Source: Croceibacterium selenioxidans
GTDB taxonomy: Bacteria > Pseudomonadota > Alphaproteobacteria > Sphingomonadales > Sphingomonadaceae
Reading direction: 5' to 3'
DNA length: 64,000 bases
NCBI RefSeq assembly: GCF_018599195.1
Contig: NZ_JAHFVK010000002.1
Coordinates: 434,001-498,000, forward strand
A model generated the notes under the pieces. That model did not search any database and had not been told where the DNA came from. It was given only the letters and a program-made list of their open reading frames with translations. The position numbers and the translations under genes are program-made. Each line of letters starts with the position of its first letter. Position 1 is the stretch's first letter. This document shows positions 1 through 64,000 of this stretch, piece after piece.

Positions 1-80
1 TACAAGCGCTTGCTTGAGCCATCGTGAGACCGGCTCTTTCCCATCGTTGGCTTACCCGCTCGACGCGACTGACCGCGCCA

Positions 81-249
81 AAGTGTCATCTTGCAAACTG
101 CGCAAGTTGACACTTTCGCATCGAAGATGAGACTTCGTACAGCCAAGTTGCCACAAAAATGTGCCGGTTTTCTGCCGAATTTCAGCAAGTTGACACTTTT
201 CGGGCGACACCGCACGACCGTGTCACCCCGTCACCCCTAAAGTGTCAGG
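81..249. repeat. Cluster of GTGTCAACTTG-type motifs (locus A)
   Basis: A noncoding stretch with several copies of an 11-13 bp motif in both orientations: AAGTGTCATCTTG at 81, CAAGTTGACACTT at 103 and again at 186, a degenerate CAAGTTGCCAC at 144, and then GTGTCACCCCGTCACCCCT at 220-238 followed by a further AGTGTCAGG. The same motif set ending in the identical 19-mer occurs at 52908-53103. The first 80 bases of the window carry no gene I can support. The cluster lies just downstream of the minus-strand corA stop. Confidence 0.75.
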
Positions 250-254
250 TTAGC

Positions 255-1220
255 CTAAAGCCAGCCGATGCGCTTGAAGCGATAGAACAGTCCGGCGCAG
301 GTCAGCGCGGTCACGGCCAGGATGATGAAATAGCCGTAGCGCCATCCCAGTTCGGGCATGAACTTGAAGTTCATCCCGTAGATACCCGCGATCGCCGTCG
401 GTACCGCCAGGATCGCAGCCCAGGCGGCTAGTTGGCGGGTGATCGCACCGGTGCGCTTCTGCTCGAGCAGGCTGGCCACTTGCAGGATCCCGCCCAGGGT
501 ATCGTTAAGCCAGCGCGTGCGTCGGGCGGCGCGCTGGGCGTGGTCGAACACATCGCGGAAATAAGGACGCGCGCGCGGATCGATCGAGGGCTGCTCGACC
601 TCCCACAGCTTGCCTGCCACTTCCTCCATCGCTTCGGCGATCCCTTCGAAGTGCCGCAAGGTCCGGCGCAAGCGGAAGATCCGGCGGATGCGGGCGCTGT
701 CGGGAAAATCTCCGATCGCCTCGTCCTCGATCTCGCCGATATCCTTCTCGACCTGGTCGAGCAGCGGTCCATAGCCGTCGACGATGTAATCGAGCACGGC
801 ATGGAGCACGAAGTCGGGCCCTTCGGCCAGCCGCTCCGGTGTCGCTTCCAGCTGGGCCCGCAGCTTCAGGTGGGCGCGTTCGCTGCCCTGGCGCACGGTG
901 ATGATGAACCGCTCGCCGAGGAAGATCGAAGTCTGGCCGTAAGTGATCTTCTCGCCTTCGACCATCGCCGCGGTCCGGGCGAGGACGAAAAGTTGCGAGC
1001 CGTAGGCCTCGGTCTTCGGATCCTGGCGGTGGGTCAGGGCATCTTCGACAGCCAGCGGGTGCAGGCCGTAATCGTCCTGGATGAGCTTGAGTTCCTCGCC
1101 GCTCGGCTCGACCAGGCCTATCCAGTCGAATTCGCCCTCACCGGGCTTTTCCCGGCACGGCAGCAAGTCGTGTTCCACCACTTTGCCATCGCGATATCGG
1201 CGTGCTGCGACGATCGTCAT
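255..1220 (-). CDS. corA: CorA-family divalent cation transporter
   Basis: A 321-residue inner-membrane channel of the CorA/MIT family, expected to carry Mg2+ (possibly Co2+, Ni2+ or Zn2+) into the cell. The long cytoplasmic N-terminal part contains the acidic and charged helices typical of the CorA funnel. It is followed by two C-terminal membrane helices, with the family signature Tyr-Gly-Met-Asn-Phe at the end of the first and a basic C-terminal tail. The ATG at 1220 is preferred over longer in-frame extensions because the next gene upstream ends at 1288 and homologues begin close to this Met. It is transcribed in the same direction as the lipoprotein gene upstream, with a 67-bp gap. Family assignment is firm; ion preference cannot be read from the sequence. 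Confidence 0.93.
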   Translation of the reverse strand: MTIVAARRYRDGKVVEHDLLPCREKPGEGEFDWIGLVEPSGEELKLIQDDYGLHPLAVEDALTHRQDPKTEAYGSQLFVLARTAAMVEGEKITYGQTSIFLGERFIITVRQGSERAHLKLRAQLEATPERLAEGPDFVLHAVLDYIVDGYGPLLDQVEKDIGEIEDEAIGDFPDSARIRRIFRLRRTLRHFEGIAEAMEEVAGKLWEVEQPSIDPRARPYFRDVFDHAQRAARRTRWLNDTLGGILQVASLLEQKRTGAITRQLAAWAAILAVPTAIAGIYGMNFKFMPELGWRYGYFIILAVTALTCAGLFYRFKRIGWL

Positions 1221-1287
1221 GGCGCGGATTGGTGGCAGAGGCCGCCGCGGCTGGCAATCGCCAATAACCGGAGCCGCCGGGCTCTCT

Positions 1288-2379
1288 CTACAGTGCCAGA
1301 GCCGTCGTCGGCGACCACGCACATGTCGGCGGGAGGTCGGTCTCGGAGGCCGGCCAGCTCAGTTCGTAGACCACGCGGAAGCCATTGTGGTCCGACAGCA
1401 CGGGCCCGCTCGGCCCGCCGTCGAACATGCCCTCCACCCGGAGGGGCCGAACCTGAACCACGTTGCCCGATTGGTACAAGTGCAGGTTCTGCACCCGCCG
1501 CCATTGATCCTCGTGCTCCCAGTCCTGCCGCACATCGCACTTGTCCCGGTTCTCGCTGCAATAGCGGTGCACATTGCCCAGGGGGGAGATGCGATCGAAC
1601 GTGTAGTGGCGGACGTCGGAATTGCGCATGTTGAAGTCCCCGCCGATCAGGATCGGATCGGTCAACGGACTGCTCCTGCTGACAAAAGCCGCCAGCTCGT
1701 TGGTCTGCCGGGCATGGGCCGCCGCGTGCCGCTCCTCCGAAACGCCAGAGGCGCGCTGCGAATTCATGTGCGTGGTAAAGACGTCGACCACGCCGGGAAC
1801 CCCTGGAATGGCGACCTCGGCATAGAGCACGCCCTTGTTCGACAGGCAGTCGAATCCTGCGCAGCTGCGACTGGCGTAAGGGACGTAGTTCGCGGCAACT
1901 ATCGGGAAGTCGGTCGCGATCACCAGCCCCGCCGACATGACGTTGAGACCGATTTCGCCCTTGAAGATGTTGCGCCTGCCGGGAAGGGCCCCCTGGGTGT
2001 TGGGTGCCTGTTCCGACCGCCGGCGCGGGCCGACGACGATGCTTCGGTAGCCCGCGCTCAGCACTGCGTCGGCGGCGTCTCCACTGAAGACTTCCTGGAA
2101 GACGATAATGTCGGGGCCTTCACCAGAGGAACGGAACGCCGCGAGGCGTTTGCCGATCTCTTCGAGGTAAGGTCCCCGGTTGGTGCGGGCGGGCCAGGGC
2201 AACCCTTCGATATTGTAGGTCAGCACGTCGATTTCGGTGAACGCGGTCTTCCCATCCTCCGAGAGGCGGATGTGAGGTCTGGTCGCGTCAAGGCACTCGA
2301 CAGAGCTTTCTGGTGGGAGGCTGGAGCACCCGCTCAACATTCCGAGTGCGACGAGAAGAGACAGAGAGGGCTTCACCAT
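1288..2379 (-). CDS. Exported endonuclease/exonuclease/phosphatase-fold lipoprotein (sphingomyelinase-like)
   Basis: A 363-residue protein with an N-terminal lipoprotein signal (lipobox Leu-Ser-Gly-Cys about 17 residues in), so it should be anchored in the periplasm or outer membrane. The body shows EEP-fold landmarks in order: Leu-Thr-Tyr-Asn-Ile-Glu (metal-binding Asn), a Phe-Gln-Glu motif (catalytic Glu), Thr-His-Met-Asn-Ser, Gly-Gly-Asp-Phe-Asn and a C-terminal Ser-Asp-His-Asn. This set fits Mg2+-dependent phosphodiesterases such as neutral sphingomyelinases as well as DNase I-like enzymes. In a sphingolipid-containing bacterium a lipid phosphodiesterase role is plausible but unproven. 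The ATG at 2379 places the lipobox correctly. The 5' end faces the divergent cinA-like gene. Confidence 0.85.
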   Translation of the reverse strand: MVKPSLSLLVALGMLSGCSSLPPESSVECLDATRPHIRLSEDGKTAFTEIDVLTYNIEGLPWPARTNRGPYLEEIGKRLAAFRSSGEGPDIIVFQEVFSGDAADAVLSAGYRSIVVGPRRRSEQAPNTQGALPGRRNIFKGEIGLNVMSAGLVIATDFPIVAANYVPYASRSCAGFDCLSNKGVLYAEVAIPGVPGVVDVFTTHMNSQRASGVSEERHAAAHARQTNELAAFVSRSSPLTDPILIGGDFNMRNSDVRHYTFDRISPLGNVHRYCSENRDKCDVRQDWEHEDQWRRVQNLHLYQSGNVVQVRPLRVEGMFDGGPSGPVLSDHNGFRVVYELSWPASETDLPPTCAWSPTTALAL

Positions 2380-2486
2380 ATGCGCCACAGGATATGGCCT
2401 GCTCCGGGTTCCAACATCAGGAAAATTCCGGATACGCTGAAAAATCCGGCGGTGGCGCGGCGTCCGCAAATCCCGTACCGGAAGCC

Positions 2487-3248
2487 ATGCCATCGCCCGA
2501 CCGCATCTGGACCGCCGCGCTAGTCGTCATCGGGGACGAGATCCTCTCGGGCCGCACGCACGACAAGAACATTGCCCAAGTGGCCGGCTGGCTGCAAGTC
2601 CAGGGCATACGCCTGATGGAGGTACGGGTTGTCCCCGATATCGAGGTCCGCATCGTCCAAGCCGTGAACGCGCTGCGCACCACGCACGACTACCTCTTCA
2701 CCACTGGCGGGATCGGCCCGACTCACGACGACATCTCGGTCGACGCCGTGGCCGCGGCGCTGGGCGTGCCGGTCGTGGTCCACCCTGAAGCCCGGCGCAT
2801 CCTCGAAGATTACTACGCCACCCGCGGCGGAGTGAGTGAGGCTCGCCTGAGGATGGCCAGGACACCCGAAGGCGCGGACTTGATCCCTAACCGCATGTCC
2901 GGCGCGCCGGGCATCAAGATCGGCAACGTGCACATGCTGGCCGGCGTACCGCACATCGCCGCCCAGATGCTCGACGCGCTCACTGGTACCCTCGAAGGCG
3001 GCGCCCCCTTGCTGAGCGAAACGGTCGGCGGTTTTATCAAGGAAAGCGAGGTCGCCGACATCCTGCGTGAGGTCGAGCAGGCCCATCCCAATTGCCAGAT
3101 CGGTAGCTATCCCTTCTTCCGCGAGGGGCAGGTGGGCGCGAATTTCGTGATTCGCTCAACCGACGCGAATGACCTGCGCAGCTGTGTCGACAGTCTGTGC
3201 GAAGCGCTGGCAGAGGCGGGTTTCGACTTTACGCCGGGCGGCATCTGA
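2487..3248 (+). CDS. CinA-type molybdopterin-binding (MoCF) domain protein
   Basis: A 253-residue protein consisting of the MoaB/Mog-like MoCF domain found at the N terminus of CinA. The N-terminal Val-Ile-Gly-Asp-Glu-Ile-Leu-Ser-Gly and the central Thr-Thr-Gly-Gly-Ile-Gly-Pro-Thr-His-Asp-Asp are the classic signatures. Full-length CinA also has a C-terminal NMN deamidase domain, which is absent here, so this is the stand-alone form common in alphaproteobacteria. Its role is usually annotated as competence/damage-inducible or pyrophosphatase-like; the true substrate is not evident. The ATG at 2487 gives the normal N terminus; longer in-frame starts would run through the promoter region shared with the divergent lipoprotein gene. 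Confidence 0.88.
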   Translation: MPSPDRIWTAALVVIGDEILSGRTHDKNIAQVAGWLQVQGIRLMEVRVVPDIEVRIVQAVNALRTTHDYLFTTGGIGPTHDDISVDAVAAALGVPVVVHPEARRILEDYYATRGGVSEARLRMARTPEGADLIPNRMSGAPGIKIGNVHMLAGVPHIAAQMLDALTGTLEGGAPLLSETVGGFIKESEVADILREVEQAHPNCQIGSYPFFREGQVGANFVIRSTDANDLRSCVDSLCEALAEAGFDFTPGGI

Positions 3249-3352
3249 CCGTTTCGCACTGCAGCACTACTCCCTGAGCGCCGCGTCTCATCCGGAAGAG
3301 TACTCGGGAGCCGGCTCGCTAACCGATATCCTCCCCTGAGGAGAATACGCTA

Positions 3353-4693
3353 ATGAACTCGATCGGCAGGGCCCCATCTGCCATTGCCCGACGGATCCAC
3401 CTGAACCGCAATTTGCGGATTGCGTCAGCGGCTGCTTCGGCGGTTCTGGTCTCTTATCCCAAGTCCGGTCGGACGTGGGTCCGGTTCATCCTGGCCCACT
3501 ACTTCGCGGCCACGGCTCGAACTCCGGATATCGACACCGAAACCATGTTCGGCTTCGCGCCCAACTTCGACCTCGATCCCAAGCGTGGCATTCCGGCCTT
3601 CATCAGGCGCGCCGATGCGACGTCGATTCCGCTCATTCCGTCGACGCACTCCCGCTTTGTGGCTCGCATCCCTCCCGAACTTCCGATCCTGTTCGTGGTG
3701 CGGGACCCGCGTGACGTGATGACCTCAAGCTACCATCACGTGACCCGGCACAAGCATTCGTTTGTGGGAGATATGGACGCCTACCTTGCCGATAACGAGC
3801 AGGGACTTTCCGATTATATTCGGTTTATGAACAGCTGGGGCCGCGAGCTGAAGCGGCGGCGTCATCATGTCCTGTCGTACGAAAACCTCACTTCCGACCC
3901 GGTTTCAACTATGGCGGGCGCTCTGCGGTTCCTGGACCAGCCCGTCGATGGCGCCGCGCTTGAGCATGCGGTGGAACTCTCGTCCTTCGACAGGCTCAGA
4001 GCCCTTGAGCTCGACAAAGGCATTCCGGGCCACCAGTACGACAAGGCAGATCCCAGTGCGTTGCGCATGAGGCGCGGCAAAGTCGGCAGCTTCGAGGACG
4101 AACTGTCACCCGCCCAAAAGCACCTCATCGAAGAAACCTGCAGCTCTCAGCTGAACGCAACTGCGAGGTTGCTTCTCTCCCGCTATGAACTGGGTGCAAG
4201 CCCGCAGCCACTGCCCAAAGCCAAGGTTTCAGAGCCGTCGCTCTTGCTCGCGACCCAATCGGGTCCCGCGGGCCGGCAAGCGGCGGGGCGTCGTCGCGGG
4301 ATCGGCATTCAGCTCCTGGCCGAAACCATGGTCATCATCGGGCTTGCGGCCGCGCTGCTAGCCCCGGCGATCCTCGCCATCGAAGTCGGCGAATGGTGGC
4401 TGCAGCGCGAGTGGGACGGCCACTCCCTCGAGGACGGCCTGGCGCTGTTCGGCGTGGACCGAACCGGACCGGTCGAAACGCCTACCGAGCGAATCCTCGA
4501 CGTGCTGCTCGCCCTCCCACTCACACTTACCCTGTTCATCTTGGGCATCTTTACCCTGCTAAGCGGTGTTCATTTGGGCGATTGGGGGCTGGACAGCGTG
4601 AAACTGAAGAAGCGGCTTTCCCTCACGGCTCGCAAAAGCATGCGGCGGCACAAGCCCGTCGAAGGCGAGGCGGAGACGTATCAAAGGCCATAG
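3353..4693 (+). CDS. Sulfotransferase-domain protein with C-terminal membrane anchor
   Basis: A 446-residue protein. Residues about 30-280 form a PAPS-dependent sulfotransferase domain: the 5'-phosphosulfate loop Tyr-Pro-Lys-Ser-Gly-Arg-Thr-Trp (35-42), the 3'-phosphate site Val-Arg-Asp-Pro-Arg-Asp (117-122) with following Ser residues, and the late Arg-Arg-Gly-Lys-Val-Gly motif (240-245). An unusual C-terminal part follows, with a basic linker, two predicted membrane helices (about 321-345 and 381-405) and a Lys/Arg-rich tail, so the enzyme should sit on the inner membrane facing the cytoplasm. The substrate is unknown; a glycolipid or polysaccharide precursor is possible. A short AGGAG-like site precedes the ATG. 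It stands alone and converges on the rplA terminator. Confidence 0.85.
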   Translation: MNSIGRAPSAIARRIHLNRNLRIASAAASAVLVSYPKSGRTWVRFILAHYFAATARTPDIDTETMFGFAPNFDLDPKRGIPAFIRRADATSIPLIPSTHSRFVARIPPELPILFVVRDPRDVMTSSYHHVTRHKHSFVGDMDAYLADNEQGLSDYIRFMNSWGRELKRRRHHVLSYENLTSDPVSTMAGALRFLDQPVDGAALEHAVELSSFDRLRALELDKGIPGHQYDKADPSALRMRRGKVGSFEDELSPAQKHLIEETCSSQLNATARLLLSRYELGASPQPLPKAKVSEPSLLLATQSGPAGRQAAGRRRGIGIQLLAETMVIIGLAAALLAPAILAIEVGEWWLQREWDGHSLEDGLALFGVDRTGPVETPTERILDVLLALPLTLTLFILGIFTLLSGVHLGDWGLDSVKLKKRLSLTARKSMRRHKPVEGEAETYQRP

Positions 4694-4721
4694 GTTCAAA
4701 GGGCCGGGTTCGTCGGTCGGC

Positions 4722-4754
4722 CAAAAAGAAGGCCGGCGGATCGCTCCGCCGGCC
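4722..4754 (-). terminator. Rho-independent terminator after rplA
   Basis: A perfect 10-bp GC-rich stem (GGCCGGCGGA at 4731-4740 pairing with 4745-4754, 4-nt loop) is followed on the minus strand by a T-rich run (complement of 4722-4730). It lies 69 bp downstream of the rplA stop and closes the secE-nusG-rplK-rplA transcript. It is also just past the convergent sulfotransferase gene. Confidence 0.85.
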
Positions 4755-4822
4755 CCTTGGTGATCTCTCGGATCTGGTCGCCCCCCGCGCTCAGGTAGCG
4801 CGAAGGGCGGTGGCGCCAAAAA

Positions 4823-5521
4823 TCAGGCGCCTTCGACTTCCGTGACGTCGATCTTGAGGCCCGGACCCATCGACGAGGTCAGCGCGATCTTCTGGACGTA
4901 CTTGCCCTTCGCGCCAGCCGGCTTGGCCTTGACCACCGCCTCGGTCAGCGCGCGGAAGTTGTCCTTCAGCTGCGCTTCGGTGAAGCTGATCTTGCCGATG
5001 CCCGAGTGGATGATGCCCTGCTTCTCGACGCGGAATTCGACCTGGCCGCCCTTAGCGTCCTTGACCGCCTGCGCGACGTTCGGGGTCACCGTGCCGAGCT
5101 TCGGGTTCGGCATCAGGCCCTTGGGACCCAGCACCTTGCCGAGACGGCCGACGACGCCCATCATGTCCGGGGTCGCGATGACACGGTCATAGTTCAGGTT
5201 GCCGGCCTGCATGTCTTCCATGAGGTCTTCGGCACCGACCTTGTCGGCCCCGGCCTTGAGCGCTTCGTCAGCCTTGTCGCCACGAGCGAACACGGCGACC
5301 TTCATGTCCTTGCCGGTGCCCGAGGGCAGCGAAACCATGCCACGGACCATCTGGTCGGCGTGGCGCGGATCGACGCCGAGGTTCATCGCCACTTCGACGG
5401 TCTCGTCGAACTTCTTGCTGGCGAATTCCTTGAGCACGGCGAGCGCTTCGTCAAAGCCATAGAGCTTTTCGGAATCAACCTTGTCGGCGAGCAGCTTCTG
5501 CTTCTTGGTCAGCTTGGCCAT
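4823..5521 (-). CDS. rplA: 50S ribosomal protein L1
   Basis: A 232-residue L1, forming the L1 stalk at the ribosomal E site and usually acting as translational repressor of its own operon. The sequence has the expected Lys-Leu-Thr-Lys-Lys-Gln-Lys start and the conserved central [14 protein letters not shown] motif. The ATG at 5521 is chosen because it lies just after the rplK stop (5526) and matches the family N terminus; the longer in-frame extension would overlap rplK. It is the last gene of its operon here: rplJ-rplL do not follow. Confidence 0.98.
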
Positions 5522-5525
5522 CCTA

Positions 5526-5957
5526 TCAGCCCTCCACCACTTCGAGGCCCATCGCGCGAGCGGAGCCTTCAATGATCTTCGTCGCCGCTTCGATGTCGTT
5601 GGCGTTCAGGTCAGCCATCTTCACCTGAGCGATCTCGGCGAGCTTGGAGCGCGCGATCTTGCCCGCGGAAACCTTGCCCGGCTCCTTCGAGCCCGACTTC
5701 AGGTTCGCCGCCTTCTTGATCAGGAAGCTGGCCGGCGGAGTCTTGGTGATGAACGTGAAGCTGCGATCGGCGTAGACGGTAATGACCGTCGGGATCGGCA
5801 TGCCCTTTTCGAGCTCCTGCGTGGCGGCGTTGAATGCCTTGCAGAATTCCATGATGTTCACGCCACGCTGACCGAGCGCAGGGCCGATCGGCGGAGACGG
5901 ATTGGCGGCGCCCGCAGGCACCTGCAGCTTGATATAGCCTTCGATCTTCTTGGCCAT
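5526..5957 (-). CDS. rplK: 50S ribosomal protein L11
   Basis: A 143-residue L11, part of the GTPase-associated centre. It has the typical N-terminal [20 protein letters not shown] segment and a normal length. A strong GGAGG-type ribosome site lies immediately upstream of the ATG at 5957. The 160-nt gap up to nusG would be the leader for L1 autoregulation, although I could not pick out a convincing L1-binding hairpin in it. Confidence 0.98.
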
Positions 5958-6117
5958 TGCTGGCCTCCTTTCTCACTGTCGCCCGATGCCCGAAGGCAAA
6001 GAGCTCATGGTAAGCGGTTCAAGCGGTAGCCTGGGCCACCTCCCGCATGGATTCCCGACGCTGTCGCTTTGGGAAGGCGCGCCCCTAGTGGAAAGGGGCA
6101 CAAAATTCAAGCAAACC

Positions 6118-6654
6118 TTACTTGACCAGCTCGACCTGTTCGAAGTCCAGTTCGACCGGGGTTGCGCGGCCAAAGATGGAGACGCTGACCTTGACCTTGT
6201 TCTTGTCGAAGTCGAGCTCTTCCACCACGCCGTTGAAGCTGGCGAAAGGACCGTCGAGCACCTTGACCTGATCGCCGATCTCGTAGTCGACGTTGACATG
6301 CTGCTTCGGAGTGGCCTTGGCTTCCGCCACGCCGCCGAAATAGCGGGCGGCTTCGCGCTCCGAAATCGGCTGCGGCTTACCGCCGGCGCCGAGGAATCCG
6401 GTCACCTTCGGGGTGTTCTTGACCAAGTGATAGACGTCGTCGGTCAGCGTCAGCTTGGCGAGCACGTAGCCCGGCATGAACTTGCGATCGACTTGGACCT
6501 TCTTGCCCCGCTTGACTTCGGTGACGGTCTCGGTCGGCACTTCGACCGATTCCACGGCTTCGGCGAGGCCGAGGCGTTCGGCCTCCGAGATGATCGAGTC
6601 GCGGACCTTGTTCTCGAAGCCGGAATAAGCGTGGATGATGTACCAGCGGGCCAT
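6118..6654 (-). CDS. nusG: Transcription termination/antitermination factor NusG
   Basis: A 178-residue NusG with the N-terminal NGN domain ([11 protein letters not shown]) and the C-terminal KOW domain ([13 protein letters not shown]). It binds RNA polymerase and couples it to Rho or the ribosome. The ATG at 6654 matches the family start; upstream in-frame residues run into secE. It sits 34 nt after secE and upstream of rplK in the normal order. Confidence 0.97.
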
Positions 6655-6688
6655 GGATCTCTTTTCCGTAAAGTCTGTCTGACGCGGA

Positions 6689-6883
6689 TCAGACCAGTGC
6701 GAGCAGTTCGCGCACGGCGAACCCGAACAACTGGTCGACGCCAAGGAAGAATACCGACAGCAGCAGCATCATGATCGCAACGAAGATCGCGGTACGCACC
6801 GTTTCCTGGCGCGTCGGCCACACTACCTTGCCCGCTTCCGAACGGACCTGGCGGAAGAATTCGTTCGGACTGGTCTTGGCCAT
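6689..6883 (-). CDS. secE: Preprotein translocase subunit SecE
   Basis: A 64-residue single-span SecE, the usual short alphaproteobacterial form. It has the conserved amphipathic segment Val-Arg-Ser-Glu-Ala-Gly-Lys-Val-Val-Trp-Pro-Thr-Arg and one C-terminal membrane helix. It stabilises SecY in the translocon. The ATG at 6883 is the start expected from the family; an upstream extension of 50 residues has no conserved content. It is the first gene of the secE-nusG-rplK-rplA operon. In many bacteria tRNA-Trp lies directly upstream; here they are separated by about 2.8 kb of accessory DNA. Confidence 0.95.
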   Translation of the reverse strand: MAKTSPNEFFRQVRSEAGKVVWPTRQETVRTAIFVAIMMLLLSVFFLGVDQLFGFAVRELLALV

Positions 6884-7125
6884 CGTCAATCGACCTCGCA
6901 AAAATGACACTCTGCATCCGCCATAGGTCCATCGCCGCCCCGGTCTCGTCGATTCGAGGGATCCGGGAGGGGCATGCTGGCTCCGATGTCGGAAGTCGGC
7001 TGGCGATGTAGCGAGGCGCCCGCGTAAACGCAAGACCGCCGCGGGAGGCGATTGGTTGGGTTGGAAGTCCGAAGGTGCCGGTCGGCTCGGCTCAGCACCT
7101 TCTGGACTTGGGCAATGGACTCACG

Positions 7126-7275
7126 TCAGCCCCGGCCGAACAGGCGCGCGAAGAAGCCGGGCTCTTCCATCGGCTGAATTGGTCCGTGCTTCATGTAGCG
7201 CAGGCTGGCGTCATGATAGGGCCGCGGCATGATCCAACCGTCGGGCTTGCTGCTGCGGTAACTCAGGCTTGCCAT
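7126..7275 (-). CDS. Small hypothetical protein, 49 residues
   Basis: A short reading frame with an ATG at 7275 preceded by a good GAGGAG ribosome site 5 nt upstream. The product has no signal peptide or membrane helix, is rich in Pro, Ser and aromatic residues, and ends with Phe-Phe-Ala-Arg-Leu-Phe-Gly-Arg-Gly. I do not recognise a named family. The clean ribosome site, the regular composition and the position in a conserved operon neighbourhood upstream of secE support it as a real gene. Confidence 0.6.
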   Translation of the reverse strand: MASLSYRSSKPDGWIMPRPYHDASLRYMKHGPIQPMEEPGFFARLFGRG

Positions 7276-7463
7276 AGGGTGCTCCTCATGAACTCCCGTC
7301 CGCCGCTATAAATGAACCGCTCGTCGCAGTGGTTCCGAACATACAGGCCCCTGCGCCTGGATTATCGCTCGATGTGGATCTTGGGTCACAGGTTGCGACG
7401 AGGAACGTCGAACTGACTTAGAGCTGCCCAAGCGGACACCCCAGATCGTAGGAGCGAACCGGG

Positions 7464-7985
7464 CTATGCGCGCCCCACGCACCATGGATCGGGCTTCATA
7501 TCGACTGGTAGCGTCAGCGATCCGGGTTCTGCAAAACGAGCTTTGAATGTGAAAGAATGAACTGACGGTCCGTGCCGATCCAGCCGCCACAGGCGCGACA
7601 GTCCTTCGTCGATACTCGGTCGATGACCTGCTGGAACCCACCAAAGCGCCTGATAGGCACCGTCAAACCGATCAAAATACTCACGACGCCGAGCCATCTC
7701 CGGCGTGTGCGCGCTCTGATAGACGAACTGGAAGAGAGCATCCGCATCGCGCCATACTGATATGTTGATGAGGAAAAGCGGATCAGCCGTCGACTGTATA
7801 TCGGTGGCGTTGCCTGATTCGCTTTGAAGCCGCCAAATGAACCCGGGAGCCGCATCGGCGAGCGCATTCACTCGGTCCAGCGCATCGAAAAAGGGACGAA
7901 CCCGAGGATCATCGCTGGGAGCAATCAAGCGCCCAACATTGATCTGCGCCAGTTCCCAGCCTCGAACTTCCGGCCCATCGACCAT
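7464..7985 (-). CDS. DUF3291 domain-containing protein
   Basis: A 173-residue protein covering the DUF3291 domain: the start Leu-Ala-Gln-Ile-Asn-Val-Gly-Arg-Leu, the run Pro-Gly-Phe-Ile-Trp-Arg-Leu-Gln, the Ile-Ser-Val-Trp-Arg-Asp segment and the Leu-Trp-Trp-Val-Pro-Ala-Gly-His-Arg-Pro motif are typical. The fold is related to dimeric alpha-beta barrel (ABM-like) monooxygenases; no reaction is established. The ATG at 7985 has an AAGGGAA ribosome site 8 nt upstream and is preferred over two in-frame starts 24 and 39 nt further out. It lies between secE and the mini-island next to tRNA-Trp. Confidence 0.8.
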   Translation of the reverse strand: MVDGPEVRGWELAQINVGRLIAPSDDPRVRPFFDALDRVNALADAAPGFIWRLQSESGNATDIQSTADPLFLINISVWRDADALFQFVYQSAHTPEMARRREYFDRFDGAYQALWWVPAGHRPSIDEGLSRLWRLDRHGPSVHSFTFKARFAEPGSLTLPVDMKPDPWCVGRA

Positions 7986-8245
7986 CGTCACATTCCCTTG
8001 TTTTTTCATCTTATTCTTCGCCAAAAGATACTCATTCGGGCCTATTCAAGCAAAGACTCGACGCAAAGAAGACCGGCTGCCACATCCATGCGCTTGACTA
8101 GCGCGACGCTACGGTTCTGGCGATGTGGGATATTACGTACACGGCAAACCGTCCCAAGCGACGCTGTACGAGTGTGGGAGGCAGGCGCCACGAACCACCC
8201 CACCCGGAACGTCGGGCGGGTTTGGTGTCAATTTACGCCAAGGGA
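7986..8245. other. Intergenic segment left of the mini-island
   Basis: No coding frame here is convincing. An imperfect C-rich/G-rich inverted repeat around 8203-8237 could be a leftover transcription terminator downstream of tRNA-Trp, which would make sense if this DNA once lay directly after that tRNA and was displaced by the insertion. I see nothing else. Confidence 0.35.
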
Positions 8246-8265
8246 ATTGGCAGGAGTGGAGGGAC
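8246..8265. repeat. Attachment-site-like copy of the tRNA-Trp 3' end
   Basis: The 20-mer ATTGGCAGGAGTGGAGGGAC is identical to 9689-9708, where it forms the last 18 bases (including encoded CCA) of tRNA-Trp plus two flanking bases. The two copies diverge at once on the tRNA-body side. This is the layout of direct repeats left by site-specific integration at a tRNA 3' end. Confidence 0.8.
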
Positions 8266-8331
8266 AAACAGCTCCACATAATGTTGAGGTTTATCAGGAT
8301 ATTAGGAGGATTTTCGCCTAATTTCCTCGAC

Positions 8332-8353
8332 TTACCCAATAACTTACCCAACA
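8332..8353 (+). repeat. Paired decamer repeat, left end of mini-island
   Basis: TTACCCAATA at 8332-8341 and TTACCCAACA at 8344-8353 repeat with a 12-bp period. The same pair occurs at the other end of the island in the same orientation. They may be recombinase arm-binding sites. Confidence 0.55.
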
Positions 8354-8556
8354 TATAAATGTGCTAAATAATTCAATGTATTGGTGAGTTATGGGAACCG
8401 CCTCATCGAGCAGATCCTTCGAGTCCTAAGGGGGGACCCACCGCTTCTTGATATCGTGGCACGCCATCCGATTTGTAGTCGTTGAGATTTTTCACCTAGA
8501 GAGCACGGTAATCCGATGCCCTCCCAAGGCAGCAAAATCGTGATGTGCCCTATTGA

Positions 8557-8594
8557 CGAAAAGAGCCGCGGGGATTCTAAGGCCCCCACGGCTC
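8557..8594 (-). terminator. Terminator of the mazEF transcript
   Basis: An 11-bp stem with one mismatch (8563-8573 with 8584-8594), followed on the minus strand by TTTT. It lies 24 bp beyond the stop of the 42-residue gene and would end the mazE-mazF-small-gene transcript. Confidence 0.65.
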
Positions 8595-8617
8595 TCGTTG
8601 GTCGAAGAAGCTAGAGT

Positions 8618-8746
8618 TTAGCGGCCCTTCTTCTTCGGCGCTTGTCGCGTTTCAACAACCGCAGTGCTTTTGCAGCGTTCGGCGACGGCGACCGGAATAT
8701 AGCGCCCAGTTCGGGCATCCCGGCCAATTTTGGAAGACTTGTTCAC
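8618..8746 (-). CDS. Small basic protein, 42 residues, downstream of mazF
   Basis: A GTG-started frame at 8746 with a near-perfect AGGAGGTG ribosome site 9 nt upstream. The product starts Asn-Lys-Ser-Ser-Lys-Ile-Gly-Arg-Asp-Ala-Arg-Thr-Gly-Arg-Tyr, continues with a Thr-Ala-Val-Val-Glu-Thr segment and ends in a Lys/Arg-rich tail. Short proteins with an Arg-Asp-Ala-x-Thr-Gly start and a Thr-Thr-Val-Val-Glu-Thr-like core occur in bacterial mobile elements, as I recall, but no function is known to me. It lies 77 nt after mazF, before the terminator, so it is probably co-transcribed. Confidence 0.65.
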   Translation of the reverse strand: MNKSSKIGRDARTGRYIPVAVAERCKSTAVVETRQAPKKKGR

Positions 8747-8823
8747 TTAACATCACCTCCTTTCTTGGCTGGCTGCCTGTGCAATCAGCCAGCAGAGAGA
8801 GGTGTCGTGCTTCTGCCTTCCAA

Positions 8824-9174
8824 TCAGCAATCTATTTCCAGGATCGCCTCAATACGACCCAGAACTTCGCACATCAGTTCATCAGATGCTTCTGATTTAA
8901 ATCTAGTGTTCCGCGCAATCCAATCCACGCTCTTCACATGATCGGAGAGCACGACGCCGGTCACACCGCATCCGCGAGGTATTTTTACCTCAAAAGGGCT
9001 CCCCTTGACTTGGTTTGTCACCGGGACAGCGATCATAAGACCAGTCGCGATGTTGAACCTCTTGGGCGATAGAACCAGGGCGGGTCTATGCCCGCCCTGT
9101 TCAGTTCCGGCATTCGGTGTGAAATCCAACTCGACAAAGTGCCCTCTGTCAGGTTGGTAAACGGCTTTTACCAA
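8824..9174 (-). CDS. mazF: MazF/PemK-type endoribonuclease toxin
   Basis: A 116-residue toxin of the MazF/PemK/CcdB fold, predicted to cut mRNA at short sequence motifs. Family landmarks are Asp-Arg-Gly-His-Phe-Val-Glu-Leu-Asp-Phe near the start, Gly-Gly-His-Arg-Pro-Ala-Leu-Val-Leu-Ser (the conserved Arg-Pro-Ala loop), Pro-Val-Thr-Asn-Gln-Val-Lys-Gly, and Val-Leu-Ser-Asp-His-Val-Lys-Ser-Val-Asp. It overlaps the 3' end of the antitoxin gene by 7 nt, the usual coupling for this family, and lies inside the tRNA-Trp mini-island. Confidence 0.92.
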   Translation of the reverse strand: MVKAVYQPDRGHFVELDFTPNAGTEQGGHRPALVLSPKRFNIATGLMIAVPVTNQVKGSPFEVKIPRGCGVTGVVLSDHVKSVDWIARNTRFKSEASDELMCEVLGRIEAILEIDC

Positions 9175-9407
9175 ACTTCGTCTCCCTTAGGATCTCCCCA
9201 GTCGGTTTCAGGATGACGCTGGTCCTCAGTCATCTGGGCGAGCAGCTCGTCCAGCTTATACTTCTTTCGAACTGGCGTGATCACGACGGTGCCGTCTCTT
9301 GTCGAGAATTCAACCGGCGTGCCCTCCGTCAGGTTCGCTGCTCTAACCAAATGATTTGGAAGCCTCAGCGCCAAGCTATTACCCCACTTGGCGACATAAA
9401 ATTGCAT
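9168..9407 (-). CDS. mazE: MazE-type antitoxin (AbrB/SpoVT fold)
   Basis: A 79-residue antitoxin with the swapped-hairpin AbrB N terminus (Val-Ala-Lys-Trp-Gly-Asn-Ser-Leu-Ala-Leu-Arg-Leu-Pro) and an acidic C-terminal tail (Asp-Trp-Gly-Asp-Pro-Lys-Gly-Asp-Glu) expected to occupy the MazF active site. The ATG at 9407 is chosen because it opens exactly at the conserved domain; an upstream extension of 47 residues is not conserved in character and runs through the promoter. It is the first gene of the pair and probably represses the operon together with MazF. Confidence 0.88.
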   Translation of the reverse strand: MQFYVAKWGNSLALRLPNHLVRAANLTEGTPVEFSTRDGTVVITPVRKKYKLDELLAQMTEDQRHPETDWGDPKGDEVW

Positions 9408-9475
9408 TCTGTTACTCCAGTCTACGCCCCCTACCGCAATGTGCGGCGAGTATCCCCTACTGCTGTAGACACAAC

Positions 9476-9483
9476 GTATATAC
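9476..9483. promoter_or_regulatory. Candidate MazE operator
   Basis: A perfect 8-bp palindrome GTATATAC lies in an AT-rich stretch 69 bp upstream of the mazE start, where the promoter should be. AbrB-fold MazE antitoxins bind short AT-rich palindromes of this type. This is only a candidate. Confidence 0.35.
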
Positions 9484-9556
9484 ACAAAATCGTTCCACAC
9501 GTCCAGGAGAAAAATCCGTCGGCGGAGGGGCCACAGTCTGCGACGCAATTGTTAGG

Positions 9557-9577
9557 TTACCCAACACTTACCCAACA
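9557..9577 (+). repeat. Paired decamer repeat, right end of mini-island
   Basis: TTACCCAACA at 9557-9566 and again at 9568-9577, an 11-bp period, in the same orientation as the pair at 8332-8353. The pair lies 112 bp inside the right-hand 20-bp direct repeat. Together with the left pair it suggests recombinase arm sites. Confidence 0.55.
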
Positions 9578-9690
9578 ATCGTGCCAAGCTGCACTGAGAA
9601 GCCGTGAGACAGTATGAGACACAAACCCTAGCGTTTATGCGGGTTTGGGGGTCCCCGTGAGAGGGGATGAGATCAACTGAGACAGGTGAT

Positions 9691-9766
9691 TGGCAGGAGT
9701 GGAGGGACTCGAACCCACGGCCCTCGGTTTTGGAGACCGATGCTCTACCAACTGAGCTACACTCCT
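9691..9766 (-). tRNA. tRNA-Trp (CCA anticodon)
   Basis: A 76-nt cloverleaf on the minus strand: acceptor AGGAGTG pairing with CACTCCT, discriminator G, encoded CCA at 9691-9693, D-loop AGCTCAGTTGGTAGAGC, anticodon loop CTCCAAA giving anticodon CCA, and T-arm GGGTTCGAGTCCC. Its 3' end is duplicated at 8246-8265, marking it as the target of an integration event. Confidence 0.97.
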
Positions 9767-9843
9767 GCGGGCGGGTTGCGCCTCTATAGCCGCCGCACTG
9801 GCTTGGCAAGCGGCCAGGTCAGTCCCATCTTCCCGGAAACGCC

Positions 9844-10644
9844 ATGCACGCCCCCGCGACCAAGATCATTCCCGAAGACCTGCTGCTGATGGCCTACCGC
9901 AGCGGCATCTTTCCCATGGCCGACAGCCGGGACGACGAAGACATTTACTGGGTCGAGCCGCGCGACAGGGCGGTGATTCCTCTCGAAGGATTTCGTTGCT
10001 CGCGATCGCTGGCCAAAGTCATTCGGCAGGATCGCTTCCGCGTCACTTGCAATTACGACTTCGATGGCGTGATCGATGCCTGCGCCGCCCCGAGAGAGGG
10101 CCATCCGGAGAGCTGGATCAGCGATCGCATCGCCGCCAGCTACCGGGCGCTCCACCTCGCCGGCTACGCTCATTCAATCGAATGCTGGGACGGGGAGCGC
10201 CTTGTCGGTGGCCTCTATGGCGTAGGCTTCGACCACGCCTTCTGCGGCGAGAGCATGTTCAGCCGGGCGACCGATGCATCCAAGGTCGCCCTGGCATGGC
10301 TGGTCGCGCTGTTGCGTCGCGGCGGTTACGGGCTGCTCGACTGCCAATTCATGACCGATCACCTCGCCTCGCTCGGCGCGGTGCCCGTCACCCGGGAACG
10401 CTATCTCGAAATGCTGACGAAAGCGGTGATGGCAGGGCCGGCCCCCCCGCTGCCCGAAGTCTACGCGTCGTTCGCCGCGGGCGTCTCGACAGGTGCGGGC
10501 GAAGGTTCGGGAGTCGTAGGCTCGGGCGAGGCTTCGGCTCCGGTCGCGGGGGCCGTTCGCGCAGCCGCTGGGCCGGTGCTCTCGGAAAGCGGGCTTTCTT
10601 CGCCCGGGAAGCTCATTCTGCAGTCCTTGACCCACACGTCGTAG
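9844..10644 (+). CDS. aat: Leucyl/phenylalanyl-tRNA--protein transferase
   Basis: A 266-residue enzyme that adds Leu or Phe to N-terminal Arg or Lys of proteins, feeding the N-degron pathway to ClpS/ClpAP. The N terminus shows Leu-Leu-Met-Ala-Tyr-Arg-Ser-Gly-Ile-Phe-Pro-Met-Ala; the core has Gly-Gly-Leu-Tyr-Gly-Val and the catalytic Gly-Glu-Ser-Met-Phe-Ser region, then Leu-Asp-Cys-Gln-Phe. The conserved part ends near residue 205; the last 60 residues are a Gly/Ala/Ser-rich tail that overlaps the 3' end of the convergent DUF2155 gene by 184 bp. The ATG at 9844 has no strong ribosome site but fits the family N terminus. Confidence 0.92.
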   Translation: MHAPATKIIPEDLLLMAYRSGIFPMADSRDDEDIYWVEPRDRAVIPLEGFRCSRSLAKVIRQDRFRVTCNYDFDGVIDACAAPREGHPESWISDRIAASYRALHLAGYAHSIECWDGERLVGGLYGVGFDHAFCGESMFSRATDASKVALAWLVALLRRGGYGLLDCQFMTDHLASLGAVPVTRERYLEMLTKAVMAGPAPPLPEVYASFAAGVSTGAGEGSGVVGSGEASAPVAGAVRAAAGPVLSESGLSSPGKLILQSLTHTS

Positions 10645-11090
10645 ATCGGGTGCTCGACCACGTTGAGGCTGGGCGAATTCTTGAACAGCCACCCGGAAAA
10701 GATTCGGCGCCAGGCTGGCTCTGAGTCGGCGTCGGCTCGTTCAAGGACGATGACCTGGACGAAGGCCCCGGTTTCGGGCGGCTCTTCCCATGGTGCCGTG
10801 CGCTCGCAGGCCGACAGGCGGACGACCACGTCACCCACTCGGCGAGCTTCGCCGGGCTTCATCTCAAGATCCTGCGAAATGTTGTTGCGCTTGTTCAGCA
10901 GCCCGATGACGGCGACCCGTTGATCCATCGGAGTGCCGATACCGGCGGCCGCACGCGCGGCGTCGGCCTGGGCCAGTTCCTTGGGGACTTCGGTAGCCTC
11001 GGCCTCAGGCTCAGGCGCCTTGCCGGTGCATCCGGCAAGCAGGAGCAGGCCAGCCGTAGCGGCCACCAACCTCACGCGTCGGGCGTCCAC
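10461..11090 (-). CDS. DUF2155 lipoprotein
   Basis: A 209-residue protein with a lipoprotein signal (Leu-Leu-Leu-Leu-Ala-Gly-Cys) and a central DUF2155 domain marked by Arg-Ile-Phe-Ser-Gly-Trp-Leu-Phe and Ser-Leu-Asn-Val-Val-Glu-His-Pro-Ile-Tyr-Asp-Val-Trp-Val-Lys-Asp-Cys. Members are conserved in alphaproteobacteria next to the NDUFA12-type gene, as here; the function is unknown. The C-terminal 40 residues are Pro/Ala/Thr-rich and are encoded opposite the end of aat. The start at 11090 overlaps the upstream NDUFA12 gene by 19 bp, suggesting translational coupling. Confidence 0.88.
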   Translation of the reverse strand: MDARRVRLVAATAGLLLLAGCTGKAPEPEAEATEVPKELAQADAARAAAGIGTPMDQRVAVIGLLNKRNNISQDLEMKPGEARRVGDVVVRLSACERTAPWEEPPETGAFVQVIVLERADADSEPAWRRIFSGWLFKNSPSLNVVEHPIYDVWVKDCRMSFPGEESPLSESTGPAAARTAPATGAEASPEPTTPEPSPAPVETPAANDA

Positions 11091-11470
11091 GATTCGTAAT
11101 CGCCCGTGGCCGCGGCGCGACGGCCGCCGCGCTCGAGCGCGCCTTGCGGGCGATAGGCCGCGACCGTCCCGGTGGCGTTAGGGGTGTAGTCTACTTCCCA
11201 GATCTTCGGCGGAGGCAGCCGGCTTTCGGGGAGATCGTCGAGCGAACCATGCAGCCAGCCGTGCCATTCAGCCGGAACCCGGCTGGCATCGTTGGCTCCG
11301 TTATAGATAACCCAGCGGCGCTCCCGCCCATCGACGGTCTTCTTGTTCGACCGGAAATAGGTGTTGCCTTGCGCGTCGGTGCCGACCTTCTGGCCGTTCA
11401 TCGCGCTGAACAGCGAGGTACCGATGGTGGCGCCGTTCCACCAGGTGAATATCTTGGAGAAGAATCCCAT
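11072..11470 (-). CDS. NDUFA12-type NADH:ubiquinone oxidoreductase accessory subunit
   Basis: A 132-residue homologue of the mitochondrial complex I accessory subunit NDUFA12 (B17.2), with Trp-Trp-Asn-Gly-Ala-Thr-Ile-Gly-Thr, Asp-Ala-Gln-Gly-Asn-Thr-Tyr-Phe, the Arg-Arg-Trp-Val-Ile-Tyr-Asn-Gly segment and Pro-Ala-Glu-Trp-His-Gly-Trp-Leu-His. Alphaproteobacteria keep this subunit, which joins the peripheral arm of complex I. The ATG at 11470 begins the conserved Met-Gly-Phe-Phe start; a 12-residue extension is possible but unlikely. It overlaps DUF2155 by 19 bp. Confidence 0.92.
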   Translation of the reverse strand: MGFFSKIFTWWNGATIGTSLFSAMNGQKVGTDAQGNTYFRSNKKTVDGRERRWVIYNGANDASRVPAEWHGWLHGSLDDLPESRLPPPKIWEVDYTPNATGTVAAYRPQGALERGGRRAAATGDYESWTPDA

Positions 11471-11518
11471 GGGCCGCGCGTTAGGGCTTGTGCCTTTTTC
11501 GTGCAAGCTCGTCCCGCC

Positions 11519-12001
11519 TCACCATTCGACCTTGCTGCCGGGGACGAGCCCCAGCTGGGCTGCGCGTCCGCCGTTGAGTTCGAGTACGGCGATGCCGGGT
11601 CCGTCGGACGGGATCGGCGTTTCGGAATAGGGGGTCGCGTTGGCGGCGATATTGATGATCCGCCGGTCTTCCCCGATGAAAATCAGGTCGAGCGAGAGGA
11701 CGGTGTTCTTCATCCAGAAGCTCAGCAGCTGCGGCTTGGCATAGGGGAACAACATGCCTTCGTTCGGCCCCATCTCGGTCCGGAACATCAAGCCCTTCGC
11801 CTGTTCCTGCGGTGTCCGGGCGACTTCCGCACGGAAGGAATGGGCCTTCCCGGTCGGCGTGGTGATCTTCAGCGGAATGACTTCCAGGCCGGAGGCTGGA
11901 TGAACAGCCGTTGTGGCCGTAGCGCTGGAAGTGGCACCCCCGGCCGCTTGCGGAGAACAAGCCGAAACGAGAATCAGGAAGGCAAGGAGCAGCGCGCGCA
12001 T
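11519..12001 (-). CDS. DUF192 family exported protein
   Basis: A 160-residue protein with an N-terminal signal ending in a lipobox-like Leu-Val-Ser-Ala-Cys, so possibly a lipoprotein. The DUF192 domain follows, with Glu-Val-Ala-Arg-Thr-Pro-Gln-Glu-Gln-Ala-Lys-Gly-Leu-Met-Phe-Arg, Gly-Met-Leu-Phe, Phe-Trp-Met-Lys-Asn-Thr and the C-terminal Val-Leu-Glu-Leu-Asn-Gly-Gly. No biochemical role is established for the family. It lies 4 nt after recX and upstream of the NDUFA12 gene, all on the minus strand, probably one transcript. Confidence 0.88.
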   Translation of the reverse strand: MRALLLAFLILVSACSPQAAGGATSSATATTAVHPASGLEVIPLKITTPTGKAHSFRAEVARTPQEQAKGLMFRTEMGPNEGMLFPYAKPQLLSFWMKNTVLSLDLIFIGEDRRIINIAANATPYSETPIPSDGPGIAVLELNGGRAAQLGLVPGSKVEW

Positions 12002-12005
12002 CGAA

Positions 12006-12572
12006 TCAGCTTTCGTCGTCCAGTTCGGCCGCCCATTCCTCGGCCACCGTCGGGTCGGGGGCATCGACCATTTTGCGCGCGCTGTCGAGCGGGTGCCCGG
12101 CTCTCAACATGGCGGCCACTTGTTTTTCGCGCTTTTCCCTGTCGGGAAGCGACTTTCCGAACGGCCCGAACCCTCGCCGACGCGCCAGAGTCAGCGCCGC
12201 GCGCCGCTCTTCCGCTGGACTTGCGCGAGTCTCGTCGCGAATCTCTTCCGCGATCCCCGCCTCGCCCAGCGCCTGGCTCACCCGGCGGGCGCCATAGCCC
12301 CGGCGCAGCAAACTGCCGCTCTTGGAACGGGCATAGACGACGTCATCGACGTAACCGAGCCCTTGATATCGCTCCACCAGCGCCCGCAAGTCTGGTTGAG
12401 CCTCGCCCTCCCATCCCCGCTCGCGCAGCTTGCGTTGAAGATAGCGCTCGAGCTTGGCTGCGCTGGTCGCGAATCTTGCGACATAGGCGAGCGCCATCTC
12501 CTCGAGACGCGTCTTGTTGAGCGGCTTTGGCGCTTTTCGCTCTCGATGTGGCGCTCTTCGGTCGCTATCCAT
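12006..12572 (-). CDS. recX: RecX family regulatory protein
   Basis: A 188-residue helical protein of the RecX family, which inhibits or modulates RecA filaments. It carries the family pattern Tyr-Val-Ala-Arg-Phe-Ala-Thr-Ser followed by Leu-x-Arg-Tyr-Leu-x-Arg-Lys-Leu, Leu-Gly-Tyr-Val-Asp-Asp-Val-Val-Tyr-Ala-Arg and Gly-Ala-Arg-Arg-Val-Ser-Gln-Ala-Leu. It is not next to recA, unlike in many bacteria, but heads a minus-strand group with the DUF192 gene 4 nt downstream. The divergent acyl-AMP ligase gene starts 137 bp away. Confidence 0.88.
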   Translation of the reverse strand: MDSDRRAPHRERKAPKPLNKTRLEEMALAYVARFATSAAKLERYLQRKLRERGWEGEAQPDLRALVERYQGLGYVDDVVYARSKSGSLLRRGYGARRVSQALGEAGIAEEIRDETRASPAEERRAALTLARRRGFGPFGKSLPDREKREKQVAAMLRAGHPLDSARKMVDAPDPTVAEEWAAELDDES

Positions 12573-12709
12573 AAGGGTTCCTTCGCCTTATTCGTGCCAC
12601 AGTCGTTGACAAATGAGAAAGTTTGTCGCGTGGCGGCTAGGATCCCGCTGCCATGAGGCAATGGGGAAGCGCCAACAGAGCGTAGAGAAGACGGGCAAAT
12701 ATCCAGGCA

Positions 12710-14437
12710 ATGACCGAACTCACTCCCACACCCAATGATTGCGCGCTGCCGCGTATCCGCGCGGATTTCGCGACTTTCAACGAAGCGATCGACTACGCCG
12801 CGAAGAGCGAGAAGGGTTTCAACTTCTACGACGCGCGCGGCACGCTCGAACGGGTTTACCCCTACAGCGAACTGCGCGTCGACGCCCTCGATATGGCCAA
12901 GCGACTGATCGATGCCGGCATCGGCAAGGGCGATCGCGTGGCGCTGATCGCGGAAACCGGTCCTGAATTCGCCGCTTTGTTCTGCGGTGCCGTCTATGCC
13001 GGCGCCTGGCCCGTTCCGCTGCCGCTTCCGACGACGTTCGGGGGCAAGGACAACTACATCGAACAGTTGGGCGTGCAGCTCGAAAGCGCGGAGCCGAAGC
13101 TGTTGCTCTATCCGGCGGAGATCGCCGAGATGGTGTCCATTGCAGCCGCGCGTCAGGGCTGCGAGGGGATCGACTGGGAGAGCTTTGGGCAGCGTCACGC
13201 CCCCGAGGTCGAACTGCCCGAAGCCCGGTCTGACGATATCTGTTACTTGCAGTATTCGTCCGGCTCGACGCGCTTTCCGACCGGCGTCGCTGTCACGCAT
13301 AGCGCCTTGCTGCACAATCTGTACGGCCATGCGGCGACGATGAACCTAGGTACCGGCGACCGTGGTGTCAGCTGGCTGCCGTGGTACCACGACATGGGTT
13401 TGGTCGGTTGCCTGCTGTCGATGATCGCCAACCAGATTTCGGTCGACTACCTCAAGACCGAACATTTCGCCCGCCGCCCGCTGGCGTGGCTCGACCTGAT
13501 CAGCCGCAACAAGGGCAACTCGATGTCCTATTCGCCGACCTTCGGCTATGACATCTGTGCGCGCCGCATCTCGAGCCAGTCGAACGTCGCCGAACGCTTC
13601 GACCTGTCGCGCTGGCGCCTTGCCGGCAACGGTGCGGACATGATCCGGCCCGACGTGATGCAGAGCTTCGTCAACGCTTTCGCCGATGCCGGGTTCAAGG
13701 CCAGCGCCTTCACCCCGAGCTATGGCCTCGCCGAAGCCACTCTGGCCGTCACCGTGATGCCGCCGGGCGAAGGCATTCGCGTCGAGCTGGTCGAGGAAGA
13801 GCGCCTATCCGGCACCCCGCGCGACCTCTCGCGCCCGGCGCGTTACCGCGCGATCGTCAATTGCGGCAAAGCCCTGCCCGACATGGACGTCGAGATCCGC
13901 GGCGAGAAGGGCGAGATCAAGAAGGACCACCAGATCGGCAAGGTCTGGTGCCGTGGCCCCAGCGTCATGCACTCCTATTTTCGGAATCCGGAGGCGACCG
14001 CCGACTGCCTGGTCAACGGTTGGCTCGACACCGGCGACATGGGTTACATGGCCGAGGGCTACCTGTTCATCGTCGGTCGGGCGAAGGACATGATCATCAT
14101 CAACGGCAAAAACCACTGGCCGCAGGACATCGAGTGGGCGGTGGAGCAATTGCCCGGCTTCAACCACGGCGACATCGCCGCCTTCTCCGTCGAGACTGAG
14201 AACGGTGAGGAAGCGCCCGCGGTCCTGGTTCACTGCCGGGTTTCGGATCCTGACGAGCGCATCAAGCTGCGCGACACCATCCGCGACAAGGTCCGCTCGA
14301 TCACCGGCATGAACTGCGTAGTGGAACTCGTTCCGCCGCGCACTCTGCCGCGCACCAGTTCGGGCAAGCTCAGCCGGGCGAAGGCCAAGCGGCTGTACCT
14401 GTCGGGTGAGATCGAACCCTTCGACCTCGCGGCTTGA
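12710..14437 (+). CDS. Fatty acyl-AMP ligase (FAAL-type adenylating enzyme)
   Basis: A 575-residue ANL-superfamily enzyme that activates a fatty acid as acyl-AMP. Visible motifs are the ATP loop Tyr-Ser-Ser-Gly-Ser-Thr-Arg-Phe-Pro-Thr-Gly-Val, the Trp-Leu-Pro-Trp-Tyr-His-Asp-Met-Gly-Leu-Val-Gly motif, Ser-Tyr-Gly-Leu-Ala-Glu-Ala-Thr, Trp-Leu-Asp-Thr-Gly-Asp-Met-Gly-Tyr and Gly-Arg-Ala-Lys-Asp-Met-Ile-Ile-Ile-Asn-Gly-Lys-Asn. The His-Asp-Met-Gly-Leu motif and the extra segment before Tyr-Gly-Leu-Ala-Glu are typical of FAALs rather than acyl-CoA ligases. No polyketide synthase or carrier protein is adjacent, so it probably hands the acyl group to a carrier encoded elsewhere, perhaps for sphingolipid or other lipid synthesis. 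Confidence 0.88.
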   Translation: MTELTPTPNDCALPRIRADFATFNEAIDYAAKSEKGFNFYDARGTLERVYPYSELRVDALDMAKRLIDAGIGKGDRVALIAETGPEFAALFCGAVYAGAWPVPLPLPTTFGGKDNYIEQLGVQLESAEPKLLLYPAEIAEMVSIAAARQGCEGIDWESFGQRHAPEVELPEARSDDICYLQYSSGSTRFPTGVAVTHSALLHNLYGHAATMNLGTGDRGVSWLPWYHDMGLVGCLLSMIANQISVDYLKTEHFARRPLAWLDLISRNKGNSMSYSPTFGYDICARRISSQSNVAERFDLSRWRLAGNGADMIRPDVMQSFVNAFADAGFKASAFTPSYGLAEATLAVTVMPPGEGIRVELVEEERLSGTPRDLSRPARYRAIVNCGKALPDMDVEIRGEKGEIKKDHQIGKVWCRGPSVMHSYFRNPEATADCLVNGWLDTGDMGYMAEGYLFIVGRAKDMIIINGKNHWPQDIEWAVEQLPGFNHGDIAAFSVETENGEEAPAVLVHCRVSDPDERIKLRDTIRDKVRSITGMNCVVELVPPRTLPRTSSGKLSRAKAKRLYLSGEIEPFDLAA

Positions 14438-14446
14438 GTCAAGCTT

Positions 14447-14586
14447 AATCCTCCCTGTGGCTGCGGAGCAGTCATGGGGAGGTGGCAGCCCGCAGGGCTG
14501 ACGGAGGGGCTAGCGGCACAACGCCCGCCCCTCCACCACACTTCGCGCGGTCCCCCTCCCCATCCGCTTCAAGGACAGGGAGGATT
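14447..14586. repeat. 140-bp palindromic repeat element
   Basis: A noncoding element whose ends AATCCTCCCTGT (14447-14458) and ACAGGGAGGATT (14575-14586) are perfect inverted repeats, with further GC-rich inverted segments inside (for example GTGGCAGCCC with GGGCTGACGG-like arms). It has the character of a REP-type dispersed palindrome, downstream of the acyl-AMP ligase gene. Confidence 0.6.
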
Positions 14587-14651
14587 TCGGCATCGTGCCG
14601 TGATTTCCCCTTCCGCAATCGCACCGCTTGCGGCACCCTTTTGCCGCCGGA

Positions 14652-14680
14652 AAAACACGCGCTCTTGAACAGCGTGTTTT
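14652..14680. terminator. Hairpin between acyl-AMP ligase gene and telA
   Basis: A 9-bp perfect stem AAAACACGC (14652-14660) with GCGTGTTTT (14672-14680) around an 11-nt loop, ending in TTTT on the plus strand. It lies 215 bp after the ligase stop and 44 bp before telA. It could be a terminator or a leader structure. Confidence 0.45.
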
Positions 14681-14723
14681 GCCTACCTAATACAGTAAGC
14701 AAATACCGGAAGGGGACAGGTGA

Positions 14724-15929
14724 ATGGCGACGACCAACGAAACCACGACCAAGACGGCAACGGATCTCGAGCTGACTGCGCCCGATCCGGTGCCGATGGT
14801 TGCGCCTGATCGGGCCGCGGGGCTCGTGCCCGTCGATGCCGAGAAGAAGTCCAAGCTCGAAGAAAAGGTCGAGGGCTTCGTCTCCGAGCTGATCGCACTC
14901 GATGCCCAGTCGCCCGAATTCGGCAAGAAGGTCGATCAGATCACCGGCATGGGCCGCAAGGAAATCACCACCGCGGCGGGCATGTCCAACCGCTTCCTCG
15001 ACCGCCCGGTGCGCGCGATGGATCAGGAAAGCGGCGTCGGCAAAGACCTTGCCGAGCTGCGCCGCACGGTCGAAGACCTCGATCCCGGCCGCAAGGGTAA
15101 GATGACAAGCCGGAAGCTGTTCGGGATCATCCCGTTCGGCAATTCCCTGAAGCGCTATTTCGACAGCTACACCTCGGCGCAGGGGCACATCCAGGCGATC
15201 CTCGCCCGCCTTGCCAGCGGCAAGGACGAGCTGTTGATGGACAACGCCGCGATCGACGTCGAGCGGCAGAAGCTGTGGGAAGCGATGGGCAAGCTGGAGC
15301 AGATGGCCCACATCGCCAAGACCCTCGACCAGAGGCTAGAGGAAGAGGCCGACAATCTCGATTCGGTGGACCCGGCCAAGGCCAAGGCGATCCGCGAGAC
15401 GGCGCTGTTCTATGTCCGCCAGCGGACGCAGGACCTCCTGACGCAGATGGCGGTCAGCGTGCAGGGCTACCTCGCGCTCGATCTGGTCAAGAAGAACAAC
15501 GTCGAGCTGGTAAAGGGCGTCGACCGCGCCAGCACCACCACCGTGGGCGCTCTGCGCACGGCGGTGACTGTGGCGCAGGCCATGACCAACCAGCGCCTGG
15601 TGCTGCAGCAGATTACCTCGCTCAACGAAACCACCGCCGGGATCATCGATTCCACGGGCAAGCTCCTGCGCGAGAACACTGCCAAAATCCACGAGCAAGC
15701 CGCCGCCAGCACGATCCCGCTGGAGACACTGCAACGCGCCTTCCAGAACATCTACGACACCATGGACGAGGTCGATAACTTCAAGGTCAAGGCGCTCGCC
15801 TCGATGAAGCAGACCGTCGACACCCTTTCGACCGAGGTTGAGAAGTCGAAGGGCTACATCGCCCGCGCCGAAGGCCAGGCGCAGGCGTCCAAGGTCGCCA
15901 ACGAGCCTTCGCTGCTAACCGCCGAGTGA
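14724..15929 (+). CDS. telA: TelA family protein (toxic anion resistance)
   Basis: A 401-residue soluble, mostly helical protein of the TelA/KlaA family, known from plasmid tellurite resistance and from envelope-stress loci. The conserved block Ile-Pro-Phe-Gly-Asn-Ser-Leu-Lys-Arg-Tyr-Phe (about 134-144), the Glu-Thr-Ala-Leu-Phe-Tyr-Val-Arg-Gln-Arg-Thr-Gln-Asp-Leu-Leu segment and Asn-Asn-Val-Glu-Leu-Val-Lys-Gly-Val-Asp-Arg-Ala are family hallmarks. A GGAAGGGGA ribosome site precedes the ATG. The stop overlaps the start of the next gene (TGATG), so the two are translationally coupled. Actual tellurite resistance cannot be assumed. Confidence 0.92.
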   Translation: MATTNETTTKTATDLELTAPDPVPMVAPDRAAGLVPVDAEKKSKLEEKVEGFVSELIALDAQSPEFGKKVDQITGMGRKEITTAAGMSNRFLDRPVRAMDQESGVGKDLAELRRTVEDLDPGRKGKMTSRKLFGIIPFGNSLKRYFDSYTSAQGHIQAILARLASGKDELLMDNAAIDVERQKLWEAMGKLEQMAHIAKTLDQRLEEEADNLDSVDPAKAKAIRETALFYVRQRTQDLLTQMAVSVQGYLALDLVKKNNVELVKGVDRASTTTVGALRTAVTVAQAMTNQRLVLQQITSLNETTAGIIDSTGKLLRENTAKIHEQAAASTIPLETLQRAFQNIYDTMDEVDNFKVKALASMKQTVDTLSTEVEKSKGYIARAEGQAQASKVANEPSLLTAE

Positions 15930-16699
15930 TGTCGAACGACTTGACCCCAGACAGCGACCGCCTCCTGCATGAAGGGCGCGCCCTGCTGGCCGACAACCAG
16001 GCCGGCGGCCGCCATCGGCGTACACAGTCCATTGGGCGGGGTTCGGCCGAGCTGCGCCAGCGCAACCTGATGACCCGGATCAAGCTGATCGGTGCCTCGC
16101 TGTTGGCGATCGTCTTTGCCGCTATGGCGCTCGGGATCGCTATCGACGGGATCGGGTTCACCGGGATCATGGTCGCCTTCCTCGCGGTGGTGGCGGCGAC
16201 GTTCCTGTTCTCGAACTTCCCCAAGGTCAGGGTACCGAACCGTAGCGATCTCAACACCGGCGACGTGCGGCACATGGTGGCGCGCACCGAGCTTTGGCTC
16301 GAGCACCAGCGCCCCGCCCTGCCCCCGCCGGCGGTCACGCTTGTCGACCAGATCGGCGTCCAGTTGGACGCGCTCGGCCTGCAACTCGAAAATGTCGATC
16401 CGGTTCATCCAGCCGCCGTCGAAACGCGCAAGCTCGTGGGTGAGACCTTGCCCGGCATGGTCGACGCCTATCGCAAGATTCCGGCGAGCCTTCGCCGGGA
16501 AGAGCGCGCGGGCTCGACGCCCGACAAACAGCTCGTGGAAAGTCTGGGCAAGATCAGCAACGAGATCGATCGCGTCACCCGGCAATTGGCCGACGGCGCG
16601 CTCGACGATCTTGCCATCCGCACCCGCTATCTCGACTACCGCTATGGTGCGGATGGCGAGCCGGCAGCCCTTCCCGAACCGAACAAGCAGGATATCTGA
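15929..16699 (+). CDS. XpaC-like membrane protein, partner of TelA
   Basis: A 256-residue protein with a polar N-terminal 50 residues, two adjacent membrane helices (about 55-95) and a long helical cytoplasmic C-terminal domain. This is the layout of the XpaC (5-bromo-4-chloroindolyl phosphate hydrolysis) family proteins that accompany telA in many genomes. The ATG at 15929 overlaps the telA stop, and its own TGA overlaps the next ATG, forming a tightly coupled three-gene operon. No enzymatic motif is visible. The family assignment rests partly on the neighbourhood. Confidence 0.7.
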   Translation: MSNDLTPDSDRLLHEGRALLADNQAGGRHRRTQSIGRGSAELRQRNLMTRIKLIGASLLAIVFAAMALGIAIDGIGFTGIMVAFLAVVAATFLFSNFPKVRVPNRSDLNTGDVRHMVARTELWLEHQRPALPPPAVTLVDQIGVQLDALGLQLENVDPVHPAAVETRKLVGETLPGMVDAYRKIPASLRREERAGSTPDKQLVESLGKISNEIDRVTRQLADGALDDLAIRTRYLDYRYGADGEPAALPEPNKQDI

Positions 16700-17007
16700 T
16701 GGAAGTCGCCATTCCCCATTCCCTGGGCCGGGAAGAAGTTCGCCGCCGTCTGCAGGCTAATAGCCACCGCATCGCCGACAGCATCCCAGGGGGCATGGCC
16801 GAGGTCGTGACGCAATGGCCCAGCGAAGACCGCATGACCATGGCGATCGCGGCTATGGGCCAGGAACTGCGCGCCCACATCGATATCGAGGATCAACAGG
16901 TTTTGTTTCACGTCGACCTTCCCCCCGCGCTCGGCTTCATCCAGCCGATCGTCGAGGGGGCGATCCGGCAGCAGAGCCACAAGTTGCTGGCTCCTCCGTC
17001 GGCCTGA
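16699..17007 (+). CDS. Polyhydroxyalkanoic acid system family protein
   Basis: A 102-residue protein matching the small PHA-granule-region family (start Val-Ala-Ile-Pro-His-Ser-Leu-Gly-Arg-Glu-Glu-Val-Arg-Arg-Arg-Leu, later Val-Asp-Leu-Pro-Pro-Ala-Leu-Gly-Phe). Members are named for association with polyhydroxyalkanoate loci, but no PHA genes are present here. Its ATG overlaps the preceding stop (ATGA), so it is translated with telA and the XpaC-like gene. Confidence 0.78.
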   Translation: MEVAIPHSLGREEVRRRLQANSHRIADSIPGGMAEVVTQWPSEDRMTMAIAAMGQELRAHIDIEDQQVLFHVDLPPALGFIQPIVEGAIRQQSHKLLAPPSA

Positions 17008-17033
17008 TCCTTCGGTGTAAACAGCTCAAATCC

Positions 17034-17492
17034 TTACAACTTGCGATCCGGCTCAAGGTAGGTTTCCGGAATTCTCAGAACGGCCGTCGCGTGCCGGGTT
17101 TCGCGCATGAACAGCGTCAGCGCGGACATAAGCAGGGCGATCGCGACCATGAACGCCGCCGCAGCCACTTGCTGAAGGTTGATGCTGAACAGTTCCTCGA
17201 CGAACAACAGCGCGACACATAGGCCAATCGTCAGGCCGCTGAGTACCAGCAGCAGGATCGCGCGACTGATCATCGCGATCCGCCGGTCGACCGTCCGGAT
17301 TTCGCGCACGACCCGGTCGTGTTCCACGCCGTTCGTCGTAGCGTGCATCTGTTGCAGCACTCGTGACCGGTCGACAACGCGACCGAGACGGGTGGAGAGG
17401 ATGTTCATGATATTGCCGATAGCCACCAGCACGAAGACCGGCGCAAGCGCCAGCTGAATGGTCTGGGCGATCAAGCCCGATCCAGTGCCCAT
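17034..17492 (-). CDS. DUF2721 family membrane protein
   Basis: A 152-residue integral membrane protein: an N-terminal helix with Ile-Gln-Leu-Ala-Leu-Ala-Pro-Val-Phe-Val-Leu-Val-Ala-Ile-Gly-Asn, the conserved Leu-Gly-Arg-Val-Val-Asp-Arg-Ser-Arg cytoplasmic segment, and two more helices near residues 75-130. This is the DUF2721 layout; the function is unknown. It lies 25 nt downstream of the mannose-1-phosphate guanylyltransferase gene on the same strand, and converges with the telA operon. Confidence 0.85.
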   Translation of the reverse strand: MGTGSGLIAQTIQLALAPVFVLVAIGNIMNILSTRLGRVVDRSRVLQQMHATTNGVEHDRVVREIRTVDRRIAMISRAILLLVLSGLTIGLCVALLFVEELFSINLQQVAAAAFMVAIALLMSALTLFMRETRHATAVLRIPETYLEPDRKL

Positions 17493-17517
17493 ACGTTCCC
17501 CCCTTCAGCCTCGCGCT

Positions 17518-18552
17518 CTATTGATTGACCGCGCCGGTAAGTTTGCCGACCTTTTGCGCGCCCGCCATCGTCGTCACCAGCACTTCATTGCCATCGACGA
17601 CAATGGCCACATCCTCAAGCCCGATCACCGAGATCCGCGGTCCGTCTGTTTCGGCCAGGACATTGCGGCAATCGACCAGTTCGACATTGCCGCGCGTACG
17701 GTTGCCCTCCGCATCCCCCTCGCGTGCATCTCGCAAGGCATGCCAGTTGCCGATGTCCGACCAACCCATCGAGACCGGCACGACAGCCGCGCGCGCGGTG
17801 TTTTCCATGACCGCATAGTCGACTGATTCAGGCTCGATCGCGGCAAAGGCCCCGGCATCCGGATGAAACGACGGCCCGTCCTCCCGCCCGTTCGCGACGG
17901 CGTCTTCCACCGCTGCTGAAAGGTTGGGGCGATGGCGGGCCAGTTCTTCGAGAAAGGTTTCTGCGCGGAAGACGAAAATACCTCCGTTCCAGCTGTAGCT
18001 GTCGTCCGCGAGAAAGCTCATCGCAGTCTTCAGGTCCGGCTTCTCCACGAAGCGCTCGACCTCGAAACCCCCTTCGAGCCGTGCTCCACGCCGGATGTAG
18101 CCATAGCCGGTCTCCGGAGCCGTGGCCGTGATGCCGAACGCCACGAGCCAGCCGTCGGCTGCGAGCTTGGCCGCGGTACTGGCCGCCTCGCGGAAGGCTT
18201 GCGTGTCGGCAATGTGGTGGTCGCTCGGGCACACCAGCATGATCGCGTCTGCCGGCAGGCGGAGTGCCGCCAGCGCGATCGCCGCGGCGGTATTGCGCGC
18301 CATCGGCTCGACGATCACCCGAGTGCCGGGAAACGCCGCAGCCTGAGACTCTACATGAGTCCGGTGCCCGACACCTGTCACCACCACGGGGGGCGAGAAC
18401 CGCTCGGGGTCGGCGCAACGGCGCAGGGTGGCCTCGAACAGCGTGTCTTCGTCCACGAGGGGCAGAAAGGGCTTGGGTGCATCCTTGCGGCTGCGCGGCC
18501 AAAGCCGGGTGCCACTGCCGCCACACAAAACCACGGGATATATCACTGCCAT
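17518..18552 (-). CDS. manC: Mannose-1-phosphate guanylyltransferase
   Basis: A 344-residue nucleotidyltransferase making GDP-mannose from GTP and mannose-1-phosphate. The N-terminal signature Val-Leu-Cys-Gly-Gly-Ser-Gly-Thr-Arg-Leu-Trp-Pro-Arg-Ser-Arg, the Pro-Lys-Pro-Phe-Leu segment, Pro-Ser-Asp-His-His-Ile, Phe-Val-Glu-Lys-Pro and Trp-Asn-Gly-Gly-Ile-Phe-Val-Phe are all present. The C-terminal mannose-6-phosphate isomerase domain of bifunctional AlgA-type enzymes is missing. It serves exopolysaccharide or glycolipid synthesis. The ATG at 18552 is chosen because it opens directly on the nucleotide-binding motif. Confidence 0.93.
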   Translation of the reverse strand: MAVIYPVVLCGGSGTRLWPRSRKDAPKPFLPLVDEDTLFEATLRRCADPERFSPPVVVTGVGHRTHVESQAAAFPGTRVIVEPMARNTAAAIALAALRLPADAIMLVCPSDHHIADTQAFREAASTAAKLAADGWLVAFGITATAPETGYGYIRRGARLEGGFEVERFVEKPDLKTAMSFLADDSYSWNGGIFVFRAETFLEELARHRPNLSAAVEDAVANGREDGPSFHPDAGAFAAIEPESVDYAVMENTARAAVVPVSMGWSDIGNWHALRDAREGDAEGNRTRGNVELVDCRNVLAETDGPRISVIGLEDVAIVVDGNEVLVTTMAGAQKVGKLTGAVNQ

Positions 18553-18610
18553 CGCTCGCGAATCCTGGGTTGCATTGTTGTCATCGTAGGGCCAGCCCGC
18601 AGCGAAGTCA

Positions 18611-19345
18611 TCAGAACCACCGCTGCCGCCAGCGGTATATTCCAACCGTCGGTTGGCCGTTCGCATCAAGGCGGGGGCGGAAAACGAATCGCTCGGTTGC
18701 AAGGCGGCAAGTCAAAGCGTCGGCCTCGGGGTCGGGGCTGGGATCGGTGACACGGCAGGCCGTGACCCTTCCGCCCGGGCCGACGGTGAGCTCGATCACG
18801 ACATCGTGCCCACGTCGCACCTGGCGTCCACCTGGCGGCGTCGGATAATCGCGAGCGTCGTCGATAGCGCCGGAGATCAGTTGTAACGGACGGGCCCCGC
18901 TTCCCGTGCCGTTGCCCGAGAGACCCGATCCCGGACCGGCGCCCGCACCGCTCGCGCCCGTGCCCTGCCCTTGCTCCCCGGCGCCTGAAATTTCGGCTAC
19001 TCCGGTTCCTGACACGACAGGCGCTGGACTTGGCCGTTGCAGCGGGGCGGGCGGCACTACCACCTCACGCGCAGCCGCCTTAGGAGCCTCCTTCCCGGTC
19101 GCTCCGCTATCCGCCGTCTCCTTCGGTTCAGGCGAGGATTCGGGCTCGGCAGGAGCGACGATTTGCACCGTGATCAAAGAGCTTGCCCTCTCGATGGCGG
19201 TGGAAGCGAACTGCGGGGCAAACACACGGACCAGTCCCGCCAACGCCAGAAGATGCAGCATCGCCACGATGGCCAAGGCGCCCCATCTAGGGCGCCGGGA
19301 TGGCCGATACCCCGGCCCCGGCCCGGCCCTGTCCCGCACATCCAT
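18611..19345 (-). CDS. TonB-like energy transducer
   Basis: A 244-residue protein: a short basic cytoplasmic N terminus, one membrane helix (about 22-42), a Pro/Glu/Gly-rich periplasmic spacer with a Gly-Ser-Gly-Ala low-complexity run (about 110-150), and a C-terminal TonB-type domain with Tyr-Pro and the Val-Thr-Val-Gly-Pro-Gly-Gly-Arg-Val-Thr-type hairpin, ending Tyr-Arg-Trp-Arg-Gln-Arg-Trp-Phe. It would couple the proton-motive force to an outer-membrane receptor. No ExbBD or receptor gene is adjacent. It lies 21 nt after a Crp/Fnr gene on the same strand. Confidence 0.82.
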   Translation of the reverse strand: MDVRDRAGPGPGYRPSRRPRWGALAIVAMLHLLALAGLVRVFAPQFASTAIERASSLITVQIVAPAEPESSPEPKETADSGATGKEAPKAAAREVVVPPAPLQRPSPAPVVSGTGVAEISGAGEQGQGTGASGAGAGPGSGLSGNGTGSGARPLQLISGAIDDARDYPTPPGGRQVRRGHDVVIELTVGPGGRVTACRVTDPSPDPEADALTCRLATERFVFRPRLDANGQPTVGIYRWRQRWF

Positions 19346-19366
19346 GTCGCGCCTTTCCCGATGCGC

Positions 19367-20134
19367 TCAAGGCTTCGAGAGTTCCCCGCCAACGCGCAGC
19401 TTGCCCTGACCGTAGAGGTAGTCGGGGTCAAAGCTCGCGTAGGCCTCCAGGCGATCTCGATCCGGGACATAGACCGTCCCGCGCCTGAACTCGGCGATGC
19501 CCTCTTTCTTCAGAAGGGCCAGGGCTCGGTTCATGTGAATGGCCGTCGTCCCGCACATGTCCGCCAGGTCGGCCTGGATCAGCGGCGTGCGCAGCCCGTC
19601 CTTGCGACCGAGGCCAACCAGATCGAGCCGATGCCATAGCTCGGCAAAGACGTGGGCCACCCGCCGCGGCGCCGGCAGCTCCTGGAGTTTGAGTATCCAC
19701 TGCCGGTGGATCGCGGCATCCATCAAGGTCGAAAACCACATCAGCCGGGTGAGGTGCGGATACTGTCGGGTGACTTCGACGAGCTTGGCGTGGCTCACGT
19801 AACCGACGAGCGAATTGCCGACGGTGACGAGATCATGGTCAAGGCGCTTGAGGGCAAAACCATGCAAATCCGCAAAGTCGCCCGGGACATGCATGCCGAC
19901 CACGTGGCGCCGGCCATCCTGGCGAATAACCTGCAGCATGTGGCCTTCGATCAGCAGAGTCGACCGGTCCGTCAGCTGTCCGCGAGCGAGCAGCGTGGTG
20001 GACCGGGGGAAGCGCTCGGTTTCCTCGACGAGCGACTCGACGAGGTCTTTCTCTTCCGCAGTCATCGCGTGGCGCAGGCGGCCCAAGAGAAAGCGCCCCG
20101 TCAGCGGGTATTTATCGACCTCTGAACTCCCCAT
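19367..20134 (-). CDS. Crp/Fnr family transcriptional regulator
   Basis: A 255-residue regulator with an N-terminal cyclic-nucleotide-binding-like beta-barrel (Gly-His-Met-Leu-Gln-Val-Ile-Arg, then Gly-Met-His-Val-Pro-Gly-Asp-Phe-Ala-Asp-Leu) and a C-terminal winged helix (Ala-Asp-Leu-Ala-Asp-Met-Cys-Gly-Thr-Thr-Ala-Ile-His-Met-Asn-Arg-Ala-Leu). There is no N-terminal Cys cluster, so it is not an oxygen-sensing Fe-S FNR. The effector is unknown. It precedes the TonB-like gene with 21 nt spacing. Confidence 0.88.
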   Translation of the reverse strand: MGSSEVDKYPLTGRFLLGRLRHAMTAEEKDLVESLVEETERFPRSTTLLARGQLTDRSTLLIEGHMLQVIRQDGRRHVVGMHVPGDFADLHGFALKRLDHDLVTVGNSLVGYVSHAKLVEVTRQYPHLTRLMWFSTLMDAAIHRQWILKLQELPAPRRVAHVFAELWHRLDLVGLGRKDGLRTPLIQADLADMCGTTAIHMNRALALLKKEGIAEFRRGTVYVPDRDRLEAYASFDPDYLYGQGKLRVGGELSKP

Positions 20135-20212
20135 GGTGGGGGAATTAACTTATGACGGTATTGTTCCACCGGCCGATGGAATGGCGGGCATGGAATCGTG
20201 GATCAGGCGAGC

Positions 20213-20707
20213 TTACCGATCCTGAATTCCGAGCAGCTCGATTTTGAACAGGAGGGTCGCGCCACCTGGAATCGGGCCGCGCCCGATCGGTCCATAGGCG
20301 AGCGTCGATGGAGTGGCGATCTCGATCGTGTCGCCGACGCCCATCTCGGGGACAGCCATCTGCCACGCCGGAATCAGAGCCTGCAGCGGAAATGTCGCGG
20401 GCTGGCGACGCTTGTAGGAGCTGTCGAACTCGGTCCCGTCGACCAGCGTGCCAGCGTAGTGGAGCGTGACCACGTCCTGCACCGCCGGGTGCTTGCCCGA
20501 GCCATCGCCCGCCACGCGGCGCCACAGCAGGCCGCCGGGCATCCACTGCCACCCATCGCTCGCCTGGCGGCTCGCCAGCGCAAGCATCTGCTGGTTGTGC
20601 CAGGCCGCATCCTGCGAAGGGCCTGACGCCTCCTCCTGTGCCATGGCGCCTGTCGCCAGGCCGAAAGTCAGGATCGCAGCCAGGGCCGCCATACGCGTGC
20701 GTTTCAC
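20213..20707 (-). CDS. Exported FKBP-type peptidyl-prolyl cis-trans isomerase
   Basis: A 164-residue protein with a signal peptide ending Ala-Met-Ala-Gln and a single FKBP domain: Val-Thr-Leu-His-Tyr-Ala-Gly-Thr-Leu-Val-Asp-Gly-Thr-Glu-Phe-Asp-Ser-Ser, Ile-Pro-Ala-Trp-Gln-Met-Ala-Val-Pro-Glu-Met, and Leu-Ala-Tyr-Gly with Ile-Pro-Gly-Gly-Ala-Thr-Leu-Leu-Phe. It should assist folding of periplasmic or outer-membrane proteins. The GTG at 20707 gives a basic n-region, and its TGA-overlapping position suggests coupling to a small upstream frame; an ATG at 20692 is an alternative. Confidence 0.88.
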   Translation of the reverse strand: MKRTRMAALAAILTFGLATGAMAQEEASGPSQDAAWHNQQMLALASRQASDGWQWMPGGLLWRRVAGDGSGKHPAVQDVVTLHYAGTLVDGTEFDSSYKRRQPATFPLQALIPAWQMAVPEMGVGDTIEIATPSTLAYGPIGRGPIPGGATLLFKIELLGIQDR

Positions 20708-20874
20708 GGGGTACCTCGTTCGCAGGAAACTAAGCGGAAGACGCCGTTCACGCCGCCGCAGGTCTTGAATCCATAGTTGCGCGCCGGTTCGAAAACTAGG
20801 GGATTCTTGGGTGCCGCGGTGCTGCGATCTGCCGAGCAGCCTTCCTGGCCTGCCGGTGATTCTTCTGCGTCCAT
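20704..20874 (-). CDS. Possible small protein upstream of the FKBP gene
   Basis: A 56-residue frame from an ATG at 20874 whose TGA overlaps the GTG start of the FKBP gene by 3 nt, the geometry of translational coupling. The product has an acidic N-terminal half and a Cys-Gly-Gly-Val-Asn-Gly-Val-Phe-Arg-Leu-Val-Ser-Cys segment. No convincing ribosome site and no family that I recognise. An in-frame start at 20934 is also possible but would leave only 11 bp to the divergent SHOCT gene. This may be chance. Confidence 0.3.
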   Translation of the reverse strand: MDAEESPAGQEGCSADRSTAAPKNPLVFEPARNYGFKTCGGVNGVFRLVSCERGTP

Positions 20875-20945
20875 CGGGCTAATACCTGAGTGTGGCAGTC
20901 CCCCGTCGGCGCTATCTTCGGGGGACATCGGCACAGGAGAGAAAC

Positions 20946-21221
20946 ATGGTCAGAAGAAGAAGCGGACCCAGCCTGCTTGGACGCGCGGCGGGCACGGCCG
21001 CTCGCACCGCAGTCATCGCCGGAACCGCAACGGCAGTTTCGAACAAGGTCGCCGCCCGACAGGGTCACACGGCAACAAGCGCCCCGCCCGCCGCACCGGC
21101 AGCCCCCGCCGGACTGTCTAGCGAAGCGATGGATCAGCTCACGAAACTCGCCGAGCTTCACGCCTCGGGCATCCTGACTGATGAGGAATTCGCGACCCAG
21201 AAGGCCCGCATCCTGGGGTGA
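20946..21221 (+). CDS. SHOCT domain protein
   Basis: A 91-residue protein: a basic, Ala/Thr-rich N-terminal half (a possible amphipathic or membrane-associated segment around Ala-Ala-Gly-Thr-Ala-Ala-Arg-Thr-Ala-Val-Ile-Ala-Gly), a short Pro/Ala linker, and a C-terminal SHOCT domain (Met-Asp-Gln-Leu-Thr-Lys-Leu-Ala-Glu-Leu-His-Ala-Ser-Gly-Ile-Leu-Thr-Asp-Glu-Glu-Phe). SHOCT is a short oligomerisation module. A CAGGAGAGAA ribosome site precedes the ATG at 20946. The specific role is unknown. Confidence 0.82.
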   Translation: MVRRRSGPSLLGRAAGTAARTAVIAGTATAVSNKVAARQGHTATSAPPAAPAAPAGLSSEAMDQLTKLAELHASGILTDEEFATQKARILG

Positions 21222-21246
21222 CGCCGCGTTCTCGGTAGAGGAAATG

Positions 21247-21322
21247 TGGTGAGCCCTGCTGGATTCGAACCAGCGACCTACTGATTAAAAGTCAGTTGCT
21301 CTACCGACTGAGCTAAGGGCCC
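21247..21322 (-). tRNA. tRNA-Lys (TTT anticodon)
   Basis: A 76-nt cloverleaf on the minus strand with acceptor GGGCCCT, D-arm AGCTCAGTCGGTAGAGC, anticodon loop CTTTTAA (anticodon TTT), T-arm CTGGTTCGAATCCAG and encoded CCA (complement of 21247-21249). It lies between the SHOCT gene and folK. Confidence 0.97.
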
Positions 21323-21334
21323 GACCACGGGCGC

Positions 21335-21829
21335 TCACCTACGGATGGTGCCGGGGCGGGTCAACCGGGAGTGTAACTGTCTTATGCTCAGACCCGTTAT
21401 CGGATCGCGCCATCCGCCCGCAATGCGCGCTGCCGGCGCTAGAACGAAAGGGCGCTCGCGGAACAGGATGTGCGGAATTGTCAGGCCCGGCGCGGCAAAG
21501 GTGCCGCCGCTCCACAGGACGATGTCGAGGTCGAGGACGCGCGAGGTCCAGCGCTGGCCACCGGTGCGGCGGCCGAATTCGCGTTCGATCCCTTTGAGCA
21601 AAGCCAACAGCGCCCCAGGCTCGAGAACGGTTTCGATCACTGCGGCAGAATTGGCATAGCGCCGCAACGAAGGACCGATAGGATCGGTTAGCATGATCGG
21701 GCCGGCAGCCTCAATCGCGGCTCCCTTCTCCTCCAAGCGCTCCAGCGCGGCCTTGAGGACGTCGCGGGGGCGGCCGAACCGCTGGTGTCGCCGGTTCGAT
21801 CCGAGCGCGATCAGGTACCGATAAGTCAG
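21335..21829 (-). CDS. folK: 2-amino-4-hydroxy-6-hydroxymethyldihydropteridine diphosphokinase (CTG start)
   Basis: A 164-residue HPPK, which transfers pyrophosphate from ATP to 6-hydroxymethyl-dihydropterin in folate synthesis. The N-terminal Tyr-Leu-Ile-Ala-Leu-Gly-Ser-Asn and central Arg-Val-Leu-Asp-Leu-Asp-Ile-Val-Leu, Pro-His and Arg-Pro-Phe-Val-Leu-Ala-Pro motifs are complete. No ATG, GTG or TTG precedes the conserved N terminus: the in-frame codon at the right place is CTG at 21829, whose last two bases overlap the aguB stop (CTGA). An internal start would delete the Gly-Ser-Asn motif. Translation is therefore probably coupled to aguB from a rare start. Confidence 0.88.
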   Translation of the reverse strand: MTYRYLIALGSNRRHQRFGRPRDVLKAALERLEEKGAAIEAAGPIMLTDPIGPSLRRYANSAAVIETVLEPGALLALLKGIEREFGRRTGGQRWTSRVLDLDIVLWSGGTFAAPGLTIPHILFRERPFVLAPAARIAGGWRDPITGLSIRQLHSRLTRPGTIRR

Positions 21830-22692
21830 ATATCCTCGCTGATGCGGCCGTAGAGTTGCGGACGGCGGTCCCGGAAGAAGCCCCAGCTCGCGCGGTGCTT
21901 GGCCGCTGCCTTAAGGTCAAGCGTTGCCACCAGGGTTCCAGTCTCTTCCGCCCCGAACTCGGTGATCATGTCGCCCCACTCGTCACAGATGAAGCTGTGC
22001 CCATAGAAGGCCTGTCCGTCCCCACCGTGCTCGGCCTCGTGGCCAATGCGGTTGGCCGCGACCACTGGCATGCAGTTCGACACCGCATGGCCGATCATCG
22101 CGCGGCGCCACATGCGGCTGGTGTCCATATCGGTGTCCTTCGGTTCTGAGCCGATGGCTGTGGGATAGAACAGCACCTCAGCGCCCATCAGCGCCAACAC
22201 CCGCGCGGTTTCCGGGTACCACTGGTCCCAGCACACGCCGATGCCGATCGTCGCGCCAAACAGCTTCCAAACCTTGAACCCGTCATTGCCGGGGCGGAAA
22301 TAGAACTTCTCCTCATACCCAGGGCCATCGGGAATGTGGCTCTTGCGGTAAGTGCCCATGATCTCGCCCTCGGCATCGATCATGGCCAGGGTGTTGTAAT
22401 AATGATGTCCGTCGCGCTCGAAGAAGCTGGTCGGGATGGCCACCTTGAGGGCCTTGGCCAGCTCGCGCATCGCCACGACCGAAGGATGCTTCGTCACCGG
22501 CCGCGCCGTCTCGAACAGGGCGTCATCTTCTATCTTGCAGAAATAGGGACTGGAAAAGAGCTCGGGCGGCAGGATGATCTGCGCGCCCTGGGCGGCAGCG
22601 TCCTCCACCAGGGCGGAAACAGCGGCGATGTTCTCGAACTCGTCCTGCGAGCCGAGCGCCAATTGCAGAGCGGCGACGGTCAACTTGGTCAT
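21826..22692 (-). CDS. aguB: N-carbamoylputrescine amidase
   Basis: A 288-residue nitrilase-superfamily amidase converting N-carbamoylputrescine to putrescine, CO2 and ammonia, in the arginine decarboxylase route. The catalytic triad is in place: Glu in Pro-Pro-Glu-Leu-Phe, Lys in Tyr-Arg-Lys-Ser-His-Ile-Pro-Asp-Gly-Pro-Gly-Tyr, and Cys in Gly-Val-Cys-Trp-Asp-Gln-Trp-Tyr-Pro-Glu. The last motif and the Tyr-Tyr-Asn-Thr-Leu segment are specific to the AguB group. An agmatine deiminase partner is not adjacent. The stop codon overlaps the folK start. Confidence 0.93.
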   Translation of the reverse strand: MTKLTVAALQLALGSQDEFENIAAVSALVEDAAAQGAQIILPPELFSSPYFCKIEDDALFETARPVTKHPSVVAMRELAKALKVAIPTSFFERDGHHYYNTLAMIDAEGEIMGTYRKSHIPDGPGYEEKFYFRPGNDGFKVWKLFGATIGIGVCWDQWYPETARVLALMGAEVLFYPTAIGSEPKDTDMDTSRMWRRAMIGHAVSNCMPVVAANRIGHEAEHGGDGQAFYGHSFICDEWGDMITEFGAEETGTLVATLDLKAAAKHRASWGFFRDRRPQLYGRISEDI

Positions 22693-22733
22693 GCGCCGCT
22701 ATCTAGTCGCCTGCGTCGTGCGCACAAGGCGCG

Positions 22734-23579
22734 TTAGTCGCGCTTGCGGAACAGCAAGGTCATTCGGTCACTTTCGCCGATCGCCAGCCTTTTCGGCCGC
22801 GTTTCGTCGGTAGCACCTGCCAGCGACGGTGGCAGCTCCCACACCCCTCGCGGATAGTCCTTGGTGTCCTTCGGATTGGCGTTCACTTCGCTCTTGCCGA
22901 CGAGGTCGAAACCATAGGCATCCATCAACGCTATCACGTCACTTTCGCGCATGTAGCCCTTGTTGCCGTCGGTCATCGAATAGGGTGCGTCTTCATTCAT
23001 GCGGTGATCGGTCAGCCCGACCATCCCGCCCGGCTTGAGCATCTTGCGAATTGCCAGCATGTCATCGTGCAGCCAACCGAAGCGGAACTGGTTGTGCATT
23101 TCCCGAAAGATCAGCACCCGGTCGACCGTCCCATCGAGGTTTTCGGGATAGCCGTCGGTATTGAAGGCGGAGATCCGCGCCCCTTCGTCAAGTTTCCACC
23201 CGGCGGCTTGACCCGCAAACTTGTCCGCGAGCCCTCCCATGGAATTGAGGAAATATTGGTTGGTTTCGCCCGTCAGGTCCGGTCCCATGGCGATGTATTG
23301 TCCCTGCGGGCCGAGGTAAGGCACCAGGATGCGGGTGAACCAGCCGCTCGCCGGAAGATAGTCGACCACGGTCATGCCTGGCTGGACCTGGAAGAAGGTC
23401 AGCGTCTCTCCCGGATGACGGTACTGGTCGCGAGCGCGGTCACCGTCCCGGCGGGAATGGGCGAGTACCGCGGACAGCGCCGGGTCCACTGTCGCCTGCT
23501 GAGCCTGAGCTGCGGCAGGCAGCGAAAGGGCGGTTGGGGCGGCCAGGGAAACGGCGGCGGCGAGGAGCATCATGCGCAT
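22734..23579 (-). CDS. Exported class I SAM-dependent methyltransferase-like protein
   Basis: A 281-residue protein with a clear Sec signal peptide (hydrophobic core, cleavage near Ala-Gln-Ala) followed by a Rossmann-type methyltransferase fold: Val-Val-Asp-Tyr-Leu-Pro-Ala-Ser-Gly-Trp-Phe-Thr as motif I, Met-Gly-Pro-Asp, and Met-Leu-Lys-Pro-Gly-Gly-Met-Val-Gly-Leu-Thr-Asp-His-Arg as the late motif. This resembles COG4798-type exported predicted methyltransferases. How S-adenosylmethionine would be available in the periplasm is unclear, so it may be non-catalytic or bind another ligand. The ATG at 23579 starts the signal peptide. It is divergent from msrA, 100 bp apart. Confidence 0.82.
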   Translation of the reverse strand: MRMMLLAAAVSLAAPTALSLPAAAQAQQATVDPALSAVLAHSRRDGDRARDQYRHPGETLTFFQVQPGMTVVDYLPASGWFTRILVPYLGPQGQYIAMGPDLTGETNQYFLNSMGGLADKFAGQAAGWKLDEGARISAFNTDGYPENLDGTVDRVLIFREMHNQFRFGWLHDDMLAIRKMLKPGGMVGLTDHRMNEDAPYSMTDGNKGYMRESDVIALMDAYGFDLVGKSEVNANPKDTKDYPRGVWELPPSLAGATDETRPKRLAIGESDRMTLLFRKRD

Positions 23580-23679
23580 GGTAACTCTCCCGTTGAACTT
23601 ATCCGGCAGCCTAATCGCCACGGGGAGGATGACAAGCGCCCAGGCGCGCCCCATTTGTCGCAACGAAGGAGATCTGAGC

Positions 23680-24216
23680 ATGGCGGATGAAACGGCGATC
23701 GTCGCGGGCGGATGTTTCTGGTGCACCGAAGCGGTGTTCCGTGACGTGATCGGAGTGAGCCAGGTCGAAAGCGGCTACATCGGCGGCACGGTACCGAACC
23801 CCACTTACAAGGAGGTTTGCGGCGGGGACACGGGTCATGCCGAGGCGATCCGTGTGACCTTTGATCCGGAGATCATTTCCTATGCCGAGATCCTCGACGT
23901 GTTCATGGGCACACATGACCCGACGCAGCTTAACCGCCAGGGTAACGATGTCGGCACCCAGTACCGCAGCGCGATCTTTCCGCTGAACGAGGGGCAGTTC
24001 TCCGAGGCGGAAGCCGCTATCGAGCGGGCCAACGCCGACCATGGCGGAAAGGTCGTCACCACCATCGAAGGGCCGGCCGAGTGGTATCCGGCCGAGGATT
24101 ACCACCAGGAATACTGGGAAGGCGAAGGCCAGCGAAATCCCTACTGTCTCGCGGTGATCCCGCCCAAGCTGCTCAAGCTGCGCAAGAGCTTTCAGGCAAA
24201 GGTGAAGTCAACTTGA
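23680..24216 (+). CDS. msrA: Peptide-methionine (S)-S-oxide reductase MsrA
   Basis: A 178-residue enzyme reducing the S epimer of methionine sulfoxide. It has the catalytic Gly-Gly-Cys-Phe-Trp-Cys-Thr-Glu motif near residues 10-17, Gly-Tyr-Ile-Gly-Gly, His-Asp-Pro-Thr-Gln-Leu-Asn-Arg-Gln-Gly-Asn-Asp-Val-Gly-Thr-Gln-Tyr-Arg-Ser and Ala-Glu-Asp-Tyr-His-Gln-Glu-Tyr. There is no signal peptide, so it is cytoplasmic. An AAGGAGA ribosome site sits 8 nt before the ATG. MsrB is encoded separately at 40469-40870. Confidence 0.96.
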   Translation: MADETAIVAGGCFWCTEAVFRDVIGVSQVESGYIGGTVPNPTYKEVCGGDTGHAEAIRVTFDPEIISYAEILDVFMGTHDPTQLNRQGNDVGTQYRSAIFPLNEGQFSEAEAAIERANADHGGKVVTTIEGPAEWYPAEDYHQEYWEGEGQRNPYCLAVIPPKLLKLRKSFQAKVKST

Positions 24217-24241
24217 GGTTGCGTCCCTCAAACCTTTTAAA

Positions 24242-25504
24242 TTAACCTTTATTAATAAGTCGGGCGATGAAGAATCCGTCCAGGCCGCCTTTGTCGAGTA
24301 GCATGCCCGGATCGGTCCGTAGCCAGCCTTCCGGGGACGGAACGAGGCCGCCGGGCAATTCTTCGCCCCGGATGGGATCGAGTTCGACCCCCTCAACCGG
24401 AAGTCGTTCCTCGCCCTCCTCCCTCTCAAGCGAGCAGGTTGCGTAGATCAGGCGCCCGCCAGGCTTCAGCCAGCCGCTCGCCCGCTCAAGCAGCTTCGCT
24501 TGAAGCTCGGCCATCTCAGCGATCTGCCGTTCACCGATGCGATGGAGCACGTCGGGATGGCGCCGGGCGGTTCCGGTCGCGGTGCATGGCGCGTCGAGCA
24601 GGATGGCATCAAATGGTGCTTCGGGTTGCCACGTCAGGGCGTCGGCTACGATCACTTCGGCGTCGAGACCGGTCCGGGAGAGGTTCTCGCGCAGCCGCTC
24701 CAGCCGCCGTTTGCTGACGTCGAGCGCCGTCACCTGCCAGCCCGCAGCGGCGAGCTGCAGTGTCTTGCCCCCCGGGGCCGCGCAAAGATCGAGGACACGG
24801 CGGCCTTCGCCGGGCCCCAGCAATCTTGCGGGCAACGAGGCGGCGAAATCCTGGACCCACCATCCGCCCTCGGCGAAGCCCGAGATGTCGGTGACGGCGG
24901 TTCCGCGGGGCAAGCGGACGTGGCCGAGGGCAAGGCTCTCTCCTCCCAGCCGCTCGACCCAGGCGCCTGTTCCGGCGGGGTCCTGCAGTTCGAGATCGAG
25001 GGGCGGTGGCGCGGCCAGACCAGCGGCGATCGCCGTCGCCCGATCGCCCCATCTCTCGGCCACGGACTCCGGGAGCGTTGGGATGGATGGCAGTGCTGCC
25101 TCTCCACGAACCAGCGCCCCGAACACTCCGTGCGCCAGTCTGCGTGGCCCACCCGTCAACAACGCCAGCCCCGTCGCGACCACGGCATGGGGCGGGGTGT
25201 CCAGCCTCAACCATTGGGCCAGCATCATCCGCAATACGGTTCGCGCCTTGGCATCGTCAGCCAGGCGCAAGCGAGTCGCAGAATCGATCAAGGCGTCGAG
25301 ATCGGGCAGCCAGCGCAAGACTTCGCTCGCGATCGCGCGGGCGAGTGCCGAATCGGAGCTGGTCAGGAGGCCACCGGTGGCCGCGCCCGCCGCCTGGTCG
25401 AGCGTCTCCCCGCGCCGTAGGACGGCATCGAGCAACCGCAAGGCCGCCCGGCGGGCTTCGAGGCCCTGAATCTCTACGGGCCGTTTGCCTTCGTTGCGCT
25501 TCAT
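24242..25504 (-). CDS. rsmB: 16S rRNA (cytosine-C5)-methyltransferase, RsmB type
   Basis: A 420-residue enzyme with an N-terminal NusB-like RNA-binding domain (about 12-135) and a C-terminal Rossmann m5C methyltransferase domain. SAM motif I Val-Leu-Asp-Leu-Cys-Ala-Ala-Pro-Gly-Gly-Lys-Thr, the catalytic Leu-Leu-Asp-Ala-Pro-Cys-Thr-Ala-Thr-Gly-Thr-Ala-Arg-Arg-His-Pro-Asp and the second Cys in Tyr-Ala-Thr-Cys-Ser-Leu are intact. The NusB-like fusion identifies the RsmB/Fmu group that modifies C967 (E. coli numbering). Start ATG at 25504 is divergent from the SDHAF4 gene. Confidence 0.93.
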   Translation of the reverse strand: MKRNEGKRPVEIQGLEARRAALRLLDAVLRRGETLDQAAGAATGGLLTSSDSALARAIASEVLRWLPDLDALIDSATRLRLADDAKARTVLRMMLAQWLRLDTPPHAVVATGLALLTGGPRRLAHGVFGALVRGEAALPSIPTLPESVAERWGDRATAIAAGLAAPPPLDLELQDPAGTGAWVERLGGESLALGHVRLPRGTAVTDISGFAEGGWWVQDFAASLPARLLGPGEGRRVLDLCAAPGGKTLQLAAAGWQVTALDVSKRRLERLRENLSRTGLDAEVIVADALTWQPEAPFDAILLDAPCTATGTARRHPDVLHRIGERQIAEMAELQAKLLERASGWLKPGGRLIYATCSLEREEGEERLPVEGVELDPIRGEELPGGLVPSPEGWLRTDPGMLLDKGGLDGFFIARLINKG

Positions 25505-25558
25505 CGCGCCCCTCTAGAGACAGTTGCGCCGGACCGCTACCCGGCCCATCTAACGCCA

Positions 25559-25717
25559 ATGACCAAGCGCGCCACCCACCGGCCCGGCCCCTTCAGCAAG
25601 CCTGGCCACTGGAATGAAGACCCGCCTCCGGCACCGAAGCCGGTCGACGATACCGAGGAGCTGAGCCCAACGCGCTATGGCGATTGGGTGAAGAAAGGCA
25701 TCGCGATCGACTTCTGA
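25559..25717 (+). CDS. DUF1674 / SDHAF4-type succinate dehydrogenase assembly factor
   Basis: A 52-residue protein ending Pro-Thr-Arg-Tyr-Gly-Asp-Trp-Val-Lys-Lys-Gly-Ile-Ala-Ile-Asp-Phe, the DUF1674 signature of the mitochondrial and alphaproteobacterial SDH assembly factor 4, which protects the flavinated SdhA before it joins SdhB. The N-terminal part is basic and Pro-rich. The ATG at 25559 lies 54 bp from the divergent rsmB start. Normal length for the family. Confidence 0.88.
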   Translation: MTKRATHRPGPFSKPGHWNEDPPPAPKPVDDTEELSPTRYGDWVKKGIAIDF

Positions 25718-25931
25718 GGCGCTCAATCGGGCGTGGTTAATTTCGAGCCACCGCTCTGTTAACTATCGGTTGGGACTTCGAACGTAATTGCAGGAACGTC
25801 GTGGCGGCGAGTCGATCGGTTGCCCCGCTACAAGACCTGCGCGACCACGACATGATGGAAAAGGGTTATTATTCATCAACCAGAAGGCTGGGCCGCGTCA
25901 TAATAGGCTCACCTTACATGTGAGCACCTGT

Positions 25932-26141
25932 ATGAACCGCAGCGAGCTTTCAGGGTCCGAGCTCGATGAAGATTGGACCGGCCTCTTCTTCAGCCTGATA
26001 GACGGGCAGGTCTGTGCCTGTTGGCACGACCAGGAATACATCGTCAGGCTGGCGGGCCTCGATGAGGCCGAGGCGGCCATGCGCCATTTCCAGGAACAGA
26101 CGAAAGTCGGCGAACGCCTGAACGGCGGATCGTCCGATTAG
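25932..26141 (+). CDS. Small hypothetical protein, 69 residues
   Basis: A short acidic soluble protein with the segment Asp-Trp-Thr-Gly-Leu-Phe-Phe-Ser-Leu-Ile-Asp-Gly-Gln-Val-Cys-Ala-Cys-Trp-His-Asp and an Ala/Glu-rich helix at the C terminus. No named family recognised. The chosen ATG at 25932 opens the compositionally protein-like part; upstream in-frame sequence looks noncoding. Its stop overlaps the convergent NTF2-like gene by 4 nt. The preceding 214 bp hold nothing I can identify. Confidence 0.5.
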   Translation: MNRSELSGSELDEDWTGLFFSLIDGQVCACWHDQEYIVRLAGLDEAEAAMRHFQEQTKVGERLNGGSSD

Positions 26142-26497
26142 ATGGGCCGGGCCGTATCGAAAGACTGGACGAAGCTCTCCAGCTTTCCCGCGTCGTTGAC
26201 TTCGAATGTCGCCACGACATCCAGACTGTAGCGTTCGCCATTCATCGTGAAGCGATCGACGCGCTCCACGACTACCGAGGCCCCCTCGCAAGTCAGCCCC
26301 GAGATATCCCACTCCCGGTCCGTATAAGCCTGCCGTTCGGCTTCGAACAACGCCTTGATCGCCCCGAGCCCACGACGCACCAGACGTGGATCCTCATAAA
26401 CGATGTTGTCGCTAAGCAGAGGTTTCAGGTTTTCGAAATCGCCCGACCGAATGGCTGCCAACGCTTCGAGCGCTATTTCTTCGGGCGACTTGGTCAC
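26138..26497 (-). CDS. NTF2-like / limonene-epoxide-hydrolase-type small protein
   Basis: A 119-residue protein of the SnoaL/NTF2 cone-shaped fold: an N-terminal helix (Glu-Ile-Ala-Leu-Glu-Ala-Leu-Ala-Ala-Ile), Asp-Asn-Ile-Val-Tyr-Glu-Asp-Pro, the helix Gly-Ala-Ile-Lys-Ala-Leu-Phe-Glu, and beta strands with Val-Val-Val-Glu-Arg-Val-Asp-Arg-Phe. This Arg/Asp pattern resembles limonene-1,2-epoxide hydrolases. Substrate unknown. It differs from the two NTF2-like proteins at 43-44 kb. Confidence 0.72.
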   Translation of the reverse strand: MTKSPEEIALEALAAIRSGDFENLKPLLSDNIVYEDPRLVRRGLGAIKALFEAERQAYTDREWDISGLTCEGASVVVERVDRFTMNGERYSLDVVATFEVNDAGKLESFVQSFDTARPI

Positions 26498-26689
26498 TCA
26501 TCCCCCATTCTTGTCTCTAAGCACACATTTCTTGATTAATTCCGTCATGTTATCGGTCTTGCGGCCGGGTTGCAATTGCGAGCCCTGTCGTTTGCCGCGA
26601 CAATGCACACTTCCGTCGAATCTTCCTCTTGTCTGGCGCAGGCCAAACTTCGATAGCGCGCCGAAATCCGGTTCGAGCGAGGAGAGGCC

Positions 26690-27445
26690 ATGAACCTTCA
26701 AAGTCGCGGGGTGAAAGCCATCCTGCCCGCCATCGGCATCGGCGGCGCGCTGGCGCTCGCCGCCTGCACGGCGCAGCAAGCGGAACGCAGCGCCACACAG
26801 GCCGTGGCACCCATCCCTCAGCATCGGCCAACAGGCGCGGTGCCCGGCGGCATCGTTCGCGAGGGCGGCACGATCGCCAGCATGGCGGATCAGTATTCGC
26901 ACCCCCGTTCGGGAGCCGTCGCAGCCGCGGGAGCCAGCGCTTGGGTCCGGCCTGCGCCGCCACCCGCTTTCGTCGCGACCGGGCCCATGCCCGCCGCCGA
27001 TGCGCCTGCACCGCAACCGGCGGCCGTAGCCAATCGCCAGCCGAGCGCTCCAGCACCCGCCCCAGCCCCGGTCCCGGCCGCCGTCGCCAATCGCCAAGCG
27101 AGCGCGCCGGCGCCCGCCCGGGCCGCGAACGCGGCGGATCTCGTGCGTCCGGAGGCAGCCGCCCCCGATGCGCCGGCTGCCGCCCCGGCACAGGACCCGG
27201 CCGTGCGCACGGCGGGCCTCAAGCTCTTCAACGACTACTCCTGCAGCGCCTGCCACTCGTTGGCCGATGCCAAGGCGGCCGGCTCGATCGGCCCGTCGCT
27301 GGATCGCAATTCGCGGCTGACCAAGGACTACGTGGTCGACATTCTCACTAACGGCCGCGGCGCCATGCCGGCCTTCGCCGGACAGATGACTGACGCGCAG
27401 CTCGGCGCCCTGGCCGAATATATCGTCCAGTTCACTCGCAAGTAG
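26690..27445 (+). CDS. c-type cytochrome with lipoprotein signal and Pro/Ala linker
   Basis: A 251-residue protein with a lipoprotein-type signal (Ala-Leu-Ala-Leu-Ala-Ala-Cys), a long low-complexity linker (about 65-165) containing two copies of Ala-Val-Ala-Asn-Arg-Gln separated by Pro/Ala repeats, and a C-terminal cytochrome c domain: haem site Cys-Ser-Ala-Cys-His and distal Met in Gly-Ala-Met-Pro-Ala-Phe. It is a membrane-tethered single-haem electron carrier. An AGGAGAGG ribosome site precedes the ATG. Converges on the GGDEF/EAL gene. Confidence 0.85.
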   Translation: MNLQSRGVKAILPAIGIGGALALAACTAQQAERSATQAVAPIPQHRPTGAVPGGIVREGGTIASMADQYSHPRSGAVAAAGASAWVRPAPPPAFVATGPMPAADAPAPQPAAVANRQPSAPAPAPAPVPAAVANRQASAPAPARAANAADLVRPEAAAPDAPAAAPAQDPAVRTAGLKLFNDYSCSACHSLADAKAAGSIGPSLDRNSRLTKDYVVDILTNGRGAMPAFAGQMTDAQLGALAEYIVQFTRK

Positions 27446-27458
27446 GCCTTGCCCGAAA

Positions 27459-27494
27459 GCTTCCGCCGCTTTGAGACGTTCAGGCGGCGGAAGC
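27459..27494. terminator. Bidirectional terminator hairpin
   Basis: An 11-bp perfect stem GCTTCCGCCGC (27459-27469) with GCGGCGGAAGC (27484-27494) between the cytochrome c gene and the convergent GGDEF/EAL gene. The right arm lies within the last codons of the latter. No long T-run follows on either strand. Confidence 0.55.
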
Positions 27495-29960
27495 CGGACG
27501 ACAGGATAGGGCGGGATCGAATTCGGCGGACGGGTGCGCAAACAGGTAACCCTGCCCGTAAACACAGCCTAGTTCGCGCAGCCGCTCCATTTGGGCCCGG
27601 GTTTCGATCCCTTCGGCTACCACTCGTTTCTTCAATCCGTGCCCAAGGGCGATGACTGCGCGGACGATCTCTTCGCTTTCGCCGTCGTCGAGCAGGCCCG
27701 AAATGAACGACCGATCGATCTTGAGAATGTCGACCGGAATTTCCTTCAGGTGGACGAGCGAGGCGTAGCCGGTCCCGAAATCGTCGAGCGCGATCTGCAC
27801 CCCGGCTTCATGAAGCACGCGCAGGGCAGCCGTCGGATCGTTGACCGCCTTGGCCAGGATGGTCCCTTCGGTTACCTCAATGCACAGCGACCCCGGCGAA
27901 ACCCCGGCCTCATGCAGCTTGGTGAGCAATTGCTCGGCGCTTTCCCGGCCCCGCAAGTCCATCGCGGTGAAGTTCACGGCCAGCGCCACCTGACTGCCCG
28001 GGACGCGACGGCTTAGCTCGTCGATCGCGAGATCGATGACCCGTTTCTGGACCGCCGAGCCGCAGTCCCCATCTTCCATGACACCGCCGAACGAGTCCGG
28101 TGTGAGCATTCCCCGTTGTGGATGATTCCAGCGCAGCAGCGCCTCCACGCTCACCAGCGTGCCCGTCCCGAGGTGGACGATCGGCTGGAAATGCAGGGCG
28201 AACTCGCTCCGGTCGAGGCCGGCCGTTGCCTCCCGGATCAGGTCGACCCGGTTTTCGGTTTGCAACCTGAGACGGCCGTCGAATTCCAGCCGCCGCCCTC
28301 GCCCGAGACGCTTGGCTTCGTAGAGCGCGATGTCGGCTTGCTGAAAAAGGTCCGTCGCGGCGCTCGCGCCGAGAGAACTGGCCGTTCCGATACTGAGCGA
28401 GAGCGAGCCCTGGAAGCTGCCGTGCGACCAGGTAGCCCCCTGCATGCGATCGAGTGCGTCGATGACCAGCAGTCGGGCTCCGAGCTCATCCTCGCACAGG
28501 ATGGCGAACTCATCACCGCCGATGCGGGCGCAGGAGACCTGATCGCTCGACATCGTTCCCAGCCGCTCTCCGATATGACGCAACAGGACGTCACCGGCAT
28601 CATGCCCCTGACGGTCGTTGATTTCCTTCAGGTAATCCACGTCGATCAGCATGAGCGTAAAGCTGGCCCGTCGGCCGAACAACTCGCGCAGTTGCGCGTG
28701 GAACAGCGCTCTGTTGCCCAGGCCCGTGAGGAAGTCGGAATGGGCGGCGCGCTGCAGCGTCTCACGCTCGATCTCCATCCCGCGGGCACTGGCCTCCGCC
28801 GCATCGCGCTCCTTGCGCAAGGCGATGAAACGGCTGGCGATGGCGAATGAAAAGACCATCGCTTCGAGACCGATGGAGCCGAAAGTGGCCATGTCCACCC
28901 AGTCATTCTGGCCCGTGAGGCCGAAGTTGCGGGCGGCGCGCAGGGCGAAGACCGCGATGACCGGGGTCCACCCGACCATGTAGATCCATACCACCCGGCT
29001 CCCCCGCCAGGCCGCGACCGAGATCACCGCCATCGAGGTGCCGACGCTGGCGATCATGGCGAGGTTGAGCAGGAGATCGCTGACCGAGGCCGGAACCAGC
29101 CGTTCGTCGATCGCAAGGATTCCGGCGACCACCGCGGCGCAGGCCCAGAACCGCACGAGCAAGACCAGGCGTCGCGGAACGGTTCGGCTCTCAAGCACAG
29201 AGATCAGGAACAGCGCGGCGAGCGCGATCAGCATGCCCACCAAGCCGTTATTGAGCCGCACCGCCAACGGTCCGGCGAGGCCCGGGAAGGCGTAGGCACC
29301 GAGGTTCGACCAGCTCAGCCCATAGGCCAAGGCCACGGTGACCCAGCCAAGGTAGAAGCGCTGAAAGCTGCTCCTCTGCCCAAAATGGACCAGCAGGTTG
29401 TAGGCCAGGGCCGACGCGAGCAAGCCCACGTAGATGCCCATCAGGATCAGCCAGCGCCCCTCCAGTACGGCGGAGCGATCGGCGCTGGCAGCCGTGACCT
29501 TGCGCATGAGCGCAAGATCGTCGAGGCCCCTGAAGCCGATTGCCAGACTGCGGATTTGCTGGCCGGCAGGAGCGATCTCGAACTTGAGCACGGCACCGGC
29601 CGCCCAGTTCTGCCCCAGATCGTTGCCCCGCCGGGCGAGGACGATTTCCCTGCCGTCGATCGTCGTTATCACCGTCCTGATCTCGGCGAACCGCACCTGG
29701 TCGATCAGCAGGTGCCAGTTGGCCGGCAGGTCCTTGAGACGGCTAGGATCGTTTAGTTGCAGCCAGGTCCAATCGCGGTCGTGCGGCTGGCCTGCGGGCA
29801 CGGCGGAGGCGTCCGCTTGCGAAAGGTCCGGGCGCAGGTGGATTTCTGCGGCGTAGGACGGTGGCGTTCCCAGGCAAAGCAGCAACGCCGCCCAAAGCGG
29901 ACCCCAACGCCGCAGCAAAATAGCCACCATTCCCGACCCCATCAGACCCTTTGGCGACAA
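27480..29960 (-). CDS. 7TMR-DISM diguanylate cyclase/phosphodiesterase (GGDEF-EAL)
   Basis: An 826-residue membrane sensor. A signal peptide (about 1-38) is followed by a periplasmic 7TMR-DISMED2-like beta domain (40-165), seven membrane helices (168-375), a short coiled linker, a GGDEF domain with the intact Gly-Gly-Asp-Glu-Phe at 481-485, and an EAL domain with intact Glu-Ala-Leu at 606-608 and Asp-Asp-Phe-Gly-Thr-Gly-Tyr-Ala-Ser further on. Both c-di-GMP-making and -degrading sites look competent. The RxxD inhibitory site normally upstream of GGDEF is missing. The periplasmic domain type often binds carbohydrates or lipids. A single gene with no obvious operon partner. Confidence 0.92.
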   Translation of the reverse strand: MSPKGLMGSGMVAILLRRWGPLWAALLLCLGTPPSYAAEIHLRPDLSQADASAVPAGQPHDRDWTWLQLNDPSRLKDLPANWHLLIDQVRFAEIRTVITTIDGREIVLARRGNDLGQNWAAGAVLKFEIAPAGQQIRSLAIGFRGLDDLALMRKVTAASADRSAVLEGRWLILMGIYVGLLASALAYNLLVHFGQRSSFQRFYLGWVTVALAYGLSWSNLGAYAFPGLAGPLAVRLNNGLVGMLIALAALFLISVLESRTVPRRLVLLVRFWACAAVVAGILAIDERLVPASVSDLLLNLAMIASVGTSMAVISVAAWRGSRVVWIYMVGWTPVIAVFALRAARNFGLTGQNDWVDMATFGSIGLEAMVFSFAIASRFIALRKERDAAEASARGMEIERETLQRAAHSDFLTGLGNRALFHAQLRELFGRRASFTLMLIDVDYLKEINDRQGHDAGDVLLRHIGERLGTMSSDQVSCARIGGDEFAILCEDELGARLLVIDALDRMQGATWSHGSFQGSLSLSIGTASSLGASAATDLFQQADIALYEAKRLGRGRRLEFDGRLRLQTENRVDLIREATAGLDRSEFALHFQPIVHLGTGTLVSVEALLRWNHPQRGMLTPDSFGGVMEDGDCGSAVQKRVIDLAIDELSRRVPGSQVALAVNFTAMDLRGRESAEQLLTKLHEAGVSPGSLCIEVTEGTILAKAVNDPTAALRVLHEAGVQIALDDFGTGYASLVHLKEIPVDILKIDRSFISGLLDDGESEEIVRAVIALGHGLKKRVVAEGIETRAQMERLRELGCVYGQGYLFAHPSAEFDPALSCRPASAA

Positions 29961-30026
29961 AGGCTTGGAAATCAGGTTAACGCGAGGGCGACTTTCTTAC
30001 ATGCAATCCGAAGGTTAGGGCTCACC

Positions 30027-31031
30027 TCAGAGCCATCCTTCCAATTCGCGCCGGACGAGCGTTTCGAGCATGTCCATCCCCACCATCTCGGCGTTGAGGC
30101 AGGGCAATGCGGCAAACGCCTCTCCCCCCGCCCCCATGAACTGGTCGCGACCGCGGATGGCCAGTTCCTCCAGAGTTTCCAGGCAATCGGCCGCAAAACC
30201 CGGCGCCGCCACCGCCATGCGTCGGGTGCCCCGCTTCGCTTCCTCGACAAGGACCGCATCGGTTGCGGGTTCGAGCCACTTGGCCCGTCCGAAACGCGAC
30301 TGGAACGTGGTGACGAAACGCAAGTTCGGCCGGGCGAGGGCCGCCTCCAGCAAGCGAGCGGTTTCCAGGCAATGAGAGTAATAGGGATCACCCAGCGTCC
30401 TGGTCCGCTCGGGCATGCCGTGGAAGCTCAACAGGAGCACTTCGGGCTCGAACGGCAAAGCATCCATCCGCGCGCTCAGGTCGGCCGCCAGGGCGCGGAT
30501 ATAAGCCGGATCGTCATAGTACGGCGGCAGGACGCGCAGCGTGGGTTGGGCCCGCATGGCCTTGAGGGCATCGCCGACGGCATCGACGACCGTTGCCGTG
30601 GTGGCACCACAATACTGCGGGTAGAGCGGCGCCAACAGGATCCGTTCGCAACCCGCATCCATCAGGGCCCTGATCTGCGTGGCGATCGCCGGTTGGCCAT
30701 AGCGCATCGCATAAGCGACACGCACCGCGTCTCCCATCCGCGCCTGCAGTCTGGCCGCCTGCTCTGCTGTAATTGCCGCCAATGGGGAACCCGCCTCGGT
30801 CCAGACCTGCTGATAGGCATGCGCCGATTTCTTCGGCCGCGTGTTGAGGATGATACCGCGCAGGATGGGCTGCCAGGCGATCGGCGGGATCTCGACCACC
30901 CGCCGATCCGACAGGAACTCGCGCAGATAGCGCTTCACGGCTTGGGGCGTTGGTGCGTCGGGGGTGCCGAGGTTGACCAGCAGCACGCCGATCCCGTTGC
31001 CCGGCGCAGTTGGAGAGGTAGGCAGACTCAT
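30027..31031 (-). CDS. hemH: Ferrochelatase
   Basis: A 334-residue enzyme inserting Fe2+ into protoporphyrin IX, the last step of haem synthesis. It shows Leu-Leu-Val-Asn-Leu-Gly-Thr-Pro at the start, Ala-Pro-Leu-Tyr-Pro-Gln-Tyr, the metal-binding His in Ser-Phe-His-Gly-Met-Pro-Glu-Arg, Thr-Thr-Phe-Gln-Ser-Arg-Phe-Gly and the Glu in Leu-Glu-Thr-Leu-Glu-Glu. The ATG overlaps the stop of the upstream Mo-hydroxylase gene by 3 nt within an ATGA, so it is co-translated with it. Confidence 0.96.
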   Translation of the reverse strand: MSLPTSPTAPGNGIGVLLVNLGTPDAPTPQAVKRYLREFLSDRRVVEIPPIAWQPILRGIILNTRPKKSAHAYQQVWTEAGSPLAAITAEQAARLQARMGDAVRVAYAMRYGQPAIATQIRALMDAGCERILLAPLYPQYCGATTATVVDAVGDALKAMRAQPTLRVLPPYYDDPAYIRALAADLSARMDALPFEPEVLLLSFHGMPERTRTLGDPYYSHCLETARLLEAALARPNLRFVTTFQSRFGRAKWLEPATDAVLVEEAKRGTRRMAVAAPGFAADCLETLEELAIRGRDQFMGAGGEAFAALPCLNAEMVGMDMLETLVRRELEGWL

Positions 31032-33310
31032 AATCCTCCCGATAGCAGCGGCAGGCGGCGCAGGCGCAACCCCGTTGCGGAAAACAACGCGTTGGCGATG
31101 GCCGGGGCGACTACAGCCACTGGAAGTTCACCCGGGTCGAACGGCTCGGCATCGCTGTCGATCAATTCGATGCGGATTTCGGGACTATCGGCGAGCGTCG
31201 GCAAGTCGAGCGCCGCAAGCCGGCCCTGCTGGGGGAGGCCATCGTCATATTCGACGCCCGATCCCAAGGCGAGGCCGACGCCGTAGAGCAATCCGCCCTC
31301 GATCTGCTGCAAGGCGATGTCACGGTTGACCACCCGGCCAATGTCGACTGCAGCAGAGAGCGTCTCCACCCTGACACCGCCTTCACCGGCAACCGCGGTC
31401 GCTACCAGAGCAATGCGCCCGCCGGTCCGCGCATCGCCCATGTGGTGACACGCGAGGCCCTGCGAACTGCCGGCCGATCCGCCGCCCCATTCGCCCAGCC
31501 GAGCGGCTTGCTGGAGGCATTGGGCCAGCCTGAGATCGTCTCCCAGCATGGCGATACGGAACGACAGCGGTTCCTGCTGATGGCGCTGCGCCACCTCGTC
31601 GATGAAACTCTCGACGAAAAAGCAGGTGTAGCCGTGGGCATTGCCCCGCAGGCGCCCTGTCGGAAGTCCGATACTGACCGGGACATGGTCAATCGCGACG
31701 TTGGGAATGCCGTAAGCCGGCATCAGGCCTTCGACAGCCAAAACATCGGGCTCGCCTTCGACGCCCTCGATCGCCGCCCAGGTCGTCTTGTTGGCGAACA
31801 GGCGCCGACCGAACTCAAGTGCAGACGGGGGCATGGCGAGGCGCGCGCGGAACGTATCTATGCTGCCGCCCGGCGCCAGCCGCGCGCTCAGCACCGCGGC
31901 GACCGGAGGGCGCGGGCGGAGCATGAGCTGTTCCTGCCAGCGCGACCAGACGAGCTGGACCGGACGGCCTATCTCGCGGGCGATCAGCGCGACCTCGATC
32001 GCGTGGTCATGTTCCAGCCGCCGGTCGAAACTTCCGCCCGCCGGCATCGGATAGAGCACGACGTCGCCCAGCGACAGGCCAAGGGCCTTGGCCGCGGCGA
32101 CCCGCGCCTGTTCCGGCGCCTGGCTCGCCAACCACAACTCGAGCCGCCCGTTCGCCAGCCGGGCGGTCGCGCTTGCCGTCTCGATCGTACCGTGCGCCGC
32201 GGGCATCACGTCGTAGCGCAGGGCGAAATCGGGCTTCGCCATGAGGCTGTCACCCTCTCCGCGTTCGGCAACCCTGTGCGGTTCGCCTCGTCTGACACCC
32301 TGATCGAGCGCCTCGTCGATATGCGCCGAAGAGACCACGTTCTCGACGCTGAAGCGCGGATCCATCGCGTCGAGCGCCCCTTCGGCGGCCCACCAGTTGC
32401 TTGCAACCGCGGCAAGCCAGCGTTTGCCCTCCACGATGCCGACCAGACCCTGCCGGCCCAGAGCTGCCTCGCGCTCGAAGCTGCTGAGTTCGACGTGGTC
32501 GACTGGGCCATGGCGGATCGCGGCATAGACCATGCCAGGCAAGCGCACATCGCCCGCGAACAGGAGGCTACCGTCGACCTTCGAGGGCATATCCAGGCGA
32601 GGAAACGCTGTCTCCGCTTCCTCGGCGCCGGGCCCGATCGGAGCACGCTCGGCCGGCGCTTGAGGTCGGATCGGCGGCGGATCGGGCGGCGAAAAGCGCG
32701 CGGCCTCTTCCGCCAGCTCGGCGAAACTCAGCCGCTTCTCGCCGTGAACAATGAAGCCTTGCATGGCATCGCATTCCTCCCAGGACACGCCCCACCGGTC
32801 CGCCGCAGCCATCGCCAGCATCGCTCGGGCAGAAGCTCCGGCGAGGCGGCAGGGCATCTCGAACGCGGCCAGCGATGTCCCTTCGGCTGTCGCGCTGAAG
32901 CGTTCACTCTCGGCCCAGCGCTTGAGGAAATAATCGTCGGGCTCGTCAGCCAGTTGCGGGAACGCCACTCCGCGCAGGGGAGCCCAGCGGGCGGCCAAGG
33001 GGAAATTGGCATAGGCCCCGCTCGCCGGAGCGGGCTCGACGGCGATCTGGCGCCAGTCCGCCCCCAGTTCCATCGCCACAACTTGCGGTAGGAGCGTCGT
33101 AACGCCCTGGCCCATCTCGAGCTGCGGCACGGCGACCGTGACCACGCCGTCGCGCCCGATCTTCAGCCAGGCGTTGAAAGCCTGTTCGCCTTGCAGAGGT
33201 GCGAGAGGCGAATCGTAGGTCCGCGGCAGGAGCATCCACGCGACCAACAGGCCGCCGCCGGCTGCCGCGCCGGCCAGCAAGCCGCGCCGGGAGACCGGGA
33301 TTCGGCTCAG
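31028..33310 (-). CDS. Molybdopterin-binding subunit, isoquinoline 1-oxidoreductase beta type (CTG start)
   Basis: A 760-residue large subunit of the xanthine-oxidase family, IorB/aldehyde oxidase group. The N terminus carries a twin-arginine signal (Val-Ser-Arg-Arg-Gly-Leu-Leu-Ala-Gly with a following hydrophobic stretch), then Glu-Met-Gly-Gln-Gly-Val-Thr-Thr and other cofactor-binding loops. The 2Fe-2S subunit (IorA) that normally pairs with it is not adjacent. No ATG, GTG or TTG precedes the twin-arginine motif: CTG at 33310, with GAGGGG 7 nt upstream and 10 nt after mrp, is the best start; a TTG after the motif would lose the export signal. Ends inside an ATGA overlap with hemH. Confidence 0.85.
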   Translation of the reverse strand: MSRIPVSRRGLLAGAAAGGGLLVAWMLLPRTYDSPLAPLQGEQAFNAWLKIGRDGVVTVAVPQLEMGQGVTTLLPQVVAMELGADWRQIAVEPAPASGAYANFPLAARWAPLRGVAFPQLADEPDDYFLKRWAESERFSATAEGTSLAAFEMPCRLAGASARAMLAMAAADRWGVSWEECDAMQGFIVHGEKRLSFAELAEEAARFSPPDPPPIRPQAPAERAPIGPGAEEAETAFPRLDMPSKVDGSLLFAGDVRLPGMVYAAIRHGPVDHVELSSFEREAALGRQGLVGIVEGKRWLAAVASNWWAAEGALDAMDPRFSVENVVSSAHIDEALDQGVRRGEPHRVAERGEGDSLMAKPDFALRYDVMPAAHGTIETASATARLANGRLELWLASQAPEQARVAAAKALGLSLGDVVLYPMPAGGSFDRRLEHDHAIEVALIAREIGRPVQLVWSRWQEQLMLRPRPPVAAVLSARLAPGGSIDTFRARLAMPPSALEFGRRLFANKTTWAAIEGVEGEPDVLAVEGLMPAYGIPNVAIDHVPVSIGLPTGRLRGNAHGYTCFFVESFIDEVAQRHQQEPLSFRIAMLGDDLRLAQCLQQAARLGEWGGGSAGSSQGLACHHMGDARTGGRIALVATAVAGEGGVRVETLSAAVDIGRVVNRDIALQQIEGGLLYGVGLALGSGVEYDDGLPQQGRLAALDLPTLADSPEIRIELIDSDAEPFDPGELPVAVVAPAIANALFSATGLRLRRLPLLSGGL

Positions 33311-33320
33311 AGCGCGCCCC

Positions 33321-34283
33321 TCACTGACGCGCCAGCCAATCCGAAAGCCGCGCGGCAATATCGGCGAAGCCCTTGCCCTGCGGTCCGTCGCTGGCCGCGG
33401 GGGGTTGCCCGGTGTCGCTGGCGACGCGGATCTCCATGGCGAGCGGAATGCGGCCCAGGAAATCTTCGCCCAGCGCCCGTGCCGCAGCCTCCGCTCCGCC
33501 GCTGCCGAACGGTTCGCTCGGCTGGCCGCAATGCGGGCAGAGATAGCCGGCCATGTTCTCGACGAGGCCGATGATCGGAATGTCGGCCTGGCGGAACAGG
33601 TCGATCGCGCGGGTGGCATCGATCAAGGCCAGGTCTTGCGGTGTCGAGACCACGATCGCCCCGGAGGGTTTGAACTTCTGCAGCATCGTCAGCTGCACGT
33701 CACCAGTGCCCGGTGGCAGATCGACGAGCAGCACTTCGGCATCGCCCCACTGCGCATCCATCAGCTGACCAAGCGCGTTACCCGTCATCGGCCCGCGCCA
33801 GGCAATCGCCTTGCCCGGAGCGATAAGCTGTCCCATCGACAGCAGCTTGACGCCGAATTCGCTTTCGACCGGAATGAGTTGCTGGCCTTCGGCGGTCGGC
33901 TTCTGGTTCGCGGCGTCGAGCAGCATCGGCTGCGACGGACCGTAAATATCGGCGTCCACCACGCCCACCTTGTGCCCGGCTCGCGCCAGAGCAACGGCGA
34001 GATTGGCGGTGAGCGTCGATTTTCCGACGCCACCCTTGCCCGATCCTATCGCGACAATGCTCCGCTGCACCTTGTCGGCCATCAGGGCCACGCGGACCTC
34101 AGACACGCCTGCGAGCGAACCGATCGCCTGCTCCAGCTCCTGCTGCAGCCCAGCGGCGGCGGCGCGGGACAGACCCGTGGCGTCGGCGACGAGGGTGGCA
34201 ACGCCGTCCGCGAAGCGCACCGAACGCACTCGCGGAGCAATGTGGGAAGGAATGGTCTGTTCGATTTCTGCGACGCTTGTCAT
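33321..34283 (-). CDS. mrp: Mrp/NBP35-family Fe-S carrier ATPase
   Basis: A 320-residue P-loop protein (ApbC/Mrp) that carries Fe-S clusters to target apoproteins. Residues 1-85 form a DUF59-like (MIP18) domain; the ATPase part has the deviant Walker A Gly-Ser-Gly-Lys-Gly-Gly-Val-Gly-Lys-Ser-Thr, Asp-Ala-Asp-Ile-Tyr-Gly-Pro-Ser, Asp-Leu-Pro-Pro-Gly-Thr-Gly-Asp and the cluster-binding Cys-Pro-His-Cys. The ATG at 34283 opens the DUF59-like domain; the long upstream extension is antisense to hflK. First gene of the operon mrp - Mo-hydroxylase subunit - hemH. Confidence 0.94.
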   Translation of the reverse strand: MTSVAEIEQTIPSHIAPRVRSVRFADGVATLVADATGLSRAAAAGLQQELEQAIGSLAGVSEVRVALMADKVQRSIVAIGSGKGGVGKSTLTANLAVALARAGHKVGVVDADIYGPSQPMLLDAANQKPTAEGQQLIPVESEFGVKLLSMGQLIAPGKAIAWRGPMTGNALGQLMDAQWGDAEVLLVDLPPGTGDVQLTMLQKFKPSGAIVVSTPQDLALIDATRAIDLFRQADIPIIGLVENMAGYLCPHCGQPSEPFGSGGAEAAARALGEDFLGRIPLAMEIRVASDTGQPPAASDGPQGKGFADIAARLSDWLARQ

Positions 34284-34395
34284 GCGACAGCCTGTTAGAG
34301 TCAGTCCCGGCGAGATGGAAGCGTCGTGACGGGTGGAGAGAAAATGTCCCGCCTCGCCCCTGTTTTTTGCCGAATGGGCCCCTATAACGTGTGGG

Positions 34396-35559
34396 ATGGA
34401 AAGATTGGGTGGGTTCATAGACAGGATCGCACTGGCCATGGCCGGAAAGCGCAGCCCGTGGGGCAAGCCCCAGGGCGACAAGGATAATCCCGGCGACGGT
34501 TCCGGAAGCGAAGAGGGCAACACGCCGCCCTCTTCCGAAGAAGCACCGAAGGGGCCCAGAAACCCCTGGTTGCCGGGTGGTGGGTCGGAAGACCGCCCAC
34601 GGCGTGGCGCCAATATCGAAGACCTCTTCAAGCAACGCGGCCCAGAGGGTCCGCGCCGCAGCAAGGGGCCGGGCGGCCCGGGCTTCCGCATTCCGGAACG
34701 ACCGGGCGGCGGAAGCTGGGTCCCGGTCATCATCGGTGGCGTCGCGCTGCTCTGGGTCGGTCTGACGAGCGTCCACCAAGTCGCCCCGCGCGAAGAAGGC
34801 GTGGTGACGACGCTCGGCCGTTATTCTCGGACGCTCAGCCCCGGTCTGAACTTCACCCTGCCGTGGCCGATCCAGCAGGTCTCGATCGAAAACGTCAGCG
34901 AAATCCGCTCGGTGCGCATCCCCTCGGGGCCCGAGGAGAAACTGATTCTCACGGGTGACCAGAACCTGGTCGACCTTTCGTACCTGATCCGCTGGAACAT
35001 CAAGGATTTGAGCCAGTTCCGCTTCCAGCTGGCGGAGCCGGAAGAAACCCTGCGCGAAGTCGGCGAGGCTGCGATGCGCGCTTCGGTGGCCGAACACGAT
35101 CTCGACAAGGTGCTGTCGGGTCAAGGCCGCGGCGACATCGAGCAGAGCGTCCGTGCGCGGATGCAGCAGATCCTCGATTCCTATCGTTCGGGCATCGCCG
35201 TCCAGGGCATCGAAATCCAGAAGACCGACCCGCCCGAGGCGGTGGTCGAGGCGTTCAAGGACGTCTCCGCCGCTCAGCAGGACGCCAACACCGCCATGAA
35301 CCAGGCCCGCACTTACGAGCAGCAGTTGCTCGCCAAGGCGCAAGGTGACGCGGCCGCGTTCAACAAGATCTACGAGGAATACAAGCTCGCCCCCGAAGTG
35401 ACGCGGCGGCGGCTCTATTACGAAACCATGGAAAGCGTTTTGGGCAAGACCGACAAGACGATCGTCGAATCGAACAGCGTGACGCCATACCTGCCACTGC
35501 CTGAAGTGCGCCGCCGTGCGGCGACGCCGCCGGCCGAAACTCCGCCGGCGGGAAGGTAA
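34396..35559 (+). CDS. hflK: FtsH-associated membrane protein HflK
   Basis: A 387-residue SPFH/prohibitin-family protein that forms the HflKC cage around the FtsH protease. A Gly/Pro-rich polar N terminus (1-115) is followed by one membrane helix (about 118-135) and the SPFH domain starting Val-Ala-Pro-Arg-Glu-Glu-Gly-Val-Val-Thr, with a long coiled C-terminal part. The ATG at 34396 is used; another ATG at 34438 (Met-Ala-Gly-Lys-Arg-Ser-Pro-Trp-Gly) could be the real start. It lies 6 nt upstream of hflC. Confidence 0.93.
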   Translation: MERLGGFIDRIALAMAGKRSPWGKPQGDKDNPGDGSGSEEGNTPPSSEEAPKGPRNPWLPGGGSEDRPRRGANIEDLFKQRGPEGPRRSKGPGGPGFRIPERPGGGSWVPVIIGGVALLWVGLTSVHQVAPREEGVVTTLGRYSRTLSPGLNFTLPWPIQQVSIENVSEIRSVRIPSGPEEKLILTGDQNLVDLSYLIRWNIKDLSQFRFQLAEPEETLREVGEAAMRASVAEHDLDKVLSGQGRGDIEQSVRARMQQILDSYRSGIAVQGIEIQKTDPPEAVVEAFKDVSAAQQDANTAMNQARTYEQQLLAKAQGDAAAFNKIYEEYKLAPEVTRRRLYYETMESVLGKTDKTIVESNSVTPYLPLPEVRRRAATPPAETPPAGR

Positions 35560-35565
35560 CGCGCC

Positions 35566-36414
35566 ATGCAAGCCGTATGGGAAACCCATAAGCTCTCGAT
35601 CATTGCGGTCGCCGTGCTGGTTGTCGCGTTCTTTTCCAGTGTGATCATCGTGCCGGAAACGAAGCAGGCGGTTGTCATCCGTACCGGTGAACCGGTCCGG
35701 ACGATCAACCGATATAGCCCCAACGTGCCGTTCGGTCAGACGAACGCCGGCCTCAGCGTGCGCATTCCGTTCTTCGAACGCGTGCAGATGATCGACAGGC
35801 GCGTGCTGGACATCGACATGGAGCGGCAGGAAGTGCTTTCGAGCGACCAGCAGCGCCTGCAGGTCGACGCCTACGCGCGGTTCCGGATCGTCGATCCGGT
35901 CAAGATGGTCCAGAATGCGGGCACCGAAGAGAACGTGGCGACGCAGCTGCAGCCGATTCTCGCGTCGGTCCTGCGGCAGGAACTCGGCCGGCGCACCTTC
36001 GCCTCGATGCTCACCGCAGAACGCGGCGCGGCCATGACCAACATCCGCAACACCCTCGACACCCAGGCCCGGCAATATGGCGCCCAGGTGATCGACGTTC
36101 GGATCAAGCGGGCCGACTTGCCCGAAGGCACGCCGCTCGAGGCCGCCTTCCGGCGTATGGAAACCGACCGCAAGCAGGAAGCCGAAACCACCCGTGCCGG
36201 CGGCCAGAGGGACGCGCAGATCGTCCGCGCCGGGGCAGAGGCCCAGGCCGCGCGAATCTATGCCGAGGCCTATGGCAAGGACCCGCAGTTCTACGACTTC
36301 TATCGCGCGATGGAGAGCTATCGGCGCACGTTCGAAGCCGGCGAAGGTGAAAGCTCGATCATTCTTTCGCCTGATAACGACTACTTGCGGCAATTCCGCA
36401 GCGGAGGGCACTAA
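35566..36414 (+). CDS. hflC: FtsH-associated membrane protein HflC
   Basis: A 282-residue partner of HflK. A single N-terminal helix (about 10-27) is followed by the SPFH domain (Val-Pro-Glu-Thr-Lys-Gln-Ala-Val-Val-Ile-Arg-Thr-Gly-Glu-Pro) and a coiled-coil C-terminal region with the Glu-Thr-Asp-Arg-Lys-Gln-Glu-Ala and Ala-Glu-Ala-Gln-Ala-Ala-Arg-Ile-Tyr-Ala-Glu segments. Located 6 nt after hflK and before a DegP-type protease, an envelope-quality-control group common in alphaproteobacteria. Confidence 0.95.
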   Translation: MQAVWETHKLSIIAVAVLVVAFFSSVIIVPETKQAVVIRTGEPVRTINRYSPNVPFGQTNAGLSVRIPFFERVQMIDRRVLDIDMERQEVLSSDQQRLQVDAYARFRIVDPVKMVQNAGTEENVATQLQPILASVLRQELGRRTFASMLTAERGAAMTNIRNTLDTQARQYGAQVIDVRIKRADLPEGTPLEAAFRRMETDRKQEAETTRAGGQRDAQIVRAGAEAQAARIYAEAYGKDPQFYDFYRAMESYRRTFEAGEGESSIILSPDNDYLRQFRSGGH

Positions 36415-36528
36415 GACGGCTTCACGGCCGTTCAATGGGCGTTCAGCCTCGCGCGAGTGAATCCTCGGGTGGGACTGCCGGTTTTCGGGGCTTGCGAGCC
36501 CCTGTATAAGAAAGAGGATCTAGAGGAC

Positions 36529-38061
36529 GTGAAGCCCGTGCGTTATTCCTATGGTGTCACCACGGCCCTGCTTGCGGGCGGGGCGGCGATCTCCTTATTC
36601 ACCGGACAGCCCGCCGGCGCTCAGGTAGCCCAAAACGACGAGCGACAGATCAATGCTGTCGTTCCGCGTGCCGGTGCTCCTGCGAGCTTCGCGGACCTGA
36701 CTGCGCAACTGCAACCGGCGGTGGTCAACATTTCCACCCGTCAGCGCATCACGGTGGACTCCAACCCGTTGGCCGGAACGCCATTCGCCGACCTGTTCGG
36801 CAATCGCGGCGGCCAGCAACCCCAGCAGCCCACCACGCGTGAGGCGCAATCGCTCGGTTCGGGGTTCATCATCTCGGCCGACGGCTACGTGGTGACCAAC
36901 AACCACGTGATCCAGCCGGACGGCAGGGCCGAACTCGAAGAAGTGACCGTCACTATGCCCGACGGTACCGAGTACCCGGCCGAAGTGGTCGGCAGTGACC
37001 AGGCATCCGACTTGGCGGTGCTCAAGATCACGCGCCCGGAAGCCTTCCCGTTCGTGCATTTCGGCGATTCCAGCCGCTCGCGAGTCGGCGACTGGGTTAT
37101 TGCGATCGGTAACCCATTCGGACTTGGCGGTACGGTGACTTCGGGCATCGTCTCAGCCGTGTATCGCAACACGGGCGCGGGCGGCGCCTACGACAGGTTC
37201 ATCCAGACCGACGCCAGCATCAATCGCGGCAACTCCGGCGGACCGCTGTTCGATATGCAGGGCAATGTCATCGGCATTAACAACGCGATCTTCTCCACCA
37301 CGGGTGGCAGCGTCGGCATTGGCTTCGCCATTCCGGCGGAGACCGCGGAACCGATCGTGCAGAAGCTGATTGCCGGCGAAGAAATCGTCCGCGGCTTCCT
37401 CGGCGTGCGGATCCAGCCGATGAACGAAGACCTGGCAGCTTCGCTTGGTCTTCCCGAGAACCGCGGCGAATTCATCCAGTCGGTCCAGGCTGGTGAAGCG
37501 GCCGAGCAGGCGGGCCTCAAGGTCGGCGACGTGGTTGTCACGGTCGATGGCAAGCCGGTAACCCGCGACACCACGCTGTCCTTCATCGTCTCCAACATCG
37601 AGCCGGGCAAGCGGATCAACGTCGAGATCATCCGCAACGGCCAGCATCAGACCCTTCCGGTTACGGTCGGACGCCGCCCGAGTGAGGACGAACTCGCTGC
37701 GCAGGTCTTCAATCCCGACGAGCAGAACCCCTACGGGTCGAAGCCGGAGGCCGGTGGGCTGATCCAGGAATCGCTGGGCCTGCAGGTTATCCCGCTGTCT
37801 CCCCAGATCGCCGGCCAGCTCGGCTTGCCGAGCGGTACCACCGGCGTTGTGGTAAGTGACGTCGATCCCAATTCGGACGCGGGGCTCAAGGGCATCAACC
37901 GCGGAACCGTGATCCTCGGCGCCAACAACCGCGACATCACTTCGGCTCAAGAGCTCGAAGAGGTCGTTCGCGGCGCCAAGGCCGAAGGTCGCAAGGCTAT
38001 CCTGCTGCGCGTCCGTGTCCGCGGCGCGCCGGAAGTCTCGGTCCCCGTAAGGCTCCGCTGA
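36529..38061 (+). CDS. degP: DegP/MucD-type periplasmic serine protease (GTG start)
   Basis: A 510-residue Do-family protease/chaperone. After a signal peptide (ending near Ala-Gly-Ala-Gln), the trypsin-like domain has His in Thr-Asn-Asn-His-Val-Ile, Asp in Ser-Asp-Leu-Ala-Val-Leu and Ser in Gly-Asn-Ser-Gly-Gly-Pro-Leu; two PDZ domains follow (about 285-370 and 410-505). The GTG at 36529 has AGAGGATCTAGAGGA just upstream and opens a normal signal peptide; an earlier in-frame GTG at 36457 would put 24 odd residues before it. Last gene of the hflK-hflC-degP group. Confidence 0.93.
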   Translation: MKPVRYSYGVTTALLAGGAAISLFTGQPAGAQVAQNDERQINAVVPRAGAPASFADLTAQLQPAVVNISTRQRITVDSNPLAGTPFADLFGNRGGQQPQQPTTREAQSLGSGFIISADGYVVTNNHVIQPDGRAELEEVTVTMPDGTEYPAEVVGSDQASDLAVLKITRPEAFPFVHFGDSSRSRVGDWVIAIGNPFGLGGTVTSGIVSAVYRNTGAGGAYDRFIQTDASINRGNSGGPLFDMQGNVIGINNAIFSTTGGSVGIGFAIPAETAEPIVQKLIAGEEIVRGFLGVRIQPMNEDLAASLGLPENRGEFIQSVQAGEAAEQAGLKVGDVVVTVDGKPVTRDTTLSFIVSNIEPGKRINVEIIRNGQHQTLPVTVGRRPSEDELAAQVFNPDEQNPYGSKPEAGGLIQESLGLQVIPLSPQIAGQLGLPSGTTGVVVSDVDPNSDAGLKGINRGTVILGANNRDITSAQELEEVVRGAKAEGRKAILLRVRVRGAPEVSVPVRLR

Positions 38062-38079
38062 TAACGAGGCTCCGCCCCT

Positions 38080-38183
38080 CCCCTCCCGAAAGCAAGGAGG
38101 GGTTGGGGCGCGGGCCTGTCAGGCCAGAGGCGCAGCGCCTCCCCGGCACTCTCCCCTCATAACCCCTCCCGCAAATGGGAGCG
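38080..38183. repeat. Nested palindromic repeat (degenerate copy)
   Basis: A 100-bp element between the convergent degP and PBP genes, starting CCCCTCCCGAAAGCAAGGAGGGGTT and ending AACCCCTCCCGCAAATGGGAG, with an internal GGCCTGTCAGGCC and GAGGCGCAGCGCCTC hairpin. It resembles the better preserved elements at 42127 and 45875. It may also end transcription from both sides. Confidence 0.6.
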
Positions 38184-38198
38184 GACCAACGCTGAAGG

Positions 38199-40367
38199 CT
38201 ACTGGCCCTCGGGCGCATTCCCGCGTTGGACCCGGGGCAGCGCCCCACCCGAGGGCCGTCCGGTGGCCCGATCCAGGAAGTCGTCGCTCGCCGCTGCCGG
38301 CGGCGCCCTTCCAGGAGGCGGTGGAGGCGCCATGCGGGGGTCGGGGCGACGGCCTGGCTCGCCAGGGCGCGGTTCTTCATCCCCTTCAATGGGGAACGGG
38401 AGGCCACGGGGTTCCTCCGCGCCCTGGGGCTCGATCAGGTTGCCCTGCTCGTCGACGTAGTAATATTGGTCTTCCGGATTGCCGAGCATCCATTCCTCGT
38501 CCGGCTCGAGCTGCCAATCGGGCAGCTGGACTTCGGTCTGGAACTTCTCCTCGGGCCGGTCCTTGACCGCGTAGCGCATGTAAGCCGCAAAGGCCCGCGC
38601 CGGAGCCGTGCCGCCCTGGAGGCCGGGGACCGCCTTCGCGTCATCGCGTCCCATCCACACGCCCGTCGTGATGCCGCTCGAAAAGCCCACGAACCAACCG
38701 TCCTTGTTGGAGCTGGTCGTGCCGGTCTTGCCCGCCACGGGCCGCCCGATCTGCGCCGCCCGGCCCGTCCCGGTGTTGACCGCGGTCTGCAACAGATCGG
38801 TGATCCCCGCGGCCACGTAGTCCGGCACCAGCTGGTTGCTGCGTATGGCCTCGTGATCGTAAAGCGTATCGCCATTGGCGCTGACGACCTTGGTGATCCC
38901 GTAGGGTTCGATCGAGCGTCCCCCTGCCGAAACGGCGGCAAAGGCGCGCGTCAGGTCGATCACGCGCACTTCGGACGTGCCGAGGACCATCGAAGGATTG
39001 GTCGCAATCGGAGTGGTGATTCCGAACCGCCGCGCCATCGACGCCACGTTGGAAAAGCCCACTTCGTTGCCAAGTTGCGCCGCAACGGTGTTCTTGGAAT
39101 ACGCGAACGCCGTGCGGACATCGATCTCTCCGGCATAGGAGCCGTTCGAATTGCGTGGTGACCAGCCTTTGATCGTGACCGGCTCGTCCACTACCCGATC
39201 GTCGGGAGTATAGCCGGACTCCAAGGCGCTGAGATAGACAAACAGCTTCCAGGCCGAACCCGGCTGGCGCAAGGCTTCGGTCGCGCGGTTGTAGTTGGAC
39301 TTCACGTAGTCGGTGCCGCCGACGAGCGCGAGGATCGCCCCGTCCCGGTCGAGGCTGACCAGCGCGCCCTGGGCGCTGCCGGGCGTGTTGCCCTTGAGCG
39401 CCGCGGCTGCCGCCCGTTGCATCCCGACGTCAAGCGTGGTCCAGACCTCGATCGGCTGGTTGCCGGTATCGGGCAACAGTATGTCAAGCTGCGGCAGAAC
39501 GTAGTCGGTGAAGTAGCGCGCCGAGTTCTGGCTTTCGTCCTGGCGCAGCTTGACCGCCGAAATGTCGACCGCGTCGGCCTCTGCCGCACCGATGGCGCCG
39601 TACTTGCGCATCTGTTCGAGCACCACGTTGGCGCGCCCCACGGCGGCTTCGACATCGGCGGTCGGCGAATAATGGCTCGGCGCCTTGACCAGCCCCGCGA
39701 TGATCGCCGCCTCTGCTGTCGACAACTCGCGCGCGGAGTGGCTGAAGAACTTCCGGCTGGCGGAATCGACGCCATACGCGCCACCGCCGAAATAGACCTT
39801 GTTCAGATAGAGCTCGAGGATCTGCTCCTTGCTGAACTTCGCCTCGAGAGCGAGAGCCAGCACGGCTTCGCGCAGTTTGCGGTCTACCGTGCGATTGGAA
39901 TTGAGAAAGACGTTGCGCGCCAGCTGCTGGGTGATGGTCGAAGTCGCGCGGACCGAGGAGTCATCGCGAAGCGCAACAAGGAGTGCGCGGGTGAGGCCGA
40001 TCGGGTCGATCCCGATGTGCGAGTAGAAGCGGCGGTCTTCAACGGCGACCATCGCGTCTTTCATCACCTGCGGAATTTCGTCGGACGACAGCCATTCGCC
40101 GTAGCTCGGGCCCATGGCGACGATCTCGGTACCATCGCGCGCGCGGACGACGATCGTCTGGCCCGCCTGGCTATTCATCAGGGTCGAGTAGTCCGGCATG
40201 CTGCGCGCGGCGAAAAATACCGCCGTGCCAAGCGCCACCAGGAGAAGCGCGAACAACGCCGCGCCCCACACCAACGCGCGTCTCAGCCAGACGCGCCAGC
40301 GCGATGTCGGCGGCGGGGCCGACTTCCTACGATTGGCAGTCCTTGAGCCCCGCCTTTGCTGCAACAT
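38199..40367 (-). CDS. Bifunctional penicillin-binding protein, class A (PBP1A type)
   Basis: A 722-residue peptidoglycan synthase with an N-terminal membrane anchor (about 30-52), a GT51 glycosyltransferase domain (Val-Ala-Val-Glu-Asp-Arg-Arg-Phe-Tyr-Ser-His with the catalytic Glu, then Ser-Thr-Ile-Thr-Gln-Gln-Leu-Ala-Arg-Asn) and a transpeptidase domain with Ser-Ala-Trp-Lys (SxxK), Ser-Lys-Asn and Lys-Thr-Gly-Thr-Thr. The C-terminal 60 residues are Pro-rich and acidic. The ATG at 40367 gives a basic, Arg-rich cytoplasmic leader. It makes and cross-links glycan strands in the periplasm. Confidence 0.95.
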   Translation of the reverse strand: MLQQRRGSRTANRRKSAPPPTSRWRVWLRRALVWGAALFALLLVALGTAVFFAARSMPDYSTLMNSQAGQTIVVRARDGTEIVAMGPSYGEWLSSDEIPQVMKDAMVAVEDRRFYSHIGIDPIGLTRALLVALRDDSSVRATSTITQQLARNVFLNSNRTVDRKLREAVLALALEAKFSKEQILELYLNKVYFGGGAYGVDSASRKFFSHSARELSTAEAAIIAGLVKAPSHYSPTADVEAAVGRANVVLEQMRKYGAIGAAEADAVDISAVKLRQDESQNSARYFTDYVLPQLDILLPDTGNQPIEVWTTLDVGMQRAAAAALKGNTPGSAQGALVSLDRDGAILALVGGTDYVKSNYNRATEALRQPGSAWKLFVYLSALESGYTPDDRVVDEPVTIKGWSPRNSNGSYAGEIDVRTAFAYSKNTVAAQLGNEVGFSNVASMARRFGITTPIATNPSMVLGTSEVRVIDLTRAFAAVSAGGRSIEPYGITKVVSANGDTLYDHEAIRSNQLVPDYVAAGITDLLQTAVNTGTGRAAQIGRPVAGKTGTTSSNKDGWFVGFSSGITTGVWMGRDDAKAVPGLQGGTAPARAFAAYMRYAVKDRPEEKFQTEVQLPDWQLEPDEEWMLGNPEDQYYYVDEQGNLIEPQGAEEPRGLPFPIEGDEEPRPGEPGRRPDPRMAPPPPPGRAPPAAASDDFLDRATGRPSGGALPRVQRGNAPEGQ

Positions 40368-40468
40368 TGGTCAAATTCGTCCTGCGGCCGGGCGCCACGC
40401 CCTCCGATATCGCGCCGATGCATAGGGCAATCGGAACGCAGCGTTAACGCGCGCTATGGAGGTTCGAG

Positions 40469-40870
40469 CTAGTTATCCTCCGGCTTGAAGTCGAGCGAGG
40501 CGCTGTTGATGCAATAGCGCAGGCCATTCTGGCCCGGACCGTCGGGAAAGACGTGGCCGAGATGCCCTTCGCAGTTGGAGCAAAGCACTTCGGTGCGAAC
40601 CATGCCGTGCGACATGTCACGATGCTCTTCCACGGCACCGTCGGTCGCCGGGCGAGTGAAGCTCGGCCAGCCGGAGCCGCTGTCGTACTTGTCGTCGCTT
40701 TCGAACAGCGGCTGTCCGCAACCGGCACAGACGTAATCGCCGGCGGCCTTGTTCTTCTCGTACTTGCCGGTGAAGGCCCGCTCCGTTCCTCCCTGGCGCA
40801 GGATCTGGTATTGCTCGGGAGTCAGGCGTTCGCGCCACTCGGCGTCTGACAGCTTCAACTTCTCGGTCAT
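40469..40870 (-). CDS. msrB: Peptide-methionine (R)-S-oxide reductase MsrB
   Basis: A 133-residue enzyme reducing the R epimer of methionine sulfoxide. Two CxxC zinc sites (Cys-Ala-Gly-Cys and Cys-Ser-Asn-Cys), Ser-Gly-Ser-Gly-Trp-Pro-Ser-Phe, [10 protein letters not shown] and the catalytic Cys in Arg-Tyr-Cys-Ile-Asn-Ser-Ala are present. AAGGAGA precedes the ATG. Cytoplasmic; complements MsrA at 23680-24216. Confidence 0.97.
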
Positions 40871-40990
40871 GCGGATCTCCTTTGCCCGCCATATGGGGAT
40901 CGGTCAGGGCCGAAAAAAGCAAGCGGTGGCGCCATCGGCAGGGGCGACGGGCGGTTCAGCCTGGCCATGACAAAGCACCAGAGCTGCCGT

Positions 40991-41662
40991 TCAGGCGTTG
41001 ACGTCCGCGTAGTGGCTGGGCGGGGGGATGCCCTCCATCTTCTCGCTCAGCAGCGGGCGAAAGCTCGGCCGGCTCTTCATCACGCGGTACCAGCTATGGG
41101 CGCCCTCGTGCCCGGTCCAGTCGATCCCGCCGAGGTAGTCCGCTACCGAGATCTGCGCCGCCGCCGCAAAGTCCGCCAGGCTCAGCTGCGCCCCAGCGAG
41201 CCAGCGGCGATTGTCGGTCAGCCAGTCGATATAGTCGAGGTGGTCATGCGCCAGCCGCATCGCGCTGCGCAGGGCCTTCGAGTCCGGCGGCTGGCGCAGG
41301 ACCACGCGCTTCTTCATCTTCTCGTGCAGCAGCGGGTGGGTGACGTCGGCAAAGAAGCTTTCGTCGAACAGCGAGGTAAGCCGCCGGATCTCTGCCCGGC
41401 CGATCGCGGTGCCCAGGATCAGCGGGCTCTTGTCCACCGTCTCTTCGAAGTACTCGCAGATCGCCTGGCTATCGATCAGCGTGATGTTCTTTTCCTCCAG
41501 CCGCATCACCGGCGTGCGGCCGGCGGGGTTGTAGGAATAGAACGCATCGCTCGCGTCCCACGGCGTCTCGCGCCGCAAATCGAAGCCGACACCCTTCTCG
41601 CTAAGCGCGAGCCGGACCTTGCGACTGAACGGACATAGGGGGAAATAGTAGAGCTGCCACAT
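40991..41662 (-). CDS. Glutathione S-transferase family protein
   Basis: A 223-residue GST. The N-terminal thioredoxin-like domain begins Trp-Gln-Leu-Tyr-Tyr-Phe-Pro-Leu-Cys-Pro-Phe-Ser-Arg-Lys-Val-Arg and has the Pro-Val-Met-Arg-Leu and Ile-Asp-Ser-Gln-Ala-Ile-Cys-Glu-Tyr glutathione-binding motifs; the helical C-terminal domain has Ser-Leu-Ala-Asp-Phe-Ala. The Cys-Pro-Phe-Ser site (Cys then Ser) is like glutaredoxin-type omega/beta GSTs. The substrate is not evident; sphingomonad GSTs include beta-etherases, but nothing here points to that. The ATG at 41662 is chosen as it opens the domain. Confidence 0.88.
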   Translation of the reverse strand: MWQLYYFPLCPFSRKVRLALSEKGVGFDLRRETPWDASDAFYSYNPAGRTPVMRLEEKNITLIDSQAICEYFEETVDKSPLILGTAIGRAEIRRLTSLFDESFFADVTHPLLHEKMKKRVVLRQPPDSKALRSAMRLAHDHLDYIDWLTDNRRWLAGAQLSLADFAAAAQISVADYLGGIDWTGHEGAHSWYRVMKSRPSFRPLLSEKMEGIPPPSHYADVNA

Positions 41663-41697
41663 TGACCCAAAGCCATGCCGCAAGCGGCCGCTTTCGT

Positions 41698-42084
41698 CTA
41701 CAGCCCGGACGCGTCCAATGCGGAAAGGCAGGGCTTCATGACGCTGTCGAGGTAGGCTGCCGGATTTCCCGCCTCCTTGGAGCGAACCTGGAGCGCCTTG
41801 ACCTCATTGCTCATCAGCTCCTGCACTTGCTCGCGGGACAGACGCAGCTCGTCCATCAGGCGGGCGTTCGAGCGGACGAAGAACTCCTTCCCGCGCGCGG
41901 CCATTGGCGGATAAGCGCGGGCCGAGGGCACGCTACGGGCCTGGTCGCCAGCGACGATCGCGAACACCGCCGAGCAGCGGACCATCATCTGCTGTTCGAG
42001 CGTCAGCGCGGGGCGCGGTGGTTGCTGGGCGGCGGCCGGGGCGGCGAGGAGGCCGAGGGTGAGGATGGGGAGAAACGGTTTCAT
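41698..42084 (-). CDS. Exported hypothetical protein, 128 residues
   Basis: A small protein with a Sec signal peptide (cleavage near Ala-Ala-Ala-Gln) and a helical mature part with two Cys residues that could form a disulphide (Met-Val-Arg-Cys near the start and Lys-Pro-Cys near the end). No family recognised. It lies 35 nt upstream of the GST gene on the same strand and may be co-transcribed. Confidence 0.68.
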   Translation of the reverse strand: MKPFLPILTLGLLAAPAAAQQPPRPALTLEQQMMVRCSAVFAIVAGDQARSVPSARAYPPMAARGKEFFVRSNARLMDELRLSREQVQELMSNEVKALQVRSKEAGNPAAYLDSVMKPCLSALDASGL

Positions 42085-42126
42085 CGAGCGCGCTCTAGCA
42101 TCCGCTACCTGAACGGTTGTCTCTGT

Positions 42127-42225
42127 CCCCCTCCCGCTTGCCGGAGGGGTTAGGGGGTGGGAGTGTGCGAGTGTAGCGCTCGGTTGGACTGGCCCACCCC
42201 CGGCCCCTCCCGCAAGCGGGAGGGG
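42127..42225. repeat. Nested palindromic repeat
   Basis: A 99-bp element. The left arm CCCCCTCCCGCTTGCCGGAGG continues into GGGTTAGGGGGTGGG; the right arm is CCCACCCCCGGCCCCTCCCG continuing into CAAGCGGGAGGGG. Each arm forms its own hairpin, and the two arms are complementary to each other. The same structure occurs at 45875-45976, with a half copy at 43168-43190. Confidence 0.75.
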
Positions 42226-42231
42226 AGAAGC

Positions 42232-43149
42232 TCAACCAACCTCGTTCGCCTTGCGCCGCGTCTCGGCGAAGTTGTCCCGCCGGATTTTCTCGAACGCCAC
42301 GCGCTGCTCGTACCCGGCATCCTGGGGGTACTCTCGGTAGTCCTCCAGGATTTCATCGAACAGCTCTCGCAGTTCTTCCTTGTGATCGGGATGGGTGAAG
42401 ATGTTAGCCCGGTTCTCCTGCACGCCCTCGAGGATGCGCGCGCCGATAACGTCAGGCTCCATGCCGAACTCGTGGATACCCGCCAGCCGCTCCACCGCCG
42501 CGGCGTCCACTGTCTTCATCGCGCCCTTGAGCGCGTCGGGCCGCACGTCGTCGCTGGCGTAGATGTAGCTCTTCACCAGTCCCGGATGCACGACCGAGAC
42601 ACCGATGCCGTACTGGTACATCGAATGACGCAGCGAATAGCTGAGACCGCGCACCGCGAACTTGGCGGTGTTGTAGATGCCCGGCGCGCCACCGGCGATG
42701 AAGCTGGCCATGCTGGCGGTGTTGGTGATGTGCCCGCCCTTGACCTCGCCCGACAGCGCCCGCGCCTTCATGCGCGGCGCGAAGGTCCCGATACCGTTGA
42801 TCACGCCCTGCAGGTTGACTCCGAGCACCCAGTCCCAATCGTCGAACGAGGAATCCTCGATCGTCTGGAAGAGGTTGATCCCGGCGTTGTTGAACAGAAG
42901 GCTGACCGGGCCGAACTCGGCCTCGACCTTGTCGGCAGCCGCCCTGAACCCTTCGCGGTCCATCACGTTGAGCTGGACGCCCATGACCTCGCGATTGTCG
43001 AGCGTGGCCAGCGCGGCGTCGATCGAGTCCTGCCGGATATCGGCGATGGCGACTTTGGCGCCCGCGTTGAGCAGATTGCGGACGATGCCGATGCCAACGC
43101 CATTGGCGCCCCCGGTAACGAAGGCCGTGCGGCCGGCGAATTCGATCAC
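42232..43149 (-). CDS. Short-chain dehydrogenase/reductase
   Basis: A 305-residue classical SDR from a GTG at 43149 (GGAGAG ribosome site upstream). The NAD(P)-binding Thr-Gly-Gly-Ala-Asn-Gly-Val-Gly lies at 12-19, Asn-Asn-Ala-Gly near 87-90, and the catalytic Ser146, Tyr159 and Lys163 are intact (Tyr-Asn-Thr-Ala-Lys). Asp at the end of the second strand (Ile-Ala-Asp-Ile-Arg) favours NAD. Immediately downstream of the two NTF2-like genes on the same strand, so likely one catabolic transcript; an aromatic side-chain alcohol is a plausible substrate. Confidence 0.9.
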   Translation of the reverse strand: MIEFAGRTAFVTGGANGVGIGIVRNLLNAGAKVAIADIRQDSIDAALATLDNREVMGVQLNVMDREGFRAAADKVEAEFGPVSLLFNNAGINLFQTIEDSSFDDWDWVLGVNLQGVINGIGTFAPRMKARALSGEVKGGHITNTASMASFIAGGAPGIYNTAKFAVRGLSYSLRHSMYQYGIGVSVVHPGLVKSYIYASDDVRPDALKGAMKTVDAAAVERLAGIHEFGMEPDVIGARILEGVQENRANIFTHPDHKEELRELFDEILEDYREYPQDAGYEQRVAFEKIRRDNFAETRRKANEVG

Positions 43150-43167
43150 ATCACTCTCCCTTTGTCT

Positions 43168-43190
43168 CCCCTCCCGCTTGCGCAAGGGGG
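43168..43190. repeat. Half copy of the nested palindrome
   Basis: CCCCTCCCGCTTGCG followed by CAAGGGGGA, matching one arm of the element at 42127. It lies in the 42-bp gap between the SDR and the first NTF2-like gene. Confidence 0.5.
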
Positions 43191-43191
43191 A

Positions 43192-43683
43192 TTACTTATT
43201 CTCCATCGCCAGCACGGGATTAACCGAACCGGACTCGCGACCTGCCAGGAACTCGTTGTAGATCTTGCGTCGCTTGAACAGCCAGCGCCCTTCGACGCGG
43301 ACGAGCTCGTCCTCATAGGTCCCGAACGAGGGAGTCGCCGGACGGCCTTCGGGGCCGCCGTTGGTCATTTCCCACCACAGCCCGGTGTTCCAGGCCTGGT
43401 CGCCCTCTATGCGGATGGCTTTCTGGTGGACCAGATGGCGCAGCTTGGCCGGCCTGCCTTGCCAGTCCTTGAACACCTCCGCAATCTTGTCGCGGAAGAT
43501 CATCGCCTCGGCCCGGATCGCCTCCCGGCCTTCGAGCGTGCCCATCGCGTAATCGAGCACGCCGTCCACCGTGAAGCATTCGGCGTAGGCATCGGCGTCA
43601 TGGTAATCCATGGCGAAGAGATAGCGGGCCATGAGGTCCGCTATCTCGGCCCGGTCCCGAGCGTGGTTCGACAGGCTCACCAC
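43192..43683 (-). CDS. NTF2/SnoaL-like protein A (start inside a repeat)
   Basis: A 163-residue NTF2-like protein. The N-terminal helix Arg-Asp-Arg-Ala-Glu-Ile-Ala-Asp-Leu-Met-Ala-Arg-Tyr-Leu-Phe-Ala-Met-Asp-Tyr-His-Asp-Ala-Asp and the sheet region ending Gly-Arg-Trp-Leu-Phe-Lys-Arg-Arg-Lys are nearly parallel to protein B at 43775-44284, so they are paralogues. The only starts are two adjacent GTG codons (43683, 43680) inside a palindromic repeat, so the first six or so residues derive from the repeat. In Novosphingobium and Sphingobium, NTF2-fold proteins act as formaldehyde-releasing lyases on lignin diarylpropanes; this is a candidate. Confidence 0.75.
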   Translation of the reverse strand: MVSLSNHARDRAEIADLMARYLFAMDYHDADAYAECFTVDGVLDYAMGTLEGREAIRAEAMIFRDKIAEVFKDWQGRPAKLRHLVHQKAIRIEGDQAWNTGLWWEMTNGGPEGRPATPSFGTYEDELVRVEGRWLFKRRKIYNEFLAGRESGSVNPVLAMENK

Positions 43684-43770
43684 GAACGGACTTCGCTTAG
43701 CAATGAGCGGATCAATCCGGCCTGAGAGGAATGGATCAAAATGCCCGTTCGTCCTGAGCCTGTCGAAGGA
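43662..43770. repeat. Inverted pair of REP-like palindromes
   Basis: GTGGTTCGACAGGCTCACCA followed by CGAACGG (43662-43689) faces CCCGTTCGTCCTGAGCCTGT followed by CGAAGGA (43744-43770). The copies are inverted to each other, a typical REP doublet arrangement. The first supplies the GTG start of the NTF2-like gene A, and the second lies 5 bp past the stop of gene B. Confidence 0.75.
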
Positions 43771-43774
43771 CCGA

Positions 43775-44284
43775 TCACAGCGCAGCCACCGCGTCCATCG
43801 AGCGGATCGGGTTCTCGGGACCGCTCTCGCGACCGGGAAGGAATTCGTTGAGGATGCGGCGTTCGGTGAACAGCCAGCGGCCGCCGACGCGGGCAAGCTT
43901 GTCCTCGTAGATTCCAAAGGTGCCCATCTTCAGGCTCTTGCCCGGCCCGTCATTGGCCATCTCGAACCACTGGGCTCGGGTCCAGGCCCGGTCACCTTCG
44001 ACGCGAACGGCGGTATGCGCGAGTACGTGGCGCAGGACGGCCGGGTTGCCGTCTTCGTCCTTGTAGTGTTCGCCAATGCGCTTCTTGAAGCCCTTCACCG
44101 TCTCAAGGATGTTGGCCTTTCCGGCGACCCGGCCGCGAGCGAACTCGAATTCCGCATCGTCTGTGAACATCTCGATGAAGCTGTCGAGATCGTTGTAGTC
44201 GAGCGCGAAGAGATAGCGCGCCATCAGGTCCTCGATCTCGGCGCGATCGCGTGCGTAGCTGTCCGAATAATCCTGTGAACTCAT
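43775..44284 (-). CDS. NTF2/SnoaL-like protein B
   Basis: A 169-residue NTF2-like protein with the shared Asp-Arg-Ala-Glu-Ile-Glu-Asp-Leu-Met-Ala-Arg-Tyr-Leu-Phe-Ala-Leu-Asp-Tyr-Asn-Asp helix, Phe-Thr-Asp-Asp-Ala-Glu-Phe-Glu-Phe, a His-rich stretch Leu-Arg-His-Val-Leu-Ala-His-Thr-Ala-Val-Arg, and the C-terminal Gly-Arg-Glu-Ser-Gly-Pro-Glu-Asn-Pro. GGAGAGG precedes the ATG at 44284. It heads the minus-strand group B - A - SDR and is divergent from an MFS transporter gene 150 bp away. A lignin-dimer lyase role, as for protein A, is inference. Confidence 0.82.
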   Translation of the reverse strand: MSSQDYSDSYARDRAEIEDLMARYLFALDYNDLDSFIEMFTDDAEFEFARGRVAGKANILETVKGFKKRIGEHYKDEDGNPAVLRHVLAHTAVRVEGDRAWTRAQWFEMANDGPGKSLKMGTFGIYEDKLARVGGRWLFTERRILNEFLPGRESGPENPIRSMDAVAAL

Positions 44285-44434
44285 ACTGTTAACCTCTCCA
44301 CTCGACGGGTTGCGACGACGCGCGACGCGATGCGACAAATTTCCGTTCGCCTTTTCCTATTCACCACCTAGAAAACTCGGCAAGGAAAATTGCGACGAGA
44401 CCCCGGCCAACCGGGGCCGCCCAGGGAGAGCACC

Positions 44435-45859
44435 ATGGCAATCGCGCCAACCGGGCCCGGCCCAATTGGACCCGACGCAGTCAGCGTCGAAACGGGCCCC
44501 ACCGCTGCCACGCAACCCTGGCCGAGCGAGAAGGCCGGGTTCTACGCGCTCTTCGCTGTGGTCTTCGCCACCTTCATCACCTTCCTCGACCAGACCACCT
44601 TCGGACTGCTGGCGGAGAAGATGAAGATCAGCTTCGGCATCTCCGACTTCACGCTCGGCCTGCTGCTGGGGCCCGTGACGGTGGTGGCCTATGTGATCGT
44701 CGGCATCCCGCTCGCCCGCCTGGTCGATATCTTCCCGCGCAAGTTCGTGCTCTCCGCCGGGATCGCGGCGCTCGGCACGATCATGGCGCTGGGCGGTCTG
44801 GCGCAGAACCTGTGGCAACTGGTCTCTACCCGGTTGTTCGTCGGAGCGAGTTCGTCCGCCAACGGACCGGGCTCATACTCGATCCTGGTCGACTACTTCA
44901 AACCGCTGCGCATCCCACTGGTCTTCGCGCTGCTCCAGCTCGGTTACATACTGGGCAGTTCGCTTGGGAACATCCTCGGCGGACGGTTGATCCGCTGGAC
45001 CGATACGCTGGGGGAGACGATCAGCTTCCTCGGCCTGGAGATCTTCAGCTGGCAGCTGGTGCTGATCATGGTCGGCGCCCCGGGCCTGCTCGCGGGCCTG
45101 CTCTGGCTGACGGTCAGGGAACCACCGCGCCGCAGCCCTCCCGCGGCGCGGCAGCTGGTTCCGCCTTCCGCCCCGGCCTGGCGCAAGTTCCTCGCCTTCA
45201 TGGGCCTCGATGCGGCGATTGCGATCTGGCAGCGCAAGTACGTGTTCCTGCCGCTGTTCGTCGCGCTGGCGATGTCCGCGACCGAGAGCCAGGGCCTGCC
45301 GCAATTCCGTGCGCCATTCATCCTGCGCACCTACGAAGGCTGGGATGAAGCCCGGCTCGGCGACTTGCTCGGCACGCTGCTGCTGGTCTCGATGCTGGCC
45401 GGGATTACCGCTGGCGGCGCGTTCGTCACCTGGCTCGGCAAGCGCTACAAGGACGCCAACATCCGCGCGACCGCGATCATCTTCACCTGCACCACCATCG
45501 TCACCATCGCCATGCCGCTGATGCCGACAGGCGAGCTGGCGATCATCTGCATGGCGCTGGGCCTGTTCTTCGGCCTCGCCGGAGCCCCGGCGCAGAACGC
45601 CGCGATCCAGCGCATCGCCCCCAACGAGATGCGCGGACAGGTGACCGCGCTCTACCTGTTCATGTTCACCTTTTTCGGCGCGATGGGCCCGGCGGTGATC
45701 GGTTTCGTCAGCACCTTCGTGGTCGGGGACGAGCAGCAGATCTGGAAGGCGATCCTGATCACCGCGATCATCTTCCTGCCCACCGCCACGGTCTTCATGT
45801 GGCGCGGCATCAAGCCCTATCGCGAGGAAGTGGAGCGGCTCGAGGCGCTGGGTCTGTAG
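44435..45859 (+). CDS. MFS transporter (aromatic compound uptake candidate)
   Basis: A 474-residue major facilitator protein with about 12 membrane helices. A Pro/Gly-rich N terminus is followed by Phe-Leu-Asp-Gln-Thr-Thr-Phe in helix 1 and the loop 2-3 motif Pro-Leu-Ala-Arg-Leu-Val-Asp-Ile-Phe-Pro-Arg-Lys. GGGAGAG precedes the ATG at 44435. The resemblance is to Spinster-like/anion-symporter MFS proteins rather than to drug exporters. Its position between the NTF2-like genes and the aldehyde dehydrogenase operon suggests aromatic acid or dimer import. Confidence 0.85.
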   Translation: MAIAPTGPGPIGPDAVSVETGPTAATQPWPSEKAGFYALFAVVFATFITFLDQTTFGLLAEKMKISFGISDFTLGLLLGPVTVVAYVIVGIPLARLVDIFPRKFVLSAGIAALGTIMALGGLAQNLWQLVSTRLFVGASSSANGPGSYSILVDYFKPLRIPLVFALLQLGYILGSSLGNILGGRLIRWTDTLGETISFLGLEIFSWQLVLIMVGAPGLLAGLLWLTVREPPRRSPPAARQLVPPSAPAWRKFLAFMGLDAAIAIWQRKYVFLPLFVALAMSATESQGLPQFRAPFILRTYEGWDEARLGDLLGTLLLVSMLAGITAGGAFVTWLGKRYKDANIRATAIIFTCTTIVTIAMPLMPTGELAIICMALGLFFGLAGAPAQNAAIQRIAPNEMRGQVTALYLFMFTFFGAMGPAVIGFVSTFVVGDEQQIWKAILITAIIFLPTATVFMWRGIKPYREEVERLEALGL

Positions 45860-45874
45860 AGGTCGCGGCAAAGT

Positions 45875-45976
45875 CCCCTCCCGCTTGCAGGAGGGGTTAG
45901 GGGTGGGTGTGTGAATGGTACCCCAGCGCTTGTCCGATACGGGCCCACCCGCGGCCCCTCCCGCAAGCGGGAGTGG
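45875..45976. repeat. Nested palindromic repeat
   Basis: A 102-bp element with left arm CCCCTCCCGCTTGCAGGAGG continuing GGTTAGGGGTGGG and right arm CCCACCCGCGGCCCCTCCCG continuing CAAGCGGGAGTGG. It has the same architecture as 42127-42225. It lies 15 bp after the MFS stop. The remaining bases up to 46152 hold no gene and presumably carry the promoter of the aldehyde dehydrogenase operon. Confidence 0.75.
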
Positions 45977-46152
45977 AGAGACTGACGCTCGGCCTTGGAG
46001 GCTGCGCCATTCGAGTTGACTTGGCGCTGGCGCCGCCGCAATCGTAAGCAACACATACGAACCGGGAGAGTCGTCTGTCTTGCCGAAAGGGTGCCGCGGT
46101 CCACGCGGAACCTTGCCGGTGCGGCTCTCCCATCCATGAAGGAGCCCCCGCC

Positions 46153-47583
46153 TTGGCCGACTATCCCGCCCTGCACATGATCATCGATGGCGAGAAGGTG
46201 TCCGGCGGCGGCCGGCGCACGTTCGACGTGGTCAACCCCGTCACCGGTGAAGCGATCGGCGCGCTGCCGCTGGCCGAAGCCGGCGATCTCGACCGCGCGC
46301 TCGAAGTCGCGGCGAAGGGCTTCAAGATCTGGCGCAAGTCGAGCCCGCAGGAACGCGCCGCGGTTCTCTCCGGCGCCGCCCGCCTGATGGCCGAGCGCCA
46401 GGAACAGCTCGCCCGCGTCGCCACGATGGAGCAGGGAAAGCCGCTTGCCGAAAGCCGCATCGAAGTGATGATGAACGTCGGCCTGTTCAATTTCTATGCC
46501 GGCGAGTGCTTCCGCATTTACGGGCGCGAGCTGGTCCGTCCCGAAGGCACCCGCTCGACCGTGCGGCACGAGCCGGTCGGCCCGGTCGCGGCCTTCGCGC
46601 CGTGGAACTTCCCCCTCGGCAATCCCGGCCGCAAGCTCGGCGCGCCGATCGCGGCGGGTTGTTCGGTGATCATGAAGGCGGCGGAAGAGACCCCCGCCTC
46701 GGCGCTCGGCGTGCTGCAGTGCTTGCTCGACGCCGGCCTGCCCAAGGAAGTGGCGCAGGCCGTGTTCGGCATTCCCGACGAGGTCAGCCGCCACTTGCTC
46801 GGCAGCCCGGTCATCCGCAAGCTCAGCTTCACCGGTTCGACGGTCGTCGGCAAGCACCTCGCCAAGCTCGCGGCCGATGACATGAAGCGCACCACGATGG
46901 AGCTCGGCGGCCACGGCCCGGTGCTGGTATTCGGCGACTCCGATATCGACAAGGCGCTCGATACCGCAGTCGGTGGCAAGTACCGCAACGCCGGGCAGGT
47001 CTGCGTTTCGCCGACCCGCTTCATCGTCGAAGAGAACGTGTTCGAGAAGTTCCGCGACGGCTTCGTCGAGCGGGCCAAGAAGGTGAAGGTCGGTGACGGC
47101 CTGGTCGAAGGGACGCAGATGGGCCCGATGGCCAACCCGCGCCGGCCCGAAGCGATGGACCGCCTGATCGGCAACGCGCGCGACAAGGGCGCCACGCTTC
47201 ATACCGGTGGTGAACGCCTCGGCAACCAGGGCTACTTCTACGCCCCGTCGGTGCTGTCCGAGATTCCGCTCGACGCCGACATCATGAATGAAGAGCCGTT
47301 CGGCCCGGTCGCCCTGATCAACCCGTTCAAGGGCGAGGAAGAGATGATCGCCGAGGCCAACCGCCTGCCCTACGGCCTCGCGGCTTATGCCTGGACCGGC
47401 GACTACCGCCGCCAGCGCCGCCTCGCGGCCGAGCTCGAGTCCGGCATGATCGGCATCAACAGCCACATGATCGGCGGCGCCGACGCTCCGTTCGGCGGGG
47501 TGAAGTGGTCGGGCCACGGCAGCGAGGACGGCCCCGAAGGCGTGCTCGCCTGCATGGTGCTGAAGGCCGTGCACGAGGGGTAA
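46153..47583 (+). CDS. NAD(P)-dependent aldehyde dehydrogenase (TTG start)
   Basis: A 476-residue ALDH of the succinate-semialdehyde/aromatic aldehyde type. Active-site residues are in place: Asn152 (Pro-Trp-Asn-Phe), Lys175, Glu250 (Glu-Leu-Gly-Gly) and the nucleophile Cys284 (Gly-Gln-Val-Cys). Start is TTG at 46153 with AAGGAG 8 nt upstream; no closer ATG exists. It leads the operon ALDH - phenol oxidase - LigW - reductase (28, 1 and 19 nt gaps), so its substrate is probably an aromatic aldehyde such as vanillin or a 5-formyl derivative. Confidence 0.9.
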   Translation: MADYPALHMIIDGEKVSGGGRRTFDVVNPVTGEAIGALPLAEAGDLDRALEVAAKGFKIWRKSSPQERAAVLSGAARLMAERQEQLARVATMEQGKPLAESRIEVMMNVGLFNFYAGECFRIYGRELVRPEGTRSTVRHEPVGPVAAFAPWNFPLGNPGRKLGAPIAAGCSVIMKAAEETPASALGVLQCLLDAGLPKEVAQAVFGIPDEVSRHLLGSPVIRKLSFTGSTVVGKHLAKLAADDMKRTTMELGGHGPVLVFGDSDIDKALDTAVGGKYRNAGQVCVSPTRFIVEENVFEKFRDGFVERAKKVKVGDGLVEGTQMGPMANPRRPEAMDRLIGNARDKGATLHTGGERLGNQGYFYAPSVLSEIPLDADIMNEEPFGPVALINPFKGEEEMIAEANRLPYGLAAYAWTGDYRRQRRLAAELESGMIGINSHMIGGADAPFGGVKWSGHGSEDGPEGVLACMVLKAVHEG

Positions 47584-47611
47584 TCGCCGCGGGAGGATAG
47601 GAGAGGAAGCG

Positions 47612-49177
47612 ATGGACGAACTGACCCTGCCCCCCGGCAGTCTCGCAGGCGCGATCCGTGCCATGCGGGACGCGATCGGGGCGGACAATGTCCTGACCGA
47701 TCCTGCCTCGATGGCCGACCATGGCGATCCCTTCGCGCCTCCCGGTGAGTGGTACCGCCCCGGCGCGGTTCTGCTTCCGGGCAGCGTCGAGGAGGTGCAG
47801 GCGGTGCTGCGCATCGCCAACGAACATGGCACTCCGGTTTGGACCAGCAGCCAGGGCCGCAACAAGGGGTATGGCGGCGGCGCTCCCCGTGTGTCGGGCA
47901 GCTTTGCCCTCTCGCTCCGGCGCATGAACAAGGTGCTGGCGGTCGACGAGGACAATTGCTGGGCCCTTATCGAACCCGGCGTGCGCTTCTTCGACCTCTA
48001 CGACCACTTGCGCGCGATCGGCTCGAAGCTGTGGATGTCGGTGCCGGATCTGGGTGCCGGCAGCGTGATCGGCAACGCGCTCGACCATGGGGTCGGCTAC
48101 ACTCCGCTGGGCGACCATTTCGGCAATCATTGCGGGATGGAAGTCGTGCTCGCCGATGGCGAGGTGCTGCGCACCGGCATGGGCGGGATGAGCAATCCGC
48201 ACGCCTGGCAGGTCTTCCCGCACGGCTGCGGGCCGACGCCGGACGGGCTGTTCACCCAGTCGAATTACGGCGTGGTGACCAAGATGGGCGTGTGGCTGAT
48301 GCCGCCGCCGCAAGTCTACATGCCCGGTTGGCTCACGCTCGACAGCGAGGAGCAGTTCGGCCCGTTCCTCGAAGCGCTGCGCCCGCTGATGATCGACGGC
48401 ACGATCCCCAACCAGCCGATGATCATCAACGCCGTCTGCGCCGCCAGCGCCTTCTGGGGGCGCGAGGAGTGGTACACCGGCAACGACCCCATCCCCGAAG
48501 AGGTGATCGACAGGATCGCCCAGACGCCCGGCTTCGGCCGCTGGGTCATGCGCTTTGCCCTCTACGGCGACGAGCCGGTGGTCGAACACAACCGCGCCAA
48601 AGTGGACGCGGCCCTCGGTTCCATTCCCGGCTGCAACATCACTTATTCCAAGTACGACGGAAGCGCCCTGCCCGACTTCGAGAACCCGCACGAGCGCGTC
48701 CAGGCCGGCATCCCGAGCATGGCGCTCGACCGCATGACCCGCTGGTACGGCGGTGAGCAAGGCGGCCACATCGGCTTCTCCTGCGCCATGCCGATCACCG
48801 GCAATGACGGGACCACGATCCGCGACATGGTCCGCGAGCAGCTCAACGCCGACGGGCTCGACTATTCGGGCGTGTTCATTGTCAGCAAGCGGCACATGAT
48901 CCACGTTGGCCTGGTCGTGTTCGACACCGAGAACGAGCCCCAGGCCCGCGCCGCCTATGCCGCGTGCAAGGCGCTGGTCGGGCCGGCGGCCAAGCTCGGC
49001 TACGGCGAATACCGAAGCCATGTCGACTTCATGGACCTGGTCGCCGACCAATACGACTTCAACAACCACGTCCAGCGGCGCTTCGCCGAGACCATCAAGG
49101 ATGCCCTCGATCCGAACGGCATCCTCTCCCCCGGCAAGCAGGGCATCTGGCCCGCCGCCTATCGAACAGGAAGATGA
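47612..49177 (+). CDS. Eugenol/vanillyl-alcohol-oxidase-type 4-phenol oxidase
   Basis: A 521-residue VAO-family flavoenzyme, colinear with eugenol oxidase. The residues expected for that enzyme are all found: Tyr87 (Asn-Lys-Gly-Tyr-Gly-Gly), the catalytic Asp146 (Pro-Asp-Leu-Gly), His386 in Gly-Gly-His-Ile-Gly-Phe-Ser (expected covalent FAD ligand) and Tyr467-Arg468 (Gly-Glu-Tyr-Arg) for phenolate binding. It oxidises para-substituted phenols such as vanillyl alcohol or 4-alkylphenols with O2 or another acceptor. The His rather than Tyr ligand argues for an oxidase over a p-cresol methylhydroxylase. GGAGAGGAAG precedes the ATG. Confidence 0.9.
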   Translation: MDELTLPPGSLAGAIRAMRDAIGADNVLTDPASMADHGDPFAPPGEWYRPGAVLLPGSVEEVQAVLRIANEHGTPVWTSSQGRNKGYGGGAPRVSGSFALSLRRMNKVLAVDEDNCWALIEPGVRFFDLYDHLRAIGSKLWMSVPDLGAGSVIGNALDHGVGYTPLGDHFGNHCGMEVVLADGEVLRTGMGGMSNPHAWQVFPHGCGPTPDGLFTQSNYGVVTKMGVWLMPPPQVYMPGWLTLDSEEQFGPFLEALRPLMIDGTIPNQPMIINAVCAASAFWGREEWYTGNDPIPEEVIDRIAQTPGFGRWVMRFALYGDEPVVEHNRAKVDAALGSIPGCNITYSKYDGSALPDFENPHERVQAGIPSMALDRMTRWYGGEQGGHIGFSCAMPITGNDGTTIRDMVREQLNADGLDYSGVFIVSKRHMIHVGLVVFDTENEPQARAAYAACKALVGPAAKLGYGEYRSHVDFMDLVADQYDFNNHVQRRFAETIKDALDPNGILSPGKQGIWPAAYRTGR

Positions 49178-49178
49178 A

Positions 49179-50234
49179 TTGACTCACGAATTGAAGACCG
49201 GCGGTGACCGCGGTTACCTGCGCATTGCCACCGAAGAAGCCTTCGCCACTCAGGAACAGCTCGACGCGATCATGCGCCTGGTCAAGGAAGGCCGCGCCGA
49301 CAAGGGCACCATGAGCCTGTGGGGCTTCTACGGCACGAGCCCCAGCGAACGCACGACCTTCATCCGCGAACGCCTGCTGGACCTCGGGCCGCTACGCATC
49401 CAGGCTATGGACGAAGCCGGGATCGACAAGGCGGTGCTGGCGCTGACCAGCCCGGGCACCCAGTCGATGCACGACGTCGAAGAAGCCAAGCGCATCGCCC
49501 GCAACGCCAACGACCAGCTCAAGGCCGCCTGCGAGACCTACCCGGATCGCTTCCACGGCATGATCGCCGTCGCCCCGCTCGATCCGGAATGGTCGGCCGA
49601 GGAACTGCGCCGCGGCAAGGAAGAGCTCGGCTTCCACGGCGTGCAGATCAACAGTCACACCCACGGTCACTACCTGGACGAAGACCAGTTCGACCCGATC
49701 CTGCGCGCCTGCGCCGATCTCGACCTGCCGCTCTACATTCACCCGCAGGGCCCGCCCGACGGGATGATCGGCGGCATGGTCGAGGCCGGGCTCGACGGCG
49801 CGGTCTACGGCTTCGGCGTGGAGACCAGCTACCACGCGATGCGCCTGCTCACGACGGGCGTGTTCGATCGCTATCCCAACTTGCAGCTGATGCTCGGCCA
49901 TGGCTGCGAGGGGCTGCCGTTCTGGCTCTATCGCCTGGACTACATGCACAAGGCCGGCATCCGCAGCCAGCGCTACGATCGTCTGAAGCCGCTGCAGCAT
50001 GACCTGTTCCACTACATGCGCAACAACGTGCTGGCGACGAACAGCGGGTTGCCGTTCGGTCCCTCGATCAAGCTGATGATCGAGGTCATGGGGGAAGACC
50101 GCGTGATGTACGCGATGGATTACCCCTATCAATACGTGCCGGACGAAGTACGCTGGATGGACGATCTCGAGATCAGCGACTCCCAGAAGACAAAGTTTTT
50201 CCAGACCAACGCCGAACGCTGGTTCAAGCTCTAG
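49179..50234 (+). CDS. ligW: 5-Carboxyvanillate decarboxylase, LigW type (TTG start)
   Basis: A 351-residue amidohydrolase-superfamily decarboxylase. From a TTG at 49179 (AGGAAG upstream, 1 nt after the oxidase stop), the numbering matches that recalled for characterised LigW: metal and catalytic residues Glu19 (Ala-Thr-Glu-Glu-Ala-Phe), Arg58, His188 (Tyr-Ile-His-Pro), His241 (Leu-Gly-His-Gly) and Asp314 (Tyr-Ala-Met-Asp-Tyr-Pro-Tyr-Gln-Tyr). The whole protein, including the Lys-Thr-Gly-Gly start and Phe-Phe-Gln-Thr-Asn-Ala-Glu-Arg-Trp-Phe-Lys-Leu end, follows LigW closely. The expected reaction is 5-carboxyvanillate to vanillate plus CO2, Mn2+-dependent. A related 2,3-dihydroxybenzoate decarboxylase activity is the alternative. 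Confidence 0.9.
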   Translation: MTHELKTGGDRGYLRIATEEAFATQEQLDAIMRLVKEGRADKGTMSLWGFYGTSPSERTTFIRERLLDLGPLRIQAMDEAGIDKAVLALTSPGTQSMHDVEEAKRIARNANDQLKAACETYPDRFHGMIAVAPLDPEWSAEELRRGKEELGFHGVQINSHTHGHYLDEDQFDPILRACADLDLPLYIHPQGPPDGMIGGMVEAGLDGAVYGFGVETSYHAMRLLTTGVFDRYPNLQLMLGHGCEGLPFWLYRLDYMHKAGIRSQRYDRLKPLQHDLFHYMRNNVLATNSGLPFGPSIKLMIEVMGEDRVMYAMDYPYQYVPDEVRWMDDLEISDSQKTKFFQTNAERWFKL

Positions 50235-50253
50235 GCTGAAGGAGAGGATGCCG

Positions 50254-51111
50254 ATGACAACTTATGCCGTGACAGGCGCGACCGGGAAGCTCGGCCGCCT
50301 GGTTCTCGACGAACTGCTGCAGAAGACCGACGCCGCGAACGTGGTCGCGCTCGCGCGCGATCCTGCGGCGCTGGCCGATTATGCCGCCAAGGGCGTGCAG
50401 GTGCGGGCAGCGGACTATGACGATCCCGCCAGCCTCGATGCCGCGCTTGCCGGTGTCGACCGGGTGCTGCTCATCAGTGGCAACGCGGTCGGCCAACGTG
50501 AACGCCAGCATGGCGCGGTCATCGACGCGGCGAAAAAGGCTGGCGTGTCCTACCTGGCCTACACTTCGGTGCTCAACGCGCAGGGTTCGAAGCTGGCGCT
50601 CGCCGGGGAACATGTGCTGACCGAGAAGCTGCTCGAAAAGAGCGGCCTCAACTACGACGTGCTGCGCATGCCCTGGTATTCGGAGAACTACACCGGCGCC
50701 CTTGGCCCTTCGGTGGAGCATGGAGCTATCTATGGCGCGACGGGCGAAGGCCGCCTGTCCACCGCGACGCGGGCAGACCTCGCCGGCGGCGCCGTCGGGG
50801 CGCTGCTGAAGAGCCCCGGCGGCAAGGTCTATGAGCTGGCCGGTGACACGAGCTGGTCGATGGACGAGTTCGCCGCCGAAGTCGGGCGCCAGGCGGGCAA
50901 GCCGGTCAAGTACGTCAACCAGTCCGAGAGCGACTACGCCAAGACGCTCGAAGGCGTCGGCCTGCCGCCGCCTGTCGCGGCCCTGCTGGCTAGCACCAGC
51001 TACCTCTCGGGGTTCGGTGAACTTTACAGCGAGAGCAAGGACCTGAGCACGCTCTCGGGCCGCCCGACCACACCGATCAGCGAGACGATCGCGGCGGCGT
51101 TGAAGGGGTGA
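50254..51111 (+). CDS. NmrA/QOR2-like NAD(P)H-dependent oxidoreductase
   Basis: A 285-residue atypical SDR of the NmrA/quinone-oxidoreductase-2 group: N-terminal Val-Thr-Gly-Ala-Thr-Gly-Lys-Leu-Gly-Arg, Ala-Leu-Ala-Arg-Asp-Pro for NADPH preference, Leu-Leu-Ile-Ser-Gly and Tyr-Thr-Ser-Val-Leu-Asn. A likely function is reduction of quinones formed from aromatic intermediates. GGAGAGG lies 6 nt before the ATG at 50254, which is therefore preferred over an ATG 6 nt earlier. Fourth gene of the ALDH-oxidase-LigW operon. Confidence 0.87.
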   Translation: MTTYAVTGATGKLGRLVLDELLQKTDAANVVALARDPAALADYAAKGVQVRAADYDDPASLDAALAGVDRVLLISGNAVGQRERQHGAVIDAAKKAGVSYLAYTSVLNAQGSKLALAGEHVLTEKLLEKSGLNYDVLRMPWYSENYTGALGPSVEHGAIYGATGEGRLSTATRADLAGGAVGALLKSPGGKVYELAGDTSWSMDEFAAEVGRQAGKPVKYVNQSESDYAKTLEGVGLPPPVAALLASTSYLSGFGELYSESKDLSTLSGRPTTPISETIAAALKG

Positions 51112-51118
51112 AGTAAGA

Positions 51119-51144
51119 TCCTCCCCGGGCTTGCTCGGGGAGGA
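51119..51144. repeat. 26-bp hairpin repeat
   Basis: TCCTCCCCGGGC and GCTCGGGGAGGA around a TT, 8 bp after the reductase stop. It has one mismatch relative to the identical copies at 52813 and 57999. It may attenuate or end transcription between the reductase and the next MFS gene. Confidence 0.75.
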
Positions 51145-51170
51145 CACGGGAAGTGGGGAGAGGAAAGAAC

Positions 51171-52802
51171 ATGGCTACAACGGTCGCGGACGAAGCGCTC
51201 AAACCTGCTGCAAAAGTCACGCGTGCGGGATGGTATGCCCTGACGCTGGTTTCTGCAGCCCAGGCCATCAGCCTGCTCGATCGCCAGATCCTCTCGATCC
51301 TGGCCCCTTCGATCCGCGAGGACCTCGGCATCGGCGACGCCGAGCTCGGCCTCCTCTACGGAACCGTGTTCTCGCTATTCTACGCGCTGTTTTCGCTCCC
51401 GCTTGGGCGGCTCGTCGACGGCTGGATCCGCACGCGCCTGCTCGCGATCTGCATCTTCGGCTGGTCGCTCGCGGCCGGTCTTGCCGCCTTCGCCACGGGT
51501 TTTGGCCTGCTCGCCCTTTCGCGCCTGGGCGTCGGTGTCGGCGAAGGAGCAACGCAGCCCGCGGCCAATTCGATCATCTTCGACGTCTTCCCGCGCGAGC
51601 GGCGTGGCACGGCCATGGCCGCCCTCGGCATCGCGACTGCCCTCGGTCTCGGCCTGTCGATGACCCTCGGCGGCGTGGTCGCGCACTGGTGGGACACCCG
51701 TTACGCCGGGGTCGCGGCGCCCGGCGGCTTCTCCGGCTGGCAGTTCGCTTTCCTCGTCGCCGCCCTGCCCGGCTTCCTGCTCGCCTGGCTCATTTACCGT
51801 ATGAAAGAGCCAGAGCGCGGGGCAATGGATGGCATCGTCTCCCCGCCCGACCCGGCCCCCTTCGTGGCCAGCGCCAAGGTGCTGGGCGCCGTCACCCCCG
51901 GCGCGAACTGGTTCTATCTCTGGAACCACAAGGCCGGGGCAAAGCAGTGGACCGTGAACCTGGTCTCGCTCGCCGTGATTGCGGTGTTCTGCTTCGTGAT
52001 GACCAGGCTCACGCAAGCTTTCTCCCCGCGCCCTCCGATTGAAGCGCTCGGCCTCGCAATCGACCCGCACGTGCTGCAGTGGTCGGTGGTCGCCATCGGC
52101 GCCTTCGTGATCCTGAACCTGTTTCAGTCGTTCAAGCTCACCGACCGCGCGACCTACAACGTGGTCAGCGCTCCCTCGGTCATCCTGCTGATCGTGGTCG
52201 CGGGCTTCCAAACCTCGATCAACTACGGCGTGATGGGCTTTACCCCCTCGTTCCTCAATCGCGCCTTCGGGCTCTCGCCCGCAGAGACCGGCGTGCAGTT
52301 CGGCCTGCTGGCGGCGGCGCTGGGTATGATCGGCCCCATCGTTGCCGGGCCGCTCAGCGACTGGCTGACCGCGCGCATGGGCGGCAAGGGCCGGGTTTGG
52401 CTGACGATCTTTTCGCTCGGCATTTCGCCATTCTTCGGCATCTGGACCTTCAGCGCCACCAACCCGACCGAATTCTACCTGCGCTTCGTCGGCTACAGCC
52501 TGATCCTGACGCTGTGGCTGCCCCCGCTCTACTCGCTGCTCTACGACCTGGTGTTGCCGCGCATGCGCGGGATCACCTCTTCGCTGTTCATCATCATTAC
52601 CACGATGCTGGGCCTGGGCATGGGGCCGTATTTCGTCGGCATCGTCAGCGACCGGAACGGCGGGGACCTGGGCCAGGCGATCATGTCGATCAACGTGGTG
52701 GCACCGGCAATTGTCCTCTGCCTGCTGGTGGTCCTGTTCCGGGTGAACCGCGACGAGACGACCATGCTCGAGCGTGCGCGGGCCGGAGGCGAGGCGGTTT
52801 GA
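51171..52802 (+). CDS. Spinster-like MFS transporter
   Basis: A 543-residue major facilitator with 12 predicted helices and a longer central loop. Helix 1 carries Leu-Leu-Asp-Arg-Gln-Ile-Leu-Ser-Ile-Leu-Ala-Pro, and loop 2-3 has Pro-Leu-Gly-Arg-Leu-Val-Asp-Gly. Helices 4-5 have Gly-Val-Gly-Glu-Gly-Ala-Thr-Gln-Pro-Ala-Ala, the Spinster-like pattern. GGGGAGAGG lies upstream of the ATG at 51171. It follows the LigW operon, separated from it by a 26-bp hairpin, and probably imports or exports aromatic acids. Confidence 0.86.
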   Translation: MATTVADEALKPAAKVTRAGWYALTLVSAAQAISLLDRQILSILAPSIREDLGIGDAELGLLYGTVFSLFYALFSLPLGRLVDGWIRTRLLAICIFGWSLAAGLAAFATGFGLLALSRLGVGVGEGATQPAANSIIFDVFPRERRGTAMAALGIATALGLGLSMTLGGVVAHWWDTRYAGVAAPGGFSGWQFAFLVAALPGFLLAWLIYRMKEPERGAMDGIVSPPDPAPFVASAKVLGAVTPGANWFYLWNHKAGAKQWTVNLVSLAVIAVFCFVMTRLTQAFSPRPPIEALGLAIDPHVLQWSVVAIGAFVILNLFQSFKLTDRATYNVVSAPSVILLIVVAGFQTSINYGVMGFTPSFLNRAFGLSPAETGVQFGLLAAALGMIGPIVAGPLSDWLTARMGGKGRVWLTIFSLGISPFFGIWTFSATNPTEFYLRFVGYSLILTLWLPPLYSLLYDLVLPRMRGITSSLFIIITTMLGLGMGPYFVGIVSDRNGGDLGQAIMSINVVAPAIVLCLLVVLFRVNRDETTMLERARAGGEAV

Positions 52803-52812
52803 CGCACCAAGA

Positions 52813-52838
52813 TCCTCCCCGAGCTTGCTCGGGGAGGA
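52813..52838. repeat. 26-bp hairpin repeat, terminator-like
   Basis: TCCTCCCCGAGC and GCTCGGGGAGGA around TT, a 12-bp perfect stem 11 bp after the MFS stop. It is identical to 57999-58024. An A-rich run (AAGAAAAAAC) follows on the plus strand, so the T-run of a classic terminator would be on the other strand or absent. Confidence 0.75.
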
Positions 52839-52907
52839 TAAGAAAAAACTTTCCTACAACCAGTAGCTTAGGCCATGCAGGGCTATGCCGATCGTCCAGC
52901 CTCGCAA

Positions 52908-53103
52908 ACTGTCAACTTGCACCAAGCGCAACTTGAAAAGTGTCAACTTGGGCCCGGAAAAAGTGTCACCTTGCACCTCCTTGGCCGGACAAGTTGACAC
53001 TCTGACCAACCCAAACTGTCAACTTGCCGCGCGCAAACCCGCAGAAATCCGCCATTTCCGCAAAGTGACCCTTTCGCCAGAACAGTGTCACCCCGTCACC
53101 CCT
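52908..53103. repeat. Cluster of GTGTCAACTTG-type motifs (locus B)
   Basis: Part of a 350-bp gene-free interval. Copies: ACTGTCAACTTG at 52908 and 53015, AAGTGTCAACTTG at 52938, AAGTGTCACCTTG at 52961, CAAGTTGACACT at 52990 in the opposite orientation, and GTGTCACCCCGTCACCCCT at 53085-53103, the same 19-mer that ends locus A. The benzoylformate-decarboxylase-type gene starts 49 bp later, so the cluster lies in its promoter region. Confidence 0.75.
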
Positions 53104-53152
53104 CCGCCGCAGGGCTTGAAGCCCGCTCGGCTCAGCGCGTAAGGGCCTGAAC

Positions 53153-54715
53153 ATGCCTACCGTCAGAGAAGCCGCCTTCCGCGTATTCGAACACTTCGGT
53201 GTCGACCGCCTGTTCGGAAACCCGGGAAGCACCGAGCTGCCGATGCTCAAGGCCATGCCCGAAGGGTTCCGCTACGTCCTGGGCCTGAACGAAGCAGTCG
53301 TGGTCGGTATGGCGGATGGCTTCGCCCGCTCCTCCGGCAAGCCGGCGCTGGTCAACCTGCACAGCTCGGCGGGCACCGGCCATTCGCTCGGCAATCTGTT
53401 CACCGCGTGGAAGAACAACACGCCGATCGTGGTCACCGCCGGGCAGCAGGCGCGCAGCATCCTGCCGCACGATCCGTTCCTGTTCGCCGAGCGTCCGACC
53501 GAATTCCCGCGCCCTTACGTGAAGTACGCCATCGAGCCCGCTCGCGCCGAAGACGTACCCCTGGCGCTCGTCCGCGCCTTCGTCACCGCCATGACCCCGC
53601 CAATGGGTCCGTGCTTCGTCTCGATCCCGGTCGACGATTGGGAGCGCGAATGCGACTGGCCACCGCTGCCCGACCTGACCTTGCGCGCGGTCCCCTCTGC
53701 CACCGGGATCGAACGGCTCGCCGCGATGATTGACCAGAGCCAGAAACCCGCGCTGGTGATCGGCACTGGGGTGGCCAATGCCGGTGGGTGGGAAGCGGCC
53801 ATCAAGCTGGCGGAAAAGGCCGGCTGCTCGGTCTGGGCCGCCCCCTATGCCGCCCGCGAAACCTTCCCGGAAAACCATCCGCAGTTCTCCGGCTTCCTCC
53901 CTGCCTGGCGCGATAAGCTGCGCGGGCTGCTGGCGCCGCACGATGCGATCCTTGTCGTCGGGGCGCCGGTGTTCACCTATCATGTCGAGGGCGAAGGGCC
54001 GCATTGGCCGGAGCACGCCGCGCTCATGGCGCTAAGCGACGATCCGCAGCACCTGGCCTCGCTGCCCGGCGGCGGGGGCGTGCTGGGTGACGTGGCGGAC
54101 GGCCTCGCCCAACTCGCCCGGCGCGTGAATGCGCGCGCCTTCACCGGCAAGTCGCACCAGCTCAAGGACCCTGAGCCGGCGATGACTTCCGCCTACGTGC
54201 TCAAGCGCATTGCCGCGCTGCGCCCGGAGCGAGCGGTGATCGTGGAGGAAGCGCCAACGGCGCGCGGACCGGAGCATGATACCCTGCCGATCACTCGCGA
54301 GGGAGGCTTCTACACCTGCGCCAGCGGGGGGCTCGGCTATTCGCTACCGGCAGCGGTCGGCGTGGCGAAGGGCCAGCCCGACAAGGTCATCGCCATCCTG
54401 GGTGATGGCTCGGCCATGTATACGATCCAGGGCCTGTTCTCAGCGCGAGAGGAACAGGCCAACGTCAGCTTCGTGATCCTCAACAACGGCGCCTACGCCG
54501 CGCTGACGGGTTTCTCCGCCGAATTCGGCATGAACCACGTGCCCGGCTGCGACCTAACCGGCCTCGACTTCGTCAAGCTCGCCGAAGCGCAGGGCCTGGC
54601 GGCGCGATTGGTCGATAGCGTTGAAGATCTGGACCAGGCGCTGAGCTGGAGCTTCGCGCAGACCGGCCCGACCTTGCTCGACGTGCGGATCGAGTACGCG
54701 ATCCACAGTCACTAG
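53153..54715 (+). CDS. Benzoylformate-decarboxylase-type ThDP enzyme
   Basis: A 520-residue thiamine diphosphate enzyme. The benzoylformate decarboxylase active-site residues are at the expected places: Ser26 (Gly-Asn-Pro-Gly-Ser-Thr-Glu), Glu47 (Leu-Asn-Glu), His70 (Leu-His-Ser-Ser-Ala-Gly) and His277 (Thr-Tyr-His), and the C-terminal ThDP motif Gly-Asp-Gly-Ser-Ala-Met with Asn-Asn-Gly-Ala-Tyr follows. It should convert an aryl-glyoxylate to the aldehyde, in line with an aromatic-catabolism setting. No mandelate dehydrogenase is adjacent, so the natural 2-keto acid is unknown. The upstream region is a repeat cluster. Confidence 0.88.
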   Translation: MPTVREAAFRVFEHFGVDRLFGNPGSTELPMLKAMPEGFRYVLGLNEAVVVGMADGFARSSGKPALVNLHSSAGTGHSLGNLFTAWKNNTPIVVTAGQQARSILPHDPFLFAERPTEFPRPYVKYAIEPARAEDVPLALVRAFVTAMTPPMGPCFVSIPVDDWERECDWPPLPDLTLRAVPSATGIERLAAMIDQSQKPALVIGTGVANAGGWEAAIKLAEKAGCSVWAAPYAARETFPENHPQFSGFLPAWRDKLRGLLAPHDAILVVGAPVFTYHVEGEGPHWPEHAALMALSDDPQHLASLPGGGGVLGDVADGLAQLARRVNARAFTGKSHQLKDPEPAMTSAYVLKRIAALRPERAVIVEEAPTARGPEHDTLPITREGGFYTCASGGLGYSLPAAVGVAKGQPDKVIAILGDGSAMYTIQGLFSAREEQANVSFVILNNGAYAALTGFSAEFGMNHVPGCDLTGLDFVKLAEAQGLAARLVDSVEDLDQALSWSFAQTGPTLLDVRIEYAIHSH

Positions 54716-54718
54716 GCC

Positions 54719-55267
54719 CTAGAAGTAGCAGCTGCAGATTCCGACAACGATGCCGATCACGCTGCTGCCGAGGATGAAGGCCAAGCTGGATTGGCCCCAC
54801 CGGCTCTTGGTCGATTGCCGCAGCCGCTGCATGTCGAGGGAAGGCCGGGTGTGAGGGGAGCGGCCGGAAGCGCGGTTGAACAACGGGTCCAGCGATTTGT
54901 CTCCCGCCCCCTTCGCCCAGTCGCGCGCAAAGCTCCTCGCTTCGATCTTGGTCTCACGGTCCGACGGTCGCCAGTTGCGCGTTGCCAGGACCCAGTTGGG
55001 GCTGATCGGCTTGTCGAATTGCACGCCGATTGTGGTCCCACTCTGCCAAACCTTTGCGCCGTAGACCTCGAAGCCCATCCACTTGAGGACGCCGTCCTTT
55101 GCTCGCTCCGGCCCGGAAAGCTGAAGCCGCGCCCCGCTTTGCGAGAGGTCGAGCAGGGTTATATTCGAAGAGCCGTTGACCGTGATGAACTGGGCGGGAA
55201 TTCCCAATCGCAAGCGCGAGTGCGCCCGGCGCGGGAGGAAATCCAGTCCAAGGGCAGTGCTGGCCAT
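54719..55267 (-). CDS. PilZ-domain protein with C-terminal membrane helix
   Basis: A 182-residue protein. The N-terminal half is a PilZ domain: Arg-Arg-Ala-His-Ser-Arg (RxxxR-type motif) and Asp-Leu-Ser-Gln-Ser-Gly-Ala-Arg-Leu (D/NxSxxG), the two c-di-GMP contact motifs. A charged linker and a hydrophobic tail (about 160-180, ending Cys-Ser-Cys-Tyr-Phe) anchor it in the membrane. It could read c-di-GMP made by the GGDEF/EAL protein at 27480. Converges on the ThDP enzyme with a 3-bp gap. Confidence 0.82.
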   Translation of the reverse strand: MASTALGLDFLPRRAHSRLRLGIPAQFITVNGSSNITLLDLSQSGARLQLSGPERAKDGVLKWMGFEVYGAKVWQSGTTIGVQFDKPISPNWVLATRNWRPSDRETKIEARSFARDWAKGAGDKSLDPLFNRASGRSPHTRPSLDMQRLRQSTKSRWGQSSLAFILGSSVIGIVVGICSCYF

Positions 55268-55481
55268 GCCCCTGAATCGCCTATTAACCTCAACAACCCG
55301 CGAAACCCGGGCTACGCAAAACCGCGTAGAATGGGCTCGACCAGGCGTCGCAGCCGTCGCATGCCGCCATCAAATAGACGGGCGGGACAAGGTCCTTTGC
55401 CGTCCTCAACAAAAGAGTATTGCTCGTCAAACGCTTGTTGGCGTAAGGGAATGAATCTCAACAATAAGGGGAGTTGGTCAT

Positions 55482-55709
55482 ATGTCGTTTGGTAAATCTG
55501 CGCTGCTTGCACTTTCGGCGATCTCATTGATCAGTTCGCCGGTGATGGCGCAGGCGGCTAATGGCCCGGCTCCTCGCACGGCGGCTACGCTGGAAGATTC
55601 CGACGCTGTGGCCGGCGTTGGCATCCTCATTCCCCTGATCGCGCTCGTCGCCATCGTCCTCATCGCCGTTGCCGTGAACGACAGCGGCGACGACGCCGTT
55701 AGCCCGTAA
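55482..55709 (+). CDS. Small exported membrane protein, 75 residues
   Basis: A protein with a signal peptide (cleavage near Val-Met-Ala-Gln-Ala) and one further hydrophobic helix (about 45-67: Val-Gly-Ile-Leu-Ile-Pro-Leu-Ile-Ala-Leu-Val-Ala-Ile-Val-Leu-Ile), ending in an acidic tail. A GGGGAG ribosome site precedes the ATG and a strong terminator follows. No family recognised; likely well expressed. Confidence 0.68.
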   Translation: MSFGKSALLALSAISLISSPVMAQAANGPAPRTAATLEDSDAVAGVGILIPLIALVAIVLIAVAVNDSGDDAVSP

Positions 55710-55730
55710 CTTCCTGCTTCCGATCTAACC

Positions 55731-55760
55731 AAGGCCTCGCTGCCGCGGCAGCGGGGCCTT
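55731..55760. terminator. Bidirectional terminator
   Basis: A 14-bp stem with one G-T wobble: AAGGCCTCGCTGCC (55731-55744) with GGCAGCGGGGCCTT (55747-55760), flanked by T on each strand. It separates the small exported protein from the convergent DUF3237 gene. Confidence 0.8.
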
Positions 55761-55767
55761 GTCATAA

Positions 55768-56229
55768 CTAGAGCACCCGCCACACCCACAGCTTGATGCT
55801 GCTGGCGTAACGCGCGCCCGAGCAGATGAAGATCGACCGGTTCATCCAGTCGTAGGGTCCTTCGGGTGCGATGAATTCCGGTACGGTTCGAAAATAGTAC
55901 TCGGCTGGATCCACGTCTTCGCCGCGGCGCAAACGGTCCATCACCTCTGGCGGACCATGACGCAGACCTTTGTTGCGGATCTGGATTAGCACGCCGTCGT
56001 CAGTCTCAAGAGCATAGATGGCATCGGCCACGGTCACACCATCGGGTCGGGTCAGCTGCCAATCGGCGGAATTGCCCATCAGCTTGCCGCTGATCCTGGG
56101 CCCCTTCACATAACCACCCGCCACGATCGGAATGATGCGCCGCGTGCCGTCGACCACTTTGCCGATCTCTTTCGGAGCCTCCAACTCACCACTCGCTTCA
56201 TAGACAAACTCAAGCTCGGGCTTGATCAT
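55768..56229 (-). CDS. DUF3237 family protein
   Basis: A 153-residue beta-barrel-type protein of DUF3237: Gly-Gly-Tyr-Val-Lys-Gly-Pro-Arg-Ile-Ser-Gly-Lys, Ser-Ala-Asp-Trp-Gln-Leu-Thr-Arg-Pro-Asp-Gly-Val, Glu-Thr-Asp-Asp-Gly-Val-Leu-Ile-Gln-Ile-Arg-Asn-Lys-Gly-Leu-Arg-His and a C-terminal Trp-Met-Asn-Arg-Ser-Ile-Phe-Ile. The function of the family is largely unassigned. The ATG at 56229 follows an AGGAGAGG site. It is divergent from a GMC oxidoreductase with a 101-bp shared promoter, suggesting that they act in one pathway. Confidence 0.85.
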   Translation of the reverse strand: MIKPELEFVYEASGELEAPKEIGKVVDGTRRIIPIVAGGYVKGPRISGKLMGNSADWQLTRPDGVTVADAIYALETDDGVLIQIRNKGLRHGPPEVMDRLRRGEDVDPAEYYFRTVPEFIAPEGPYDWMNRSIFICSGARYASSIKLWVWRVL

Positions 56230-56330
56230 GCGCCTCTCCTGCATTGCGGCTCAAGTCTACGGTCCCTAGCGTGCGGCACAAGCGAATCGCGGGGTTGCCG
56301 CGCAAATTGGGTTTGAGAGGAGAGCTGGAA

Positions 56331-57989
56331 ATGGCTGCGGATCTTTACGCAGACTATGTCATCGTCGGAGCGGGCAGCGCGGGGTGCGTGCTGGCGGCCC
56401 GCCTGACGGAAAGCGGGGAGCACAAAGTGGTGTTGCTCGAAGCCGGTGGCGACGACCGGCCGCTGAAGGAACCGAGCCAGTTCATTTCCAACATCATGAT
56501 CCACACGCCGATCGGCTTCGGCAAGACCCTTAACGACCCCAAGGTCAACTGGCTGTACGAGACCGAGGTCGACGAGGGTTCGGGCGGCCGCGCGCACAAG
56601 TGGCCCAAGGGTAAGGTGCTGGGCGGATCGAGCTCGATCAACGGCATGCTCTACGTCCGTGGCCAGTCGGCCGACTATGACGGCTGGGCCCAGATGGGGG
56701 CGCGCGGATGGAGCTGGGACGATGTCCTGCCTTACTTCCGCAAGAGCGAGCATCAGGAGCGGGGCGAGGACGAGTTCCACGGCGCCGACGGCCCGCTCAA
56801 CGTGTCCGACTTCCCCGACGAACATCCGGTCAGCGCTGCGCTGGTCGAAGCGTGCCAGCAGGCGGGCATCCCGTACAAGAAAGACCTCAACGACGGAAAC
56901 CAGGAAGGCTGCAGCTTCTTCCAGATGACTGCCAAGAACGGCCGCCGCCATTCGGCTGCGGTCGCCTATCTTCACCCGGCGATGAAGCGCCCCAACCTCA
57001 CCGTCGAAACCCGGGCAATGACGACGCGGATCATCTTCGATGGCAAGAAGGCCGTCGGCGTCGAGTTCAAGCAGAACGGCGAAACCCGCAAGGTCATGGT
57101 TGGCCGCGAGGTGATCCTGGCTGCCGGCGCGGTGGAAAGCCCCAAACTTCTGGAAATCAGCGGCGTCGGCCAGGGCGCGTTGCTGCAGGAGCTCGGCGTC
57201 AAGGTGGTGCATGAATCGCCGATGGTGGGCGAGAACATGCAGGACCACTACATGATCGGCTGCCAGGCCGCGTTGAAGGAACCGCATCATTCGATCAACC
57301 AGCTGAGCCGCGGCGTGAAGCTGTTAGGAGAGATCGCCAAGTACGGCCTCACCCGCAAAGGCCTCCTCAGCTACGCAGTGGCGCACGGCTGCGCTTTCGT
57401 GAAGACAAGGCCGGAGCTGCAGTTCCCCGATGTGCAGATCCACGTGATGGCCGCGTCGATGGATCTCGAATACCTCAACCAGTATCAGGGCCTGCGGCTA
57501 GACAAGGATCCAGGCATGGCCTCGAACCCGTGCCAAGTGCGTCCGGAATCGCGCGGTTCGATCCACGCCAAGTCGCCCGACGGAACGGTCTGGCCGAAGA
57601 TCGTGCCGAACTACCTGTCGGACCCGATCGACAAGCAGAGCGTGGTCGACCAGCTCAAGCTGATCCGCAAGATCTGGCAGCAGCCGGCGCTCGAGCCCTA
57701 TCTCAAAGAAAAGGGCGATCCGTTCGGCAATACCGACGAGGAAATGCTCGCGTATGCCAAGCTCGCTGGAGGCACGCTCTATCACGCCGTTGGTACCGTC
57801 GCGATGGGTGACGAGCGCTATCCGCTCGACCCGCAGCTGCGAGTGCGGGGGGTCGAAAACCTGCGCGTGATCGACGCATCGGTGATGCCGAAAATCAGCT
57901 CGGGCAACACCAACGCGCCGACGATCATGATCGCCGAGAAAGGCGCCGAAATGGTCCTCGCGGGCGCCAAACAGGCAGTGGCGGCCTAG
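56331..57989 (+). CDS. GMC-family FAD-dependent alcohol oxidoreductase
   Basis: A 552-residue GMC enzyme. The FAD-binding start Val-Gly-Ala-Gly-Ser-Ala-Gly-Cys-Val-Leu-Ala lies within the first 25 residues. Lys-Val-Leu-Gly-Gly-Ser-Ser-Ser-Ile-Asn is the first GMC signature, Ala-Ala-Gly-Ala-Val-Glu-Ser-Pro-Lys-Leu-Leu the second, and Leu-Tyr-His-Ala-Val-Gly-Thr with the Asn-Ala-Pro-Thr tail carries the catalytic His/Asn pair. It oxidises an alcohol to an aldehyde. In sphingomonads GMC enzymes start catabolism of the phenylcoumaran lignin dimer; that role here is inference. GAGAGGAGAG precedes the ATG at 56331. Confidence 0.9.
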   Translation: MAADLYADYVIVGAGSAGCVLAARLTESGEHKVVLLEAGGDDRPLKEPSQFISNIMIHTPIGFGKTLNDPKVNWLYETEVDEGSGGRAHKWPKGKVLGGSSSINGMLYVRGQSADYDGWAQMGARGWSWDDVLPYFRKSEHQERGEDEFHGADGPLNVSDFPDEHPVSAALVEACQQAGIPYKKDLNDGNQEGCSFFQMTAKNGRRHSAAVAYLHPAMKRPNLTVETRAMTTRIIFDGKKAVGVEFKQNGETRKVMVGREVILAAGAVESPKLLEISGVGQGALLQELGVKVVHESPMVGENMQDHYMIGCQAALKEPHHSINQLSRGVKLLGEIAKYGLTRKGLLSYAVAHGCAFVKTRPELQFPDVQIHVMAASMDLEYLNQYQGLRLDKDPGMASNPCQVRPESRGSIHAKSPDGTVWPKIVPNYLSDPIDKQSVVDQLKLIRKIWQQPALEPYLKEKGDPFGNTDEEMLAYAKLAGGTLYHAVGTVAMGDERYPLDPQLRVRGVENLRVIDASVMPKISSGNTNAPTIMIAEKGAEMVLAGAKQAVAA

Positions 57990-57998
57990 CTCAACAAT

Positions 57999-58024
57999 TC
58001 CTCCCCGAGCTTGCTCGGGGAGGA
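57999..58024. repeat. 26-bp hairpin repeat
   Basis: TCCTCCCCGAGC and GCTCGGGGAGGA around TT, 9 bp after the GMC stop and 6 bp before the convergent next gene. Identical in sequence to 52813-52838. It probably serves as a terminator for both sides. Confidence 0.75.
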
Positions 58025-58030
58025 TCTAAC

Positions 58031-58522
58031 TTAGATCAAGGTGAGCGCCGCTACGGCCGCCCCGGCGCAAAGCACCACGAACCCCGCAGCCCACAGGCCC
58101 ACGCGGACGAAGTGTCCCTTCAGCGTCTCGTCCTCGACAATCTCAACCGGCTCCTCGGGCGCCATGACCGCCCCCATTCCCGCGCCGAACGCGGGCTCCA
58201 ACCGGGGCAGGTCGACCGCCGAAGTCAGCGCCAGCTTCTCGCTGGCAATCGCAAGCCGCTGGTCGGCTAGCTCGGCCTCCAGCTCGCCGGCGTCGGGACC
58301 GCCCTCGCCCTTCGCCAGGCCTTCGAGCTGGCGATCGATGCCGACCAGCCGATCAACCTGCTCAAGCGCCCGTCGGCGATTGCCCGAAAGCACGGCCAGC
58401 TGCAGCCGCGCCTGGGCGAGGCCGCTGGCTCTCATGAGGTTAAGTTCTGGGCGGAAAATTCCGCGTCTGTCCAAACGCATGAGTCCATTACCGTCAGCGA
58501 CGGCGGCGGAGTGTGCGACCAC
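58031..58522 (-). CDS. Hypothetical tail-anchored coiled-coil protein
   Basis: A 163-residue protein from a GTG at 58522 with GGGAG 7 nt upstream. The central part is Leu/Arg/Glu-rich and probably coiled coil (Arg-Arg-Ala-Leu-Glu-Gln-Val-Asp-Arg-Leu-Val-Gly-Ile-Asp). It is followed by an acidic stretch and a single C-terminal membrane helix (Trp-Ala-Ala-Gly-Phe-Val-Val-Leu-Cys-Ala-Gly-Ala). An ATG at 58480 is an alternative start. No family recognised. It lies 109 bp downstream of the serine hydrolase gene. Confidence 0.55.
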   Translation of the reverse strand: MVAHSAAVADGNGLMRLDRRGIFRPELNLMRASGLAQARLQLAVLSGNRRRALEQVDRLVGIDRQLEGLAKGEGGPDAGELEAELADQRLAIASEKLALTSAVDLPRLEPAFGAGMGAVMAPEEPVEIVEDETLKGHFVRVGLWAAGFVVLCAGAAVAALTLI

Positions 58523-58631
58523 TTGTTTTCTCCCGTCGTCCCCTGTGCAGCGCGACCTAACCTCAAGCGACCGCGCGATAAAACAGGGCTTCCGACCAGA
58601 CGGGCAAGGTTCGGGCCGGGCGGAAGGGATA

Positions 58632-59846
58632 TCAGTTCTGCGTCGAGGTGATCGCCTTGAGCATCGCCACGGTCTGGGCAAATTCGTCAGGTGGAGGATT
58701 GGGCGGAAGGAAGCTGAGCTTCACGATCACAGTCCGACTTTTCGGATGGACGTAGATCATCTGACCGGCCAGGCCCAAGGCCGCGAACGCGCCGGGCTCT
58801 TCGTCGACTTGCCAGGTCTGGAAACCATAGCCCGGCGGCTGGGCCTGCGGGCCCCTGATCGGGACCGGCAGCATGGTGGACATCTGCGTTACCCAGCCTT
58901 CTGGAAGGACGCGCGTTTGGCCGCGCCTGCCCCCGTCGAGCAGCAACTGACCGAGGCGGCCGAAGTCGCGAAGCGTGGCATTGAAGCCCATGCCGTTGAG
59001 GGCCCGTCCCCGACCCGGGGGTCCATCGGCTATCCAGAAGCCATCGCGTTCGGCCCCGAGCGGTGCCCATATCCGCTCCTGCATTTGCTGCTCAAGTTTC
59101 TGGCCCACCGCTTCTTCCAGCACCCAGCCCAGGACCGCGGTATCAAGCGTCGCGTAGTTGAACGTGCTTCCCGGCTCGGAACGGCGACCGACATCGATCG
59201 CGAAATCGGCAAAGCGCCGTTCGTTGCGGATGATCGCAGACTCGTGAATCCGCCCCGCCAAGCTCGGATTTTCGCCAAAGTCATAACGCTCGTCGATGTC
59301 CGAACCCGACCGCATCTGCAGCAATTGCCGGATGGTCACCCCGTCGTAACCGCCACCTTTGAGCTGCGGAACGTATTTGACTGCCAGATCATCGAGCGAG
59401 CCGATCTCGCCTTTGTCCAGCGCCAGCCCGACCAGCATGGCGGTGAAGGTCTTGGCCATCGAAAACGAGATGAAGGGCGTCGTCTCGTCAGACCGGTTGC
59501 GGTAGTCCTCGAACACGATCCGCCCGTCGCGAATGACGAGTAACGCGTTGGTGAAGGTGTCCTCGGCAAAACGCTCGTAGTCATGCGATTGCCCGCCGAC
59601 ATCGATGTGCGGCAAAGTGAGCGCAGCGCCCGACGGCAGATCCCACACTGGACCCCCACGCTTCACAGGGCGAGATTCGAAGACCTTGTCGGTATCACGG
59701 AAGGTGAAGCTGTTGACCTCCGGATTGAGCAATTGCCAGCGCATGGCGATGACAGCGGGAGAGGGGCCGGCTTTCTCGCTCTGGGCAACAGCCGGACAGG
59801 CCATTGCCAGCACGGCCAAGCTGGCCGCCAACACGCTTCGAGACAT
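58632..59846 (-). CDS. Exported serine hydrolase, class C beta-lactamase fold
   Basis: A 404-residue protein with a signal peptide (cleavage near Ala-Val-Ala-Gln) and the beta-lactamase/transpeptidase-like fold: nucleophile motif Ser-Met-Ala-Lys (SxxK), a Tyr-x-x type second motif in Phe-Asn-Tyr-Ala-Thr, and a late Gly-Leu-Ala-Gly-Gln. Relatives hydrolyse esters or amides, including 6-aminohexanoate dimer hydrolases and esterases EstB. In this setting an esterase for aromatic esters is possible; beta-lactam resistance should not be assumed. The ATG at 59846 begins the signal peptide. Confidence 0.87.
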   Translation of the reverse strand: MSRSVLAASLAVLAMACPAVAQSEKAGPSPAVIAMRWQLLNPEVNSFTFRDTDKVFESRPVKRGGPVWDLPSGAALTLPHIDVGGQSHDYERFAEDTFTNALLVIRDGRIVFEDYRNRSDETTPFISFSMAKTFTAMLVGLALDKGEIGSLDDLAVKYVPQLKGGGYDGVTIRQLLQMRSGSDIDERYDFGENPSLAGRIHESAIIRNERRFADFAIDVGRRSEPGSTFNYATLDTAVLGWVLEEAVGQKLEQQMQERIWAPLGAERDGFWIADGPPGRGRALNGMGFNATLRDFGRLGQLLLDGGRRGQTRVLPEGWVTQMSTMLPVPIRGPQAQPPGYGFQTWQVDEEPGAFAALGLAGQMIYVHPKSRTVIVKLSFLPPNPPPDEFAQTVAMLKAITSTQN

Positions 59847-59920
59847 CCGACGCCTCCCCCTGCTCTTACTCAATCCCGGTGGCACCTCGAGTTATGATTT
59901 CTGCCCGGAGAGATTCCGCG

Positions 59921-61390
59921 TCAAGCAGCGAGCCCGATTTCCTCACTCGGGGCGAAGTTGCCGTGAAGGCCGAAGCGCAGCTGGATGGGGACCTTGATCG
60001 TGGCGATCGGGCCCTTCTCGATGTCGAGCGCGTCGAATAGCAGCAAGTCGCTGCGATGGTCTTCCAGCCGGTTGCACACCTGCACGATCCAGCCGTCGCC
60101 TTCGGGTGCATCCTTGCTGCGCGGGATGAAGCACGGCTCCTGCAGACTCGAGACCGGCCCGCACCACCAGTGTTGCTCCTTGCCGGTTTCGAGGTCCTTG
60201 AGGAACAGGCAGTTCATCAACAAGCCGCCGGCGCTGCCGCCCTTGAGCTCCACCGGGCGGCGCATGTCCATTTCCAGGAACCAGCCGTAGCGGGTCTGCT
60301 TGCCAGCAAAGCGGTCGTCGATGCGGGGGAACTCGGCCGCCGTGTCGGTCAGCTTTGTGATCGCGTCGAACTCCTCCCCGTTGCTGGCCAGGTCCACCGT
60401 CCAGTCGGACAGGAAGCTCATCGCCTCCATCCCGTTGAACGGCGCACCATGGACGTCGGGGAAGAACGGAAACATGTTATTCTTCGCCTCGCAGGTGAGG
60501 AAGTGGATTTTGGTCCCTTCCTGCCAGGCGTTGAGCACGTGGCTGGCGAAACAGTTGTCGCGCTTGAACCAGCGTATGTCTTCCTGCTTGAGGTCGTCAC
60601 GACGCGGGATCACGCCGAGATAGACCGGCAGCGTGGTGTCGAAGCCGAAGTGCGGCAGGCCTTTCTCCAGTCGTTCCCACGACCCGATCGAGGGCACGAT
60701 GTGGAGGATGAGATAGTCCTCGGTGATCCCGAAGTCGTGCATCATGCAATAGTAGGGGACCTTGAACCACTTCTCGCGGACCAGTTCGCCCTCGGGGCTG
60801 ATTTCGTAATAGGTCACGTCATCGGTGCACAGGCCCGAGGCGGCATAGCCGATGGCGACCATGTTGCCGGTCTTAGGGTCGACCTTCGGGTGAGAGGTAA
60901 AGGTCTCCCCTGTCATCTTGCCGCCGAACTTTTCGAATCCGATCGTCTCCATCGTTGCTGGGTCCATCAACAACGCCGGCGAATCCTCCTTCATCGCCCA
61001 CAGCTTGCCGGCATAGATCCAGGCGTTGGTGTTGGCGGTCGAACGAATCTTCCCCTTCACACTCTCGTCGTCGGTCAGCGGGTTGCGATAGGCGCCGAAC
61101 AGGGCCTTGCCGGCCTCGTTCTCCAGCTTCCACTTGTCGGTCTGCGCCCAGCGCTGGCGGAAGTCGCACTGGCCGTCGTGGAAGTGGAACCGGGTGATCA
61201 TTCCGTCGCCGTTGAAGGAAATGTCGTCCCCCAGGCGCGGCGGGAACTGCGGATCGGGCTGCACACGGTAGAACGCGCCGTCGAGCTCGGGCGGGATCGT
61301 GCCTTCGTGTTGAAGGTCGTTGATGTCGGCTTCGATCCGGCTGGGGGTGTTGAAGCCGGTAAAGCTGGGAGTCTGGGGAAAATGCGACAT
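59921..61390 (-). CDS. Lignostilbene alpha,beta-dioxygenase
   Basis: A 489-residue carotenoid-cleavage-family nonhaem iron dioxygenase. The four iron-binding His are visible at 167 (Ser-His-Pro-Lys), 218 (Met-Met-His-Asp), 284 (Ser-His-Val-Leu-Asn) and 476 (Leu-His-Gly-Asn-Phe). Phe59, Tyr101 and Lys134 fall at the positions I recall for the substrate-binding and catalytic residues of characterised lignostilbene dioxygenases; Lys134 and Tyr101 contact the 4-hydroxyl of the stilbene. This marks cleavage of a 4-hydroxystilbene to two aldehydes rather than carotenoid cleavage. AGAGGACCTA precedes the ATG. It is divergent from a MarR gene, 90 bp apart. Confidence 0.93.
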   Translation of the reverse strand: MSHFPQTPSFTGFNTPSRIEADINDLQHEGTIPPELDGAFYRVQPDPQFPPRLGDDISFNGDGMITRFHFHDGQCDFRQRWAQTDKWKLENEAGKALFGAYRNPLTDDESVKGKIRSTANTNAWIYAGKLWAMKEDSPALLMDPATMETIGFEKFGGKMTGETFTSHPKVDPKTGNMVAIGYAASGLCTDDVTYYEISPEGELVREKWFKVPYYCMMHDFGITEDYLILHIVPSIGSWERLEKGLPHFGFDTTLPVYLGVIPRRDDLKQEDIRWFKRDNCFASHVLNAWQEGTKIHFLTCEAKNNMFPFFPDVHGAPFNGMEAMSFLSDWTVDLASNGEEFDAITKLTDTAAEFPRIDDRFAGKQTRYGWFLEMDMRRPVELKGGSAGGLLMNCLFLKDLETGKEQHWWCGPVSSLQEPCFIPRSKDAPEGDGWIVQVCNRLEDHRSDLLLFDALDIEKGPIATIKVPIQLRFGLHGNFAPSEEIGLAA

Positions 61391-61480
61391 TAGGTCCTCT
61401 CTTATCGCGCGCCGCCTTGTTGTGGGCGATTGTATGCTCCACTAACGATTAGGCAAGGGAAGGGTGAGGATTAGGGGCTA

Positions 61481-61933
61481 GTGCCAACGCTGAAACTGAT
61501 GGATGTCAAATCCCGCGGCCTTGGCGGGCTGGATGGAATTCTCGGCTTCCATCTCCGGCTCGCGCACGGCGCCGTCTATCGACACTTCACTGAAACCTTC
61601 GCCAACCTCGATCTCACGCAAAAACAAGTTTCCGCCTTGTGGCTGGCGGCCGAAGAGCCGGGCATTTCACAGGTCGAGCTGGGCCGGAAGCTCAGCATGG
61701 ATCGGGCGACGACCATGACCATCGTTAACCGCCTGCAGGATCGCGATTTCGTCCGGCGCGAACGGTCGGACAGCGATGGGCGCAAGCAGGCCCTCCACGT
61801 GACGCCCACGGGCCTCGCCGCGCTCGATGAGGCGAAAGTCTGCATCGCGGAGCACGAAAAGTGGCTGAAAGCGCGCTTCACCGCTGCCGAGGTCGAAAAA
61901 CTGGTGGAAATGCTGACGCGAATCCACGAATGA
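61481..61933 (+). CDS. MarR-family transcriptional regulator
   Basis: A 150-residue winged-helix regulator: the recognition region Gln-Val-Glu-Leu-Gly-Arg-Lys-Leu-Ser-Met-Asp-Arg-Ala-Thr-Thr-Met and the wing Asp-Phe-Val-Arg-Arg-Glu-Arg-Ser-Asp-Ser-Asp-Gly-Arg-Lys are typical. The start is GTG at 61481 (AGGGG upstream); an ATG at 61499 is possible. Its position back to back with the lignostilbene dioxygenase gene and upstream of an aromatic acid transporter suggests that it represses both, with an aromatic ligand as inducer. Confidence 0.9.
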   Translation: MPTLKLMDVKSRGLGGLDGILGFHLRLAHGAVYRHFTETFANLDLTQKQVSALWLAAEEPGISQVELGRKLSMDRATTMTIVNRLQDRDFVRRERSDSDGRKQALHVTPTGLAALDEAKVCIAEHEKWLKARFTAAEVEKLVEMLTRIHE

Positions 61934-61963
61934 GATCCTTCTTGGGAGAGAGGAAGATACAAA

Positions 61964-63328
61964 ATGGCAGGTGCCACTGGGGGAACTAATCCCATCCAGG
62001 TGATCGACGACAACCCGATGAGTTTCCGTCAATGGGTCGTCATTGTCCTAATGATTCTGCTTAACGCGCTCGATGGTTTCGACGTTTTGTCCAGCGCCTT
62101 CGCGGCTCCCGGCATTTCCGAGGAGTGGGGCATCCCCCGCTCCGAGCTGGGCATCGTTCTTTCGGCCGAACTCGTCGGCATGGGCTTCGGCTCGCTGATC
62201 CTGGGTGGGGTGGCCGACAAGATCGGCCGCAAGCCGGCCATGTTGCTCTGCCTCGTGGTCATGGCCGTTGGCATGTACATGGCTCACGCCGCCACTGGCG
62301 TTTCTGAGCTGACCATCTGGCGGCTCATCACCGGCCTTGGCATCGGCGGCATGCTCGCCGCGACCAATGCCGTGACCGCCGAAACCTCGAACAAGAAGGA
62401 CCGCAGCCTCGCCATGGCGCTGTACGTGATCGGCTATCCGTTGGGTGGCGTGATCGGCGGTTTCGCCGCGCAGAGCTGGCTGCTGGTCGACTATGACTGG
62501 CGGGCGGTATTCCTGTTCGGCGCCATCGTGACGGCGGTGATGATCCCGTTGGTCATGTTGCTGGTCCCGGAAACCCCCGCCTTCTACGCGGCTCGCCGCC
62601 CCGAAGGCGCGCTCGCCAAGATCAACAAGTCGCTGCGCGCCCTGCGCCAACCGGAGATCGCCGAGCTTCCGCCGGTGCCGGAAACCGTGGCCAAGCCCAA
62701 GGTCACCGATATCCTCTCCAACCCGCGCCTGCGGCCGGTTACTCTGTTGCTGGCGTTCGGCTACATGTTCCACACCCTGACGTTCTACTTCATCCTGAAG
62801 TTTGCGGTTCAGATCGTGCATGACGCCGGCTTTACCCAGCCGGAAGCTGCGAGCACGCTGACTGTCGCCAATATCGGCGGTGCCGTCGGCGGTGCGATCT
62901 TCGGTTTTGCACTCAAGAAATGGGACATCAAGGGACCGACCATCGCTGCGGCCGTGCTCGGTTCGGCCGCGGTGGCTGCGTTTGGCATGGGAAGCGACAC
63001 CCTGTGGGGCTGGCGTATTGCTGCGTTCCTGACGATGTTCTTCCTCAATGCGGCGATCGTGGGTTACTATGCCGCCTTCGCTCGGGGCTTCCCGGCCTAT
63101 GCCCGCGCCACGGGTACGGGCTTTGTGCTCGGCGTTGGCCGGGCCGGTGCGGCAGGCTCGCCCATCATCGCCGGGTTCCTGTTCACGGCGCTCGGCAACG
63201 AGCAACTTCTGACGGTGTCGATCGTCATGTCGCTCGGCGCGATCATTGGCGCTGGCCTGTTGTGGCTGCTGCCGATGCGCGACGCCGATGCGGATCTCGG
63301 GATTTCGACCGCGGAGGCAGCGCGCTAA
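61964..63328 (+). CDS. AAHS-type MFS transporter for aromatic acids
   Basis: A 454-residue, 12-helix major facilitator. The helix 1 motif Leu-Asp-Gly-Phe-Asp (acidic pair needed for proton coupling in PcaK/BenK-type carriers) and the loop 2-3 Gly-Gly-Val-Ala-Asp-Lys-Ile-Gly-Arg-Lys place it in the aromatic acid:H+ symporter group. GGGAGAGAGGAAG precedes the ATG. It lies 30 nt after the MarR gene, so it is co-transcribed with it. Vanillate or 4-hydroxybenzoate-type acids are likely substrates. Confidence 0.9.
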   Translation: MAGATGGTNPIQVIDDNPMSFRQWVVIVLMILLNALDGFDVLSSAFAAPGISEEWGIPRSELGIVLSAELVGMGFGSLILGGVADKIGRKPAMLLCLVVMAVGMYMAHAATGVSELTIWRLITGLGIGGMLAATNAVTAETSNKKDRSLAMALYVIGYPLGGVIGGFAAQSWLLVDYDWRAVFLFGAIVTAVMIPLVMLLVPETPAFYAARRPEGALAKINKSLRALRQPEIAELPPVPETVAKPKVTDILSNPRLRPVTLLLAFGYMFHTLTFYFILKFAVQIVHDAGFTQPEAASTLTVANIGGAVGGAIFGFALKKWDIKGPTIAAAVLGSAAVAAFGMGSDTLWGWRIAAFLTMFFLNAAIVGYYAAFARGFPAYARATGTGFVLGVGRAGAAGSPIIAGFLFTALGNEQLLTVSIVMSLGAIIGAGLLWLLPMRDADADLGISTAEAAR

Positions 63329-63424
63329 GCGCTTCGCCACGGTTGAAATTCAGGCTGGCGCGAGACGGACAGAAGGGCCATGGGCGCCTGAAAGTTCGTC
63401 CCGCCAGCCAGTGAGAGAGTTGCC

Positions 63425-64000
63425 ATGAAGACCCGTGCCGCTGTCGCTTTCGAAGCCAAGAAACCGCTCGAGATCGTCGAGCTCGACCTCGAAGGTCCCA
63501 AGGCCGGCGAAGTTCTGGTCGAGATCATGGCGACGGGCATTTGCCATACCGATGCCTACACCCTCGATGGGCTCGATTCCGAAGGCATCTTCCCCAGCGT
63601 GCTCGGCCACGAAGGCGCCGGCATCGTGCGCGAAGTCGGCGCGGGCGTGACCAGCGTTGTGCCGGGCGACCACGTGATCCCGCTCTACACCCCGGAATGC
63701 CGCAAATGTAAGTCGTGCCTCAGCGGCAAGACCAACCTCTGCACGGCGATCCGCGCCACGCAGGGCAAGGGCCTGATGCCCGACGGCACCACGCGCTTCT
63801 CCTACAAGGGGCAGCCGATCTACCACTACATGGGCTGCTCGACCTTCTCGAACTTCACGGTGCTGCCCGAGATCGCGGTCGCCAAGATTCGCGAAGACGC
63901 GCCGTTCAAGACCAGCTGTTACATCGGCTGCGGCGTGACCACTGGCGTTGGTGCGGTGGTCAACACCGCCAAGGTCCAGGTCGGCGACAACGTAGTCGTG
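63425..64000 (+). CDS. frmA: S-(hydroxymethyl)glutathione dehydrogenase (partial, runs off window)
   Basis: The first 192 codons of a class III zinc alcohol dehydrogenase; the frame is open at the window edge. Visible: the catalytic zinc Cys and His in Gly-Ile-Cys-His-Thr-Asp-Ala and Gly-His-Glu-Gly-Ala-Gly, the structural zinc Cys cluster Glu-Cys-Arg-Lys-Cys-Lys-Ser-Cys with a fourth Cys in Asn-Leu-Cys, and Gly-Cys-Gly-Val-Thr-Thr-Gly. The Thr-Asp-Ala-Tyr-Thr-Leu-Asp-Gly and Thr-Arg-Phe segments are specific to the formaldehyde-detoxifying class. It oxidises the glutathione adduct of formaldehyde, a by-product of O-demethylation and of diarylpropane cleavage. GAGAGAG precedes the ATG. Confidence 0.93.

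Follow-up and report, generated by a model that had tools for sequence, protein, structure and literature searches.

A probable beta-5 lignin-dimer locus of the sphingomonad type in Croceibacterium selenioxidans (Erythrobacteraceae), without pcfL in its usual slot

Which lignin-derived substrate is served by the catabolic genes that fill the last 22 kb of a 64,000-nucleotide stretch of the Croceibacterium selenioxidans genome (the window), and do these genes form a locus of a new kind? The combination is already published as the beta-5 (phenylcoumaran) lignin-dimer locus of Novosphingobium aromaticivorans (Metz et al. 2024, PMC11323797), is also recognisable in Sphingobium SYK-6, and is present here as a variant without pcfL in its slot. 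On sequence comparison, it is highly probable that the region (Table 1) is the Erythrobacteraceae orthologue of this sphingomonad locus, with an LsdD/FerD/LigW route and stilbene formation mainly of the SYK-6 type. As in the N. aromaticivorans type of beta-5 locus, ferD, ligW and lsdD lie together in a single locus, and the shared genes have the same order as in the loci of SYK-6 (L037) and N. subterraneum (L063). Every gene class named in the initial annotation, including the SDR, the aldehyde dehydrogenase and the two NTF2-like proteins, was found with strong family support, and three genes were added to its list (an NmrA-like NAD(P)-binding protein, a weak PilZ match and a class-C-beta-lactamase-fold serine hydrolase). 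Its view that the combination was undescribed as a single locus does not hold, because both the locus and its chemistry had been reported in PMC11323797.

Table 1. Features of the locus, in window positions. The ORF starts of SDR, NTF2a, NTF2b, MFS carriers 1 and 2, LigW, DUF3237 and GMC were shifted inwards by choice; for NTF2a the GTG at 43683, which lies within the repeat, was taken as the start, and the frame stays open further upstream.
Feature	Positions	Strand	Remarks
SDR	42232-43149	-	73% to SDR at equivalent place in N. subterraneum (L063:3510-4430)
NTF2a, SnoaL/NTF2-like	43192-43683	-	51% to NTF2b
REP-like palindromic element	43667-43767	no strand	between NTF2b and NTF2a; arms 43667-43689 and 43745-43767
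NTF2b, SnoaL/NTF2-like	43775-44284	-	family match
MFS carrier 1	44435-45859	+	family match
FerD-type aldehyde dehydrogenase	46153-47583	+	82% to N. subterraneum, 79% to SYK-6 locus protein
VAO/eugenol-oxidase-type flavoprotein	47612-49177	+	between ferD and ligW; in 8/63 full-flank loci
LigW, putative 5-carboxyvanillate/5-carboxyferulate decarboxylase	49179-50234	+	homology to solved LigW/LigW2
NmrA-like NAD(P)-binding protein	50248-51111	+	family match
MFS carrier 2	51171-52802	+	family match
ThDP decarboxylase, benzoylformate decarboxylase family	53153-54715	+	NCBIfam NF005485, 652 bits vs cut-off 493
PilZ-like gene	54719-55267		weak PilZ match
DUF3237 protein, PhcF/PhcG/PinX decarboxylase family	55768-56229	-	76-77% to DUF3237 beside SYK-6 lsdD
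GMC oxidoreductase	56331-57989	+	71-72% to SYK-6 locus GMC (hpvZ, SLG_12830, by tag order)
Class-C-beta-lactamase-fold serine hydrolase	58632-59846	-	in 12/63 full-flank loci
LsdD lignostilbene-alpha,beta-dioxygenase	59921-61390	-	equivalog NF053778, 880 bits vs cut-off 800
Divergent lsdD-marR promoter region	61391-61480	no strand	90-base gap; promoter-like element TTGNNTANTNGTTNG-N6-10-TACAA on lsdD strand
MarR regulator, Saro_0803 family	61481-61933	+	NF053777, 237 bits vs cut-off 200; divergent to lsdD
MFS carrier 3	61964-63328	+	60% to N. subterraneum, 78% to SYK-6 copy
FrmA/FdhA glutathione-dependent formaldehyde dehydrogenase	63425-64000	+	cut by window edge; complete in genome, 370 aa

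The core enzymes were compared with solved structures. LigW matched 4inf, 4qrn and 4qtg, which are named 5-carboxyvanillate decarboxylase, with 533 and 531 bits; the alignment starts at residue 22 and covers the remainder of the 373-residue chain. LsdD aligned gap-free over 488 residues to 5j53, the NOV1 chain of N. aromaticivorans. The protein carries F59, Y101, K134 and S283 (FASH context, 281-284) together with His 167, 218, 284 and 476; for LSD4, PMC8191317 names F59, Y101 and K134 as catalytic and S283 as a contact residue. By orthology, we infer that a phenylcoumaran such as dehydrodiconiferyl alcohol would be converted to a stilbene, that LsdD would cleave the stilbene to vanillin and 5-formylferulate, and that FerD and LigW would then yield 5-carboxyferulate and ferulate, respectively. 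The LsdD, FerD and LigW steps were demonstrated experimentally in N. aromaticivorans (PMC11323797). The succession of stilbene cleavage, 5-formyl oxidation and LigW decarboxylation proposed in the initial annotation agrees with that biochemistry, and its 5-carboxyvanillate-type acid gives way to 5-formylferulate and 5-carboxyferulate as intermediates and ferulate as product.

By analogy with Saro_0803, which was studied in PMC10046596, the MarR protein would repress lsdD until it binds the stilbene, and the MFS carriers, judged by family, would transport aromatics; carrier 3 comes closest to the family of aromatic acid/H+ symport, with a score below that family's cut-off. The promoter-like element listed in Table 1 also occurs in 21 of 43 lsdD-marR intergenic regions, the pattern having been drawn after the alignments were viewed and without a shuffled control. 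An exact CTAANNNTTAG palindrome lies at 61442 in the window and in 5 of the 43 regions; in base-shuffled sequences it was present in 0.07 regions on average. The published operator repeat GCAATA...TATTGC was found neither in the window (spacing 4-8) nor in any of the 43 regions (spacing 3-9), including those of close N. aromaticivorans relatives, and this pattern and spacing may be an unfair test.

Conservation was assessed from 285 LigW relatives, with one genome per species; 80 loci were kept, 63 of them with full flanks. Of these 63 loci, 61 encode FerD and 42 encode LsdD, and the association of the genes is therefore not due to chance. Around the core the loci vary: FerD stays, while the VAO-type flavoprotein was found in 8, the ThDP decarboxylase in 28, the GMC oxidoreductase in 18, the serine hydrolase in 12 and the NmrA-like protein in 19, and the nearest relative (L001) is without the VAO gene. 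This variability speaks for a mixed catabolic island, in which a beta-5 core (ferD-ligW-lsdD) would be accompanied by partly independent modules, namely an HpvZ-like GMC and a ligN/O-like SDR for beta-O-4 fragments, the VAO protein for 4-alkylphenols and the ThDP decarboxylase for aroylformates. By tag order, the SDR occupies the place of the C-alpha dehydrogenase genes ligO/ligN (Saro_0793/0794), and this slot and the GMC gene correspond to beta-O-4 genes. As judged from its closest matches, the GMC protein is HpvZ-like, HpvZ being the HPV (beta-O-4) oxidase; it has 38-41% identity to five other SYK-6 GMCs among the matches listed at E 1e-60. No close hpvZ homologue is reported for N. aromaticivorans F199 in PMC11837543, where its 39% relative is named HpvY, and this absence leaves the reading of the locus unchanged. 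The packing of FerD, VAO, LigW, NmrA and MFS2 argues against independent modules, since gaps of 28, 1, 13 and 59 bases suggest a single transcript. We rate the mixed island slightly short of an even chance; it is compatible with the beta-5 reading and does not exclude it.

Under the beta-5 reading, the step that varies is stilbene formation. No PcfL match was found at the locus, where the MFS1-ferD gap is 293 bases. When the N. subterraneum PcfL-slot protein is compared with the genome, its best match (42%) lies off the locus, in a gene with 72% identity to SYK-6 LdpA that adjoins an LdpB homologue (67%). Elsewhere in the genome, a DUF3237 protein shares 84.5% identity with one SYK-6 gene in the phcF/phcG position, and a GMC protein shares 54% with one in the phcC/phcD position. 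Position, family and tag order, rather than annotated records, served to assign the phc, hpvZ and ldp genes of SYK-6 and the PcfL of N. subterraneum. These putative PhcF/G-like and PhcC/D-like genes fit the oxidation/decarboxylation route predicted for Erythrobacteraceae. Since they are present and pcfL is missing from the slot, stilbenes would be formed mainly as in SYK-6, through oxidation of the gamma-alcohol by a GMC enzyme and then decarboxylation with ring opening by a DUF3237 protein. The genome also holds three LigA-family genes.

The DUF3237 protein linked to lsdD scored 148 bits for its domain (cut-off 24) and belongs to what PMC12607616 treats as a decarboxylase family. Its identity to SYK-6 PhcF/PhcG is only 34-38%, short of 50%, and it occurs both at loci that have pcfL and at loci that lack it (Fisher p 0.53). 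Its gene diverges from the GMC gene across a 101-base gap. Identity with PhcH, a minor contributor to decarboxylation according to PMC8191317, was considered; the literature searched gives no PhcH locus, and no mention of Saro_0801, SLG_12850, SLG_12780 or SLG_12790 was found in it. Of the 61 FerD-bearing full-flank loci, 2 have both PcfL and the locus GMC, 35 have only PcfL, 16 have only GMC and 8 have neither (Fisher p 3.8e-7). When a tree was built from FerD+LigW (62 rows), independent PcfL/GMC pairs were mostly opposite (about 3-4 vs 1), with a sign test well short of significance (median p 0.625 and 0.375). We do not claim mutual exclusion, as the pattern largely reflects shared descent and a significant result could scarcely be expected from such a small number of pairs.

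Another source of the stilbene would be the NTF2 pair. The two proteins would then be cofactorless lyases of the LdpA/PcfL kind, forming a third subfamily and opening a phenylcoumaran or other dimer with loss of formaldehyde, which the neighbouring FrmA would remove. NTF2a/b proteins are encoded at 31 of the 80 LigW loci and paired at 8, and NTF2a is intact in L001; a 24-base stretch of the REP-like element between the two genes is matched at 18 places in the genome (<=2 mismatches). NTF2b adjoins MFS1, close to the usual pcfL slot. Profile comparison links the pair with LdpA/PcfL (probability 96.5, E 8.4e-10, 129 columns), both profiles being thin (Neff 2.3, 2.5), and places NTF2b His86 and Asp29, invariant across 27 aligned rows, on the LdpA/PcfL His and Asp. 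By alignment offset, that His is H97 of NaLdpA, which the PDB contains as an H97Q mutant (8abu); the Asp is an active-site position of the fold. A predicted NTF2 model (pLDDT 94.3) aligns with SpLdpA 8abv (Z 14.5, rmsd 3.8, 152 residues), but LdpA is row 48 of the 50 listed, with other NTF2 proteins at Z 15-17, and the search indicates the common NTF2 fold and singles out no function. Single-sequence searches with NTF2a and NTF2b did not find the LdpA structures at E 0.001. Neither protein is among the 8 own-genome matches (E 0.001) to the N. subterraneum PcfL-slot protein, the published criterion for a PcfL homologue being >50% identity. PcfL and NTF2a/b co-occur in 11 of the 61 FerD-bearing full-flank loci, and NTF2a/b is therefore no plain replacement of PcfL. 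By alignment, the pair is a separate subfamily that keeps the LdpA His and Asp positions. That it constitutes a third, undescribed quinone-methide lyase subfamily resembling LdpA/PcfL, linked with the beta-5 locus of Erythrobacteraceae and of Sphingobium similar to SYK-6, and that it acts on some lignin dimer, supplying LsdD's stilbene alone or with the GMC and DUF3237 route, we regard as rather unlikely, and we hold its release of formaldehyde for FrmA to be equally doubtful.

Formaldehyde release and detoxification had initially been proposed as a theme of the locus. With pcfL absent from the slot, and with sequence search identifying the NTF2 pair as neither PcfL nor LdpA, this theme is not supported; of 27 comparable loci, only 4 have FrmA as a neighbour, and detoxification is therefore weak as a locus theme. 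That LigW mainly serves the 5-5 (DDVA) pathway, decarboxylating 5-carboxyvanillate in an incidental neighbourhood, is very improbable, as the FerD and LsdD counts at the full-flank loci favour a beta-5 role.

The published beta-5 locus is shown to be a widely kept sphingomonad arrangement in which the stilbene-forming step differs between species. Should stilbenes prove to be products of NTF2a/b or of the DUF3237 protein linked to lsdD, engineers would have additional single-enzyme ways to open carbon-carbon-linked lignin dimers.

Likeness to N. aromaticivorans was judged via the N. subterraneum locus L063, whose LigW and LsdD look nearly identical to solved N. aromaticivorans chains. The Saro_0793-0803 locus (PMC11323797) has ferD, ligW, lsdD, the MarR gene, an SDR, three MFS genes and DUF3237 in the order found here. 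Relative to it, the window lacks pcfL in the slot, a second SDR and a 224-aa gene before ligW, and has in addition genes for NTF2a/b, VAO, NmrA-like, ThDP, PilZ-like, GMC and serine hydrolase proteins; FrmA is adjacent here, whereas FdhA of N. aromaticivorans is Saro_0874. The SYK-6 ferD-ligW2-hpvZ-lsdD region (SLG_12800-12860 by tag order) has in common with the window NTF2-like, MFS, FerD, LigW2, MFS, GMC, DUF3237, LsdD, MarR and MFS genes. It has one NTF2 protein (44%) instead of two, no SDR, VAO, NmrA-like or ThDP match within the 21 kb compared, and GMC before DUF3237 with a luciferase-like gene (by eye) between them, whereas here GMC is divergent and adjoins DUF3237. The LdpA/PcfL gamma-formaldehyde lyases share the NTF2 fold and the aligned His and Asp positions with NTF2a/b, which are shorter and from which single-sequence search misses the LdpA structures. 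The DUF3237 (PhcF/PhcG/PinX) and GMC (PhcC/PinY/HpvZ) families both recur here as divergent neighbours; the DUF3237 protein stands at the identity given above to the SYK-6 phc-position genes and the GMC protein at about 40% (PhcC/D), the latter being nearest to HpvZ.

Gene finding and family searches recovered every gene that the initial annotation had listed for this region and added three: an NmrA-like gene, a PilZ-like gene (weak match) and a gene for a serine hydrolase of the beta-lactamase fold. The genome spans 3.44 Mb, with a computed completeness of 99.98%, and L001, a MAG labelled Porphyrobacter sp. with a LigW 99% identical, is the nearest relative fetched among the best 80 of 285 LigW relatives. 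LsdD exceeded the equivalog cut-off for lignostilbene dioxygenases and aligned without gaps to 5j53 (1034 bits), which we take to be NOV1, and strongly to SYK-6 LSD4 (6xm6 group; 988 bits). The four residues treated for LSD4 in PMC8191317 (F59, Y101, K134, and S283) are all present. LigW matched the solved LigW and LigW2 chains with 533 and 531 bits, and the aldehyde dehydrogenase shares 82% and 79% identity with the proteins in the FerD slot of N. subterraneum and SYK-6, respectively.

Metz et al. 2024 (PMC11323797) showed for N. aromaticivorans that PcfL (Saro_0796) opens the phenylcoumaran and releases formaldehyde, that LsdD yields vanillin and 5-formylferulate, that FerD (Saro_0797) oxidizes 5-formylferulate, and that LigW (Saro_0799) forms ferulate by decarboxylating 5-carboxyferulate. 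A 2026 review (PMC12997858) lists the tags of the two model species, with lsdD as Saro_0802. Because this pathway and these tags are published, the mechanism proposed initially, stilbene cleavage followed by oxidation and LigW decarboxylation, is right in outline, whereas the accompanying view that the locus was undescribed does not hold.

Conservation was assessed in the best 80 of 285 LigW loci (one genome per species), 63 of which had both flanks. Presence was called with an identity floor of 50–60% for most genes and 80% for FrmA, and by E 1e-6 alone, without an identity floor, for PcfL and NTF2. Among the 63 full-flank loci, FerD was found in 61, DUF3237 in 47, LsdD in 42, SDR in 40, MarR in 39, PcfL in 37, NTF2a/b in 29, ThDP in 28, NmrA in 19, GMC in 18, the serine hydrolase in 12, the eugenol-oxidase-type flavoprotein in 8, and FrmA in 3. 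These counts run low for genes lying close to or past the limits of the 10-kb flanks, above all LsdD, MarR, and FrmA. FrmA lay beyond MFS3 in 4 of the 27 loci, among the same best 80, where that stretch is visible. Neither ferD nor lsdD had a match in the fetched stretches of L052 and L065, two LigW loci whose gene order hints at a separate LigW-ThDP pathway.

Positions of features in the window, its genome (G000) and other fetched loci
Feature	Position	Observation
Window	G000 C2:434001-498000
MazE/MazF-like pair	window 8824-9548	two small minus-strand ORFs, toxin-antitoxin look (by eye only); lower-GC stretch (0.54 at 8-10 kb)
REP-like palindrome	window 43667-43767	between NTF2b and NTF2a
Gap	window 55268-55767	500 bases without a called gene, PilZ-like gene to DUF3237
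L134	G000 C2:175.6-178.2 kb	NTF2-like, DUF3237, GMC genes within a few kb
L133	G000 C2:417.2-423.1 kb	NTF2-like, DUF3237, GMC genes within a few kb
L082	G000 C2:652362-652859	57% NTF2b paralogue; by eye, a signal-peptide-like N-terminus and an adjoining apparent PQQ/cytochrome c alcohol dehydrogenase
L098	SYK-6 C1:4.09 Mb	PcfL/LdpA-like protein (45% to N. subterraneum PcfL-slot protein), then SDR, then VAO-like flavoprotein (by eye)
L052	from 10.0 kb	ThDP decarboxylase (58%) directly after LigW
L065	from 10.0 kb	ThDP decarboxylase (61%) directly after LigW

The MarR protein exceeds the Saro_0803-family cut-off, and its gene is divergent to lsdD across a gap of 90 bases. The published operator repeat gave no match in the window or in 43 lsdD-marR regions; these include near relatives of N. 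aromaticivorans, so the search pattern or its spacing may be at fault. A promoter-like element, its pattern drawn after the fact, is common to the window and 21 of the 43 regions, which makes control by the MarR protein, through a putative site, likely. For the lower pathway, the genome encodes three LigA-family genes (PF07746) and a LigM-like gene about 7 kb before the window (52% to the SYK-6 ligM-position gene).

The pcfL slot, from MFS1 to ferD, is empty (293 bases). When the N. subterraneum PcfL-slot protein was searched against the whole genome, the best match reached 42%; this protein was taken as LdpA because it shares 72% identity with SYK-6 LdpA and adjoins an LdpB homologue (67%). 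NTF2a and NTF2b are tandem paralogues (51% identity) with relatives in 31 of the best 80 of 285 LigW loci, 8 of which carry a pair. In L001 and L002 the downstream NTF2 start overlaps the upstream stop (GTGA/ATGA), so the REP-like element divides a coupled pair; the nearest visible NTF2a start is a GTG within the repeat, a 24-base stretch of which has 18 genome matches with at most two mismatches (reversed control, 0). Sequence searches gave no match of either protein to PcfL or LdpA. Profile comparison aligned them with LdpA/PcfL over 129 columns (probability 96.5), with His86 and Asp29 in register with the His and Asp of LdpA/PcfL, and on this alignment a cofactorless lyase role is plausible, although the modeled fold (pLDDT 94.3) is an ordinary NTF2 fold and SpLdpA appeared at row 48 of 50 in the fold search.

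The more probable opening is oxidation followed by decarboxylation. PinX, which has a DUF3237 domain, PhcF, and PhcG are described as related decarboxylases, and PinY and PhcC as GMC-type enzymes, in PMC12607616 and PMC8191317. In SYK-6 the phc-position genes were recognized from their families, their adjacency, and the order of tags; an LSD gene stands between them, in the place expected for lsdB. The present genome has a DUF3237 gene that shares 84.5% identity with one of the pair of SYK-6 genes in the phcF/phcG position, and a GMC gene with 54% identity to the phcC/phcD-position gene, the single one whole in the fetched stretches. A co-oriented DUF3237 gene follows LsdD within 2.5 kb in 41 of 48 LsdD loci (among the best 80 of 285); in the window, GMC and serine hydrolase genes intervene. 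As lsdD-linked DUF3237 occurs both with and without pcfL, it is no simple marker of one route. L133 and L134 suggest that the oxidase-decarboxylase module recurs in this genome. The oxidation/decarboxylation route fits the phcF/G- and phcC/D-like genes together with the empty pcfL slot, and SYK-6-type ring opening of this kind is predicted in PMC11323797 to be common in Erythrobacteraceae except Novosphingobium. The stilbene-forming step is probably the point at which this known kind of locus varies.
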